Below, one piece after another: positions 1-64,000 of a stretch of DNA of 64,000 nt. The first letter of the stretch is position 1. Every line of letters begins with the position of its first letter. Source of the DNA: Heterotrichella gracilis. Taxonomy: Eukaryota; Sar; Xanthophyceae; Tribonematales; Xanthonemataceae. Both the position numbers and the translations under genes were made by a program. The notes below the pieces were generated by a model. It was not told where the DNA came from. It saw only the letters and a list, made by a program, of their open reading frames with translations, and did not search any database. The stretch is from the NCBI GenBank assembly GCA_032358255.1, contig JAULBX010017414.1, forward strand, positions 24,500-88,499. Direction: 5' to 3'.

Positions 1-203
1 GTTCCTGGTCTTTCTGCCTGGTTGTCGTCAAGCTGCCCTGCTTGCTCAGCCTCCTTGCTTTGCTGAGCTGCCACCCTTTCTGCCTCTTCCTTTGCCTTTT
101 GCTCCTCTTCGTACTCACGTAACCACCGTGACTTTACAGACTTGAAACCACCGGGTATTGGGGAGCTGCCATACTCGATGGCAACAAGATGCTTCAACCC
201 CAT
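1..203 (-). CDS. 5' end of unidentified gene, divergent from the helicase (partial)
   Basis: On the minus strand an open frame begins with ATG at 203 and stays open for 67 codons to the window edge. It starts MGLKHLVAIEYGSSPIPGG and then becomes rich in Glu, Ala and Lys (KAKEEAERVAAQ), which suggests a charged helix or coiled coil. I do not recognise the family. A strong donor-like GTGAGT lies inside the frame near 118, so the first exon could instead end at about 119 and the rest be intron. The acidic, stop-free sequence beyond it argues for coding. The gene is head-to-head with the DEAD-box helicase, with about 510 bp between the start codons. Confidence 0.45.
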   Translation of the reverse strand, partial: MGLKHLVAIEYGSSPIPGGFKSVKSRWLREYEEEQKAKEEAERVAAQQSKEAEQAGQLDDNQAERPG

Positions 204-713
204 TATCGTGACACAACAGGCAACAAGTGGCCAACGAAAGGGGCCTTCAGGCAGCCCGCCTGGCAGTTTGGTCTCTACAGAACATCCTGAGGGCCCCACA
301 CCGTTTAAGAAGGTCGCTCGCTGTCAAAGCTGTTGTGCCTTGCAAACTAACGCGGATGACTGCAAGTGCGGAGGGGACATAGGCGGTGTTTGGGTTGTTT
401 TTTGCCTGTTTTCAGCTCATCGCCCTGTAAAGGGGGGCACATTAATTTTCTCAAGAGGGGTGGATTTATGTGCAAAGGCGGCCTGCCACCCCTTCATAAA
501 GGCACGAGCCACCACCAGATCCTGCACATTCTTGATCGCAGCAGCCTAGCCGGGACTTTGAAGCACATCAAAACAGTGGCGAGATACCTTCTGACAGAGC
601 TTATTAGCAAAACGTTGGCACTTACCCAACTCTTCGCTGTCTGGTCTCGCCCCACCTCAAAATTCCGGCTAATTTGCGCGAATTTTGCCCAACAGCGAAA
701 ACTACCTCCAAAC
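204..713. promoter_or_regulatory. Intergenic bidirectional promoter region
   Basis: About 510 bp separate the divergent ATGs at 203 (minus) and 714 (plus). It presumably contains both promoters and both 5' leaders. I see no clear TATA box. The open frames across it carry no recognisable protein motif and look fortuitous. Confidence 0.4.
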
Positions 714-4203
<3,490 letters not shown>

Positions 4204-5994
4204 GGTTGTGGTAGTGTTAGCGCATGGCCGGCTGCAGCGGGTGGGGAGGGTCTGCAGTTTGTGGGCAACGTGGTGGGCAGCTGTGCACGGCGTGGTGGAG
4301 GGTGGAGGGATTACACTGTAGTATTGATTGTGGGAGTTCGTTTGAGGTTGTTGGAACTGCTGTGCGTTTGCTTTCTGTGGGCAGTTGTTGTGCCTAGGAG
4401 GAGCCCTGAAGGGCTTGGTCATTCTTTTGAGGCAGGTTGCTGCCTGTTTATTGTTCCTGGGTTTCCAGCCTGTGCACGTCTGATTGCTATGGTGCGGCAG
4501 GTGTGGGTCTTGTTTGAGTAGTCCTGCTGTGGACAGTTGAGGCAGCACATTTTGTGCGAGAATCTGATTTATTTCCACTGGTTTGCAACTGGTGTCGTGA
4601 TGGTGCGTTGCAGTACTTTGTCGCTGAGCTAGTTCCACGTGCAACTTGCACATGGTGCAATGTCTGCGTTTTGAGGCCCAACATGCAATGCGCAGTTGTA
4701 CACCTAGAGACCTTTGTACCAGATACAGAGCTACTTGCTCATATGCGGTGTGTCGCATTTGCACAAGTCAGAGGTCGGGTGTATATGCAAAGCCTTGCAG
4801 TGTGCACCGTGTTCAATGCAGTTGGTCAGGTCACCGAGCATCGCTCAACTGACTGCTTGAAATTCACGATGATCGGCAGGGTGTGATAAGTCAAAGGATT
4901 CTGGTGGGCTAGTACGCAGGTTATAGAAGAAAAAAGAAACAAAACGCCCACAGGAAACAGCCAGGCACAACACACACAACAGGGCGTGTTCCACCTCGCC
5001 AGAAAGCAAAAAAGCGTTATAGGCTAGGGTACCTGCTAACTGCTCTGGCCCCTACCAGTGGTCGCTGCCTGTACTGGTGCCACTTGACTGTCTGGACTCT
5101 GTCTCCATGTGAGATTCTGGCTGGAGTGGTGCCCTGGTGCGAGCCAGTGGCCCCCTAACTACGCCTCTGTGCGTTCCCTGTCTGAGTCCACGGCGAAGTT
5201 TGTTCTATTTTTCCCATACAATAGGCTTTTTCGCTTTCGTGTCCAGGTGTTATATGGTGACACTTGATACAACTCGCAACCAAGTCCCCCACGGAGTTGC
5301 CACAAGTTGTTTCTAGGTTGGGCCAAAGCTAGGCAATAGTGTGGCCCTCGTTATTGCTGCCAGTTATAGCGGAGACAGTCCGCGCTTTCGTAGGTGGTGA
5401 TAATGCTTTTTATGTCTTTCCCGGAAGTCATAGTGGCTTGGAGTGGTGAGAGCGGCAACGTAGATCTGGCAGGTGGCATGCACACATTTGGATGCCCACA
5501 TATGCATGCATGAAAAAACGACATACAATCCAACGGCTCGGAGGGAGAAAACTCCCTTACCAAAGCATTGGTAGGCATCGCTGGGAATGCCCGTTGCATA
5601 TTGGTGTGGTTTCGCCTGTCGACCACTCCTGGGCTTCTTCACATGCAGTGCACTGGAGTGCGCACTGACTGACACACGACTCTGGGGCCACCACCCCCGC
5701 AACCCACTGCTTGTTCGGTTTATATTAAGTCGAAGAAGTACATGGTTATTCCTTGGTACTGTTGTGACGCCCCACCTTGGTTTCTGCATGTGCAGGCTAG
5801 CTGTACAAGGTGCGCCCTCTTCTCTGGGGTGAAACAATCAAACACCGCCCACAGCACCAACCCGCACCAGACTCCCTACGCACCAACCTCAATGGGCTGT
5901 GGATGTGGTGTAACACTAAAGCAGGCGCAGCACCTCCACCTTGTTATATAGAAGACTACAAGCTCCAACCAGGCATCTCTAGCTTGCCCAAGCC
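4204..5994. other. Intergenic region, helicase 3' side and MYND gene A promoter
   Basis: No coding sequence could be supported. The left part should hold the helicase 3' UTR. The right part shares patches with the region upstream of paralog B: 5440-5515 resembles 15205-15285 (AGCAACGTA... TGGCATGCACACA... ATATGCATGCA), so promoter-proximal DNA was duplicated with the gene. A 37-bp motif at 5147-5183 recurs in intron 2 of paralog B. A TATA-like TTATATA lies at 5944-5950, 45 bp before the ATG. Confidence 0.5.
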
Positions 5995-8900
5995 ATGGGT
6001 AGCCGCCAGGACCCCCCCACCGACTGGTCCCAGAAGCCTGTGTCTGCACTCAAGGCCTACCTGCGTGATGCTGGAGCGGACTCCAGCGGGTGCCTGGAGA
6101 AGGAGGACCTGGTGGCGCTGTGCACCAGGGTGGAGCAGGAGCAGGTCAGCAAAGGAAAACCCTAACCCTAACCCCACATGCAGCTATGCCGGGTATTTTC
6201 GAGCAGCGAGAATTGGAGCAGGGCTGCTTTTACTGTATGACAGGTAAAGTTGTAGGGTGCTAATCCTTTTGCATCCAAGCTGCGATCACCAACGCTGCGT
6301 GGTGGCGCCACAGCACCTGCCCTGGCTATATGAACACCGCTGCACACCTCCATTACACTGCAGGGTGGCGCCAGCAGCAGTAGCACACCCACCACCTTCC
6401 CAGCAAGGCCTGGCAGGGGCCACAGGGGCAGAATCAGCACCACCATCACCCCCACCACCACCACCACCAGCAGCGCACCCACCGCAGGACCTGCACGCCG
6501 CTTCAAGCAGGTTCTGCCCCCACCTCCACCTGAGCTGGTGATCCTGCTGAGAATGGTTGGGGGTGTCCCGCCAGGTGGCGCAACGGTAGCCACTGTGGAG
6601 CAGGCGATTGAAATTGTCAGCAGAGTGCCAACGGTGCGCGCTACCCTAAACCCTAAACCCTAAACCCTAAAGCGAGTGGTCCGTGCTGCTGGTCAGTTGG
6701 TTAAAAGCAGTGTAAAACCAATGCTTTTGCTCGTGCCCATTTTATGGCAGGACTAACAGTCAAAATCTAAAACAGCGTGCCTACTGCCTGTGCCATCTGA
6801 CAGGATTGGTCTTCATATTTTTTTTCAAATTTTTTTTGAAAAACAATTCTTTAAATTATTCCAGCGTGAGCAAAGCCCTGTTACGGCAGGGTGTGCAGTT
6901 GCACCCGTGACCGCCGTTGCAAGTGGGTATGTGGTCGTGATTGTGATTACCAGCTGCTGTGTGTGCGCAGGCAAGCATTCGGGCCAGAGCTTACACGTCC
7001 ATCCTGTCATGGCTGGAGGATTGCGCGGGCGATGATGACATCCGTGAGGAGCTGGCTGCAAGCCCCACCTGCACAGACTTCCTGGCCAAGCGCCTGAGGG
7101 AGCCGATTTCTGACTGCCAGGTTGGTCTGCCAAATAAATAGAAATAAATAAACAAACAAATTAACAAACAAATGTCTAAATAGATAAATAATTAAACTCC
7201 TCGTCTCAAGTATGATGGCGTCGGTTGAGGTATGACAGCCACAGTGGTCGTGTTGTTGCCCCATGCTGTCTAGAAGCCTGTCTCAATTCTGTGCCAATTT
7301 CTTCAAAACCGGTCGACGTTGCATCCTCGGACCCCAGACCAGATCTCTGCCGCGTACATCGTACATGCGTGGACAGGAAGTTGATGACAAATTTAAAACT
7401 AAACCACTTCAAGTGTACCCGGGTGAGGGCCACCCTCGTCGCATTTGTATTGGCATCTGTCATGCATACAGTCCTCATGTGCACGGAACATCCGGCCCTC
7501 CTGCATTCAACGCATCGGCTAATTATGGCGCCAGGCCTGTGGTATGCAAGGGACAATCAAGTGTTGCTTTGCATCGATTGGTATTCAGATCATCCCGTGC
7601 TCACACCCATGGATTTGACACTTCTGTGCTGTGGTGCTGCTGTGCAGGGTGCTGTCTTGTGCTGCTATGCATTGAGTGTAAGTGGGCTGGTCACCGCCCT
7701 CACAAGGTGTCGAGGCCCTTTCTACCCTTCTATCCCTCTCACCACCAAGCTGTATTGTCAAGGTATGGATGTATAATGTACACCCATAGTCACACCTGTG
7801 CGTCGCATTGCATTTCATCAAATTTACATTGATACACCGATCACAACCAATCATTATCCATGGTCACACCTGCAACTACACCCATGTTTAATGACATCTA
7901 TTGCCTTTGTCACCAGATTTTACGTCATTGGGTGCAGTGCACATAACCACACCTGGCGTAGACTTTGCCTCCCACATACTGTGGTTTCAAGCTGGAGAAT
8001 ACGCACCCAAACACCAGTATGACGTTAGCAGTCTGACTAGGACGAGGGTCCTCAAGAAGCTGGAAGCACTTTATCACAACACCCTAAACCCTAAACCTGC
8101 CATCCACTCATGCAAGAAAAGCACGCAGGCCATGCTCTTGCAGGGCTTGGGGGTTGCGAAGTCTGGTTTCCTGGCCAACGTCATTAGCCATTGCACTGCA
8201 TCCTGGATGGCTCCACCCTGGATGGCGGTGGTCCACTAGGAGAGCAAGTTTAATCTTGGATACTCCATCAATATTACTTCATGACTTCCACCCACTGCAG
8301 GGCGCAAAATAGGTGAAAATGGAGCAACAAGAGTACGCATGGCCAGCTTTGGCTAGCTAATTCCAGCTTGATTTATATGCGACTTCCCCTCCTGCAGGAC
8401 AGCGCTGCATTGGGCGTGCGGATGGAAATGAAATACCCAATGAAATAACCTTTGTGTGACTGCTCAATTTCGAAAAGTATATACTTATTTCCAGTGTGAG
8501 TTGTATGTGATATCCCCCCTGCAGGACACAGCAGTGGCTGTGCAGCTGGATAACTACATACTCAAGTCCAGTTTGACTGCTAAATCTCGACAAGTAGCTT
8601 ATTTCCAGGTTGGAATACATGTGATTTATTTTTCTGAAGGGCACAGCAGGGCGCGTGCGGATGGAGTCTCCACACTGGCTGGCCTTCAGTGGATGATCTG
8701 CCGGCAGGCACTGGAGGTGCTGACCAATGTGCTGGACTCCAACGCCCGCAGGGATTTGGCCGTCAGCACCGAGCCCAAGTTCCTGGAGAAGGTGCGAAGA
8801 AGGGGTTCATGCTAGGGTTCCTGATAATTGTGCGCCAATGCCTGGATGAGGTGCAAATTAGGGGGTGATACTAGGGTTCCTGAGTGAGTTGCGTGCAAAA

Positions 8901-11900
8901 TGCCTGGATAAGGTGCGAGGAACGGGTCGTTACATAGGTCCCCTAAGTAACTTGTAGGAAAAGTGTGTGTGAAACAGCTGGCTGCATACATAGCATTGCA
9001 AGTCCCAATACAGGGTTGTCGAGTGGTTACATACCAGTGGGAGTGTGTTTTATGGGTGACTCCTCGGTTGCTTATAATCTCCCTGTCTCTGGTCGGTTGA
9101 TCTAAAGGGTAACGGGTGAACACATGTGGTTGAGGTACCCATGGTGTTTTGGGGGCTAATCACATGATCCAATCCCCAGGTGTTTGTGCTCATCCCATGA
9201 TCCCATCCCCAGGTGAAGAGCGAGTTTGCGCAATTGGGGCATAACACCGAGGACGATATGTGGCAGACCCTGTACAATGCACTGGGGCTGTACGTGGCGC
9301 ATCCAAAGTATGGTGGAGAGGTAGGTTGCTTTGATTGGAAATGATTAGAAATGAGGGTCACCATCGCCCCCTGCGTGCCCCAGGCACGATGCCTTCCATC
9401 CCTTGGGGACCTCCTTACCCAAACTGCCTCAAAATATTCGATCCGGATTTGTGCAAGTTCCCAATCCCGCCTTGAGGTGGTCACCAATAGCACAAAACAA
9501 TTGTACCCACTAATGCTGCGGCTCATATTATTATATAATATCTGTTTGGCCGCATTATGATATTGTCACAATCCCCCGTATTCCCGGAAATCGTGTTATT
9601 GCAATAGGCCCTATTTGCAACAAGATCTCCCTCCCCTTGAAAAAGATCACCCTCTCTTCCTTGCAGCTGGCCGACGTGGTCATGGTTATATGTTCATTGG
9701 TGTGTCTGTGCACAAACACCCGATCACACCCTGATGTATTTGATTGCACACTGAGTGTGTCCCATCACACACCAACCTTTTGCAGATAGCTAACATGATC
9801 GTGGATGACACATTGATGTTGTTATACACCAACCCCTTGGGTGTGCCTGTATATCCTGATGATGTTTCGATCACACCATGATTATATCTGATCACACCGT
9901 GATTGTGTCCGATCACACCCTGATGTGCCTGTCCTTTCCCTGCAGATAGCTGACATGATCGTGGATGACACATTGCTGATGTTGTACCTCAACCCCCTGG
10001 GACCCAACCCCCTGGACCCATCCCAGCGAGATTTCCGCTGCGGCCACGCCCTCAGGGCGATACAGAACATGTTGGACGATATGCACGCCCAAGGTGCAGC
10101 ATACAAGAAACTCGTGGAGGCAGGTGGGTGGATGCGCAGCAAGGGGTGCAGGGTCTAGGGTTCAGAGTTTGCGGGGTGTGGGGTTTTGCAACAAAACCGG
10201 AACCCAAGCATTTTGTTCAGCGTCCACAAGCCCATCGAAGCATGTGGTGCTCAGCATGCATGCGTGTTACAAACGTGTCACAGAATACAGCTAAAGGGTC
10301 AAGCGATGGACATTGGCTCAACTTTAAAAGGGCCATGAGCTGGCTCTGCACCTAAAACCCTAAACCCTAAACCCCAACCAAGTGCATGCAGCCACTGCTG
10401 ACCGTTTTCACTCCCAGTTGGAAGTAAGTGATCTATCATTTTATATATTATTCCTTGCAAACATTGGGCCTCACCTGAAGGAGCTGGCACGGTGCAGTGC
10501 ATTAGCCTAACGTTAACGCCATTATCTTGATAAACAACTAACAACTGAATTACTTTGATGTATATGATTCCTTGCAGGCCTTGGGCCTTGCCTGAAGGAG
10601 CTCGCACGGTGCTGCGCATGCGGTTGTCTAATGTCAACTTATTATTTAGCAACACTTTCATTTACTTTATTGTAAATAATTCCTTGCAGGCATTGGGCCT
10701 CGCCTGAAGGAGCTTACGCGGTGCAGTGCAGTCCTTGTAGCAGAGAAGGCTGCGTGCTGCGTTGCCAACTTGGCGGGGGCCGACCCACTGGCCTTTTTTA
10801 GCAATGATGGGACTGCGCCATCGGCAGGGGTGGAGGCGGGGATGGCGGGGCTGAAGGTGGATGGGGTTGCAGGTGGGGGTGGGGGTGAGGGTGAAAATGG
10901 GTTTGAGAATAGGGGTGGGGCCCACCTGCGCCCGGGGGGGGGACGCAGGGTGTACTGGGTAGTGTGGTACCATATCAGCCACCGTTTGCCAACTCAAAAA
11001 GAAGGAAAAGAAGAAAAAGAAGAAAAAGAAAAATCTAAGAGGGTGGGGGTGGGGGTGTCTTATCATGGTTTCCCGTCCTCATGGTAGCTCTGTGTGGCGC
11101 CGCTGTTTAGGATACAGGGTTTAGGGTTTAGGGTAGGTCTGTGTGGCGCCGCTGTTTAGGGTTTAGGATTTAAGGTTTAGGGTAGGTCTGTGTGGTCTGA
11201 CTGCTAGAATGCTTGTGATGACCTAAGTAGCAGCATGGACAAGGGTGGCAAGGGTTTTCACTGGCATCTTTGCGCATGCAATGTCCCCAATACCCCAACT
11301 CGAAGCAAAGAGTCTCAGTGTCTGCAGGCAATCATTCAGCCTGACCTAGTACAATCCCTTGCCATCTCCCACCAGTCCCCCACCACACACACACCCTCCG
11401 CAGGTGCCAATCAAGATGGGGATTGGGAATGTACCCTTTTTGACACCAATCCCCCACATACACCTTCCGCAGGTGCCAATCAAAAATGGGGATTGGGAGT
11501 GTACTTTCTTATCACCAATTCCCCACACACCCTCCGCAGGTGCCAACCAAGACTGGGTGGCCACCATTTCCTGGGAGCTGTCCCGACTGGACACCCACCG
11601 CCCAGGCTTCTCTGGTCCCGATGCAGTGCTGGCGCTGAGCACCCTCCACAACCTTGCCGTGTCGCTGCCAGAGTGTGCACCAGGTAAGTGTAAGACAATG
11701 TCATGTATGGTCCCATGCATGGGGACTAGACTAGAATAATCCGCACATGGTGCTATTTCATTCATCTGCAGTGGCTTACTTAAAATCGGACTCACTTCAA
11801 ATTTGAGACTCTTGCAAAATCCTGGCATTTCACAATGGCATTGTTTCATTTCACAGCGTGGTGAAATAAAAGAATGCCATGTGATATGCAAGAGCCACTG

Positions 11901-14357
11901 TGATATGCCAGGATTTTGCCTCCACAACCTTAGTTGTGTTATTTGATGCCCTACAATCGAAGCTTTCCAGCCAAGCGCCGGCTTCGGGCATGTGCTGCAA
12001 ATCAACGCCAGCATGGCATGTCTGGTGCAGCCATGATTGCAGCGGGGGACACAGCTCACCTTACTGAGGGCTGCGGATACGCTTGGGGATGACAATGACG
12101 TGAAGCATGAAACCCTAAAACCCTAATATTTTGCCTGTTGCAGCCATGATAGCAGCTGGTGCACTCCCCATCATCCTGCGGGCCGCGGACAAGCTTGGGG
12201 ACGATGAGGAGGTTGCCGATTACATCAACCACGAGTCGGATGAACGCACCAAGGGCTTTGTGGTCATGGCGTTCACCACAATTGGGCGACCGCTGCTCAA
12301 CCTTCTGTCCCAGATGCCTGCCCGACTGGTTACAAGAGAGGTGATCCTACACCCTAAACCCCAAATCGGTAACTGTAAACCCTGAACTATTGAACCTGCT
12401 GTCCAAGATGCCTGCTCAACTGGTAAAATGGGAGGTGCTCCCGCTGCCCTCACCGCTAAACCGTAAACTTTCGAATATGCTGCCTTATGGTTTGCCCCGG
12501 GGACCCTCTGCTACCTCCCTTCATCCCCCTCTGCCATGGCTCTGGTCACTTTTTGCGATTGGGAGAACCCAACCCCGCAATGCCATGCATGCCACAGACC
12601 GAGCCATTTGCCTCCCAGCGGCTGCTGCTGGCAATTTAACCCTAAACCCTAAACTTCAAATCCTACTATAATCACCATGGCTCCATGCCACTGACCAAGC
12701 CTTTTGCCTCCCAGCGGCCGCTGCTGGCGCCAAAACCCGAAACCCTCAACCTTAAAACGTCCACCCGTCCACCGCCGCAGACAGAGCCGCTTGCCTCCCT
12801 GCCTCAAACCCTACAGCTTAAACCCTACAGCTTACACCCTGATTTAATCACCTCGCCCCCATGCCGCAGACGGAGCCGTTTGCCACCCAGCGGCCGCTGC
12901 TGGTGCCGCGCTTGCGCAAGTACATGCTGCACCCAAGCAGGGAGGTCCAGGAGCTGGCACTGGAGGTGCTGCTGGGGGTGCTGTGCATCCATCCCAAGTC
13001 GCTGGAGGAGCTGACTGAGCTGTGCCATAGCAACCCTGTCAAGGTGGGACGTGCATCCGCAGCTGACATGACTTAGCAATGATTTATCTTAGAAATGTTC
13101 ATGGATTCATCCTGCGTCAGGAATCCAGGTAAGGTGAGGGAGCGTCACAGGAGCTGCACACATATATGTGTATATATTTGTGTATTATATAAATTAAATC
13201 GTAGGTGGAGCTGACTGAGCTGTGCCACAGCAAGCCTGTCAAGGTGGGGGGTGCGCCCCGCAGCTGATATGAATTAGCAACGATTACTCAAAATGATTTT
13301 ATTTAAGTGAGGATGTTATTTAAATTTTTGTTCAACACAAACATACTAGTTGACTTTTACTCTACTAGGGTGAGTACAGGCCCTGCAGCTTGGACTACAT
13401 ATATGCACATTGTTGTTTTCATCCTGTCCCCATAACTCGCATACGGGCATTTCTAATCCCATGGGGAGCATGCATGTAACTAGCTAACTACCCAGTTAGT
13501 CAAGTGTCGTTTGTAATTTAACAAATGGAGTGCATATACGTAACCAGCTAACTACCCAGTTAGTCATCTGTCATATGTAATTCAACGAATGGAGTGCATG
13601 CATGTAACCAGTTAACTACCCAGTACGTCAACTGCCATATGCAATTTAACGAATGGAGTGCATGCATTTATTACACTCAATGCATTTGCATATGTTTAAT
13701 GTTTGGATTTTTGTACATACTGACAGATCCTGCATGCAGGCGCGCATTGTGGCACGCCTGGTGGATCCTTCGGGGCTGCTCAAATTTGACGCTGATTACG
13801 TGGCCAGGATGCCTGACCCCCCCTTTGACATGCACTTTGCCGGCTACTCCGACATGAGTGAGCTGAAGATGTGCGACAATTGCGGCCACCACAACCACTT
13901 TTTGAGGGTCAGAGGGGCGCAGAAGATTAAGCTGAGGCAGTGCTCAGGTGCGGCATGCAGGGTTTGGGGTTAAAGGGGTGGGAGCACCAGGCATTTTAAT
14001 CACTTTTGCAGATGACCGTGGTTTACCTAAACCTTGAACACAATAGCAAGCGGAGACAGTGCACTGGTGAGGCATGGATGGGGCTGCGACGAGGCTCCCA
14101 GCTCAGCTGGTGTAGGGCTTTCCCCTAAACCCTAAACACCTCAGTCCCGGTTGAAACGGCTGACGGGGTTGCAGTCTTGGGCCCTAGGCCACAGGTTTTG
14201 CTCCTTTGCACACAGGTACGAGTCTCGCTCCCCCCCATGGATTGCAGGTTGCTACCAGCGTCGCTACTGCAGCCGCGACTGCCAGGTGGCGCACTGGAAG
14301 GTGCACAAAAAGATGTGCGGCAAAGCGCCTCCACAACCATCAGGGCAGGATGTTTGA
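5995..14357 (+). CDS. MYND zinc-finger protein with SAP-like N-terminus and armadillo-like middle (paralog A)
   Basis: Thirteen exons: 5995-6144, 6364-6633, 6971-7120, 7648-7762, 8640-8791, 9213-9320, 9946-10123, 10690-10872, 11540-11683, 12144-12340, 12870-13043, 13740-13947, 14248-14357. They total 2139 nt, 712 aa. Exon 1 encodes a compact helical motif (LKAYLRDAGADSSGCLEKEDLV) like the SAP-type fold of MANF C-terminal and RNF34 proteins. Exon 2 is Ser/Thr/Pro-rich. Exons 3-11 encode Leu/Ala-rich helices (LRAAD, LGDDEE, LAGADPLAF) suggesting armadillo/HEAT repeats. Exons 12-13 encode a complete MYND zinc finger: CDNC, QCSGC, YCSRDC, HWKVHKKMC. MYND domains bind proline-rich peptides and often act in transcriptional repression or protein assembly. 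The substrate here is unknown. Paralog B repeats every exon boundary and phase. Introns carry many partial exon copies. The least certain acceptor is that of exon 5 (8640), supported by alignment to B. Confidence 0.88.
6643..6671 (+). repeat. Telomere-type heptamer array in MYND A intron 2
   Basis: Four consecutive CCCTAAA units start 10 bp after the exon 2 donor. This is an interstitial plant-type telomere repeat, placed like many others in this window, next to an exon border. Confidence 0.9.
8290..8550 (+). repeat. Degraded copies of MYND A exon 5 start in the preceding intron
   Basis: Acceptor-like CTGCAG followed by exon-5-like sequence occurs near 8295, 8397 and 8519. The 8397 copy retains GGGCGTGCGGATGGA almost exactly as in the true exon start at 8640. 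The copies have lost the reading frame. Confidence 0.6.
8837..8913 (+). repeat. Two copies of MYND A exon 5 end with donor
   Basis: The true exon ends CCTGGAGAAG|GTGCG at 8791. The intron then repeats CCTGGATGAG|GTGC (boundary 8850) and CCTGGATAAG|GTGCG (boundary 8912), each with flanking TAGGGTTCCTGA. The donor is copied with the exon end. Confidence 0.7.
9715..9930 (+). repeat. GATCACACCCTGATG-type repeats and a copy of exon 7 start (MYND A intron 6)
   Basis: The copy at 9781-9841 begins TGCAGATAGCTAACATGATCG and parallels the true exon 7 start at 9946 for about 55 bp, with small indels. It lies among short repeats of the type GATCACACCCTGATG. Confidence 0.75.
10351..10376 (+). repeat. Telomere-type heptamers in MYND A intron 7
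   Basis: Three near-perfect CCCTAAA units, interstitial and within the intron between exons 7 and 8. Confidence 0.85.
10449..10622 (+). repeat. Two upstream copies of MYND A exon 8 start
   Basis: ATTCCTTGCA followed by exon-8-like sequence (TTGGGCCT..CCTGAAGGAGCT..CACGGTGC) occurs at 10449-10503 and 10567-10622. The third and true copy starts at 10690. Each unit is about 115 bp and contains the acceptor plus about 45 bp of exon. Confidence 0.85.
11088..11195 (+). repeat. Tandem units containing TTTAGGG in MYND A intron 8
   Basis: The unit TCTGTGTGGCGCCGCTGTTTAG is followed by TTTAGGG-like heptamers and repeats at about 11088 and 11138, with a partial third copy at 11187. Confidence 0.8.
11379..11530 (+). 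repeat. Two upstream copies of MYND A exon 9 acceptor and start
   Basis: Units of about 75 bp contain CCTCCGCAGGTGCCAA or a close variant, then AAATGGGGATTGGGA. They precede the real acceptor (exon from 11540). Each retains an intact-looking CAG|GT. Confidence 0.85.
11813..11919 (+). repeat. Imperfect inverted repeat (hairpin) in MYND A intron 9
   Basis: The left arm starts GCAAAATCCTGGCATTTCAC and the right arm ends with its complement (TGCCAGGATTTTGC). About 40 bp pair on each side, with one 18-nt bulge in the right arm. It could be a small MITE or a hairpin RNA precursor. Confidence 0.7.
12031..12092 (+). repeat. Copy of MYND A exon 10 start
   Basis: CAG|CCATGATTGCAGCGGG.. through GATGACAATGACG parallels the true exon 10 start at 12144. 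A linker with AAACCCTAATATTTTGCCTG joins it to the true acceptor. A matching unit occurs at the same junction in paralog B. Confidence 0.8.
12388..12433 (+). repeat. Copy of MYND A exon 10 end with donor
   Basis: The sequence AACCTGCTGTCCAAGATGCC and onward repeats the last 45 bp of exon 10, followed by GAG|GTGCTC as a decoy donor. The true boundary is at 12340. Confidence 0.75.
12598..12803 (+). repeat. Three upstream copies of MYND A exon 11 start
   Basis: Copies of the exon 11 start (GAGCC.TTTGCC.CCCAGCGG.CGCTGCTGG) lie at 12598-12632, 12692-12730 and 12779-12803. The real exon starts at 12870. Telomere-like CCCTAAA stands between copies. Confidence 0.85.
13205..13243 (+). repeat. Copy of MYND A exon 11 end with donor
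   Basis: GTGGAGCTGACTGAGCTGTG.. to GTCAAG|GTGGGG repeats the last 38 bp of exon 11 (boundary 13043), about 200 bp downstream, with nearly perfect identity. Confidence 0.85.
14046..14076 (+). repeat. Degraded copy of MYND A exon 12 end
   Basis: AGCGGAGACAGTGCACTGGTGAGG resembles the exon 12 end AGCTGAGGCAGTGCTCAG|GTGCGG. It is a weak match. Confidence 0.4.
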
Positions 14358-15799
14358 AGATACACATGCAAAATTCTGATATATCTTTACACTGCTTTGC
14401 AACTGCTTTGGTGCATGCCGTGGTTGTGTGTTGCGTTGGGATGCCCTATTATCTGGTGGCAGTGCAAGGTTGTTGCGAGTGATCTATTACATGGGTTGTT
14501 GCGAGTTGCTTTGTTCCATGGTTGTTGCCTGTGCCCTGTTGCAAGCTAATTCCAAGCACGATGGTCGTATGCAGTGATTGCGGGTTGTACACCTTGGGAG
14601 AGGAATGTGTCACTTGGTGTTTGCATGTGCCACAGTGCACTGGGTGTGCTAAATAGCGCAACTTTTAATTCTCATTCGTTCGTTCCCTTTTTTTTGGCAC
14701 AGTTGTACCGAAGTTGAGCCTCAAGAGTGGGTGGTAAGCCACTGTTGAATGACATGGCAATTGGGCAATGCCAGGGTCATAGGTTTACATCTCCACGCTG
14801 GCCTATGTTCAACCGATTATTCGAGTCGAATAATACACAGGCGGTTTTGCTTAATGCGGTGGCCCCTGGAGTATCACCATGGTCTGGGCTGCTTGGTGGT
14901 TGACCCTCCACAATATTGCATGCATGCATGTCGACCCGTCCAAGTGGATGCCACTGTTGCCCCGACGGCGGAAGCTAAAGCCTATTTCCCGAACAGTAAG
15001 GCTTGACGGTGGTTATTACTTCAGCGATCAAAACTGCGTGATACAAACCGCAAACATATCGACGAGCTGTATTTTCCTTCAACTCGTGCCAAACGCTTGG
15101 CATGCCCTCTACACTGCCCTAGGTTGCCAGTCGAAGGTGGCTAGTCTCCACCCTCGGAGGTAACAATGGTGGTTTGAATTTGTTTCGAAAACCATAGTAG
15201 CATAGGGTGGTGCAAGCAGCAACGTATAGATATTGCAGCCTGGACCAAGATGGCATGCACACATGGATGCGTTCATATGCATGCAAAAGCACCCAATTGG
15301 TATTGGCTCAGTGTGGAGCCCCCATACCATGCACCCAACACTTTTATTGCAAATATAACCGAATATAACCAAAGTTTGTCTTTGCCAAGTCGACTGTTGA
15401 CCTGGTTGCTGGCCTTGACTTTCAGTGGGTGTCCCATCCCTAGCTCAAGAAGGTCTCTTATTACCACCCATTGGCCAAGCAACTAAAGCAACCCACTGTT
15501 TTCCACTGTATAGGAAATCCTTTTAGACGTTGTACCTCTGTGGTACTTCTTTGACACAACGTGTTTCTGCATGCGCAGGCAAGGTGCTCTTGTACAAGAA
15601 TACCTTCTAGTGAAGCAACTACGCAGAGCCTAGCCAAGAACCTACACCCAAGCCTCGCCCAGGAGGGCAGACACCTGAACTATCCACTGACTATTCTCTA
15701 CACCTCACTTAGTGGCCTACAGCAGTATTGTGGCAGTACATCAGGGACAGCATACCATCTCATTCTGTTCTAGGCTGGCACCTGTCGCTTGCCCAAGCC
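14358..15799. other. Intergenic region between the MYND paralogs
   Basis: It should hold the 3' UTR of A and the promoter of B. The region around 15205-15285 resembles the A promoter at 5440-5515, so the duplication boundary lies upstream of that point. I see no credible gene here. Confidence 0.5.
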
Positions 15800-18700
15800 A
15801 TGGGTAGCCGCCAGGACCCCCCCAATGACTGGTCCCAGAAGCCTGTGTCTGCACTCAAGGCCTACCTGCGTGATGCCGGTGCTGACTCCAGCCGGTGCCT
15901 GGAGAAGGAGGACCTGGTGGCGCTGTGCACCAGGGTGGAGCAGGAGCAGGTCAGCAAAGGAAAACCCTATAGGGTGATGCGACCCTGGTACCAGTATTTA
16001 TCAGGCATGGGTTGTGAAATTGTGGCCAGGATTAGGCGTTGCATCCCTCTTTAGCTCGCGCGTCAGTTGACTGTAATTTGTACCCCAAGTTAGCTCGCGC
16101 GTCAGTTGACTGTAATTTGTACCCCAATTTACAGGATGCCTGGTCCGATGCATTTGAGGTACAATCATACAGCCCAGGGCTGCTTGATCATGCAGTTCAT
16201 GAACTGCAGCACGACATGAGGACTACTGCATCCACACGCTACGAGTGGTACACAAACAGGCATCTAGGTTATTAATACACACCCATGTATATTGCTCTTA
16301 TTTGGACTGCAGGGTGGTTCCACCAGTAGCAGCAAGAGTAGCGCAATTACCACCTCCCCAGGGAGCAGCGTCAATGGCAGCAAGAACAGGAAAACCACCA
16401 CCACCACCACCACCACCACCACCACCAGCACCAGCACCAGCACCAGCACCAGGACCAGCGCGCCCACCACACCACCCACCCGTTGCTTCAAGCAGGTTTT
16501 GCCTGCACCCCCTCCCGAGCTGATGCGCCTACTGCCCCGTGTCAGCTTCCCGTCAAGTGGCGCAACGGTAGGCACTCTGGAGCAGGCTATTGAAGCTGCT
16601 TGCAAGCTGCCAACGGTGCGAGCTACCTGAAACCCTAAATCCTTAATTTCAAGCCCTAAACACCTTACAAGGTGTGCATGGCCCATAATGTCTGGCAGAT
16701 GGTTTGAGAAATAGTGTTACACAGTAGAACTGATGTCAGAACTCGTGGAGTTGACCAGCAGTCTGGCAGGTTCACACACTGCACAATTTAGCTGCTGCCT
16801 GTGTCACTGGACAAAAACACAGAAAGCCTGGTTTATTTCAATATCCAAATCAAGCATAAGCAGGCCCTGCAATTGTGTCCTTGACCTGTTAGAACTTTTA
16901 AGAAGGAACGATAGGGAACCTCTATGCCCACAGGCGACAAGCCAGGGGGTGGTGTGATATTGATTGTGCCAGGGCCTTGGTAAAAGCCAGTGGCCCCCTA
17001 ACTCCGCCTTTGTGCGGTCCCTTCCTTTCTTCGTCTAGTAGTACCTTGTGACAAGGTTGAAAACACCGTTTTCGCTGTGTGTGTGTGCGTGCAGGCAATT
17101 TTGAGGCTCGGCGCGTACACTGAAATTTTCAAATGGTTGGAGACAATCAAGTTGACAGGAGATGACGACCTCTTGGAGGAGCTGTCCCTTAGCTCAACAA
17201 CCAGTGACTTCCTGATCAAGTGTGCGGAAGTGCCCATCGCTGATCGGCAGGTAAAACAGCATGCTTGTCACAACGCAGATGCATCTCGCAGATGGCAGAT
17301 CGCAGATGCTCTGGGATATTGCTATGACCTGCATCTGCGTCGCAGATTGCAGATCGCATCGCAGGAACCTGGATGCTTGTCATCTCGCAGATCGCAGATG
17401 CTCTGGGTTATTGCTACCACACAGTGCCGTTCCTTGATATCTACGTATTATAATACATTGCCGTTTCTTGATAACTACAATACTATGGTACATTTGCACA
17501 GGAAAAGGAAATAATCATGTAGAAATCAATGATCACGGTATTGAATTAGCACAGATGTCATTTGGTAACGTGCGTGGCCATGTGCAGGGAAGGGATGTGC
17601 ACTTGCAAGTGGGTGCATTCTTTCCAACAGGCAGGAGCCATTTGTAACGTATGTGAGCCAATAAAATAAAGGCTCATTTATATACCCTAGGTGACCCACC
17701 ATATTTGTGCTGTGGCAGGGTGCGATTCTGTGCTGCTTTGCACTGGCTGCCATTGCCTTCATCACTAGGTCCTTAGTGAGCCAGGAGGCCAGGGCCCCTT
17801 TCTACCCAGTCATTGCGCTTGCCACCAAGCTGTATTGTCAAGGTATGAGGGTACGAATAATTCCAAACGTCGAATTCAAGGTATGAACGTATAGCCACAA
17901 TGCACCCAAGCTGTATTGTTGAGGTATGCGCGTATGATCTACACCCAGGTTGTACTGCCAAGAGTGAAGGTATGGTTACACCCAGGCTGTTTTGTCAAGG
18001 TGAGCACGTATGATTCACACCCAGGCTGTACTGTCGAGGTATGAAGGTATCACATTACACCCAGGCATGATGTTTCGTCAAGGTGGTCACCAGTCATCAC
18101 ACTTCTGATCACTTCCATCTGATGATTCATGATGATCCATAACCATGATCACACTCCAGTATGACCACCATCATTATTTAAATTAGGATCAGAACCATGG
18201 GATCACAATCATATGTACATTTCTGGTTACACCTAGCAATGCACCTAGATCATAGGATTAAATCTTTTGCACACCTGTGGTCATACCCAATACAGCAGCA
18301 ATGGTCAACCTATTCTGCCATCAATAAAAGAAATCTTGCAAGCTTGTGGCGACCACCTCATCTATTGCCAGGACCACTTATTCACTGATCAACCAGCTTG
18401 TCAAGGTCAACAGCAGTGGTCACTGAACCTACGCTGACGCCTTCACAAGCTGGTGGATCAGTGTATTAGTGGGTCCTGGCAACAAATGAGGTGGTCGCCA
18501 CAATTTGCAATTAATGAATCATTTTTCTAGCATTGACGACTCCCTAATAAATCCTTGGGTAGGCAATTATCAGCTTGCCAAGTGAGTGGGTACACTGTAA
18601 TGATACTGTTCACGCCACAGCAGCGTTGCCCATGATACGACCAATCCGTGGCCAATGACAGTGCAGCATGAAACTTAAATGCTGCAGGGCGGCTGTCAAG

Positions 18701-21700
18701 CCGTCACCCGCCAGTGCCATGCTGCACGCCCATTGGCCACGGATTGAGACCATGACACTCAAGAGTTCTTGCCACCCAGCTGATATCCTAATGTTGAGTA
18801 ACTCCAATTGTTGTCCAAATCCCACTTTGATGGGGTGGCTCAGCTGTTGAATGAACAGCCACCACCTGCTTCCTCCTTTGCATGTACTGCATTTGACAGC
18901 GCCTGGTACAGCAGAAACTATAAACCATTAAACATAGAATATATTAAAATTATCAATCGCAATTATGAACTTTAAAATGAATTGAATTTTGAGATATCGA
19001 TACACAAGTTTGGTGTCGATATCAAATCCCCGCAATCGTTACTCAGGTCACCGCACAAACCTCACACTCATAACCACTACAAGTCTACCCGGGTGGGGGC
19101 ATCCTTGTTCAAGTGCCAGGGGCAAACTGCTTGGCGCTGTCCATGCAAGGCTGACTGCTGTCCTGGCGCGTTGCTGAAACGAGCAAGCAACCAGCTTTGT
19201 ACCTATACGTGTGCAGGGCGGGACCATGGCCGAGAGGCTGGGGTCAAAACACTGGCAGGGATTCAGTGGCTGGTGAGCAGGCGGGCCATTACAGTGCTCG
19301 CTGTTTTGCTGGACGATACCTCCCGCATGGACCTGGCAATCGGTAGTGCGCCCGGCTTTCTGAACAAGGTGCAATGAATGGGATATGGGGTGTTGTTTAG
19401 GGTTTGTAGGTAGGGTTTCTGAAAACTGTGCGATGAATGAAGTGAGCTGGATGCTTACCTGATTGTTAACAAAATTTGATACTCTGATGGCGTTGATTAG
19501 GAAGAGACAGAGTGAGAAAGACCCAGCCTTGGAGGCTGGTCATTCCCCCACGTGTCTCTACCATTTGTTTTGTAGTGATGCTTACCTGAATAAGGTGTGA
19601 GAGAGGGGTGATTACTACTTTAATTTTACCTTCTTACTAACATGCATTACAACAGCACAGCCAGATGGGCTGTCAACTCTGTGCCCTGAGCCCTGCGCCA
19701 ACCAGCCCTGTCCCGGTTAATGCACGTCTGCACCGGCGGTGTCAATGCAGCCGCTAGCTATTCACGTACCAAGGTCATGATGGACAGGTTTTAGATCTGA
19801 TTTGATTCAGGGGGGTACTGGTTCACACGACTGAAGTTGATCCACTCAACTACTCGTCACTAATGATTGTTCCGTGACTAATTGGATGCTCTGATCACCA
19901 GGTGAAAAGTGATTACTTGCGGTTGAGGCAAGACACCCACGATATTGAATGGCAGCACGCAAACAACGTCCTGATCATGTATTTGCAGCACCCAAAGTAC
20001 GGCGCAGAGGTAGGTCCATGTGGTGCGCTCATATGGCATTGGCTGCGCATGCGCATACACACATGGTTTGAGTTAAGGGCTTCTGCATTAGGATATAATG
20101 GGGTGTAGCCGGGCTCAGTACTACTGGGGGGCAGTCAGATGGCGCCGCAGAGGGTGGTCCTTGTGATGTGGGCTGGTATGGCATTTGCTGCGCATGCTTA
20201 GGGTACAGGGTGCAGGGTGTGGGATGGGGCAATTGATTCCCTGTCATGGGGGAGGTCACTTGGCATGTGACAGGGAAGCCAATATTGCATGTGACGGGGC
20301 AGGCAATTGCAGTGTGGCCAGCACACATTGCACGCACCTGGCTCCCTTGCCCAGCATTGTCTGCTGGGGTGTAAGGTATAGGGTGTAGGATGGGGCAATC
20401 AACTGCATGCCTTGATGCATTCCCAGAGTTGCATGCAGTGCACGTGGGTTGATTTGCCCTTCCGTTGCTGAGCTCCAACAGACTACCTCTCTCTCCCCCA
20501 GCAGGTCGCCTTTCAAAGTCACTGCAGGTTGCTGACGTAATGAGCATTTCAATCAGTATTGAAGTAACACAGTGCATAACAAAAACAACAGTATATGTAC
20601 ATTTTAATTATTTTAGACTGAATTATATTACTTGCAGGTGCAAGTCTGACTGCTCTGGCTGTATTGCTAAGATGCATGTAACTAACAGTGTCACTCTATT
20701 AATTGCAGATCGCCGACATGATGGTGGATGATGCCCTGGCGTGCCTGTACACCGACCCACTGGGGCACAACGCCCACTTGCCCTCCCAGCCAGACTACCG
20801 CTGCCACCACGCCCTCAGGGCGGTGCAGACCATCTTGTTGTCCGTGCATCAACATGTGGCCGCCTACAGGCAGGTGGTGGAAGCAGGTGGGTGTGCGAAA
20901 GGGATAGAACTTATCATAGACAATGTCATGTAAAAGTTATCCAACTGTGAAATGAATTTGTTTAAAGTGCTGCCTACAAGCAGGTGGTGGAAGCGGGTGG
21001 GTGTCTAGCGAGGGGTTTGGGTATTGGGGTTTTAAAGATCTTGGGACTAGGGTTTAGGGTGTGGTGTTTTTTCCAGACGGCTATGAGGAGAATATGGATG
21101 CATGTTTTGTGCGCAGCAAGAAGATAGTATGAAATAACCTGTAGTGTTTCTGTCTCTGTTTCTGGTTCTGTTCTGTACTTCCAAACCCTGCATCTTGCAA
21201 AACTATCAAGCCATCCCATAATTGCCCAAATTCAGGGGGACCATATCAGGCAAAAGTGCCAGTATAATTGGTAGAATCGGAGGATCTAGACCCTTTCATT
21301 GTACTACATTGTGCCCCAATTCTCGACCCCTGTCTGGCATTCCCTTGCCATGCCCCTTGCCTGGCAGAGCTGTTGAGTATACACCGCCACTGTGCAGATA
21401 TTAGCCCTCGAGTGAGGGAGCTAACACGCTGCAGTCTGGGCTACGTGGCAGAGAGCGCAAAGTGCTGCCTGGCGAGCCTGGCGGGGGCAAACCCACAGGC
21501 ATTTTTGCGCAATGAAGGGTCGCCAGGGGTGGAACAGGAGATGGCGGGGCTCAAATTGGATGGGGATGCAGGTGGGGATGGGGGTGGAGGTGTCCAGGGG
21601 CAGTATGATATAGATGCTGTATAGTTTTGGGGGTATTATATACGAAAGATATCCAAAGATCCATTGCAATGTGGCGAAAGCAGTCCTCCTCTGTTTAGTC

Positions 21701-24700
21701 CTCACATCCCCACCCACATACCACATTTACACCCACACCTACACCCACACCCACACCTACACCCACACCCACACCCACACCCACACCCACACCCACACCC
21801 ACACCCACACCCACACCCACACCCACACCCACACCCATTTTGCAGGCACCAGCCCAGGATGGGTGGCCGCCATCTCAAGTGAGCTGGCTCAACTGGACAC
21901 CCGCAGGGAGGGCTTCTCTGCCCCCAATGCTGTCCAGGCCCTGGCTGTGCTCTACAACCTCGCCATCTCGCTGCCAGAGTGTGCGAAGGGTAATCAATGC
22001 GCTTGCAAAGCCAGCCTTGTTCAGGGTGCAAGGGTTGGGGCATTGCAATTGTGAATCCAGCCCGCCGTCTTCACCATCTCACTAAATGTCAGCTCCAAAA
22101 TAGCGGGCACACTATTTTATTTAGCCGAGGAGGACCTCCTCCATGTCATGCCAACTTCCAGGAGGTGCAATCTGCCAATTCCGTTCATGTGTAGGCCCTA
22201 TCCGGACAAAACACGTCATGCTGGGACCTGTTTTCCTGCCATGGCCATGGTATGGGCGCCGGCAAGGCGCCTGTATGTGGGCAAGTGGGTCGTTATATCT
22301 TGCTGAGGTCTATCCAACAATTGTCTAAAGTCAGCAACCTCCCTACCCATGCACTTCGTGTTGCATTCCTTGACCAGACTTCAAAGGAGTTTTCATCACT
22401 TTGGGATCCCCACCTTTAGCGGCACGCTCATGATTGCTGCCCTTGCCGCCCTTCACGTAATCCGACACTGGGTCCTCGACTTATCTCAGCTTCATTCCTG
22501 TTGCAGCCATGATCGCAGCCGGTGCCCACCATACTTTGAGCCGCTGACAAGCTGGGTGGTGACGATGACGTGAATCCCCAAACCTTGAACCCCTAACATC
22601 ATGCCTGTTGCAGCCCTGATTGCAGCGGGGGCCCTGTGCACCATACTGCGGGGCTGCTGAAAAGCTGGGGAATGACGATGACGTGAACTTCAAAACCTTG
22701 AAACCCTAATATCCTGCCTGTTGCAGCCATGATTGAAGCTGGTGCGCTTCCCACCATACTTCGAGCCGCTGACAAGCTAGGGGATGACGATGACGTGGCA
22801 TTCTACACCGACAGCATGCAGGATAGCCAAAAGCTGGACTTTGTGGTCATGGCGTTGACCACTCTCCACTGTGCTCTGACACACGCGTTGATGGACATAA
22901 GGATGCCTGATGCGCTGACTATGGCCCTCAGTCAGGTGCGCTTCCCTCTACCATCCATTCTTAACCCTAGTTGCATTGATCCATTGGTACTAAACGAATT
23001 TGATTCAGCGATGAGTGAGGGCGTCCTTGTTCCTTGCTGCCTCATCCCCTCTGGCCATCATGTGCAGTTGAGCATTTGCATGTGTTTTGATCAGGCTGCA
23101 GATTGCAATCATGGTCCAAGAACCATGTGATGTATCAATCAAACCTCATCACCCGATCCCGCGCCACAGACAAAGCTACTTGCCTCCCAGCGGCCGCAGA
23201 AGGCACCTAAATCCTAAACTCTGCACCTCAAACCTTAATGTAATCCAGCGCACCCTGCTGGTGCCTAAACCAAAAACTATCTTGAGGGTTGAAACCTCAA
23301 AGTTCATCCCTGAACTCTCCACCCTGCCTCATGTCACAGATGGAGCCATTTGCCTCCCAGCGCTCCCTGCTGGTTCCCCGCTTGCGCAAGTACTTGCTGC
23401 ACCCAAGCAGGGAGGTGGTCCACCTGGCACTGGGCGTGCTGTTGGGAGTGGGGTGCATCAATGCAGGGACAGCCAAGAGGCTGTCTGAGCTGTGCCAGAG
23501 CAACCCCGACAAGGTGGGGCAGCGCCCTGCAGGCATTGGTTGATATAGCATTTTGGTCGATTGGGATTGAAAGTTCAATATCCAGGCGGTTGAGTTGTGC
23601 AAAGAGCAACCCCGACAAGGTGGGGAGGACGCTGCAGGCATCCTTGACATTTTGTTGTTTTAGTACCCTGCAGGCATGTTGATGTTTGGTTGTTTTTGTA
23701 TTCAGGCTGGTTAAGGTGTGCAAACTTTGAGGCAATCCCGACAAAATTGCAGAGGGCCAGGCCATTATTAGATGAATGGTGAAACAGTTAAATTTTGGTA
23801 AATTAAAAAGGTGTCAGGGACAGCGAGGTCCCCACAAACCCTCATTAATCAGGTGAACCCTCATTGCTTAAGTTTTGGCCAAAGCTCCTGAGATTGGCGT
23901 AAAATATATACTACGCGTGCCCTGCAATTTGTTGTGCATCTCAGAGTTTTACCAAGTAGGGTTTTGCATGTAGGATTTACATGTGAGCATTGCATAATTG
24001 AGAGTATTGCCAATCCCTCCAACAAGCATTTCCACGAAGGCATCACCAATCCCCACACACTGACATGCATCCCCATACAAGCGCACATCGTGGCACGCAA
24101 GGTAATGCCTTCGGAGCAGCTCAACGTTGATGATGCTGTCAACCTTTGACCGAAAATCGCGGGTCCCTACTCCCTTGCATGTGATACTTACCAATCACTG
24201 AAAACAACGTGCATCCCATACAGGCGCGCATCGTGGCACGCATGGTGATGCCGTCAGGGCAGCTCACAATCAATGCTGACTTTGTCTCCAAAATGCCCGA
24301 CCCCCCCTTTGACATGCACTTTTCCGCCAACTCTGACATGAGTGAGCTCAAGATGTGCGACAACTGCGGCCACCACAACCACTTTTTGAGGGTCACCGGG
24401 GCGCAGAGGATCAAGCTGAGGCAGTGCTCGGGTGCGGCGTGTAGAATGTAGGATGTAGGGTGCAGGGTTAGGGTTTAAGGAACCACAATCATGCTTCAAG
24501 GATCATCAGGGTCCCTCAGCATTGGCATTTAAAGTTTGGGGCTCAGGGCTTAGGGTTTGGGGTTCGGGGTGTGGCCACAATTGTTTTTTGAGGGTGACCG
24601 GGGCGCAGAAGATATTGTGAGGGCAGCGTTTCAGGTGACGAGTTTGGGATTCAGCTGCGGGGATGCAGGGTGTGTTGCCCTGCAATCTCTTGTTGAAATT

Positions 24701-25245
24701 GAAAGCAGACGGGGGTGCACAGAAGATCATGCTGAGGCAGTGCTCAGCCTAAGTCAGGCGTGAGGCAGGCCCACATGCACGTGCTTTGCCTGAGCAGGCG
24801 CTGAGAGCTGTGGTGTGCTCGGTACAAGTGCGTGAGGCTCGGCATACAGCCGGGCAGCAAACCCAGGCTACACAAACCCTAAACCCTAAACCATGCTGCT
24901 GAGGCCTCTGGGGATTGCCTTGTGTTTCTCTTGGGTTTAGAGGCTGCCACGGATCTCTGGCAGGGCACCTGCCATGCATGCTTTGAGGGTTAGGATTGGG
25001 CCCCTGGTCAGTGCACCTGCCCATGCTCCTTCAAGGGTTCAAATTATCACCTTGACCTCGTATTTTGCCACCATTTGTTTGCAAATTTAGTTGCGCTGCC
25101 CCCATGTGGTGCAGGTTGCCACCAGCGCCGCTACTGCAGCCGCGAGTGCCAGGTGGCGCACTGGAAGGTGCACAAGAAGATGTGCGGCAGAGTGCCTGCC
25201 CAGGCAGAAGTATGGGTGGCTGACCATACACCGGAAACAATTTAG
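15800..25245 (+). CDS. MYND zinc-finger protein with SAP-like N-terminus and armadillo-like middle (paralog B)
   Basis: Thirteen exons: 15800-15949, 16313-16615, 17095-17250, 17719-17842, 19217-19368, 19902-20009, 20709-20886, 21398-21571, 21846-21989, 22727-22935, 23340-23513, 24224-24431, 25115-25245. They total 2211 nt, 736 aa. Exon number and every intron phase equal those of paralog A, and exons 1, 5, 6, 7, 9, 11 and 12 have the same length. The N-terminal 50 residues differ from A at only two positions. The MYND finger (CDNC, QCSGC, YCSREC, HWKVHKKMC) is intact. Exon 2 has an ACC-repeat run coding about a dozen Thr, then Ser-Thr repeats, which A lacks at that length. The middle helices are much more diverged than the two ends. 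The C-terminal tail after MYND is longer than in A. Function is unknown. Tandem retention with intact frames suggests both copies are used. Confidence 0.88.
16391..16455 (+). repeat. ACC/AGC microsatellite coding poly-Thr in MYND B exon 2
   Basis: Repeated ACC triplets followed by AGCACC hexamers encode a Thr run and then Thr-Ser alternation. A trinucleotide repeat of this kind probably varies in length between strains. Confidence 0.85.
17866..18085 (+). repeat. Array of copies of MYND B exon 4 end with donor
   Basis: Exon 4 ends AGCTGTATTGTCAAG|GTATG. The intron then contains about five diverged repeats of ACACCCAGGCTGTATTGTCAAG with GTATG or GTGAG donors (near 17922, 17961, 17998, 18039, 18085). 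It is the largest echo array in the window. Confidence 0.8.
18336..18510 (+). repeat. Long inverted repeat (hairpin) in MYND B intron 4
   Basis: Arms of about 66 bp at 18336-18401 and 18445-18510 are near-perfect complements (GTGGCGACCACCTCAT and ATGAGGTGGTCGCCAC), with a loop of about 43 nt. It fits a short MITE or a hairpin RNA precursor. Confidence 0.8.
18631..18755 (+). repeat. Second inverted repeat in MYND B intron 4
   Basis: Arms at about 18631-18674 and 18714-18755 share CAATCCGTGGCCAAT and ATTGGCCACGGATTG, with extended imperfect pairing and a loop of about 40 nt. Confidence 0.75.
20969..20995 (+). repeat. Copy of MYND B exon 7 end
   Basis: GCTGCCTACAAGCAGGTGGT.. repeats the last 27 bp of exon 7 (true end 20886), including its AGCGGGTGGGTG donor region. 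Confidence 0.7.
21719..21838 (+). repeat. ACACCC hexamer microsatellite upstream of MYND B exon 9
   Basis: About twenty ACACCC hexamers run right up to the exon 9 acceptor (exon from 21846). The tract acts as the pyrimidine-rich side of the acceptor and should be length-variable. Confidence 0.9.
22507..22720 (+). repeat. Two tandem upstream units of MYND B exon 10 start
   Basis: Units of about 110 bp each contain CTGTTGCAG, about 65 bp of exon-10-like sequence ending GACGATGACGTGAA, then AAACCTTGAA and CCCTAA. The true exon follows at 22727. The copies carry frameshifts. Confidence 0.85.
23168..23203 (+). repeat. Copy of MYND B exon 11 start
   Basis: ACAAAGCTACTTGCCTCCCA and onward resembles the true exon 11 start at 23340 and directly follows a CAG. 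Paralog A has the same type of copy at the same junction. Confidence 0.65.
23585..23758 (+). repeat. Two copies of MYND B exon 11 end
   Basis: AGAGCAACCCCGACAAG|GTGGGG is repeated at 23599-23626, and a more degraded form is at about 23703-23758. Confidence 0.7.
24081..24147 (+). repeat. Copy of MYND B exon 12 start
   Basis: GCGCACATCGTGGCACGCAA and onward parallels the true exon 12 start at 24224 for about 65 bp. It runs into a stop in the exon frame. Confidence 0.75.
24566..24750 (+). repeat. Two copies of MYND B exon 12 end
   Basis: TTTTTTGAGGGTGACCGGGG.. at 24584 onward and CACAGAAGATCATGCTGAGG.. at 24717 onward copy the last part of exon 12 (true boundary 24431). Confidence 0.7.
24874..24892 (+). 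repeat. Telomere-type heptamers in MYND B last intron
   Basis: Two and a half CCCTAAA units in the intron between exons 12 and 13. Confidence 0.85.
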
Positions 25246-27289
25246 CGCATGTTGTTCAGGGCTTAAACAATGCAGCAATGCAGGCAGATGACGCCTATCT
25301 AGGCCCCAAACAGCTGGTTCCACCAAAATGAATGTTCAACAAAGTTTGCGAAAGTCCTTGAAAATGTGGGAGAAGTTGAGAAAAGGGAAAACATCAAAGG
25401 GAATGTCCATGTCGGAAGTTGTCGGTCCTACTAGGTCCTAACTGAGTTTTGATTCTTGATAGTCTTGGGTTGAACCATGAGGTGGTTGGACACTCGCATT
25501 CAATATTGTCTGCCAGACGGACTTGCCTGTATTGCTGTAACAGTATTGCGATCTTACCGTAAGGCGGCCTATTACAACAGTGTTAGAACGTCAATGAGTG
25601 TGCCAATGGCGCGGCATGCCAGTCGCTGTGGCACATGCGGATTGAGTGTCACTGAGTACCGGCAGGGCATGGCGCATAGTGTCACAGTGGATGGGCCCAC
25701 GGGGCTGGATGGTTTGTAAGCATAGACATCCAAGCCAATAAAAAGGACAAACGCACGGCTATGATCACAATCTTTTGTAATATAGTACTTTGTGATGCCA
25801 GCTGTGTGTTCGTCCTTGTTGTTGGCTTGGGATTGTTGTTTTAGTGGCCATTTGGTCCCGCCCGCTGCCATATGGATAACTGTGGTTTAACACAGTCTGT
25901 ACCCCGGCAATATAAATGGGTGAAAAGAAAGCCTAGCTCAGCCTGGTCGACCACACGCTGAGAAATAAGAACAATATGACACGAGAAAAATTCAGAATGT
26001 CATGACGTTATGCGGCAATGCAATGGCCGCCCAAACGTCAGCGACTACTTGGCAAACGATGCAATCAAGCTACAGGAGAACCTAGGGTCTAATAAAATGC
26101 CCTCATTAGCAATATATGAAGGAGGCAGCAGGGTACAGCACCTCTCACCTGAGGACTTGCAAATGGAAATTGACACAGGGAGAATGGTACATGCATGTGC
26201 AGTGCCAGGATGGAGCTGAGTGGTCTGGACTGGTGCCTGTGCATTGGCTGATGGCTAATCCGGCTGCAACTGTCCTCATGAAAACCCTCCGTGTTGTGAA
26301 AAGGGTTTCATGAGGACACTATCCGCCAGAGTAGCAGTCAGCTATGCACAGGCGCCACTCAGAGCTCTCCATCCTGGCACTGCTTGTACCTTGTATGAAA
26401 GTGATATATAACCCTAACTGCATCTACCATATGCATCGGTCCAATCCCTTAACCCACTCACCAACCAAAATCCCACGACCCCTCCCTCCATCCCAGACAT
26501 TGAATATCCAGGTGCACACCTTCACAGCAAGCGCAACGCCAGGAAAGCATACGGCCCAGTGCAAGCACGCTTCTTCATCAGTCACCCTCAATGCAGTGAC
26601 CCCAGTCATCCCCAGCGGTTCTCCCAGCAGCCTCCACAGCCGTGCCCCTGTCGTGTCACAAGCTCATCCAGCGCTGGCTGTGGCAAGGAGATGAATGCAG
26701 GTTGCCACAGGCCCCAACCCCTAAGGGCAACCACCTCAACTGGGCCTCATCTCAAACGCAGTCATGTACCCCGCTCCTCATACGCCTCCCAATGGGCCAC
26801 ACCAGCACAATACCCCAAACACTAACCTCCAACTGCTGCCATCATCCCCATGCAACACACCTGTCTCCCCAACCCCAAAACCCAAAACCCTAAACCCTCC
26901 TCACAAGCCATCATCGGATGAGAGGACGCACGGCAGGCTGGCCATACCTGCGCACATGACCATGGGGCACATGCGCAGCTGTTGGGCAGAAACCTGCAAG
27001 CCACACCACCTGAGGGTTACAAGTAGGGACTGACACAAGGTCAGGGTGTGGGCTTGCAAGCGAGTGGCGTTGCTCACTTTGAGCCAGTAACCAGTTGATT
27101 CGTCGCTGGCCTTCATGTATTGTGACAAGTCATCACGTGAAATGCAAATTACATACCTTTGATTCCCTGCTTTATTTTATTGGACTATATTAATTTATTT
27201 TATTGAGCAGAAATTCTAATTGATATTCAGTCTTTGACAGCAAGTGGGTGAGCTGTGACAAGGGTTATAAGACAATAATAGTCTTATTA
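25246..27289. other. Intergenic region between MYND B and the P-loop NTPase gene
   Basis: It should hold the 3' regions of two convergent genes. Short open frames (for example 25477-25719 plus, 26424-26609 minus, 26901-27128 minus) have no recognised motif. The minus-strand ones could be further exons of the NTPase gene but I cannot prove splicing. A hairpin lies at 26186-26390. Confidence 0.45.
26186..26390 (+). repeat. Long imperfect inverted repeat (about 205 bp hairpin)
   Basis: Arms at about 26186-26288 and 26302-26390 pair over most of their length: GTGCCAGGATGGAGC with GCTCTCCATCCTGGCAC, TGCCTGTGCAT with ATGCACAGGCG, and CCTCATGAAAACCCT with AGGGTTTCATGAGG at the apex. The loop is about 13 nt. 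Confidence 0.8.
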
Positions 27290-28067
27290 TTATCTTATTA
27301 CCCTTGGCTGTGACCTCCTGAGGCCATCAGGAAGGGGACCAGGCAGGCGTAACTCACCATGCGCGCGGGGAGGGGCAGGGCCATCGCTGTGCGGCTTCCA
27401 ATTCGCCAGCCGCTGCATCACCTCCCTGCGCGCCACGTGGCGCAGACCTTGCTCCACATGGCCTGCTGGGTGTGGAGTGTAGAGCCACCTCAATAGGCTG
27501 CCGTGGGCGCTGTCGCCTGGGGCGCGGCCATCACCAGACCCTCCAGCGCCGCTGACCTCCTCAGGGTGCAGTTCTGGCAGGGCGCCCGCCACCGCCGCCA
27601 CCACCTGTGCGCCAGTATCCGCCAGCGGCCAGCTGTCTATCAAGTCCAGGTCAGCATACCCAAACGCATCCCCGGGACAAGGCAGTGCATGCACCTCCTC
27701 CCCGCCCTCGATCCCCACTGGCAGCTCCAGGTGGCCGAGGCAGTTCCTGAGCAAGAGGTGGTAGGCGGCCAGCACCTGCCAAGGCTCCCACTTTTTGTGC
27801 AGCCTGTTAAAGTGGGCAGCTCCGTACTGGCTGTTGTAGGGGGAGAGGTACACCTTTCGGAACCAGTCTTGCTTGATCCACTCAGCGACAGGGCCATGGG
27901 TTTGCAGGAGCTGTTGCGCCCAATCCTGCAAGGGACACACATGTTGCTGTCTTATTCACCATCAGCTGCTCAGAGCGAAATGACGCCAACGGCAGCACAC
28001 TTGGGCCCATCTTCTTGAGGACAAAACCCCATTAGTCAACCAACATGTGGAACCCAGCTCACCTGGA

Positions 28068-28128
<61 letters not shown>

Positions 28129-31100
28129 GCAGTGCCACAATACTACCAGGGATACCATTACCTGGAATTCATCTACCCTCCGCGCCATGAGGGGCACGTT
28201 GAAACATACACGCAATCCCTCAAGAAATCCAAATCAACAATTTTCCAGCGTAGGGTCTAAACCTCATTTATAGCTATTGCCCCCTGTTTGAATCTAACCC
28301 ACGGTTGGCAGCGCCCTGATCTGCACCTCACCTGGAGCATGCTCTCCACGGCCTGGCCAACAGGTGTCTCCCAACTGGCTTTCTCCACCTCCACAATTGT
28401 GTTGCACAAGAGTAGCAGCTGAACATACCCCTGCCAATACGCCAGTGACCCCACGTTGGTCTGTGCAGCCCACGAGGTATTAAGGACCCTATCTCCGCCA
28501 ATCGACATCTGCCAAGGAAGTGGCACGGGAGCTGGTTAGTAGCAGGGCGCAAAGGTCGGCGGTTTAGGGTTTGAACCCCAAACCCTAAACCCAGTCCACC
28601 AACTTCACACTCACATCAGCAGCCATGCAGGTTGGTCAAAGCCAATAAATGAAGTATTATCAATAACAAAAAATGCAAAATATATCAATTAAAAAATTTG
28701 TGCCCTTGCAGACAGCAGACTTTGAGCGCCCAAGCCACCCAGTCGCACCCACCATGAGCAGAGCGGCGTGTGTGTTAGACGACAGCACTACATAGCATGA
28801 GCCTTCGCTGCGCGGCCGCGTGTAGGGCTCAAGCATGATCACCAGCCCAGGCGCCAGGTCCCTGTGCAGGATGACACCTTGTCCAGCCAGGTCGCAGAGC
28901 TTCAGCAGGCCATCGTGCTGATCGGGGGCAGAGAGCTCCAGTGCCATCCTCCAGTCAAACTTGGCCTGCACGCATGCGCAAGTGGACGAGTCAGGGGGAA
29001 AGCAGGAGAGTTGGGGTAGGGACGCCATGGCTGCACAGCTTGCATGCATCAACAGGCCATGCAGTCCTCGTAGTCCTCGTTGTGCGCTCTTGCAACCTCC
29101 ACGCATTTCCCTTGCAGAGAGGCGCCACGCCCTACAAAAAGACCCTAAAACCCTAGGATGACAACTGGCTCTATTTGCACCGTGCCTTCAGTGGCATATG
29201 CTCGTACCACTTTGAACAACTCCGTCATGATGAACCTGGTGGCAAAGGCCCCTGGGCTAGATCTCCACAATTCACCCCCCCGCCGCAGCCACTCAGCGCA
29301 GAGGCACGACAGCATGGGTACGCTGTTTTCCCCAAGCTTGAAGAATTCGGCAGGCAGGTTTGCGTGCTTGGCGCGCCACAGGTCCCAGCAGTACTCCTTG
29401 GCGTCTATGCTGCACTCGGCAGGTTGATACACCTGCAACATGCCCAGAAACTAGTGAGGGCATGTTGCAAATAATGCTGCATATTGAAAAGAAAAGCCAT
29501 TAAAAAACCACGGGGAAAAACCATCAGGCAGGCAGGCAGGTACACCTGTGACATGCCCAGGATTAGCCCAGTAAGCAGGGATGGCATGTTGCAAATCATG
29601 AATATTGAACTGATTGAACAATAAAATAAAAAGAGCAATTAAAACGACCATCGAAAAAACATTAACAGACATCGATATATAAAAAAGATGGCAGACACGC
29701 TGGTGCCTTTGTAACAAACAGCAGTGCACTTGCAGAGGCTGTATGCAGCACGCTTGCATACCGTATAGTGGTGAAAGAGCGGAGCGTGGTTGGATGTTGG
29801 GGCCAGAGCCAAGCCGGTCCAGAACACCGCCATGCTGCCAGTGACTGCCCACAAAATGTTCCTGTTGCCGTCCCACACCAGCCTCTTGAAGAGAGAGACG
29901 GCAGGCCCCACAGCAGATGTGTCAAGCTCCCCGTTACTGTGTGGGAGGAACCACTTCTGGACCCCGTCTGCAGCCACAAACACCGTTGAAAACCACCCCA
30001 CTTGCCACAACAGAGAACAAAAAGGGAAATTGCCAGACAAGCTTACTTTCTTTTCACGAAATGAAAAGAAAATCGCAAAAGAGAAGCACACATACCAACC
30101 AGGATGATCACCCGGCAGGGCACATTGTCGAGCAGCCCAATGATCGCACGGTACTGAGGACCGGTGCCCAGCCCCAAGTCCAAGCACCTCAGAGCCTGCT
30201 GCCACACCGCATCCGGGACCTCGTTGTTTTGCTGCAACAGCTGCTTCATCAGATTTTCCAGAACCGCGAGCATGATGCTGTCAGGACCCTGCGCACAACA
30301 AGAACAGATTGCCCTCCTGAACGCTCGTAGTTGAAACTGGGTAGTGAGCTCTGCACAGGTTCTGCACCGCCTTTCTTGCAATGCAGTCCTTTCTTTCAAC
30401 CCATGCAACAAGTGACACGTGCAGAAACCTATACGCATCCATGAAACCTCACCTTCCTGGCTTCCAGATCGTCTAGCCGGAGCTGAAGCACCATAACTTC
30501 CTGGGGTCCACCAACCCCAAACACACGGTGCTCTCGCAGCGCTGCCAGCAGTAGCCAAAAAAGGGTAAAGCTCTTCCCCGTCTGCATCAAAGAATAATTT
30601 TAACAATGGGGACCAAGGCTGCCTCCACTGGACACCTGCAGCGACAAAACCAAACCACCAGCCCACCTTTGTCAGGCCGTTGATGTACAGCGGCATTGTC
30701 TGGCCGCGCGCTCGCCCACACTTGTCCAGCCAATCCTTCAAATCCTTCAACACAGCGCCACCACTGTCAATGTACTCCCCCAGCTCCAGGACGTCAGCGA
30801 CGGCGCCACGGAACCTGTATGCGGCATAGGAGCGCTCCAGGTTCTGGTCATCCTGTTGGGGAGGCCAGGGCAGGAGAACCTCCAGGACTGGGGCCAGTTC
30901 CTCCAGATTGAGCTTGGGCGCACCCCGAGGCGCACGGGAGCCGGCTGCAAGGCGAGGGTCAAGCATATACTTAGGTGTGTGGGTGGTGAGTGCTTTTCTG
31001 CAGCAAACACTGAAAACAGCAGGGGGTGGCTGTGCAGCAACCAGTGCAGGGACACAACAGGGGGTGGTATATGCTTGCCACGAAGCGGACCTCCATACTT

Positions 31101-31471
31101 CTCGCAGTATCTGAGCATCAGCTTCACCTATCATGGCCTTATTGTCCAAATTAAACTGCCAAGTTGACTGAAGTTGATTGATATTGTGCTAATCGGCGCT
31201 GCAGCACAGCTAACGGCTTAAACGGCTGCATTGCATTTGTGTTTGCAGTGGGACCTCTCCAGGAAAATGGGTATACCCATTTTAAGTTTTTAGGTCTAAA
31301 ACTGAGAGAAGAGGGGACCTGGCTCAACCCACCCGGTGATGGAGGAGGAAAAGGGATGTCTCGGAGCACTTGTATGCACTCTTTAAGTGCCGCCATCTTC
31401 CCTTGGTCACGCTCATCCTTCAGGACCCTCCTCAGCATAGGCTTCTCTGAGTCGCCGCAATGGGTCGTCAT
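27290..31471 (-). CDS. P-loop NTPase of uncertain family (STAND/AAA-like, possibly Crinkler/RHS-type)
   Basis: Nine exons in my model: 31471-31333, 31127-30667, 30581-30453, 30288-30096, 29967-29762, 29432-29208, 28965-28753, 28508-28332, 27925-27290. They sum to 2379 nt, 792 aa. A Walker A motif spans a splice junction: NGLTK from exon 2 joins TGKSFTLFW from exon 3 (GxxxxGKS). A Walker B-like segment follows (RVIILVDGVQKWF), then a sensor-like LWAVTGS. The rest is helical with many Trp, and I do not recognise a C-terminal domain. The arrangement resembles the NTPase module of Crinkler/RHS effectors and STAND ATPases, but this is inference from motifs only. Start and end are weak: an upstream in-frame Met exists at 31624, exon 2 may hide an intron, and a strong donor (ATG|GTGAGT at 27357) could extend the gene downstream. 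Confidence 0.6.
28069..28125 (+). repeat. TA dinucleotide microsatellite
   Basis: About 28 TA units inside an intron of the P-loop NTPase gene. Confidence 0.95.
29518..29610 (-). repeat. Copy of NTPase exon 6 acceptor region
   Basis: On the plus strand, GGCAGGTACACCTGTGACATGCCCAG followed by GGCATGTTGCAAAT repeats 29418-29480 (GGTTGATACACCTGCAACATGCCCAG and so on). It is an intronic duplicate of the exon 6 start plus its acceptor, in the reverse orientation of the window. Confidence 0.65.
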
Positions 31472-33044
31472 CCATCGAGGCTGGCAGCTGTGCGTTCTGG
31501 GGGCCGCGACAGTTTCTTGCCAGAGAGTTGGTTTCTTCCCAGGGGCATTTGCCGTGTAAAAAGCACGATGTACAGTTGAAACTCTTCCACTGCAAACTTC
31601 CACATGCATGCATGCATGTGCCAAACTGGTTTATACCCAAACCTGTGTAGCGGAGTGTACGACAATTGGCTGCCTCGTGATATAAGTTTCTTTTTGGTTT
31701 GTCTGAACGGACTTTGCCCAATACGGGTTGTAAAGAAAACCAGCGTTGCCTACTGTTGCAACATGTTGGGCGCCAACGCCACGGTCCAAAACCTGCCAAA
31801 CAGCAGTGCGATATAGTTTCTCACCCACCTGCTGGACAAGTGCGTGACAAGCTCACGAAGCTTGCGCACGAAGGACCGAGATGACGTGCCCCACGAGCAC
31901 GAATACAAGTTCTTCAAACCCATATAACAGATACAGCAGGCTAAAAGGTAGGGTTATTAACAACTGTGCAGGCCTACTCTGCCTCCAGAGCTTGCAAGCC
32001 TAGTTCAGACGCCATTCCGATAGGTTTCCCACTGCAAGCCGAACAAAGGCTTTCCAAGCTGTCAAGTTGGGAAACTTATGTAGGTAGTGTTACTTGAACG
32101 TGTGAGTGCATCACACTGACAGTGTGCAACTGGCAACATGGCGGTTGCAAAGGGTAGCAGCGGTGCACACCGCCTCCATACCCTCCCTAAGGGGAAAGGC
32201 TAATAGCATCACGGTAGGTAGAACCTACTATAACTGCAATGGGACCGGTGTCCTGTGACCGTAGGATGGTCCCCACAAAATATAAAAGCTTGAAAGCAAT
32301 TGCCCGCCCAAAAACCAGGAGAATGAATTGGGTGCGCGCACCAGGGCTGGCGCTGTGAAAATCGCACGCCCGTCAATACTGCAACGCCAGCGCCAAATCT
32401 ACGCTTTCATGTGCTGCAAAGCATGCAGCATGACCAATGCCCGTCAAACCAACCCCACCAGCCAATTGGCCAACCCATGCATTCCTCTGCATGAAATGCC
32501 CCTCAATACAATTATCAGCGCAAATCAACGTCTTGCTGCACATGCACATCATTCCCTGCCCACCTATCAACCTTCAACGCCAGTTTTCAAGGTACCCTGA
32601 TTGCTAAACCACAGGTCCCGGCGCTGTCCAACCCCAAGCAAGCTGACGGGACCCCGCCACCCATCCCCACGCAACATTGCTGGAAAGTCAACTCATCAAC
32701 CCTAACCCCCAAACCCTAAACCCCCGCCAAGGCCATCCCTCCCAGCTGCCTGCCTGCCTGCCACTGTGCGTGTCAAAACTGGTGTGCATGCCCCTTGCAA
32801 AGCACAAGCCGAGGGCCCCGCAGCTGGCATAACCAACCCCTGCTGTAATTGAAAACCACCTAGTTGTCCCATGGTACAAAATGGGTCGCGTTATGAAATC
32901 TTCCCTATACCATTCTGCTGTGGGCCACTGGACGTCCGCCAAGTGGCTGGCGCACTGCTGCGGGCCATAGACAAGCGCCAGGTGGCGCTCTGCTGTGAGC
33001 CGCTGGGCATTCGCCACGTGGCGCACAGCTGCAGGCGCATGCGC
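31472..33044. other. Intergenic region, NTPase promoter and GH5 gene 3' side
   Basis: I see no supportable gene. The part near 31472-32300 should contain the NTPase promoter, read leftward. A CCCTAAA-like patch sits at about 32699-32724. The part near 33044 should hold the mannanase 3' UTR. Confidence 0.4.
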
Positions 33045-36000
33045 TTAGCGGCCCGTGTACGCGTTGCCATCCCATGTCTTCTTTGGCTTGGGTGGTGGTG
33101 GTGGTGGGCTGGGGGGCGGTGGGGGCATGGGTGCGCAGCGCTTGTTGCGGTAGTTGGGGCGGGGGGTGGCGGCGCACCCCTTGGGGTTGCCAAAGTTGGG
33201 GCGCCGCTGCCAGCCGTTGATCACCCACTTTCTCTGCAGGCAGGGTGGCGGCGGGGGTTGGTGAGTGGGTGGTGGGTGGGGGCGGGGGACATATGGAGGG
33301 TGCAGGCTGGATTTGGGTGTGTCCTGCCAGGTTGGTGCTTACGGTTTGGAGTAGGGTTTTCCCAGTGCTGGGCACTGGCATCGGGATTAAGGTTTCCCAG
33401 TAGGGTCTCCCCAGTGCTGGGCGCAGGCATTGCTTAAGGTTTAGGATTTAGTGTTAGGGAAGTGAGGCGTCCCAGTAGGGTTTCTGGCAGGGTTTGCGCT
33501 TGCCGGGCACACACCCTTGCGCCACACAGAGGCAGGCAGGGCTTCCAGCAGGGTGTAGGGTTGAGGGTTTCCGCAACGTACCCTGTTGTATGCGTAGTCA
33601 TACACCTGCAGGATCGCGTCGGTCCCGGGCTGGCCGTAGCCAAAGTCGTTTCCGCTGTCGTCGTTCATGTACCTGTGGTGCACGTTCCAGTACAGCGCGC
33701 CCGCGCCGTTGTTGATGAAGTGCGTGCGGGAGGTGTTGTAGATGAAGTCGTCGCGGCAGGGCACGTAGGGCTGCTTGGCGCCGTTCTTGTCTGTGTTGTA
33801 CCGGCTCACGCCAAACTCCTCAAAGAGGACGGGCTTGTTGAGCTGCGGGGGCGGGGTGGTGGGTGGGTGGTGGGTGCGTGGGTGGTGGGTGGGTGCAAGG
33901 GTGGCAGCAGATGGTGAGGAGTGGGTTTTGATTTACGATTTGCGAACCATACCATGCAGAGGTAGCAAGAGCATTCATGAAGTGTCGAATAATAACAAAA
34001 AATACTACACAAAATGCAAAATCCCTTACCAAGATTAAACTATAATTTAAGGATGAAAAATGCAAATATTCATAGAATATCTACTTTAAATTATCTATAA
34101 TTTTAAGTTATCTATAATTTAGGAGGCTGCGGTTGCGCTGCGCACCTTCTTGGTGGCGATCTCGGTCCTGTCCTTGATGACCCTGTCTGCGCCGAGGAAC
34201 CACAGGTCGCCCGGCATGCCCCAGTTCTGCGGGAAGTAGTGGATGGTGCACACGTCCACGTTGGGCAGGCTGCAGTCCTTCACCCAGTCGGTGCCCTTGC
34301 CGCCGTTGTTCAGCCAGTCAAAGCTGCAAGGGGTGGGGGGTGGGGGGCTCAGCAAAAATGAGGGCATGGATCATGTGCAGTGCAGTACCCGCATGGGACT
34401 GCATGCATGCACAAATCTCATGCGGGTTTGAGTACATGCATGCGCCGTGGGGCCCAATGGGATTGGTTACATGCATGATTGATCATCACATGTATGAGCT
34501 ATGTGCACCGATGAGATTGATTACATTCCCTTCCCACCATGCCTCCCCGCTTCCCTCCACCGCACTCACTTGTACCACGCGCAGTTCCAGAAGGAGCGGA
34601 TGGGGGGTGCATTGGCGCGGTAGCCCTCCTCCCCAAGCCCAATCAAGTGCTTCTTGTCGATGGATCGGATGTAGTTGGTCATCTCGCGCAGCCAGTTGTT
34701 GATGAACCTGCCCGGGGTGGTCCAGTGGTCAATCTCCCAGTGCCAGTCGGTGGTGGGCTCGTTGAGGGGCTCCCACATGGCGATGGCGGCGTCGTCCTTG
34801 TAGAGCTGCAGAAACGAAAATGTATTATATTAGGATGGTACTTTTTTTTGGAATTGTTGAAAAACCTGTTAGGGGTGGGGGTGGGGGGTGAGGCGGGGAT
34901 GTGTGGAGTGCCTGATGGGTGGATGCATGAGCCCCCACACCCTGCTCAAGGGTTTGGGGTGCCAGCAGGGCGCAGGCGCGTGGGGTTGGTGGTGGTGGGC
35001 GCAGGGAACAGGTAAGGCACCATTGCCCCTTCATGTCCCACCATTCGCCCCCAGTGCCCATCATCGTTCCCGCTCCAGGGACAAGGCGTCAAAAGCGTGG
35101 TTCCTTGGCGCAGCAGCCAATGCACTCAAATTGCCCTTCCACATCCCTCATGGACGTCCATTTGCCCATGCAAAACTCTTTCAGGTACAGTCAAAGGGCA
35201 TTCTCAGCCCCGTCACCAGCTCATCGTCTAGACCCTTCTTCCACCAATAACCCCTGCCCCCGCCACTCACCGTGTTTGTAATTGTGTTCCTGCGGGTGAG
35301 CACCTTCTTGATGTAGTTCTTGTAGGCCTGGCGGATCTTGGGGTGGAAGTAGAACCACATCATGTGCCTGCGGGGGGGGCGGGACGGGGTTCAGGACAGG
35401 GGGCATGTACCGTATTACCTGGATTAAGAGCCCGTCTTCAGTTGATCCATGTCATTGACACAAGGCCCCCTTCTGCAACGTGGGATGGTAACACACTCCA
35501 GCACCACCGCAGGGACTGTCCCAAACCCATGCTGCCAGCCCCAACCGCACCAACGGCTGTATGACCATGCCCCACTCACATGAGGTGCCCCAGTCACAAT
35601 CCATTGCACATCATCAGATGGTGCATGGTATGAGTTGTGCAATGGCCCCACCAGGGGTGGTAAACCAGGAAGACTTCCTGGTTTATATATTAACACCCCT
35701 GGCCCCACTGACCCCAGGACCTGCCCACCACGCCATCCCTGGTGCAGGCTGGTAAACCCTAAACCCTAAACCCTACCTGTCGGTTCCATCGCGGTTCTTG
35801 CCCAGAATCTCGTTGGCCCACCAGAAGTTGCCGCCCAGCTCGGGGTTGGCATTCCCCAGCGCCATGATCAGCCGGATGCCGTTCTTGGCGGCCTCGGCAA
35901 TGATCAAATCGAGGCGGCGGAAACCCTGCAAGGGGTTTAGGAGGGTTACATGGGGAGGGGTTAGAGAGGGGGGGGGGCGCGTGTGGGGAAGGTGTTAAAG

Positions 36001-37448
36001 CAGTGGTTTCCTGTGGCATCATAGCATGCACCACCTGAAGACCTCTGTGATAAGAACACTGGAACCGCTCTCACAGTGCTGCCAGGCCGTGTTCCCATGT
36101 AATGCATCCATCGTGCTATGCTCTATGTGCGCATCTGAGGCCATCCAAGCGTGCGCCAGACCTAGCCCAGAACCACTATTTTAAGACGCAGATTCGAGTG
36201 CCCAGCACCCATCTTGTGTATGATGCACCGCGGCGAAAGGCACATACTGCCCTGTGCGACATGCAGGCGGGTGTGGGTTTGCCCCGCACACCAGCACCCA
36301 CTCAGTGTATTTGCCAGGGCTCCACCACAGGAGTGTCTATTGCCCAGTGCATGTAGGGTCTGAGGGTTTAGAGCTAGTTCCATACACCAGCAGCAACTCA
36401 CCGCCTCGTTGTAGTTGCCGGGGGACCACTGCAGGGGTGTGTCAATCTTGATCCGCCCCTGCCCATCCCCGTTTGCAAACGCAAAGATGCGGATGGTGTT
36501 CACCCCCTGCTGCGCGTGGGTCTTGATGGCTGACTTGATCTCATCGTCGCTGATGGCGTTGGTGAGGATGTAGTAAAAGGCGTTGGTGCCCCCCAGCCAG
36601 TAGGGCTTGCCATCCAGGTACAGGTTGATGTTCTTCTTGGTCAAGAAGCTCCTGTTGATGGGCTTGGCAGGGTACCTACGGTGGGGTGAACAGTGGGTTC
36701 CTCAAGAGGGCAAAAGCTATCTCTTTTGCTACCCCATTTTCCTTCCCCAAACCCCTGCCGGGCGCCATGGCCTACATGTGCGCCAGTAGCTACTTGCTGG
36801 GAGCCTGCCTGTATCCACTTTGTCCAAAGACTGGCTGTATGTGAGTCAGTGGAGATGTCCTATTCCTATGCACTAATTACCTTCCCTTTCTTGACCAAAA
36901 CAGCTGTTCAGGTGGGGTAGTGACACATTTTGTTTATTTTTGCACTGCATACCTCCAGCCCCTCTGGGCCATCGCACGGCGCTCGACGCCTTCTGGGGTG
37001 GCATCGTACTCCCTGCTGCGGTTGAGGGCATCAAGCACAGACGTGTATTTCAGGGAAGCCTGGATGGGGTCCACAGGGTCCCCACCCTCTATTGGGTCCC
37101 AGGGGGCAGCGCTGGCACCGAGTGTGGCCACAGCGGCAAGGGCCAGCAGTGCCAACACCTGGGAGAGGTGGGAGCACGTGGCTAGGTTGCATTCCAGAGT
37201 TTGTGATCGCCCAAAACCTCGGTGGGTTGGAAGCGCATGGCGTTGGCCGCCTTGCAAACGGTGGCATGCGAAAATCCAGCCACCATGCGGGGGCCACGGC
37301 AGGTGGGCGGTGATACATTCGGGAAACAGCAGCATGTGTATCCAGGACTGACAAGGAAACTCAGGCGGCGGCATGACTAGGTAGTTGCCGGGCAGATGCC
37401 GTGACAGGTGTGTCTTACCGCGGTGCAGCGTGGGTGCATGGCGCCCAT
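33045..37448 (-). CDS. Secreted GH5 (subfamily 7-like) mannan endo-1,4-beta-mannosidase
   Basis: Nine exons: 37448-37419, 37158-36953, 36675-36402, 35925-35777, 35367-35271, 34805-34570, 34323-34146, 33842-33582, 33233-33045. They total 1620 nt, 539 aa. Residues 1 to about 27 are a signal peptide (VLALLALAAVATLGASA). The catalytic domain opens NLYLDGKPYWLGGTNAFYY, the plant mannanase pattern, then RIFAFANGDGQ, SPGNYNEA, a long helix RLDLIIAEAAKNGIRLIMAL, acid/base MWEPLNEP and nucleophile PVLFEEFG. Family 5 enzymes hydrolyse beta-1,4 bonds by a retaining mechanism with these two Glu. The C-terminus has two Cys, a run of Pro interrupted by Ser, then KPKK. This resembles a hydroxyproline-rich cell-wall tail. 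It probably acts in the cell wall or outside the cell, on mannan of its own wall or of food. Some GH5 cellulases look similar, so the substrate is inferred. Confidence 0.9.
35651..35702 (+). repeat. Short hairpin in mannanase intron
   Basis: CCAGGGGTGGTAAACCAGGAAG pairs with CTTCCTGGTTTATATATTAACACCCCTGG across a one-base apex, with a small bulge on the right arm. Confidence 0.7.
35753..35776 (+). repeat. Telomere-type heptamers abutting a mannanase exon
   Basis: Three CCCTAAA units end at the donor of the exon at 35777-35925. Read on the gene strand, the intron begins GTAGGGTTTAGGGTTTAGGG, so the heptamer array includes the splice donor. Confidence 0.9.
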
Positions 37449-38627
37449 GTCGGATTCCCACCGCCAAGCCAAGGGAAGGAGTGCGTTGCGAGCTCCCACA
37501 CAGCGTCAATGTTCGAAGGACAGGCTTAGAAAAGCAACAACGCTGTGATGGGCTGCTACTGGGGGTGTATGAGGCCGTGGATCGCGTGTTGAGGTATGAT
37601 GTGCCAGCCACACAAGCCTGGGCAAGCACGAGGTCCTTGCAGGCCTCGTTTCACACCAATACGAAGATGGGCTAGTCACTCTTGCCAACAAGGGACCAGT
37701 CGTCCCCTTCTCTTGCACGAAAAATACACCCGATAAGGCTGCGAGCCAGCTTTTAAACGGTGCTTCAAGCTTCAAAACGCGTTGAGTACAGCTGGCACCG
37801 TCAGAGTCTGACATAGCGGGGGAAGCAAGCTGTCCCGACCCCCACAAAAATGTGCGGAGGGGATTGAGGCTCAGGTACTGAATTTTAGCCCCCAAAACCG
37901 GGTGCTGACGCGTGGCATGGCAGGCAGGGCTGAACGAATATTAACTTATTTAGTTAAGTTGAAATAAAATACAAAATACAGATAATTAACGACCCTGTGT
38001 TTCCTTCCACTTTGCCACAGTGCATGGGCACCTGGTGGTTGGTTGGAGGCGGGGGGACAGGTTCACTGTGAATTGGCTGCTACGCAATGCAGCTTGCAAC
38101 GTTCTAGATGCAATTGGCAAGCAACAGTGTCACAGCACAAGCAAAGCAGAAGGCCAACAGGCTGCCTGCTGTGCATGAGAGCAAGGTACGTGACAGAAAT
38201 CGATTAAAGTTGCGCTGTACAATATGCCTGGACGTTGGGTTTTTCTTTTCTTTTCACTGTGCAATACTTGCATTGCTTTGTACTGACCGGCGCACACATT
38301 TGCTTTTGTATTGCCTGGCGCACACATTGCTTGATATCATAACCAGTTCTCACACAATTTTTAGCAGCTTTAGTGTGTGGGGGTGTTTTGTTTCTTTCTT
38401 TCTTTCTACTACCACCCTATCAGCACAATTTGAAGTTCTACCCGAGAAACACCCCGTGGCACAAAAGAACACTATGCGTATCACAAATTCAGCCTCTGAA
38501 GATAGGGCCCCGACTACAGTCATAAACCAAGAATCCCCTGAAACATGCTCCTTCTACAGTCACAATCGAACACGAACACCGACTACACAGTCAAAAGCCA
38601 AAATCCCTCCTCCCATCCCACCCCCCC
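37449..38627. other. Intergenic region, mannanase promoter and bromodomain gene 3' side
   Basis: I see nothing coding. The right part is the presumed 3' UTR of the bromodomain gene, with a CTTTTCTTTT tract near 38235-38260. The left part should hold the mannanase promoter. Confidence 0.4.
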
Positions 38628-38760
38628 CTACCCCGGCTTGTGCGATCGCTTGCCACTCGAACTCTTCCCCTTCCCATTGGCCGACCCCCCAGCCTTCCCC
38701 ACCCCGCCCCTGCCGCTCCCCTTGGCAGACGCAGCAGGCACCTTCCCCCTACTACTCCCC

Positions 38761-38796
<36 letters not shown>

Positions 38797-41700
38797 TGGG
38801 CTGCACTCAGGCCGGCGGTGCGCGGCAACCCCCCCGCCCGCAGCCCACCCCCTCCACCCCCCACCGCAGCCCCATCCACCACTGACCCAGGGAGCGACAG
38901 CGGGGGCATGCCCAGCTTAAGCCCCCCCGGCAACGCCTGCGAGGCCACCGCCAGCGCCCCTCCATGTGACCCCATCATGCCTAGTGCGGCCTGTAGCTGC
39001 TGCGCTTGGAGCTGCTGCAGCGCCTGTAACTGCATGCTGTGGAGCATCGCGGGGTCCGCGGCGACCCCCGGGGACAGCAGCGCGGGGACTGGGGACAGGA
39101 GCGGGTGGGCCGGCGGCGTGCTGGCCATGGCTGGGGGTAGGAAGGGCTGGGGCGGGAGGGGCGATGCCTTGGACTTGGCATTGGGCTGCGTGCGCTTTTG
39201 TGCGCCGCCTGTGGGGGAGGAGCCAGGCGGTGGGTTACAGGGATCCAAGACAGGACAGGCTGGGATTGCAGGTACTGAATTTCTGTGCATGCTGACTGAG
39301 CTTACTTCTATGCATCTGCTGTTGATGGGCCCTGTGTTGCCCATGCTGAATATAAACAATCACATTGAACGCGTACATTGAAAGTAAGAAATTGATGACT
39401 GCTGTGACATTCACGCTCATTCACTGTCGTGGCCCCTTCTACAAATTCACCATGTGCCCACCCCAAGTATCATTCGCCCTCCTCCGCACATGGCACATGG
39501 AACTCACCACATCTTACTTAATACTTTTCCTTTTCACCACTTGATGCCAGATCGCAGCTACGCAACGAACGGTTGCGCAAAGTACAACCCTAATTTTCCC
39601 TCTCCTCCCCCCCCCTCACCTGTCCACCCCATGTATCGCTTGCGCTCCTCCTCCTCGTAGGGCGCATGTCGGGCCACGTAGGCCTCATCGCATGTGTCCT
39701 CAGAGCTGGCGCTCTCGTCATCGGCGCACAGCTCCTGGATCTGGGGCGGGGGCACAGCCCGGAAACCGGTCATGGCTGCGAATGGGGGAGGGAAGGGGGG
39801 ATGTGAGCGGTGCGCGGAATGTGGGGGAATGGTGGGGGATACAGCCTGGCACCTGGTGGTGGTTGTGCGTGGTTACGGAGGGTGGAGGGCGGTGGGCGGA
39901 GTGATGGGTGGCGCACCAATTTTTACATAGTAAGAAGCAAATCGCAATACCCTACCCGCGGCATGCTCTAGCCAGGCTTCAAATGCTTGCAGGTACAATG
40001 CAAAGTGCTTGGTGCAGATTATATCAGGCAGCACGGGTGCAGATCAATGGCTGAGCACCTCATGTCAAGTACCCAATTTTTGGATTTAGGTCATGGAAAG
40101 ACCACCGTTCCCTGGCAAAGTACAGGTTGCAGCACCACAGCACGGGTATGCACGAGTGGCTAACAAAGCAAGGTGAAGCACTTACTTGCTAGCTGCATCT
40201 GCGCATTCCACGCCTTGACCGCGTGCTTGCGCTTCTGGAGCTCCTCTGTGGGCAGCTGCCTCACCTGCGGCGTGTTGATGTCCTGCACCTGGGAGGAGGT
40301 GGGCACAGAGAGGTGATGACGAGGGAATACTGGGGTCACAAGGGGTGTGTATGGGTTGGGGATGGGGCAGGCCGTCAGGCACACAGCATGAGGGTGCAGG
40401 TGGGTATCCAGGAACAGGATATGAGCAACCCCAAAATAGAGCCCCAGCTGACAAATATATGTCACTAGTGTGATGGCAAAGTGGATGGCCAAGGACAACG
40501 GCCGTGGCACTCGCTGGCAGTGCATGACGGCACGGCCATTGTGATGCGTTGAGCATATGTGCATGGCTATGCGTCCTATATACCAAGCACCCTCTTGCAT
40601 TCCATCCACCAACGCCTGCTGTTAAGACGTTGCTCCGTTTCACATCCTGCAACCAGCTACTACAGCATGCAGCCGTCACGCAACCACCACAGACACCCCC
40701 CGCCATGAACAACCCCACAAGCCCAACCCCTCCCCGCCTCACCTGCACGCGAGACGCAGCCCTGGGCGTCCCCCCGCTGTGCGGCATGCCCGTCTCGCTG
40801 AGGTCGTTGTCGCTGCGCCGCCGCTTGCCGAGCGCCGTGCCGCTGTCGGCCCGCGCGCCGCCAGGCTTGGCGGGCGGCGCCGCGCCCCTGGACGCCACCA
40901 GCCCCCGCGGCTTGGCGAGCCCCAGGCTGCGGCTGCGCAGCGCCTTGGCCCCCCGCCCCAGCTGCTTCTTGGGCGGACCGCCCTGCTGCTGCAACGACAT
41001 GAGCTGCTTGCGCAGCCCGTCCAGCTGGCGCTCCACATACTCCAGCCCCGCATGCACCCGCGCGGGCTGGCGGTCGGCGTCCACTGGGGTGGTGTTGGGG
41101 GCGGGGGCCGCGGCGTCGGTGCTGGGAGACAGCAGCTGGAAGTAGAAGGGCTGGCCCAGGGCCGCGCTGCCAAAGGCGGGCTGCTGCGCCTGCCTGTCCC
41201 GCCGGGGCGCGTCCGGTTGCTGCCTGGCGGGAGGGTGCTGCTGGTGCGCGGCCAGCATCTCCAGGTGCGCTCGGTGCTGCTCCCGCAGCTCGCGCAGGCG
41301 CAGCTCCAGCCAGCGGCCGCGCCACTCCAGCCTGCGCCGCTGCTGGTGCTTGGGGTCGGCGGTGGTGGGTGGGTGGCCCGCGTCGGCGGTGGGTGCTGGG
41401 GAGTGGAGGGGCAGGACCTCTGCGCCGGCTGTGCTCCAGTGCCCCCCAGCTGTGGCTTCAAGCTCCGGCTCTGACATTGAGCTGTAGAACTCGTCGTCTG
41501 ACAGCTCCACCGAGAGGAGGTCTGGGGCTGATGAAGGGGACCGGTGCAGGCTGTCCTGGTGCGCCAGGGGGGTGGCCAGCTTGCCTGAGGGCGTGGCGGT
41601 GCTGTGTGCCGCCATGCGCTGTGAGAACTCCTGTGCTGCCTGGTGCTCGTCTGCAGCTGCTGCCTTGGGGCCACCGGGGTGCAGGGAGTGGATTGCCTTC

Positions 41701-42539
41701 CTGCCCTCCAGCTCCGCCCCCTGGAGCAGCTTCTTGCCTGACCGCAGCATGGTGAGCGCGGCCTTGTGCACCCTGCTCCGCTTCTGGTTGTAGGTCATGG
41801 CGTTGTTGCAGATGAGCTCAAAGTCCTCCACAAAGGCACGCCAGGTGCGGTACTGCCGGCCGTGCAGCCTCTCCCGCATGTTTTTGAAGCTCATAGGCCG
41901 CGTGATGACCTCGTAGTACTTTGGGGCATCGGCCTCCGTGACGGGGAGCTCGAAAAAGCGGTCTACATCCAGCTTGCTGATGCGATCCAGGAGCGATTCC
42001 AGGACCTGCAATGGCGACGTGGCCTGAGGCTGATGTGCTGCGTGGAACGCCCCAGAAGCCAGGGCTGCGCCATCTGCCAAGGAGCCCCCGTTTGTGTGAG
42101 AGGTTGGCCGTGACTGGCCGTTGGTGGGAGTGGCGTGGTGCCTGTGGGAGGCCTTGAGGCCATGCGCACCTCCCCCCCTCCCTCCACCTCCAGCCGGCTG
42201 TTCATGAAGGCTGGAGCCTGGCGTGGTGATGAAGCATAGCCTGCTTTCCTGGCCTGACGTCCCGCGTATGAGAGGGTTGGACGCCTCCTGAGCAGGCAGC
42301 TCGCGGCCAGGGTTGTGGACTGAAACAAAAGGTGCCCCTGGCGGGTATGGCAGCGATGGCACGGATCGCAGCTGGCTGTCAAACGAAGGTTCCCGCCGCA
42401 AAATGCCTGCTGTGTTGATGACGGAGGGAACGGTGGGACTGGTGTCTGCTTTCAAGGCCCTTAACGACTGTTTCAAGGCTTCACCTGGCTTGAGAACCAC
42501 ATCCATGTGTGGTGTGGCCTCCCCATCCATGGCAACCAA
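38628..42539 (-). CDS. Bromodomain protein with C-terminal PEHE-like segment
   Basis: Four exons: 42539-40743, 40288-40186, 39775-39620, 39208-38628. They total 2637 nt, 878 aa. A bromodomain lies at about residues 178-275: FFELPV, then YYEVITRPMSF, and ICNNAMTYN with the acetyl-lysine-binding Asn, followed by a long final helix. A charged, Ala/Gln/Pro-rich region follows and ends in a basic stretch (GKRRRSDNDLSETGMPHSGG). Exons 3 and 4 encode FRAVPPPQIQELC, then SSEDTCDEAYVARH, then YEEEERKRYMGW, which resembles the PEHE domain of MSL1/NSL1 proteins that bind MYST acetyltransferases. The last exon holds a polyglutamine run and a Gly/Ser/Lys tail. It is probably a nuclear chromatin reader. 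The bromodomain is clear and the PEHE call is by pattern only. MVAMDGE is the first Met in frame; a second lies three codons on. Confidence 0.85.
38760..38795 (-). repeat. CAG microsatellite coding polyglutamine
   Basis: Eleven Gln codons on the gene strand (GCT repeats on the plus strand) within the last exon of the bromodomain gene. Confidence 0.95.
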
Positions 42540-43085
42540 CTTTCCAACGTTGCATTGGGGAAGGACACAGGAAATAGCAAAAACCAGGGACGGACGTGTA
42601 CCCCTTTAAAAAGCCTGCAACACAACCACTGCCTTGCGGGTGTGTGTCCCTCTAAATATGGGAAGGAAGCTCTTGGAAAAAAAGCCGCGTGTTTACGGTA
42701 TGAGCTCATATGATACAGCTGCAGCGCCAGACCTGGCTATATAACCACCAGGAAACCCATCACGCATGATTGGTTAGCTGTAGCCAGCGCTCGTAGAACA
42801 CTAGCCTGTTGTTCACTTCGAGTTTTTCTTTGGCCGATCAGCGACTAGGTCATAACCTGTGTGAATGTTTGGCTGGCTGCGGACTGAGCAGACATCGACG
42901 CAAAACTTCATTTGGCCCTGCTCTGCCCACGCGGAAGCTCGTGGGACTCAACCTTGACCCCAAAACTGGCACCTTACGGTCTGCAGCTGGCGTTCAGACG
43001 AGTCTGTTGTTCCTTGGTGGCAGGGCCCCCCGTTGGGCATGGCATGGCTCGGATAGCGAAAGCGCTTCGCAGCAAAGACGGAGCC
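42540..43085. promoter_or_regulatory. Bidirectional promoter, bromodomain gene and CK2 alpha
   Basis: 546 bp separate divergent start codons. A TATA-like TATATAA is at 42738-42744. The frame upstream of the CK2 start is open back to an ATG at 42912, so part may be coding. Confidence 0.5.
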
Positions 43086-44824
<1,739 letters not shown>

Positions 44825-45194
44825 GTGGTGGTTGTATTATGAGTTCTCGGGGCAGCAAGGCTTTGGAATAAGTCACAGGAGGGCCAACCATATCCAGGCC
44901 TGATATTGGCAGTATGCTAGGAGTGATCCTTCTGCATACTTGCTGACTTAGAGCAGTAGGAGGTGTGATACCTGGACTGTTTATGCAACTGGTTATCAAC
45001 CAAGACTGGCGATGCCTGGCGACGGTGATTACCACCTGTCTTGCAAGGTTGTACTGTTATCCAATCCTGTTTTTGCGTTTATGGCAAACACGTCAGGCGG
45101 GTTCCACTTCTGTTGCTTTGTGAGCGCAAGCTTGGCAAGCACTGCCGTGCTCTAGGAAATGTATGCGGTTGTAATTCTGGTGTTACAGTGTCAG
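44825..45194. other. Convergent 3' region of CK2 alpha and CAF1
   Basis: 370 bp separate the two stop codons. A TGTAA, the usual green algal poly(A) signal, is at 45170-45174 on the plus strand for CK2, only about 20 bp from the CAF1 stop. The two 3' UTRs probably overlap. Confidence 0.55.
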
Positions 45195-46544
45195 TCAGTC
45201 ATTGTTAGCAAGTTCGTTGTTGCCATCAACCCCGAGCCCATACAGGACACCCTTGTGGGGTTCCACGCCGTTGCTGAAGAAGGTGTGTGCGAGCTTGGAA
45301 AAGGTCAAAGAGGTCAGCAAGCTGTCTGATCCAGCCTGCAAAAGTGGGCGTTGTAAGAATTAGCACACAGATACATAGGCCGTAGGCGCAGGCCAGCATA
45401 CAGGCAAGCCATAGTCTGGTGCATTTACCGACAGCAACACAGCCCTTACCTGGTGTTGTGGCCCGATGCGTTCCACGTCAAGGGTCTCTGCCAGTTTATT
45501 CAACCCGCCGTGCAAGTTGCTGCAGAACTTCATGAGGTACTTCATGTCATAGATGTTGGGGAAGTAAATCTGCAGCAAAGCGGCCAGTTACAAATAGCTG
45601 TAGCTCTGAGCACTCTACCAGAACAAACAAGGAAGGAAAAAAGTTAGGCAAGGAACAAGGCCTGTCACTCACCCGTAGCAGTTCAAAGAACTCTGCTTCG
45701 CTCTCAGGGAGAGTTGCACAGGTCAGCACTTTGAGTAGGTACCCAAAGTCATACCCGCTGTGGAAGGTTATCCACCGCACCTGCACACAGGGATGGGCTG
45801 GTCAGGGACCCTGCTTCCACCTATTTGCTCGTATGCAGGGCAACCTGAACGCTAACATGGGTTGTGAGAAGAAGCAGGCAACTGCCCACCTCGTCATTGA
45901 GCACCACCCCTGAGGACATCAGCAGCTCCCCAAACCTCTGCACATCAATCCCTCGTTGCTCGGTGACAGCAAAGTCAATCCCTGACTGCTTGAGCAACTC
46001 GATGCTGTCTGCTGCGAACATGTCCTCTGACATCCTGAACTCCCTGCACAAGGTGGCCAAAAGCATGACCATCCGTGGGCAAGGTAGGGCACACAGAGTA
46101 TGGTGGGTGTATGATACCAGGGCCCGTGCAGTACCTGAAGTTGAACTGCCAGACGCACAGCTCCCCATTGCAGACAGGAAGGTTCCCCTTGTCGTCAGTG
46201 AACGTCAGGCCTAGCTGTATCAGCTTCAGCAGGTTGACGTTGCACCTGCACAGGCACCAGGGGTGCTCAACTAACCACTCGAGGCACGGCTTGGGTTGTC
46301 ACCACCACGGCAGCTGGGGCAGCAGTTACCTCAGCGTCTGGTAGTGGAATTCACCACTGTTCTTGAAGTTCCCGACTGGCCGTGCCACCACCCCTGGAAA
46401 CTCTGTGTCCATAGCCAGGAAGGGGTACTCGTCCACGATATTGCGGATTATCTGCATCTCCTCCTCCAGGTTGTCCTGCCATACTTCACGAACCCGCAAC
46501 ACTTCGCCGTCGCGAGTTGTGGAAGTGAGACCCTCAACCACCAT
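45195..46544 (-). CDS. CAF1: CAF1/POP2 catalytic subunit of the CCR4-NOT deadenylase
   Basis: Six exons: 46544-46330, 46245-46135, 46043-45890, 45780-45673, 45569-45450, 45335-45195. They total 849 nt, 282 aa, normal for the family. The RNase D-type DEDD fold is intact: MDTEFPG near the start, [35 protein letters not shown] and AGSDSLLT with the last metal-binding Asp. The N-terminus [12 protein letters not shown] is family-typical. CAF1 shortens mRNA poly(A) tails from the 3' end in the cytoplasm. The start is chosen at MVVEGL. An upstream in-frame Met at 46571 and a possible 5' exon near 46786-46830 are alternatives. Introns are 84-114 bp and contain no exon copies. Confidence 0.95.
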
Positions 46545-47242
46545 CAGCCATACACGGCCAGCAGCAAACACTCGTCCTCAAAGCGCTCATGCATAAGCAA
46601 CGTGCAACATGCTAGGCACAGGGACACACCACCCCCAAATTTGCTCAGCAGTCCCCTAATGTCACACCACAGCAACGGAACGATAGTTCTAAGCACACTT
46701 GTGAGACGGAAGAGTGAGCATGTACCTCCTAATCAGGTCTTCTTGTTTACAACTTTCTCTCAGGCTTACAACTTTTGAGGGTTGGTTATCTCCCCGATTG
46801 GATTTCCTGCAGTACTCCACCTGGTCCATTGCAGTGGCAAAATTCAAACACCGAGTTTAAACGAACGCTCGACACGAACAGCGAACAACGCCCCGCTGCC
46901 CAGTTCAGTAATAACCTAAGTGGCCTGCTGCGTGTTGGAACTGCGTGAGAGCACCTTGCACACGAGCTGCTGCAGAAACGTTCGAAGCACCCAATGCATG
47001 CGTGACCCAACTTGCTTCAAACTCTAAGCAGGCCACGCTCCAGCCTTTGTGGTGGTTTTGTTGACGCAGTCATACCCTCTGAGTATTTATAGGGCTGTCT
47101 TAACTCAAAACTCACGGACGGCAGTCAGTAAAGGCAGCAGCCCTAGTACCAGCCCCGTTCTAGGACAGGTGTTCATATCTTGGAAGAGGGAAGCAGGATG
47201 CGTGACCACACAGGGAGCAAAGTTTAGACCCACTTGCTGCAA
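46545..47242. promoter_or_regulatory. Divergent promoter, CAF1 and DNA polymerase epsilon
   Basis: About 700 bp between the start codons. TATTTATA at 47084-47091 precedes the polymerase ATG by about 155 bp and may be its TATA element. Confidence 0.4.
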
Positions 47243-50200
47243 ATGTCGGGACGCGGCAGAGGATCCAACGGCTTCTCAGGCAGGGGGTCAGGAAGGCCTT
47301 CCTCGCTTGGGCCCAGTGCCAGGTACGACACCATCACACCCGAGGCTGACCCAGAAAAGGATAGGGGGAAGGAAAAGGAAGTGAATTGTTGTTCTGCCAT
47401 CCTTTTGTGTGTTGTGCATATGGGTTGTTGCGCAGCTGCTGCAGGTTGGCCTGGTGAGCGAACATTGCCAGTGCATGCATTGAGGTGGTGCAGGGCCACC
47501 TTACGTGTGGTAGCCACCTGCTCTCCTGCTACAGTGTATATGTTGTGCTGTTGCTCCCCTATCCCTGGTCTAGCTTGATTACTCTGCCCATAGGCCGGCC
47601 TCGATGGCGGACCCTGCTAGTATGGCACCCTGTATAGTTCAAGATGCGCAACCACCAGTGGTTGACACTTCCCGAATGCCGAGGCACAGCCCAGTGATTG
47701 GCACCCACTACACGAGTCTACACAATGTGGCAACTCCCTGCTGTGTTTTCAAAAGTGGGTTATGCGCTCGCTCACACAGACCCTTATCGTCCAACTGCTG
47801 ACTGTTGTTGTGCTGGCAGGGATGACGGTGGGGGCAGGGGTGGTGGGGGCTTCAGGGGGCGCGGGGGTGGCAAGAAGGTGCTCAACCGCGGCCTCAACAA
47901 CGGCAACTTCATCAAGAAGCGGCAGGAAGGGGGCGGCGGGTGGGGGGGCCAGTCCAACACCGACCACGCCAAACTGCAGGTATGGTGCAGCCCACATGGG
48001 TAGCTGCTATCCCTGGCTGTACTCCTGTCTGCATAGGCGGCCTGAAGTTTCTGACGCCTAGTGGCTGGCGTGTTGCCTGAAGCCCACCCTGCACCTTACT
48101 GGGAGCGCTTTGTGCCGAGTGGAGCGCAACCTACGCACCTCCACTCTCCCAGCGGCCCCGAGCCTAGGCTTGCACCCCTCAGCAATCGCGAACAGTCCGC
48201 ATGGCATGGGCCGCCTTGCTTTACGCTTGGAGGACTGCTCAGCATGCAACGCTGGCTTGTTGTGTGCAAGAGTATTGTCTTGTCAAGATGGTTCCTGTGG
48301 TTCTTTGAATTTTAACGTGTGTCTCCCTTTTCTCAGGCTGAGCAGGACAAGCTCGAGGCGTCCCTGGGATGGGAGCTGTTCAGCGAAGGGGAGGACCGGC
48401 TGGGCTGGCTCATGAACCTAAACACGGTACGTGGACCTGCTGCTTAGGGTCTAGGAGTTAGGGTTTTGGGTATAGGGCGGTTGAGGGTATAGGGTCAAGA
48501 AAAATGGAAGCAGTAGCAGCAGCATCGCTACCATCACCACCACCACCATGCTTACAGCAGGTCACCACACGTACATTGCACAAGACCCACCTTGCCACAC
48601 ACCCCCAGCCATCCACATGGCGTGCACCACCCACCACCACCCCTACCCACCCACCCTCCCACTCACCCACGCAGACCAACATCCACGACGCCGAGAGCGG
48701 GCAGTGGATGAGCGGCGTGGCGGCCTACTTCATGTGCCAGGATGGGCGCATGTTCAAGGCGCGCTTCCCCTACGCGCCCTACTTCTACCTGCACACCCGC
48801 CCCGGGTGCGAGGGCGAGGTGGACGCCTACCTGCGCAGGAAGTATGAGAGCAACATCAAGGATGTGGAGGTGGTGGCGAGGGAGGACCTGGACCTGGTGA
48901 GGGTGGTAGGGAATGGGGGAAAATTGGGGGGCTGGAGTACTGCAATAATATTCTATTATTATCACTTTTATTATTATTGTTATCATCTTCGTTATTACAT
49001 GCATTCCGGCACAAAGGCAGATCGGCAATCAGCCTTGCACAAGCTTGCGCCATTGTAATGGATCAAGGCGTATAATGCAGCTACACATACATTGGAAAGC
49101 AGGCTTTAGCCACCGCATAAGCAACGGGGGACACCCTCATCAACCCCCACCCCCCCCCACACCCTCTCCCACCTCCCCAACCGCCCACCGATGTCTCCCA
49201 CCCCCACCCCTCGCAGGAGAATCACCTGTCTGGCCTCAAGCGCACGCTGCTCAAGGTCAGCTTCTGGAACGTGCAGCAGCTGATGAACGTCAAGAACGAG
49301 ATGATGCAGGTGGTGGTGCGCAACAGGGCAGAGGCAGCCAGCAGGGAACTGGTGGATGCGGCCGGGGGTGGGGATCCCCGCCAGGGCGGGGGCCGCATGC
49401 GCGATGTGCTGGAGGCCATCGTGGACATGCGCGAGTACGATGTGCCCTACCACGTGCGCTTCCAGACCGACGTGGATGTGCGGTGCGGGCACTGGTTCAC
49501 TGTGCGGGCCAAGGTGAGCGGCGAGGAGGGTTTAGGGTTTAGGGTCAGAGTTTCCGACCCTATGCAGGGTGATGTGCGCTTGCGGGTTGAGGGTAGAACC
49601 TATTGTGGTCATGTGAAAGTGTGATGTGCATATCCTCACATGCAGTTCCAGACCGGCATGGATATGCGGGTACTAGACATCCCATCCCATGAGTACCACC
49701 ACCCGCACTCACTCCTACACCAACACACCCCACACCCACCATAATGGAATTCCCAATGTGCACCATCGTCACCTGCTCAACCCCCTTCTCCCCCCCTCTG
49801 AACCCTACAGGAGGGTGTCCTTAGCCTGGAGCAGCGCGCCGACCTGGTGCAGCGAGCTGAGCCGCGCATCTGCGCCTTTGACATTGAGACAACCAAGCTG
49901 CCACTGCAGTTCCCAAACGCGGAGTACGACCAGGTAGGGGATGGTAGAGAACTGGGAGGGTCATCCTCACCTCTCCACTTGCCTCTGCGACTATTGTATC
50001 CCCAAAAAGCCCCAATACCCCTCAGGGTGTTGATGATCTATTACATGCATGACAGCTGGGCCTTCCTCATCATACACCACAAAACCTTTTTGCCCAAACC
50101 CTCAAACCCTACACTCCCTCCCCTGCAGGTTTTCATGATCTCCTACATGCTTGACCGCCAGGGCTTCCTCATCATCAACAGGGAGGTGGTGTCGCAGGAC

Positions 50201-53200
50201 ATTGATGCATTCGAGTACACGCCAAAGCCAGAGTTTGAAGGTGGGTGGGGGGCAGGGAGTAGGGCTTAGGGTGGGGGGGAGAATGTTGGCTGGCAGTATA
50301 TGAGTAGGGCTTAAAGTGGGGGGATTCGTGTGGCTGACGGTGTTCAATATTATATGCATCTCCAGCTGAAAAGCAGGATGCATGTTGGCTGACTGTGCCA
50401 CCATCCCATATTGTCTGTGGCCCAAAGCCCTGGGCAAATCGGCATCCTGCATCACTGACCATCCCGCGGCATGGCCACCCTCCCATCGCCACCCTCCACA
50501 GCCACCCTGGAATCCCTCCACACCCATCCTCCCCCCACCCACCTCAGCACCCGCCGTCAGTGGTCACTGATCGCCTTTGACAGGCAAGTTCAAAGGCGGT
50601 TTAAATTTGAATCTGAATCCAAATCGTTGCCACCCGCAGGCCCCTTCACTGTGTTCAACGAGGCGGATGAGAAGGCCACGCTGCAGCGCTGGTTTGACCA
50701 CATGCGCCAGGCCAAACCCGCCATCTACGTGACCTACAACGGGGACTACTTTGACTGGCCGTTCATAGAGACGCGGGCCGCCAAGCACGGGCTGGACATG
50801 CATGAGCAGATCTCGTTCAGGTGGGTGGGTGGTGGGATGGGGTGGGGGTAGGGGCTGCTGGTACTCAGTTGTATGGTGTGGTGGACATACACGAGCAGAT
50901 CTCGTTCAGGTGGGTGGGTGGTGGGGTATGTTGGATGTGCATGCGCCGATACCGTCCTGTTCGGGGTATGGGGGTGTATGTACGTGGTTTGGTGTGGAGG
51001 GAGGTGGCAGTTGGCTGTGTACAAGTGCAGTGCAGTTATCATTCAGGTTGGATTGGGTGGTGGTGGTAATTGTAACCTCCCCAAGAAGATCCTCGCGTTA
51101 CCCACTCAGTTTGACCTGCATTCCACGGCCACCAGCAATTTCGCAAGTCCCTGACACCCCCAACGCCAACTCTACATTCTCCAGTCCTTCTCCTCCCTGG
51201 GTGCAACCCTAACCCTGAACCCTACCCAAGCCCCTGGCAATCACCGCCCCTTCCCTCCCTCCGCAGGTGTAATCAAAAGACCAATGAGACGCTGTCCAAG
51301 GCTGCTGTGCACATGGACTGCCTGCACTGGGTGAACAGGGACTCATACCTGCCGCAGGGGAGCAGGGGGCTAAAGGTGGGTGGTGGTGGTGGTGGTGGAT
51401 GGCCATCATGTGATGTGTCTGCAACAAGGGGGTGCAAGTGAGGGGGTGGGTTGGGGTGGCGGTGTCATGGTGTCATGTGTTGGTGGTGCATGGGAAACCT
51501 GTGATCTGAGTTTAAGTTTGACTATTCACCTGTGGCTGGGGACATGTTAAATGGCATGCAGGCTCCAGGTCGAGTATTTAATCAAGTAAACTCCATTGTT
51601 TGAACTATACTGCATTGAAATGAACGTACATTTCCTTAAATTTCAAAAAATACCGCCGCGGCACGCCGGGACATGAAATCCACTATTCTGAAATGATACC
51701 CTTCAATCCCCAGGCGGTGACCAAGTCCAAGCTGGGATACGACCCCGTGGAGGTGAACCCCGAGGACATGCTGCGCCTGGCCCAGGAGGACCCCCAGACC
51801 ATGTCTGCATACTCGGTGTCAGATGCGGTGGCCACCTATTACCTCTACATGACCTACATCCACCCCTTCATTTTCTCGCTGTCCACTATCATTCCCATGC
51901 CGCCGGATGAGGTGCTGCGCAAGGGGTCGGGCACGCTGTGCGAGGTGCTGCTCATGGTGGAGGCGTACAAGGTAGGTTTTAGGGTTTGGGTAGGGTGAAT
52001 GAGGGTTTGGGTAGGGTTTCCAACGAGGTGCTGCGCAAGGGCAGTGGCACGCTGTGCGAGGTGCTGCTCATGGTGGAGGCATACAAGGTAGGATTTAGGG
52101 TTTGGTAGGGCTGAATGAGGGTTTGGGTAGGGTTATGACGGGGTGCTGCGCAAAGGGTCGGGCACGCTGTGCGAGGTGCTGCTCATGGTGGAGGCGTACA
52201 ACGTGGGTTTAGGGTTTTTGGAGAGGCTTTTATTGGAGGGTCGGGATGTCTGTCCGACATGCTCCTGCCACGACAGTGGCCTGCGAGATAGGGTTTGGTT
52301 GTGAACACACAAGGTGCTGCAAGGGGTCGGGCATGCTGCGAGTGGTGCTGCCCATGGTAGAGGTCTGTAAGGTCAGGATGGTCTGGGTAGGGATTGCAAC
52401 ACATGGGGCAGACACTGCACCCTACATCCTGTCCTGAACCCCAACTCTTACCCGTCCAGGCTGGCATTGTTGCCCCCAACAAGCACATCAGCGCCGAGGA
52501 GACCCTGTACAAGGGCCACCTGCTGGAGAGCGAGACCTACATCGGTGGCAAAGTGGAGGCAATCGAGTCTGGCGTGTTCAGGGCGGACCTGCCGCTGCGG
52601 TTCAAGTGCAAGCCACAGGCATACCAGGTGAGTGCTATTTCTTTTCCTTCAGCGCAAATTCTTTCTTTCGACAATACTTGGCACATCAGACATACTTGCT
52701 GGATTACATGCATTCCAGGGTACAGCCAGATCAGCAGTCTGTTTTACATGCCTTATCAGACATAATGGCCACACGTGTACACATTTTGCCGTCTTGACAC
52801 CAATTGCCACATTTTATACAGCCTGACCCATTTTACACAAAAAAACTTGCTGCATATGATGCAGCGTGACCCTGCAACACTGAAATGGTGCCCCGCTTGA
52901 CGCCACGTGTGCCACCTCCCAGGGCCTGATCGACCAGCTTGACGCCGACCTACGCTATGCCATCGAGGTGGAGGGCAAGATGGCACTGGAGGACATTGAA
53001 AACTACCAGAAGGTGGGGGGAAGGGGGGTTGGAAAACGGGGAGGGAATGTATTGCTGGGCGTTATAGGGGAAGAGATGTGGGGTATAGGGTGTGACCAGA
53101 GAAATTGGGGTTGATGAGAATGGTGAGGTTGATGGCTGTCCTACCCTGTAGGGATTTGAGAGTACATCTACAAATAGGATAAGAGCGCATGTATTGGTTG

Positions 53201-56200
53201 ATCGCACCATTCCCGCAGCCTCGCAATGCGAATTAGCCACCCACCCTCCAGGCACACATTCCCACTCCCACCACCCCAGGTTCGCGACTCCATCTGCGCC
53301 TCCCTCGCCTCACTGCGCGACACCCCCCACCGCGAGGAGCCCCCCCTCATCTACCATCTGGACGTGGCGGCAATGTACCCAAACATCATCCTCACAAACA
53401 GGTGCGGTTGTGCGCACTGCTGGCCAGCCATGACTGTGATGCCAGTTCCACTTCGTTCTTCACCGTTTCCCCCTCTTGGCTGGTGACATATGCGCGTCAT
53501 TTTGGACCCTTTTCCCCCTCACCTTGTGTCCTCCCTGACAACCCACACCCACTCCGACCAACCCCACCCCGACCCCCACTCCCCACACCAGGCTGCAGCC
53601 CTCCGCATTGTGACACCCTGAAAAAAAAACTAAAAATGTAGTGAAGTATTTACATTTACATGTTGTTACTTTTTTTAATACTTATCATAGAACAAACAAA
53701 TTGCCACCAAATTTAATCAATTTATAGCTAATTCATCAACATCCTTCCACCCCACCCGCAGGCTGCAGCCCCCTGCCATCGTGACTGAGCGTGACTGCGC
53801 CGCCTGCGACTTCAACCACCCCGGCAAGACCTGCCTGCGCAGCATGGAGTGGGTGTGGAGGGGGGAGAACTACGTGGCATCGGCTGCGGAGTACCACTCG
53901 CTCAAGGCACAGGTGGGGGGCGGGAGTTATATCTTTTCAGTAGAAAACTAGGATACGCACCTTGACTACATGCACCTTAACTTCACATGTACTATTAGTT
54001 GGTTGGAAGGAAAGACTATAAATGGCATCCAGATCTTTAAGAGCTAGATTACAGTCAGATTTTCAGTCAGAAAACAGGATTACGCTAATTAGCTGATTAT
54101 GTCTGTACTGGGAACCATTCTCATCAGTCCCCTTTCCTCCCCGTTTCAGCTTGAGCTTGAGCCCTTCCCTGGCGAGGCCCCTGGGGATCCCCCGCGCACT
54201 TTCCAGCAGCTGCCCAAGGAGGAGGCGGACAAGGCGCTCAAGGAGAGGCTCAAGAAGTACTGCCAAAAGGTAGGGGTTGCAACCCCGTGGACAGGGGTTT
54301 GATAGGGTTCGGGAGGGTTTTGAGATGGTTTGTAGGGTAATCAGGTGGAGTGCCGAACTGGCAAGGCGCTCAAGGAGCAGCTCAAAAATACTGCCAGAAG
54401 GTGGGGGTTGGGCAGGGTTTGGTAGGGATTCAAGAGTGGTTTGTGGGGTGCTTGGTGCCAAGCGGTCAAGATGTTCAAGAAGTGGCCCAAGAAGAACTGC
54501 CAAAAGGTGACTGGGTTGGGTAGGGTTTTGCTAGGGTGTTGGTAGGGTGGAGTGCCGGCAGACAAGGCGCTCAAGGACAGGCTTAAGAAGTACTGTCAAG
54601 ATGTGGGTTTGGACAGGGCTTCATAAGGTGGGTTGCGTTAGGGTTTTGACAGGGTTTAAAGGGTTTTGAGGTGGAGTAAAGAGTGGGCAGGGCGTTCTAG
54701 AAGTCAGAGTGTTGCGCTGGGCTAATATATAATTCCCAGTCTTCGATGATGGATGATGGTGGTGCTGAACAACCCCTTATTCTTGGTGGCATGCATACAA
54801 CATTGGCACCACTCAATCTTCACTAAATCTACACCCCCCACCCATCACCACTACCCACCACCTCTGCAGGTGTACAAGCGGGTGCTTGACAAGCCCGTGA
54901 GTGAGAAGCGCGTGGCTGGGGTGTGCATGCGTGAGAACCCATTCTACGTGGACACGGTGCTTGCCTTCAGGGACAGGCGGTACGAGTACAAGGGGCTCAA
55001 CAAGAAGTGGAAGGGAAAGCTGGACGAGGCAAAGGTGGGGAGGAAACAGACATGTGTAGGATGTAGGGTGTAGGGTGTAGGGTGTAGGGGTGGGCGTACA
55101 GAGGTGGTGGTGGGGATGGTCTCCTTTTCTCGTGCATAGTATTATCGCGCCCTATCCTTTGTCCAGTTTTTTGTACCTGTCTGACCAATTGATGCACAGA
55201 AGTGGTTACATTACGAAAACTTCAATGAGAAGTCTCGTCCCTCCCCTACCCCTTGACCCTAATACCCCCTCGTAGGCCCCTTGCCACCCAGAAAGCCCCT
55301 GACCTGTGCGTGCGTACCATGCGCCATCACTTGAACATTTCATCAACTTCTGCACGCTACATGCAGAGTAACCGCAGAAACAATGCTCTGCATCCCCCTA
55401 CTATGCACCCCCGACCCGCAACCTCCCCTCCCGCAGGCCTCCGGCAACCCCCTTGCCATCCAGGAAGCTGCCGACCTGTGCGTGGTGTACAACTTCAATA
55501 CACACCATACCTTGAAAAGCTACATTACGCTTCCAAATTGGCACGTGACATGCTGGAAAACTGTGAGTCAATACTCTGCAGCCCCTACTGACACCCCTAA
55601 CCTGAATTCTCCCCCTCCCGCAGGCCTCTGGCAACCCCCTCGCCATCCAGGAGGCAGCCGACCTGTGCGTGGTGTACGACAGCCTGCAGCTTGCGCACAA
55701 GTGCATCCTCAACTCCTTCTACGGATACGTCATGCGCAGGGGGGCAAGGTGGTATTCGATGGAGATGGCGGGGGTGGTCACATACACAGGGGCGCAGATC
55801 ATCCAGGTGGGTTTTAGGGTTTTAGGGTTTTAGGGTTTCATCTGGGAGGGTCGTCCACGTGTGGATGCTAGTAGGCACACACGGAAGGGTTGTGCATCAC
55901 GTGATTGTGGCCCTTGTCCTACGGTGCGTCCATGGCCTTTGAGATGCAGGATTGAGCTGAATGTGATGCAACCATTTATTCATATGAACTCCTAATCCTT
56001 ATGCATGCATGCTTTCCATGACCACCAATCTGATCAATACACTCGCTTCCCACAACCACCATATCCTGCCCAGACATGCTCTCAATGAATCATTACCCCC
56101 CTACCCCCCACTGCAGCGCGCCTGCGGCCTGGTTGAGCAGCTAGGCAAGCCCCTGGAGCTGGACACTGACGGGATCTGGTGCTGCCTGCCCGCGTCATTC

Positions 56201-59200
56201 CCGGAAAACTTCAAGGTGGGAAATTCGGGGTTTGTTAAAGGGTTTTTGGGACCTGGTGCTGCCTGCCAGCGTCATTCTCAGGGAACAGTAGGGTTGATGC
56301 TCATGTGATCAGGAAAGTCGTTCTCAACCACACCCTACTTGCAATTCAAGGAAATCCAGCGCTGGGTTTCACTCCCCTTTGGGCGCGTTCCCTTGTTCCC
56401 TTCGCACCATAGCATCCCATCCCACCCACCCCCACACGCACCTGATCCCCATCCACTCCACTCACCTCCCGCAGTTCAAGAACCGCAGCGGCAAGGAGCT
56501 CAATGCCAGCTACCCCAGCATGTATACCCATGTTCTCACCCCATGTTCCCACCCCCGCGCAGTTCAAGAACCGCAGCGGCAAGGAGCTCAAGGTGAGCTA
56601 CCCCTGCGTGATGCTCAACGTCATGCTGGCAAAGCAAAATGCAAACGACCAGTACCAGACGCTGGTGGACCCCGTGAGGCACACCTATGCAACAGAGTCA
56701 AGGATGTCCATCGAGTTTGAGGTGGATGGGCCATACAAGGTGCGCGTGGTTGGGTGATTATTCTAGAGACTTGTTTGGGGTGTTTACCTAGACAGTGAAC
56801 CGTAGGCCTTGACCCCTAGACCCTGGCGGATATGCTGTTAGTGTAAAATGTTCAATTGAGGTTTTGTGAGATGGCATGCCCCGTATCAACGACCTTCAAT
56901 ACTCCCTAGTATTAAAGGATTTAGGGTCGTAATGTCTAGGGTATCCCACACCGCCCACCAGAAACCCTAATACCTACAGCCCAAACCCTAAACCCTAAAC
57001 CCTACACCCCCAGGCCATGGTCCTTCCTGCGGCCCGCGAGGTGGGCAAGACCATCAACAAGCGATACGGGGTTTCCAACTTTGACGGCTCACTCGCGGAG
57101 CTCAAGAGCTTTGAGCTCAAACACGCGCTGCCCTAAAACACCCAACCCCTAAAACCCTAAGACTCCAAATTGCCAAAACCTCTCTTTTGAAATTGCCTTT
57201 TCCCAGGCCATGGTCCTTCCTGCGGCCCGCGAGGAGGGCAAGACCATCAAGAAGCGATACGCGGTGTTCAATTTCGACGGCTCCCTGGCCGAGCTCAAGG
57301 GCTTTGAGCTCAAGCGGCGCGGCGAGCTCAAGCTGATCAAGGTGTTCCAAGGGGAGGTGTTTGAGAAGTTCCTGGCGGGGGACACGCTGGCGGAGTGCTA
57401 CGATGCAGTGGCCGCGGTGGCAAACAGGTGGCTGGATATGCTGGACAGCAGGGTGAGAATGTATTAAAAACCCTAAACCCTACACCATCCCGCCTGTAGC
57501 GGTGGAAGTACAGAGGTGGTCGTCTTTGAGGCCCCTCGTTCTGACCCAAAATTACCCTGGCCTTTCAACACCCTCTTGGGAACCCCCAGGACGACAATCT
57601 TACTGCCAATCGTGCTCATTTGGAAATCCCTAGACCCTAAACCCTCCTGTAGGGCGACGACCTGACCGACTCGGAGCTCATCGCGCTCATCTCCGAGTCG
57701 AGCGTGATGAGCAAGACCCTGGAGGAGTATGAGGGGAGGAAATCGTCGCCGCTCACCACCGCAAGGAGGCTGGCGCAGTTCCTGGGTAAGGGTTTTGCTG
57801 CAAGGGTTTGGTGTAGGGTGTAGGGTTTAGGGTTTAGTGTTTGGGTACCCCTGTGCAAGGAGACTGGCGCAGTTCCTGGGTACATCGTTCTATATGTGCG
57901 CACGTACATGTGTGCATGGGTCCCTTGTAAAGAAGATTGTGCACCAGTCTGAGGGGGTAGGTATGCACATCATCGCCAAAGGTGACCCCCCCAAAAAAAC
58001 TAAACCTGGCCTAAACACTAACCCATCACCCCAGGTGACGAGCGGCTGAAGGACAAGGGCCTGGTGTGTAACTACATCATTGCCCGACGGCCCGAGAGCC
58101 AGCCCACCAGTGAGCGCGCCATACCCACAGCCATCTTTGCAACAGAGCCCTCAGTGGCTCGGACCTACTTGCGGAGGTGGTGCGGTGGGGAGGTGGGAGG
58201 CGGAGGTGCGTGGGGTGGGGAGGGGTGGGTGCTTTGGAAGTGGGGGTGTGGCAGGGGGTAATGCTGCATGAGCAAAAGCCCTTGCTTTCCCATGGCACAT
58301 GTGCAAGGCCCCTTCAGCATTTCCCACCAGTGCCAAGGCCTGCAATGTGAATTTGCACAAAGATGTGGTACCCTGCCTCTTTCCAAATTTTCCAGCGCCC
58401 ACTGACGTAGTAATCCCCATCCCCAGAGGATCCCAGCCAGATGCCCAACGTGCGCAACATAGTGGACTGGGACTACTACCGGGAGCGCCTGGGATCGGCG
58501 ATTCAGAAGATCATCACCATCCCCGCGGCCATGCAGCGCATCCCCAACCCAGTGCCACGTGTCAAGCACCCAGACTGGCTGTACAAGCAGGTACGGGGTA
58601 AAGAAAGCCTGAACCCTAATATCCTAACTTTGCGTGAAGAAAGCCTTAACCCTAATATCCGCCTGCCATGGGTCATGCACCCAACTTTGCGCCCATGTGT
58701 GAAGCACCCAGACTGGCTGCGCAAGCAGGTAAAGAAAGAGGGTGAACAACCCTAGAATTGTAACCTGAACCTTCTACCCAATGGCCTGCAAATTGCTTGT
58801 ACAGCCACCAACGACATCCAAATGTCTTCCCTGAAGGTCGGGAGAAGAACGATCCCTCCAGCAGCAGAAGCTGACCAGCAGTATTCCAGGAGTACTTGCA
58901 ATTTATTTATAATGTCCCTAAAAATGTTGAAATCCCCCTTTTCCCAGGTGCGCGAGAAGAACGACCCGTTCCAGCAGCAGAAGCTGACCAGCATAATGCC
59001 AGAAAGATTCTTAGTTTCCCTGAAATTTCCCTGAAATGTCAAATCCCCCCTTTCCCAGGTGCGGGAGAAGAACGACCCCTTCCAGCAGCAGAAGCTGACC
59101 AGCATGTTTGCAAAGGCAAGCGCTGCAGGGGACGGGGGGCGGAGGGAGCAAGGGGGCGAAGAGGAAGACGCGGAGGAGGGAGGGGAGGAAGAGGCGGGGG

Positions 59201-62200
59201 CCAGCCCTGGGGCGGCGGCTGCTGCCGCACTGGACATTGAGGTGGGAATTGGGGGGAATTGTCTGCATTTGTGGTTTGTGTTTTTTGGTGTAGGCAGTTA
59301 TCACTGCATCTCTTGTGCATTGCCATCGGGCGGTCGATGCATCTTGAACCTGAAACAGAATTGGGCTAAAGGCGCCTGGCTCTTTGACGCATACCAAGGC
59401 ATGCTGACCTGGATGCACGCTGCCCATACTCCCCCTTTGGGTTTTCCTATTTTGCTAATATCTCCCCTTTGTATGGCAGGACATGGCGACAGGTGGCGGC
59501 GGGGCACGGCCGCCCCTCGCACCCAGGGGCAAGGCGCGAAAGGGGGCGGCGCGCGCAATGGCACCCCCACAGGAGAACCCTGGGGATGGCCAGGGTCCAT
59601 CTTCATCCCCGGGACAGGATCAGGAGAACGCTGGGGATTTGCACAATCGCGGGGGCGCCCCGCCCACCCCTGAGCAGCCCTGCAATGACAGGTGCGCGCA
59701 GTAGGGTTTTAGGGTTTAGGGCTTGGGATGTTATGGTAGCAGAAAGTACCGCTGCACTTGTGAAATGCTACAATGTATTCTCCCTGTGATGAATATTGGT
59801 CAGTAAGCCCCTTATTAACCATATAGTGGCAGACAAACACACCGCCGCCACCTCTTGCGCCTTGAACCTTTGCCAAAACCCTATCCCAACCCCCCTCGTC
59901 CCACACCGCACCCACCCCACCCCACCTGCCTTTATGTACTCATGCCTACAATGATCCCTCAACAGGGGCGAGGAGTTTGGGCGGTGGCTGGCTACCCAGA
60001 AGCGCAAGTGGCGGTCCAAGCGGGAGTCGCGCAAGTGCCAGCGCCTGGAGGAAGCAAAGAAAAAGAAACGGGAGGAGCGGGGGGGGGCTGTGCCGCTTGC
60101 ACCCCACATCCAGCCAGGTAGGGGGCACAAATGCGTACATGCCGTGTATGGTCTGGCTTTTCTCTTTGCACCAAATGTGACAATGAATTAGGGTTGATCT
60201 TGTCGCCACCAAAGTTTGGGATGAAGCAGGTACCAGGCTTCTTTCCCGCAAGTTTCTGCCACAAAACGTGAAGAGAGGAAGGTGATAGCCATGGCAATGT
60301 GTGCGAATTTATCTTTTGCTGACCCTGGGCTCAAATTCGCAGGGGCCAATGTGGGCGCCTTCTTCCGGCAGCAGGGCGCCAGCGCCACCCACGCGCATTG
60401 GCAGATAGTGCAGCTGGCACCCACAAACACCCCGGGGATGTTCAAGGTACGCACTGCAATTTGGACGTGTAATATGGTGTGCGGTTAATGCACTGTGAAA
60501 GAATTGGTCATGCCATGAAATCCACAAGAGCGCATCCATGCGGCCTGATTAATCAAATGACCACAAAATGGAGTACGGTGCCACATACCTGTCACGATGC
60601 CAATCAAGGGTCGCCGCTTCATGCACATGCGCATGCGCATCGCCCGCGCACCCGCCTCACCCCCACCCTCACCCCCACCCCTGCAGCTGTGGGCGCTTGT
60701 GGATGGGCGCATGTACGGCGTGTCCCTGCATGTGCCCCGCACCTACTACGTCAACCACAGACTGGCGCCTGAGGAGGTGGAGGGGGCCGGGTGGGGGCGC
60801 AAGGTGGTGCGCACGCTGTATGGCCCACAGCCAGCGGTCAATCTGTATGAGGTGAGTGGATGGGAATGTGTCAACATTTATGCTGCAACCGAAGCAAACT
60901 ACAACTGACGATGATTTGGCTTTTAACTGAACAGTCACAGATTATGTAGCAAGCATACTGTACTACGCCCTCAACAATAAATTTGAGGCCGGTTTGGGTT
61001 TCTGAAAAGATGGGGTGAAAGCCCCTGTTAATCAGAATAAGCAAATGATCAAAATTTAGAAGAATAAGTTGGCCTCAACCCTAACTCTTGAACCCTGCCT
61101 TTGCACAGGTTGTTATGAACGAGAAGCAACTGCAGCGCGAAGAATCCACCACTGCCAAAACCCTCCCCAAACCCTCATACCCCACACCCGAAACCCTAAA
61201 TCCAACCCTCTACAGGCTGTTGTGGGCGAGGAGCAGCTGCAGCGCGACGCATCCACCACTGGCAAAACCCTCCCCAAACCCTAATTCCCCACGCCCAAAA
61301 CCCTCCCTGAACCCTAAACCCTACTTCTCAACCCTCCACAGGTGGTTGTGGACGAGGAGCAGCTGCAGCGCGACGCCTCCACCACCGCGCTGCGCCTCAC
61401 CACCCCCGACGTGCTGGGCGTGTTTGAGGACAGGCTGCCCCTGGCGCTCTCCGCAGCCCTCCACATGGGCTGCGTGGCCTCGGTCGCCCCCGACTTCCGC
61501 CACAAATCCATGTCTGACACCTTCGAACTGGGTGAGCTCGTGATGAAAACCACCACCGAGTGCGGGTATTTGGGCGAGGAAGGGGGGCCGGAGGGGCTGG
61601 GGCGGCTTCGCCACGTGGCGGTGTACCACTCGATGGACGCGGGGGGGGCTGCAAGGGGGATGGCGGGGGTGTGGGTGCCGATGGACGGGCGGGTGCTGGT
61701 GGTGGTGGTGAATGGGGCTGCCAGGGGGGCGAGGGAGGTGACCGAGGGGGGGCTGGGGAGGAGCTGGCAGGAGGCGCACAGGCAGGAGGTGCTGCTATAC
61801 CCTAAACCCTTGACCTAAGCTAGACCCTACAGCACGAACCCTATAGGACCCTAAGCGAGACCCAAGTTCTGAAGACCACAATGCGAACAAGCCCTGCGCC
61901 TCCACCTGTCTGTGTTTTGAGCCATGTAGTGTGCACCATTTCTGACCTTGCTTATATAGCGCGAAAGGTCTGTGCACAGAAATCCCCGCTCACTGTGCGC
62001 CTTTCAACCTCTGCAGGACCCTGTGGAGGAACTCGGGTTTCTAGGTTGACGTGATGGACACGCGCACATGAAATGCACTAGATCCTACGCATTTTAGAAA
62101 CCCCTGCTCACGGCATGCCCATTCCCCGCCGCAGGGTTCCGAGCAGATCCCTGAGGTTGTGTATGACATTGTGTATGTGCGCACATGGGAGCAGGCAGCG

Positions 62201-63980
62201 CGCAGGCTGCAGGACACACTGGCTGACCTCAGGTGAGGGGACCTACAAGGGAACCCTAACAAAAACCTAAATCCTAACTGACTGGGTGCCCTGATTATTG
62301 GCTTTGTTGGTAGCAGTACTAAGCTACCTGCCAGTGGCATGTGTAGGGTTCGAGTTCAGGGCTCGCTGCTCACCCTAGTGGAGAGCCCAGTCGGCTTTAT
62401 GGTTCCCACGAGAGGGTTTCCACAAGAGGTCGCCACTCTAGGCTTTCTCAACCCAATTCCCTGCTTCCAGGGAGCGCTACCGCGGCCCGCTGCTTACCCT
62501 AGTGGAGGGTCCAGGCGGCGCTGAGCGGTTGTCTGCAGACGTGCCCATGCTGCGCCAGATGGCGTGCGCAGACATCCCCTCCAACACCGCAGACGCATCC
62601 TACCCCCCCCTGGGCTGGCAGGCGCGCGCAGCCAAGATCACAGCATTCAGGCTGGCGGTGGCAACGGCATGGCTCAAGGTGAGGGGGCCACCGCTGGGGT
62701 ATTGCTGTACATATAAGAGTGCAATTGAGCTCAACAACGTACCATGGGAAATATTGCTGCAAGGCCTAGCAGCGCCGCTACACCCCATGCCATGCATCAC
62801 CCCACCCCCACCCCCACCATAGCACCACATGACTGTCACCCAGCTACACCCCCGCCCACTGCCCTTCTACACCTTTGACCACAGCACCCCTCCCCTTCCA
62901 CCCTCTACCTTCCATCGCAGGAGCGCGTGGGCGTGGCCCGCGATGCACACGTACCCCTGGCCGCCCTGAGCCCCGACTGGGTGCTCACCACACCCCACGC
63001 CCTACCTCCCCATGCCATGCAACCACACCCAATGCCATGCCATGCCATCCACATGTAAAACGGAAGAAAGTGACAGATCCCTAAACTATGAACACCCCAC
63101 CATCGCAGGAGCGCGTGGGAGTGGCCCGCTACGCACACGTCCCCCTCGCCGCCCTGGGCCCCGACTGGGTCCTCACCACCGCCGACGCCCTCTACGCGCG
63201 CTGCCTGCGCCAAGCCAAGCACCTGGTGTGGGCTGTAGACCCCGCGCTACCTGCACTTGATCAATCCCAGGAGGACCACTGTGCGGATGCGGTGTGGCTG
63301 GAGGAGGTTGCGGGGGTGGAGGTGTGCCGGCCGGGCGCCTACCGCGCGGTGTGCGTGCGGCTCAAGGTGTTCCACCTGGCGGTGAACGCGGTGGCGCAGG
63401 TGAGGAGGGGTTGTGGGGGTTCAGCTGGAAATTTTGCTTGTACTGTGGGCCTGCTGTGTTCATACAATGTAGTATGACTCATAGTATGTGCCTGTGATCA
63501 TGCTATGCTCATGCTGTGACAATGCTGTGATCGTGCTGTGGGATGCTCCTATGGTGCTCCTGTGCCCCGATGGCCATGAGCGAATCGCTTTACGCATGCT
63601 GCACCCATGCTGTGACAGTACTGCGATCTTGCTGCGCGCAATGCTGCTCCCATACCCCGCGCTTCACCATGCAGCATCCACAACCCCTTTCCTCTCCCCT
63701 CATCCCTCACACCCTCTCACCCACCCCCCAGGCCGGCGCGCTGGGCGAGCTGGAGGGCTTTGCCGCCCTGGACGACGCCACCACGGGCTGCGGCCCCGCC
63801 TTCAAGGTCCTCAAGACCCTGGTCACCAACTGGCTGGCGGATGCCGTGCAGCACGGGAACAAGTACGCGGATGCGCTGCTGCACGGGCTGTACAGGTGGC
63901 TGTCCACGCCCGCGGCCGCCATGCACAGCCCCGCGCTGCTGCGGGCTGTGCAGCAGCTGATGCGCAAGATGCTGCTGCTG
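47243..63980 (+). CDS. POLE: DNA polymerase epsilon catalytic subunit (partial, C-terminus beyond window)
   Basis: Thirty-three exons, 1903 codons. Ends: 47243-47322, 47820-47979, 48337-48426, 48675-48896, 49217-49513, 49811-49933, 50129-50240, 50640-50820, 51267-51375, 51714-51971, 52460-52627, 52923-53012, 53280-53401, 53762-53912, 54150-54269, 54870-55034, 55624-55806, 56117-56215, 56563-56739, 57207-57452, 57653-57785, 58035-58184, 58427-58590, 59059-59241, 59480-59691, 59966-60117, 60343-60446, 60687-60851, 61342-61788, 62135-62232, 62471-62678, 63109-63399, 63732-63980. A Gly/Arg-rich start leads to [16 protein letters not shown]. Exonuclease motifs: [29 protein letters not shown]. Polymerase motifs: [35 protein letters not shown]. 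It is the leading-strand replicase with 3'-5' proofreading. The inactive second half begins near exon 26 ([14 protein letters not shown]). The C-terminal zinc fingers lie outside. The exon 29 donor (GAG|GTGCTG) is the weakest junction. Confidence 0.95.
49645..49671 (+). repeat. Copy of POLE exon 5 segment
   Basis: TTCCAGACCGGCATGGATATGCGGG repeats an exon 5 stretch (TTCCAGACCGACGTGGATGTGCGG) near that exon's 3' end. Confidence 0.7.
50025..50085 (+). repeat. Copy of POLE exon 7 start
   Basis: GTTGATGATCTATTACATGC and GGGCCTTCCTCATCAT mirror the exon 7 start at 50129. Confidence 0.75.
50881..50931 (+). repeat. Copy of POLE exon 8 end with donor
   Basis: GAGCAGATCTCGTTCAG|GTGGGTGGGTGG recurs exactly 89 bp after the true boundary (50820), donor included. 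A faint third copy may follow at about 50932-50970. Confidence 0.85.
52025..52371 (+). repeat. Three downstream copies of POLE exon 10 end with donors
   Basis: The last 62 bp of exon 10 (GAGGTGCTGCGCAAGG... to TACAAG|GTAGG) recur at 52025-52086, 52140-52202 and, degraded, 52312-52371. The first copy keeps the GTAGG donor intact. TTTAGGGTTTGG-type spacers separate the copies. Confidence 0.9.
53592..53615 (+). repeat. Copy of POLE exon 14 start
   Basis: CAGGCTGCAGCCCTCCGCATTGTGAC resembles the true exon 14 start at 53762 (GCTGCAGCCCCCTGCCATCGTGAC). Confidence 0.7.
54359..54602 (+). repeat. Three downstream copies of POLE exon 15 end
   Basis: Copies at 54359-54400, 54456-54506 and 54557-54602 resemble GACAAGGCGCTCAAGGAGAG..TACTGCCAAAAG and each is followed by GT. 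GGTAGGGTTT spacers lie between. The true exon ends at 54269. Confidence 0.85.
55274..55497 (+). repeat. Two upstream copies of POLE exon 17 start
   Basis: Copies at 55274-55318 (degraded) and 55438-55497 (near-perfect, with CCGCAG acceptor and the same reading frame through CTGTGCGTGGTGTACAA) precede the real exon at 55624. Confidence 0.85.
55810..55838 (+). repeat. Telomere-like TTTTAGGG units in POLE intron 17
   Basis: Three consecutive TTTTAGGG octamers start 4 bp after the exon 17 boundary at 55806. Confidence 0.85.
56248..56283 (+). repeat. Copy of POLE exon 18 segment
   Basis: ACCTGGTGCTGCCTGCCAGC and GTCATTC parallel the exon 18 stretch coding WCCLPASF. Confidence 0.65.
56473..56523 (+). 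repeat. Upstream copy of POLE exon 19 start
   Basis: GCAGTTCAAGAACCGCAGCG.. is identical over about 30 bp to the real exon 19 start at 56563 and shares the acceptor. Confidence 0.85.
56981..57134 (+). repeat. Telomere heptamers plus 120-bp copy of POLE exon 20 start
   Basis: CCCTAAA units at 56981-57004 are followed at 57014-57134 by a copy of the first 120 bp of exon 20 (GCCATGGTCCTTCCTGCGGC and onward), about 85% identical, ending in a stop after CTGCCC. The true exon starts at 57207. Confidence 0.9.
57840..57890 (+). repeat. Copy of POLE exon 21 end
   Basis: AAGGAGACTGGCGCAGTTCC then TGGGTA repeats the last 25 bp of exon 21 (true boundary 57785) just after a TTTAGGG patch. Confidence 0.75.
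58703..58728 (+). repeat. Copy of POLE exon 23 end with donor
   Basis: AAGCACCCAGACTGGCTG then CGCAAGCAG|GTAAAG repeats the last 27 bp of exon 23 (boundary 58590). Confidence 0.8.
58837..58995 (+). repeat. Two upstream copies of POLE exon 24 start
   Basis: GAGAAGAACGACCCGTTCCA-type sequence with CAGCAGCAGAAGCTGACCAG occurs at 58837-58881 and 58949-58995, before the true exon at 59059. The second copy has the full CCCAG|GTGCG acceptor and the frame. Confidence 0.9.
61109..61262 (+). repeat. Two upstream copies of POLE exon 29 start
   Basis: GTTGTTATGAACGAGAAGCA.. (61109) and GCTGTTGTGGGCGAGGAGCA.. (61216) mirror the real exon 29 start at 61342, each after a TNCACAG or CTACAG acceptor and with CCCTAAA-like linkers. 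Confidence 0.9.
62360..62405 (+). repeat. Copy of POLE exon 31 segment
   Basis: CTGCTCACCCTAGTGGAGAG resembles exon 31 CTGCTTACCCTAGTGGAGGG at 62489. Confidence 0.7.
62921..62992 (+). repeat. Copy of POLE exon 32 start
   Basis: GAGCGCGTGGGCGTGGCCCG.. to GTGCTCACCA copies about 70 bp of exon 32 (true start 63109) with its CGCAG acceptor and reading frame. Confidence 0.9.
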
Positions 63981-64000
63981 GTGGGTGGGGGTGGGGGTGG

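Follow-up and report, generated by a model that had tools for sequence, protein, structure and literature searches.

Genes in the Window

The window, by which we mean the whole 64,000-nucleotide stretch of Heterotrichella gracilis DNA that was analyzed, is part of contig C175 of a genome assembly of 68.5 Mb in 903 contigs. Nine genes were modeled in it: DDX, MYND-A, MYND-B, G26, MAN, G39, CK2, CAF1, and POLE. Judging from the translations, we take DDX to be a DEAD-box helicase, MAN a mannanase-like protein, G39 a bromodomain-like protein, and CK2 to be CK2-alpha; CAF1 was presumptively named in the same way. The models are gene-finder output that was then curated by hand, and some exon ends may be misplaced by about 10 bp, as in exon 4 of POLE. 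All 95 introns of the final models are GT-AG introns, and the reading frames are open. MYND-A (5995..14357, plus strand) has 13 exons and encodes a MYND-finger protein, with a match to the Pfam zf-MYND domain; MYND-B (15800..25245, plus strand) is its tandem paralog with an identical 13-exon layout. The two have all 13 exons in common and are identical at 443 of 708 aligned residues. A Pfam search across 481 residues of G26 returned no match. POLE (47243..64000, plus strand) encodes the catalytic subunit of DNA polymerase epsilon, has 33 exons in the window, and has its 3' end beyond it.

Introns Contain Copies of Adjacent Exon Edges

Introns in the window carry diverged copies of the edge of a neighboring exon, which we refer to as echoes: START echoes copy the beginning of an exon and END echoes copy its end. 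Two procedures detect them. In the edge test, each 100-bp exon edge was compared with the adjacent intron and with its reverse complement, using 100 dinucleotide shuffles each; 23 of 190 junction sides have a sense echo at z>6 and none has an antisense one, and the looser criterion of beating all shuffles gives 28 sense and 7 antisense sides. The second procedure, an annotation-free banded self-alignment of the window restricted to offsets of 25–450 bp, yields 70 pairs scoring at least 100 versus 0.33 per shuffled window. A BLASTN self-comparison overlooked most of the near copies. The 70 pairs comprise 43 echoes, 1 echo with fewer than 10 exonic bp, 19 intron-only pairs (some of which sit within echo arrays), 3 mixed, 2 exon-only, and 2 intergenic pairs. 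An exon edge is thereby connected with its neighboring intron in 44 of the 70, on 38 sides (20 START, 18 END) and in 33 of the 95 introns; 31 sides survive at a score of at least 130 and 26 at a score of at least 160.

A preliminary description of this DNA had proposed such copies at more than 25 junctions in at least four genes, with one to six copies per junction. The number of junctions is borne out. Echoes occur in six genes, though the spread is weak: 35 of the 38 sides belong to POLE (16), MYND-A (11), and MYND-B (8), and G26, MAN, and G39 have a single copy each, at the threshold score of 100. Multiple copies at one junction are present, but the most that we count is four further copies, in MYND-B intron 4, followed by three in POLE introns 10 and 15, rather than six. 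DDX, CK2, and CAF1 have no echo in the self-alignment at scores of at least 100. Introns with echoes are longer than the others (median 476 vs 254 bp), and recognizable copies of exon sequence account for 9.9% of the intron bases of POLE, 6.0% of those of MYND-A, and 4.6% of those of MYND-B.

All echoes were located by self-alignment, supplemented by other tests where indicated, and those of MYND-A, MYND-B, and POLE lie on the plus strand. In MYND-A, START echoes of exon 5 (real exon 8640–8791) occupy 8358..8625 of intron 4, and intron 5 contains both an END echo of exon 5 (8832..8965) and a weak START echo of exon 6 with 3 exonic bp only (9155..9182). START echoes follow in intron 6 (exon 7, 9781..9841), intron 7 (two of exon 8, 10444..10618), intron 8 (exon 9, with a 69-bp unit, 11383..11490), and intron 9 (exon 10, 12019..12101), the last with a telomere-like tract at its joint in the joint test described below. 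Intron 10 has an END echo of exon 10 (12393..12469) and START echoes of exon 11 (12588..12802), for which the joint test finds CCCTAAA-type tracts at the joints, and END echoes of exons 11 and 12 lie in introns 11 (13196..13285) and 12 (14039..14081). In MYND-B, the four further copies of the end of exon 4 span 17901..18102 of intron 4, and single END echoes occur in introns 6 (20143..20197) and 7 (20969..21004). Intron 9 has two START echoes of exon 10 (22492..22697), intron 10 one of exon 11 with a score of 100 (23145..23192), and intron 11 an END echo of exon 11 (23584..23641) and a START echo of exon 12 (24045..24123). Two END echoes of exon 12 lie in intron 12 (24575..24745), the first with a TTTAGGG-type tract ahead of it in the joint test.

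The POLE series begins with an END echo in intron 5 (49565..49669), with a TTTAGGG tract ahead of it, and a START echo in intron 6 (50018..50073), with a CCCTAAA-type tract at its joint, both from the joint test. END echoes follow in intron 8 (50882..51068) and intron 10 (52025..52373), the latter three copies of a 116-bp unit with TTTAGGG-type tracts at the joints according to the joint test. Intron 13 has a weak START echo with a score of 100 (53581..53614), intron 15 three END echoes (54362..54703, also entered in the joint test), and intron 16 two START echoes (55266..55493). Intron 18 carries an END echo (56248..56286) and a START echo (56463..56522). The START echo of intron 19 (57010..57131) is 88% identical to the exon over 117 exonic bp, with a CCCTAAA-type tract at its joint in the joint test, and intron 21 contains an END echo (57855..57882). 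In intron 23, an END echo (58680..58731), which was also examined for its splice site, is followed by two START echoes of a 111-bp unit (58835..58994). Two START echoes in intron 28 (61073..61304) have a CCCTAAA-type tract at one joint in the joint test, and single START echoes occupy introns 30 (62360..62395) and 31 (62912..63003). On the minus strand, the weak echoes scoring 100 are a START echo in G26 intron 4 (29531..29560), an END echo in MAN intron 3 (36295..36336), and an END echo in G39 intron 3 (39455..39499), which has z 5.3 in the edge test.

The POLE model from which echoes are excluded aligns to the solved Pol epsilon chain 7pfo_B, presumably the human enzyme, over residues 82–1228 (1456 bits) and 1343–1912 (237 bits). 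No insert occurs at echo junctions in the alignment inspected, which extends up to about residue 1040. Since three additional residues appear in the alignment where exon 4 ends, that end as modeled is probably about 10 bp too far. The echoes sit inside introns flanked by ordinary exons.

Geometry, Decay, and Age of the Copies

The preliminary description also had copies of exon starts lying upstream of the exon and copies of exon ends lying downstream. In a test that used 60-bp edges, limited to exons of 120 bp or more and introns longer than 60 bp, an echo at z>6 is found on the right side in 24 of 147 cases and on the wrong side in 0 of 147; even at z>5 the wrong side has none, its single highest case being z 4.0. 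Introns of the same gene that are not adjacent to the exon yield no echo at z>6 in 236 comparisons (highest single z 4.8), so that we find no related sequence at unrelated sites of the kind that introners or transposable elements would leave. Among 39 echo hits, the similarity begins at the very border base in 25 and no more than 5 bases from it in 36, and in most it extends into the intron; because it continues past the border, the duplicated unit contains the border. The echoes are therefore head-to-tail direct repeats with the border inside the unit, as border-spanning tandem duplication produces. Exonic parts in the window measure 3 to 117 bp and offsets 33–402 bp, within a search confined to 25–450 bp, and exact unit ends are uncertain, the intron parts often being decayed. 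In START series the real exon is the last copy and in END series the first, which is the sole geometry that lets splicing discard the spare copies and leaves the protein intact. In the sample stretch L002, described below, a 213-bp unit has an older, shorter echo of the same exon end nested in its intron part, as judged by eye. We had considered a splicing-linked mechanism that would end the copies at the splice site, and dropped it: the intron part of the L002 unit is homologous by eye, though indel-rich.

The copies differ from their exons by 5–32%, with indels. In the exonic sequence of 44 pairs (1897 sites), copy and exon differ by 0.139, 0.129, and 0.231 at the first, second, and third codon positions; the figure for the intron parts is 0.203 (1902 sites), and none of the 22 gaps in exonic sequence has a length divisible by three. 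By these sequence comparisons, the copies decay as if unconstrained, such that differences accumulate one-sidedly where the exon is constrained and about twice as fast where it is not. Repeated local tandem duplication of exon–intron borders, which the preliminary description proposed, is thus well supported by the geometry, the border-spanning units, the self-alignment, the decay, and the nested case in L002.

The two MYND paralogs, whose echo sets differ, allow a rough dating by pairwise identities, used without a tree. The intron 9 START echo of MYND-A matches one MYND-B echo at 66 of 81 positions versus 60 of 81 for its own exon; that MYND-B echo matches its own exon equally well (67/81). 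In intron 10, the MYND-B echo matches two MYND-A echoes at 38 and 39 of 51 positions versus 32 of 51 for its own exon, and those two are no further from the MYND-A exon (39/51 and 41/51). Tentatively, the echoes of introns 9 and 10 could be older than the gene duplication. For MYND-A, the END echo in intron 11 matches its own exon at 52 of 60 positions versus 39 of 54 for the MYND-B echo, and looks, again tentatively, younger than the gene duplication. Within arrays, lower similarity is not a consistent mark of the outer copy, and any model must therefore allow for arrays that later grew or shrank.

Echoes beyond the Window

We sampled twenty 10-kb stretches (L002–L021), using a gene finder trained on the window; the gene models there are predictions. 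After exclusion of introns longer than 1500 bp and edges shorter than 20 bp, 382 sides of 195 introns were available. A sense echo at z>6 is present on 39 of the 382 sides, with 2 antisense, and these echoes involve 35 of the 195 introns, 12 of 26 genes, and 10 of the 20 stretches. Four fresh stretches gave a much lower rate (2 of 87 sides, no antisense, 2 of 4 genes). Outside the window overall, 41 of 469 sides in 24 stretches carry an echo. Eight of the 12 sample genes with echoes were run against Pfam and all eight were recognized, several of the models having been hand-trimmed: CAF1B, ORC5, an ammonium transporter, methionyl-tRNA synthetase (MetRS), ADA2, RPS9, a ubiquitin hydrolase, and RPL18A. 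Echo sides cluster by gene (permutation p of about 0.0002; 0.0003 when weighted by intron length), and none of intron length, intron GC, and GC3 accounts for which genes carry them. Self-alignment of the 20 stretches gives, by predicted exons, 69 echo, 19 exon-only, 15 intergenic, and 13 intron-only pairs; some of the exon-only and echo pairs are short-period or low-complexity coding repeats.

The placement of duplications relative to borders was assessed with clusters detected from intron sequence alone, of which uniformly placed units would make 15–30% border-spanning. In the window, 14 of 27 such clusters span a border (p=0.011); in the sample, 11 of 18 do (p=4e-4). Masking the 25 bp beside borders as well leaves 12 of 23 in the window, against an expected fraction of 0.203 (p=7e-4), and 9 of 15 in the sample, against 0.155 (p=1e-4). 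An alternative definition of border-spanning gives 13 of 27 for the window (p=0.03) and 12 of 21 for the sample (p=3e-5). The sample figures rest on predicted exons of the stretches L002–L021, with introns of at most 800 bp for the masked and unmasked counts. Border-spanning units are over-represented, and part of the excess may reflect shielding of border-near sequence from deletion.

Telomere Repeats at Duplication Joints

The telomere repeat of this organism is TTTAGGG: (TTTAGGG)6 occurs at most 280 bases from the start of 7 contigs, and the genome encodes a telomerase RNA-binding domain. Introns of the window contain 43 tracts of 9-base telomere-like words in 33.4 kb versus 1.85 expected from shuffles; there are 0 in exons and 2 in 10.5 kb of intergenic sequence. 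The corresponding figures for the sample are 80 in 94.7 kb of introns, 0 in exons, and 14 in 53.5 kb of intergenic sequence. A pattern of such tracts at the joints between copies was first spotted by eye in the window and tested afterwards, with a window of 40 bp next to each joint, on its intron side, a threshold at the 95th percentile of random intron windows, and an expected orientation in which the fragment on the intron side carries TTTAGGG on its 3' end.

At this threshold, 26 of 65 joints have telomere-like sequence in the expected orientation versus 4.4 predicted from position-matched windows in non-echo introns; 6 of 65 have it in the opposite orientation, 11 of 65 on the border side, and 39 of 65 are without it. 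Joints at or above threshold number 17 of 34 in the window, where the idea originated (2.2 expected, 2 opposite), and 9 of 31 outside it (1.9 expected, 4 opposite). Set against random windows from its own intron, the joint window scores higher in only 68% of comparisons on average (chance 50%). Tracts occur in 45 of 70 echo introns versus 43 of 160 others (introns of at least 250 bp, p=1.5e-7), and the association holds within genes (OR 3.1, z 2.8). Genes with more tracts per intron tend to have a higher echo rate (rho 0.75 across 34 genes, tract number being one of four features examined), and this is also the case outside the window alone (rho 0.79, n=25 genes, p=3e-6). We conclude that duplication joints are associated with the genome's own telomere repeat in a fixed orientation. 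TTTAGGG-type tracts tend to be missing from the final third of an intron, where 0 of 19 lie in the window and 9 of 37 in the sample, and CCCTAAA-type tracts are not (10 of 24 and 26 of 43); because TTTAG resembles a 3' splice site, selection on splicing may set tract orientation.

Origin of the Echoes

We propose, with a probability of roughly 0.65, that the echoes are relics of border-straddling tandem duplications hidden by splicing, which arose through repair of staggered breaks with fill-in and telomere-repeat filler. Border-spanning duplication, its geometry, the unconstrained decay, the recurrence across the genome with clustering in certain genes, and, as an association, the enrichment of telomere repeats at joints are observations; the molecular steps are conjectural. 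Two nearby nicks in opposite strands would create a staggered break, fill-in of its ends would duplicate the stretch between the nicks, and telomerase, or captured telomere DNA, would often add TTTAGGG before the ends are joined. Duplications internal to an exon would be purged, and those that cross a border would survive because splicing hides the copies. Fill-in combined with telomeric insertion would account for the tandem arrangement of the copies, for the telomere repeats at their joints, and for the correlation across genes, and splicing explains the survival and side of the copies. Insertion of telomeric repeats at breaks with target duplication should leave the repeat at the joint, as seen at 26 of the 65 joints and not at the other 39, and should involve the same repeat as the genome's own telomeres together with telomerase, both of which are found here. 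Parts of the proposed mechanism are weakened by the modest within-intron control (68%) and by the 19 exon-only pairs of the sample, which do not show the purging from exons that the model assumes. The repair model does not account for the border-spanning excess, and the filler must be reconciled with the joints that have no tract and with those at which the tract is also found at the outer homologous place.

That last observation bears on the idea that pre-existing telomere-like or G-rich intron tracts act as fragile sites, at which slippage or unequal exchange creates the tandem duplications with no telomerase at the break. Among 19 strongly tract-positive joints, the tract is present at the outer homologous place in 6, and at these it is part of the duplicated unit; the threshold is reached by 9 of 58 outer windows, the 5' end of introns is rich in G and their 3' end rich in C, and arrays of up to five copies behave like minisatellites. 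We nevertheless consider fragile tracts a fairly unlikely source, given that the outer place is without a tract at 13 of the 19 joints and that joint-only tracts outnumber outer-only ones by 13 to 3 over 58 comparisons (p=0.02, with several joints sharing arrays).

Border-straddling duplication by staggered-break repair must also be weighed against neutral tandem duplication at a high rate everywhere, with no special role for borders or telomeres, in which exon–intron copies are merely recognizable for longer than intron–intron copies. Intron-only duplications do exist (11 to 14 clusters in the window, depending on masking), as do intergenic pairs (2 in 10.5 kb of the window and 15 in the sample), and the 3 to 117 bp range of the exonic parts is what random breakpoints predict. 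Such a process is a distinctly unlikely explanation in view of the excess of border-spanning clusters with borders masked (12/23 and 9/15, against expected fractions of 0.203 and 0.155) and of the telomere repeats at 26 of 65 joints against 4.4 expected.

The suggestion in the preliminary description that the extra splice sites serve as decoys, alternative splice sites, or raw material for new introns finds no support. Splice dinucleotides are retained in 34 of 39 echoes versus 25.6 expected from identity squared, an underestimate given that the splice-site search tolerated ±3 bp, and the END echo of POLE intron 23 is the sole one of 34 whose use is predicted to be in frame and open. Against selected decoy or alternative sites, which we regard as very improbable, stand differences and gaps that match unconstrained decay, echo splice sites weaker than the real site in 28 of 34 cases, predicted inserts with a stop in 28 of 34 and a frame shift in 5 more, and the dissimilar echo sets of the two MYND paralogs. 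The copies, compared by sequence, thus give no sign of the constraint that a functional alternative exon or splice site would impose. False tandem joins of haplotypes or reads, which might produce single cases in a comparison of assembly sequence alone, can practically be dismissed as a general cause by the 5–32% divergence with indels, the consistent placement of START copies upstream and END copies downstream, and the presence of just 2 exon-only pairs in the window, though there are 19 in the sample by predicted exons.

Relation to Known Processes and Significance

The ingredients of border-straddling duplication with telomeric filler are already known, and the density of echoes and the telomere-marked joints are the new part; in the openly licensed literature searched, we found no description of dense exon-edge copies in introns or of telomere repeats at their joints. 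Intron gain has been reviewed (PMC3443670), and cases are reported from Drosophila (PMC2891723). In potato, a single tandem duplication across an existing border gave rise to a new intron (PMC4974935); as there, the duplications described here cross an existing border and copy its splice signals (PMC4974935), but they represent numerous events spread over many genes, are located within introns that already existed, and include no new intron that we recognize. In mammals, telomeric repeats have been inserted at breaks, sometimes with direct duplication at staggered breaks, simple duplications being a minority at 6 of 130 rodent, 4 of 25 primate, and 3 of 66 horse interstitial telomeric loci (PMC2246262, PMC7215372). 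The resemblance to these loci lies in a telomere repeat that separates direct copies of the sequence at the break; the difference is that here the copies were found first and the joint repeats second. Small tandem duplications in mouse and human cells arise by staggered-break fill-in by CST/Pol alpha-primase at 3' overhangs (PMC8355091). The fill-in in that system likewise duplicates the stretch between nicks, but it was demonstrated in cells, whereas here it is conjectured, and many of our units exceed 100 bp. Introner elements also change intron content genome-wide (PMC9860276), but echoes copy the neighboring exon and were found in 0 of 236 non-adjacent introns at z>6.

One practical consequence concerns annotation. 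The gene finder misread in-frame echoes as exons in POLE and in the ribosomal protein gene RPS9 (L020), and because gene finders make this mistake, protein databases may contain false repeats from such genomes. For the organism itself, the echoes point to a mutation process that lengthens introns stepwise, in which the intact exon serves as the standard for dating events by a neutral clock, and the telomere-marked joints offer a testable molecular cause. We raise as a tentative possibility, one we would not yet favor, that telomerase, or the capture of telomere fragments, at staggered genic breaks may be a main engine of intron growth in this lineage, each repair leaving an exon-edge copy and a TTTAGGG scar and splicing filtering which scars survive; the introns of this genome would then constitute a readable, datable record of breaks.

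In-Frame Echoes

The exon-end echo in intron 23 of POLE, the gene for the DNA polymerase epsilon catalytic subunit, is judging from sequence the best candidate for an echo that is used (58591–58728); if the donor of the echo were spliced, the message would gain 138 bases, in frame and free of stop codons. In the RPS9 gene predicted in L020, one of twenty 10-kb stretches sampled elsewhere in the genome, the gene finder called an in-frame exon-end echo as an additional exon of 20 residues, and the best solved uS4 chain has a single copy of the segment doubled in this prediction.

Intron Composition and Simple Repeats

A decile analysis of window introns of 150 bp or longer reveals that G decreases from 35% in the first decile to 17% in the last and that C increases from 17% to 36%. 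This gradient may enable the two ends of an intron to pair, or it may be a footprint left by the repeats. An intron of the gene G26 holds a perfect (TA)28 microsatellite (28070–28125), and tracts of the telomere repeat, (TTTAGGG)6, occur in the assembly (G000) at C109:52096 and C120:45692, both away from the contig start and possibly internal.

MYND Paralogs

The tandem MYND-finger paralogs MYND-A (5995–14357) and MYND-B (15800–25245) have a common layout of 13 exons in our gene models. The modelled acceptor of MYND-A exon 5 reads AAG (8637–8640), whereas the echoes upstream of this exon retain CAG; MYND-B has CAG at the matching place. These paralogs constitute a natural pair for dating intron changes.
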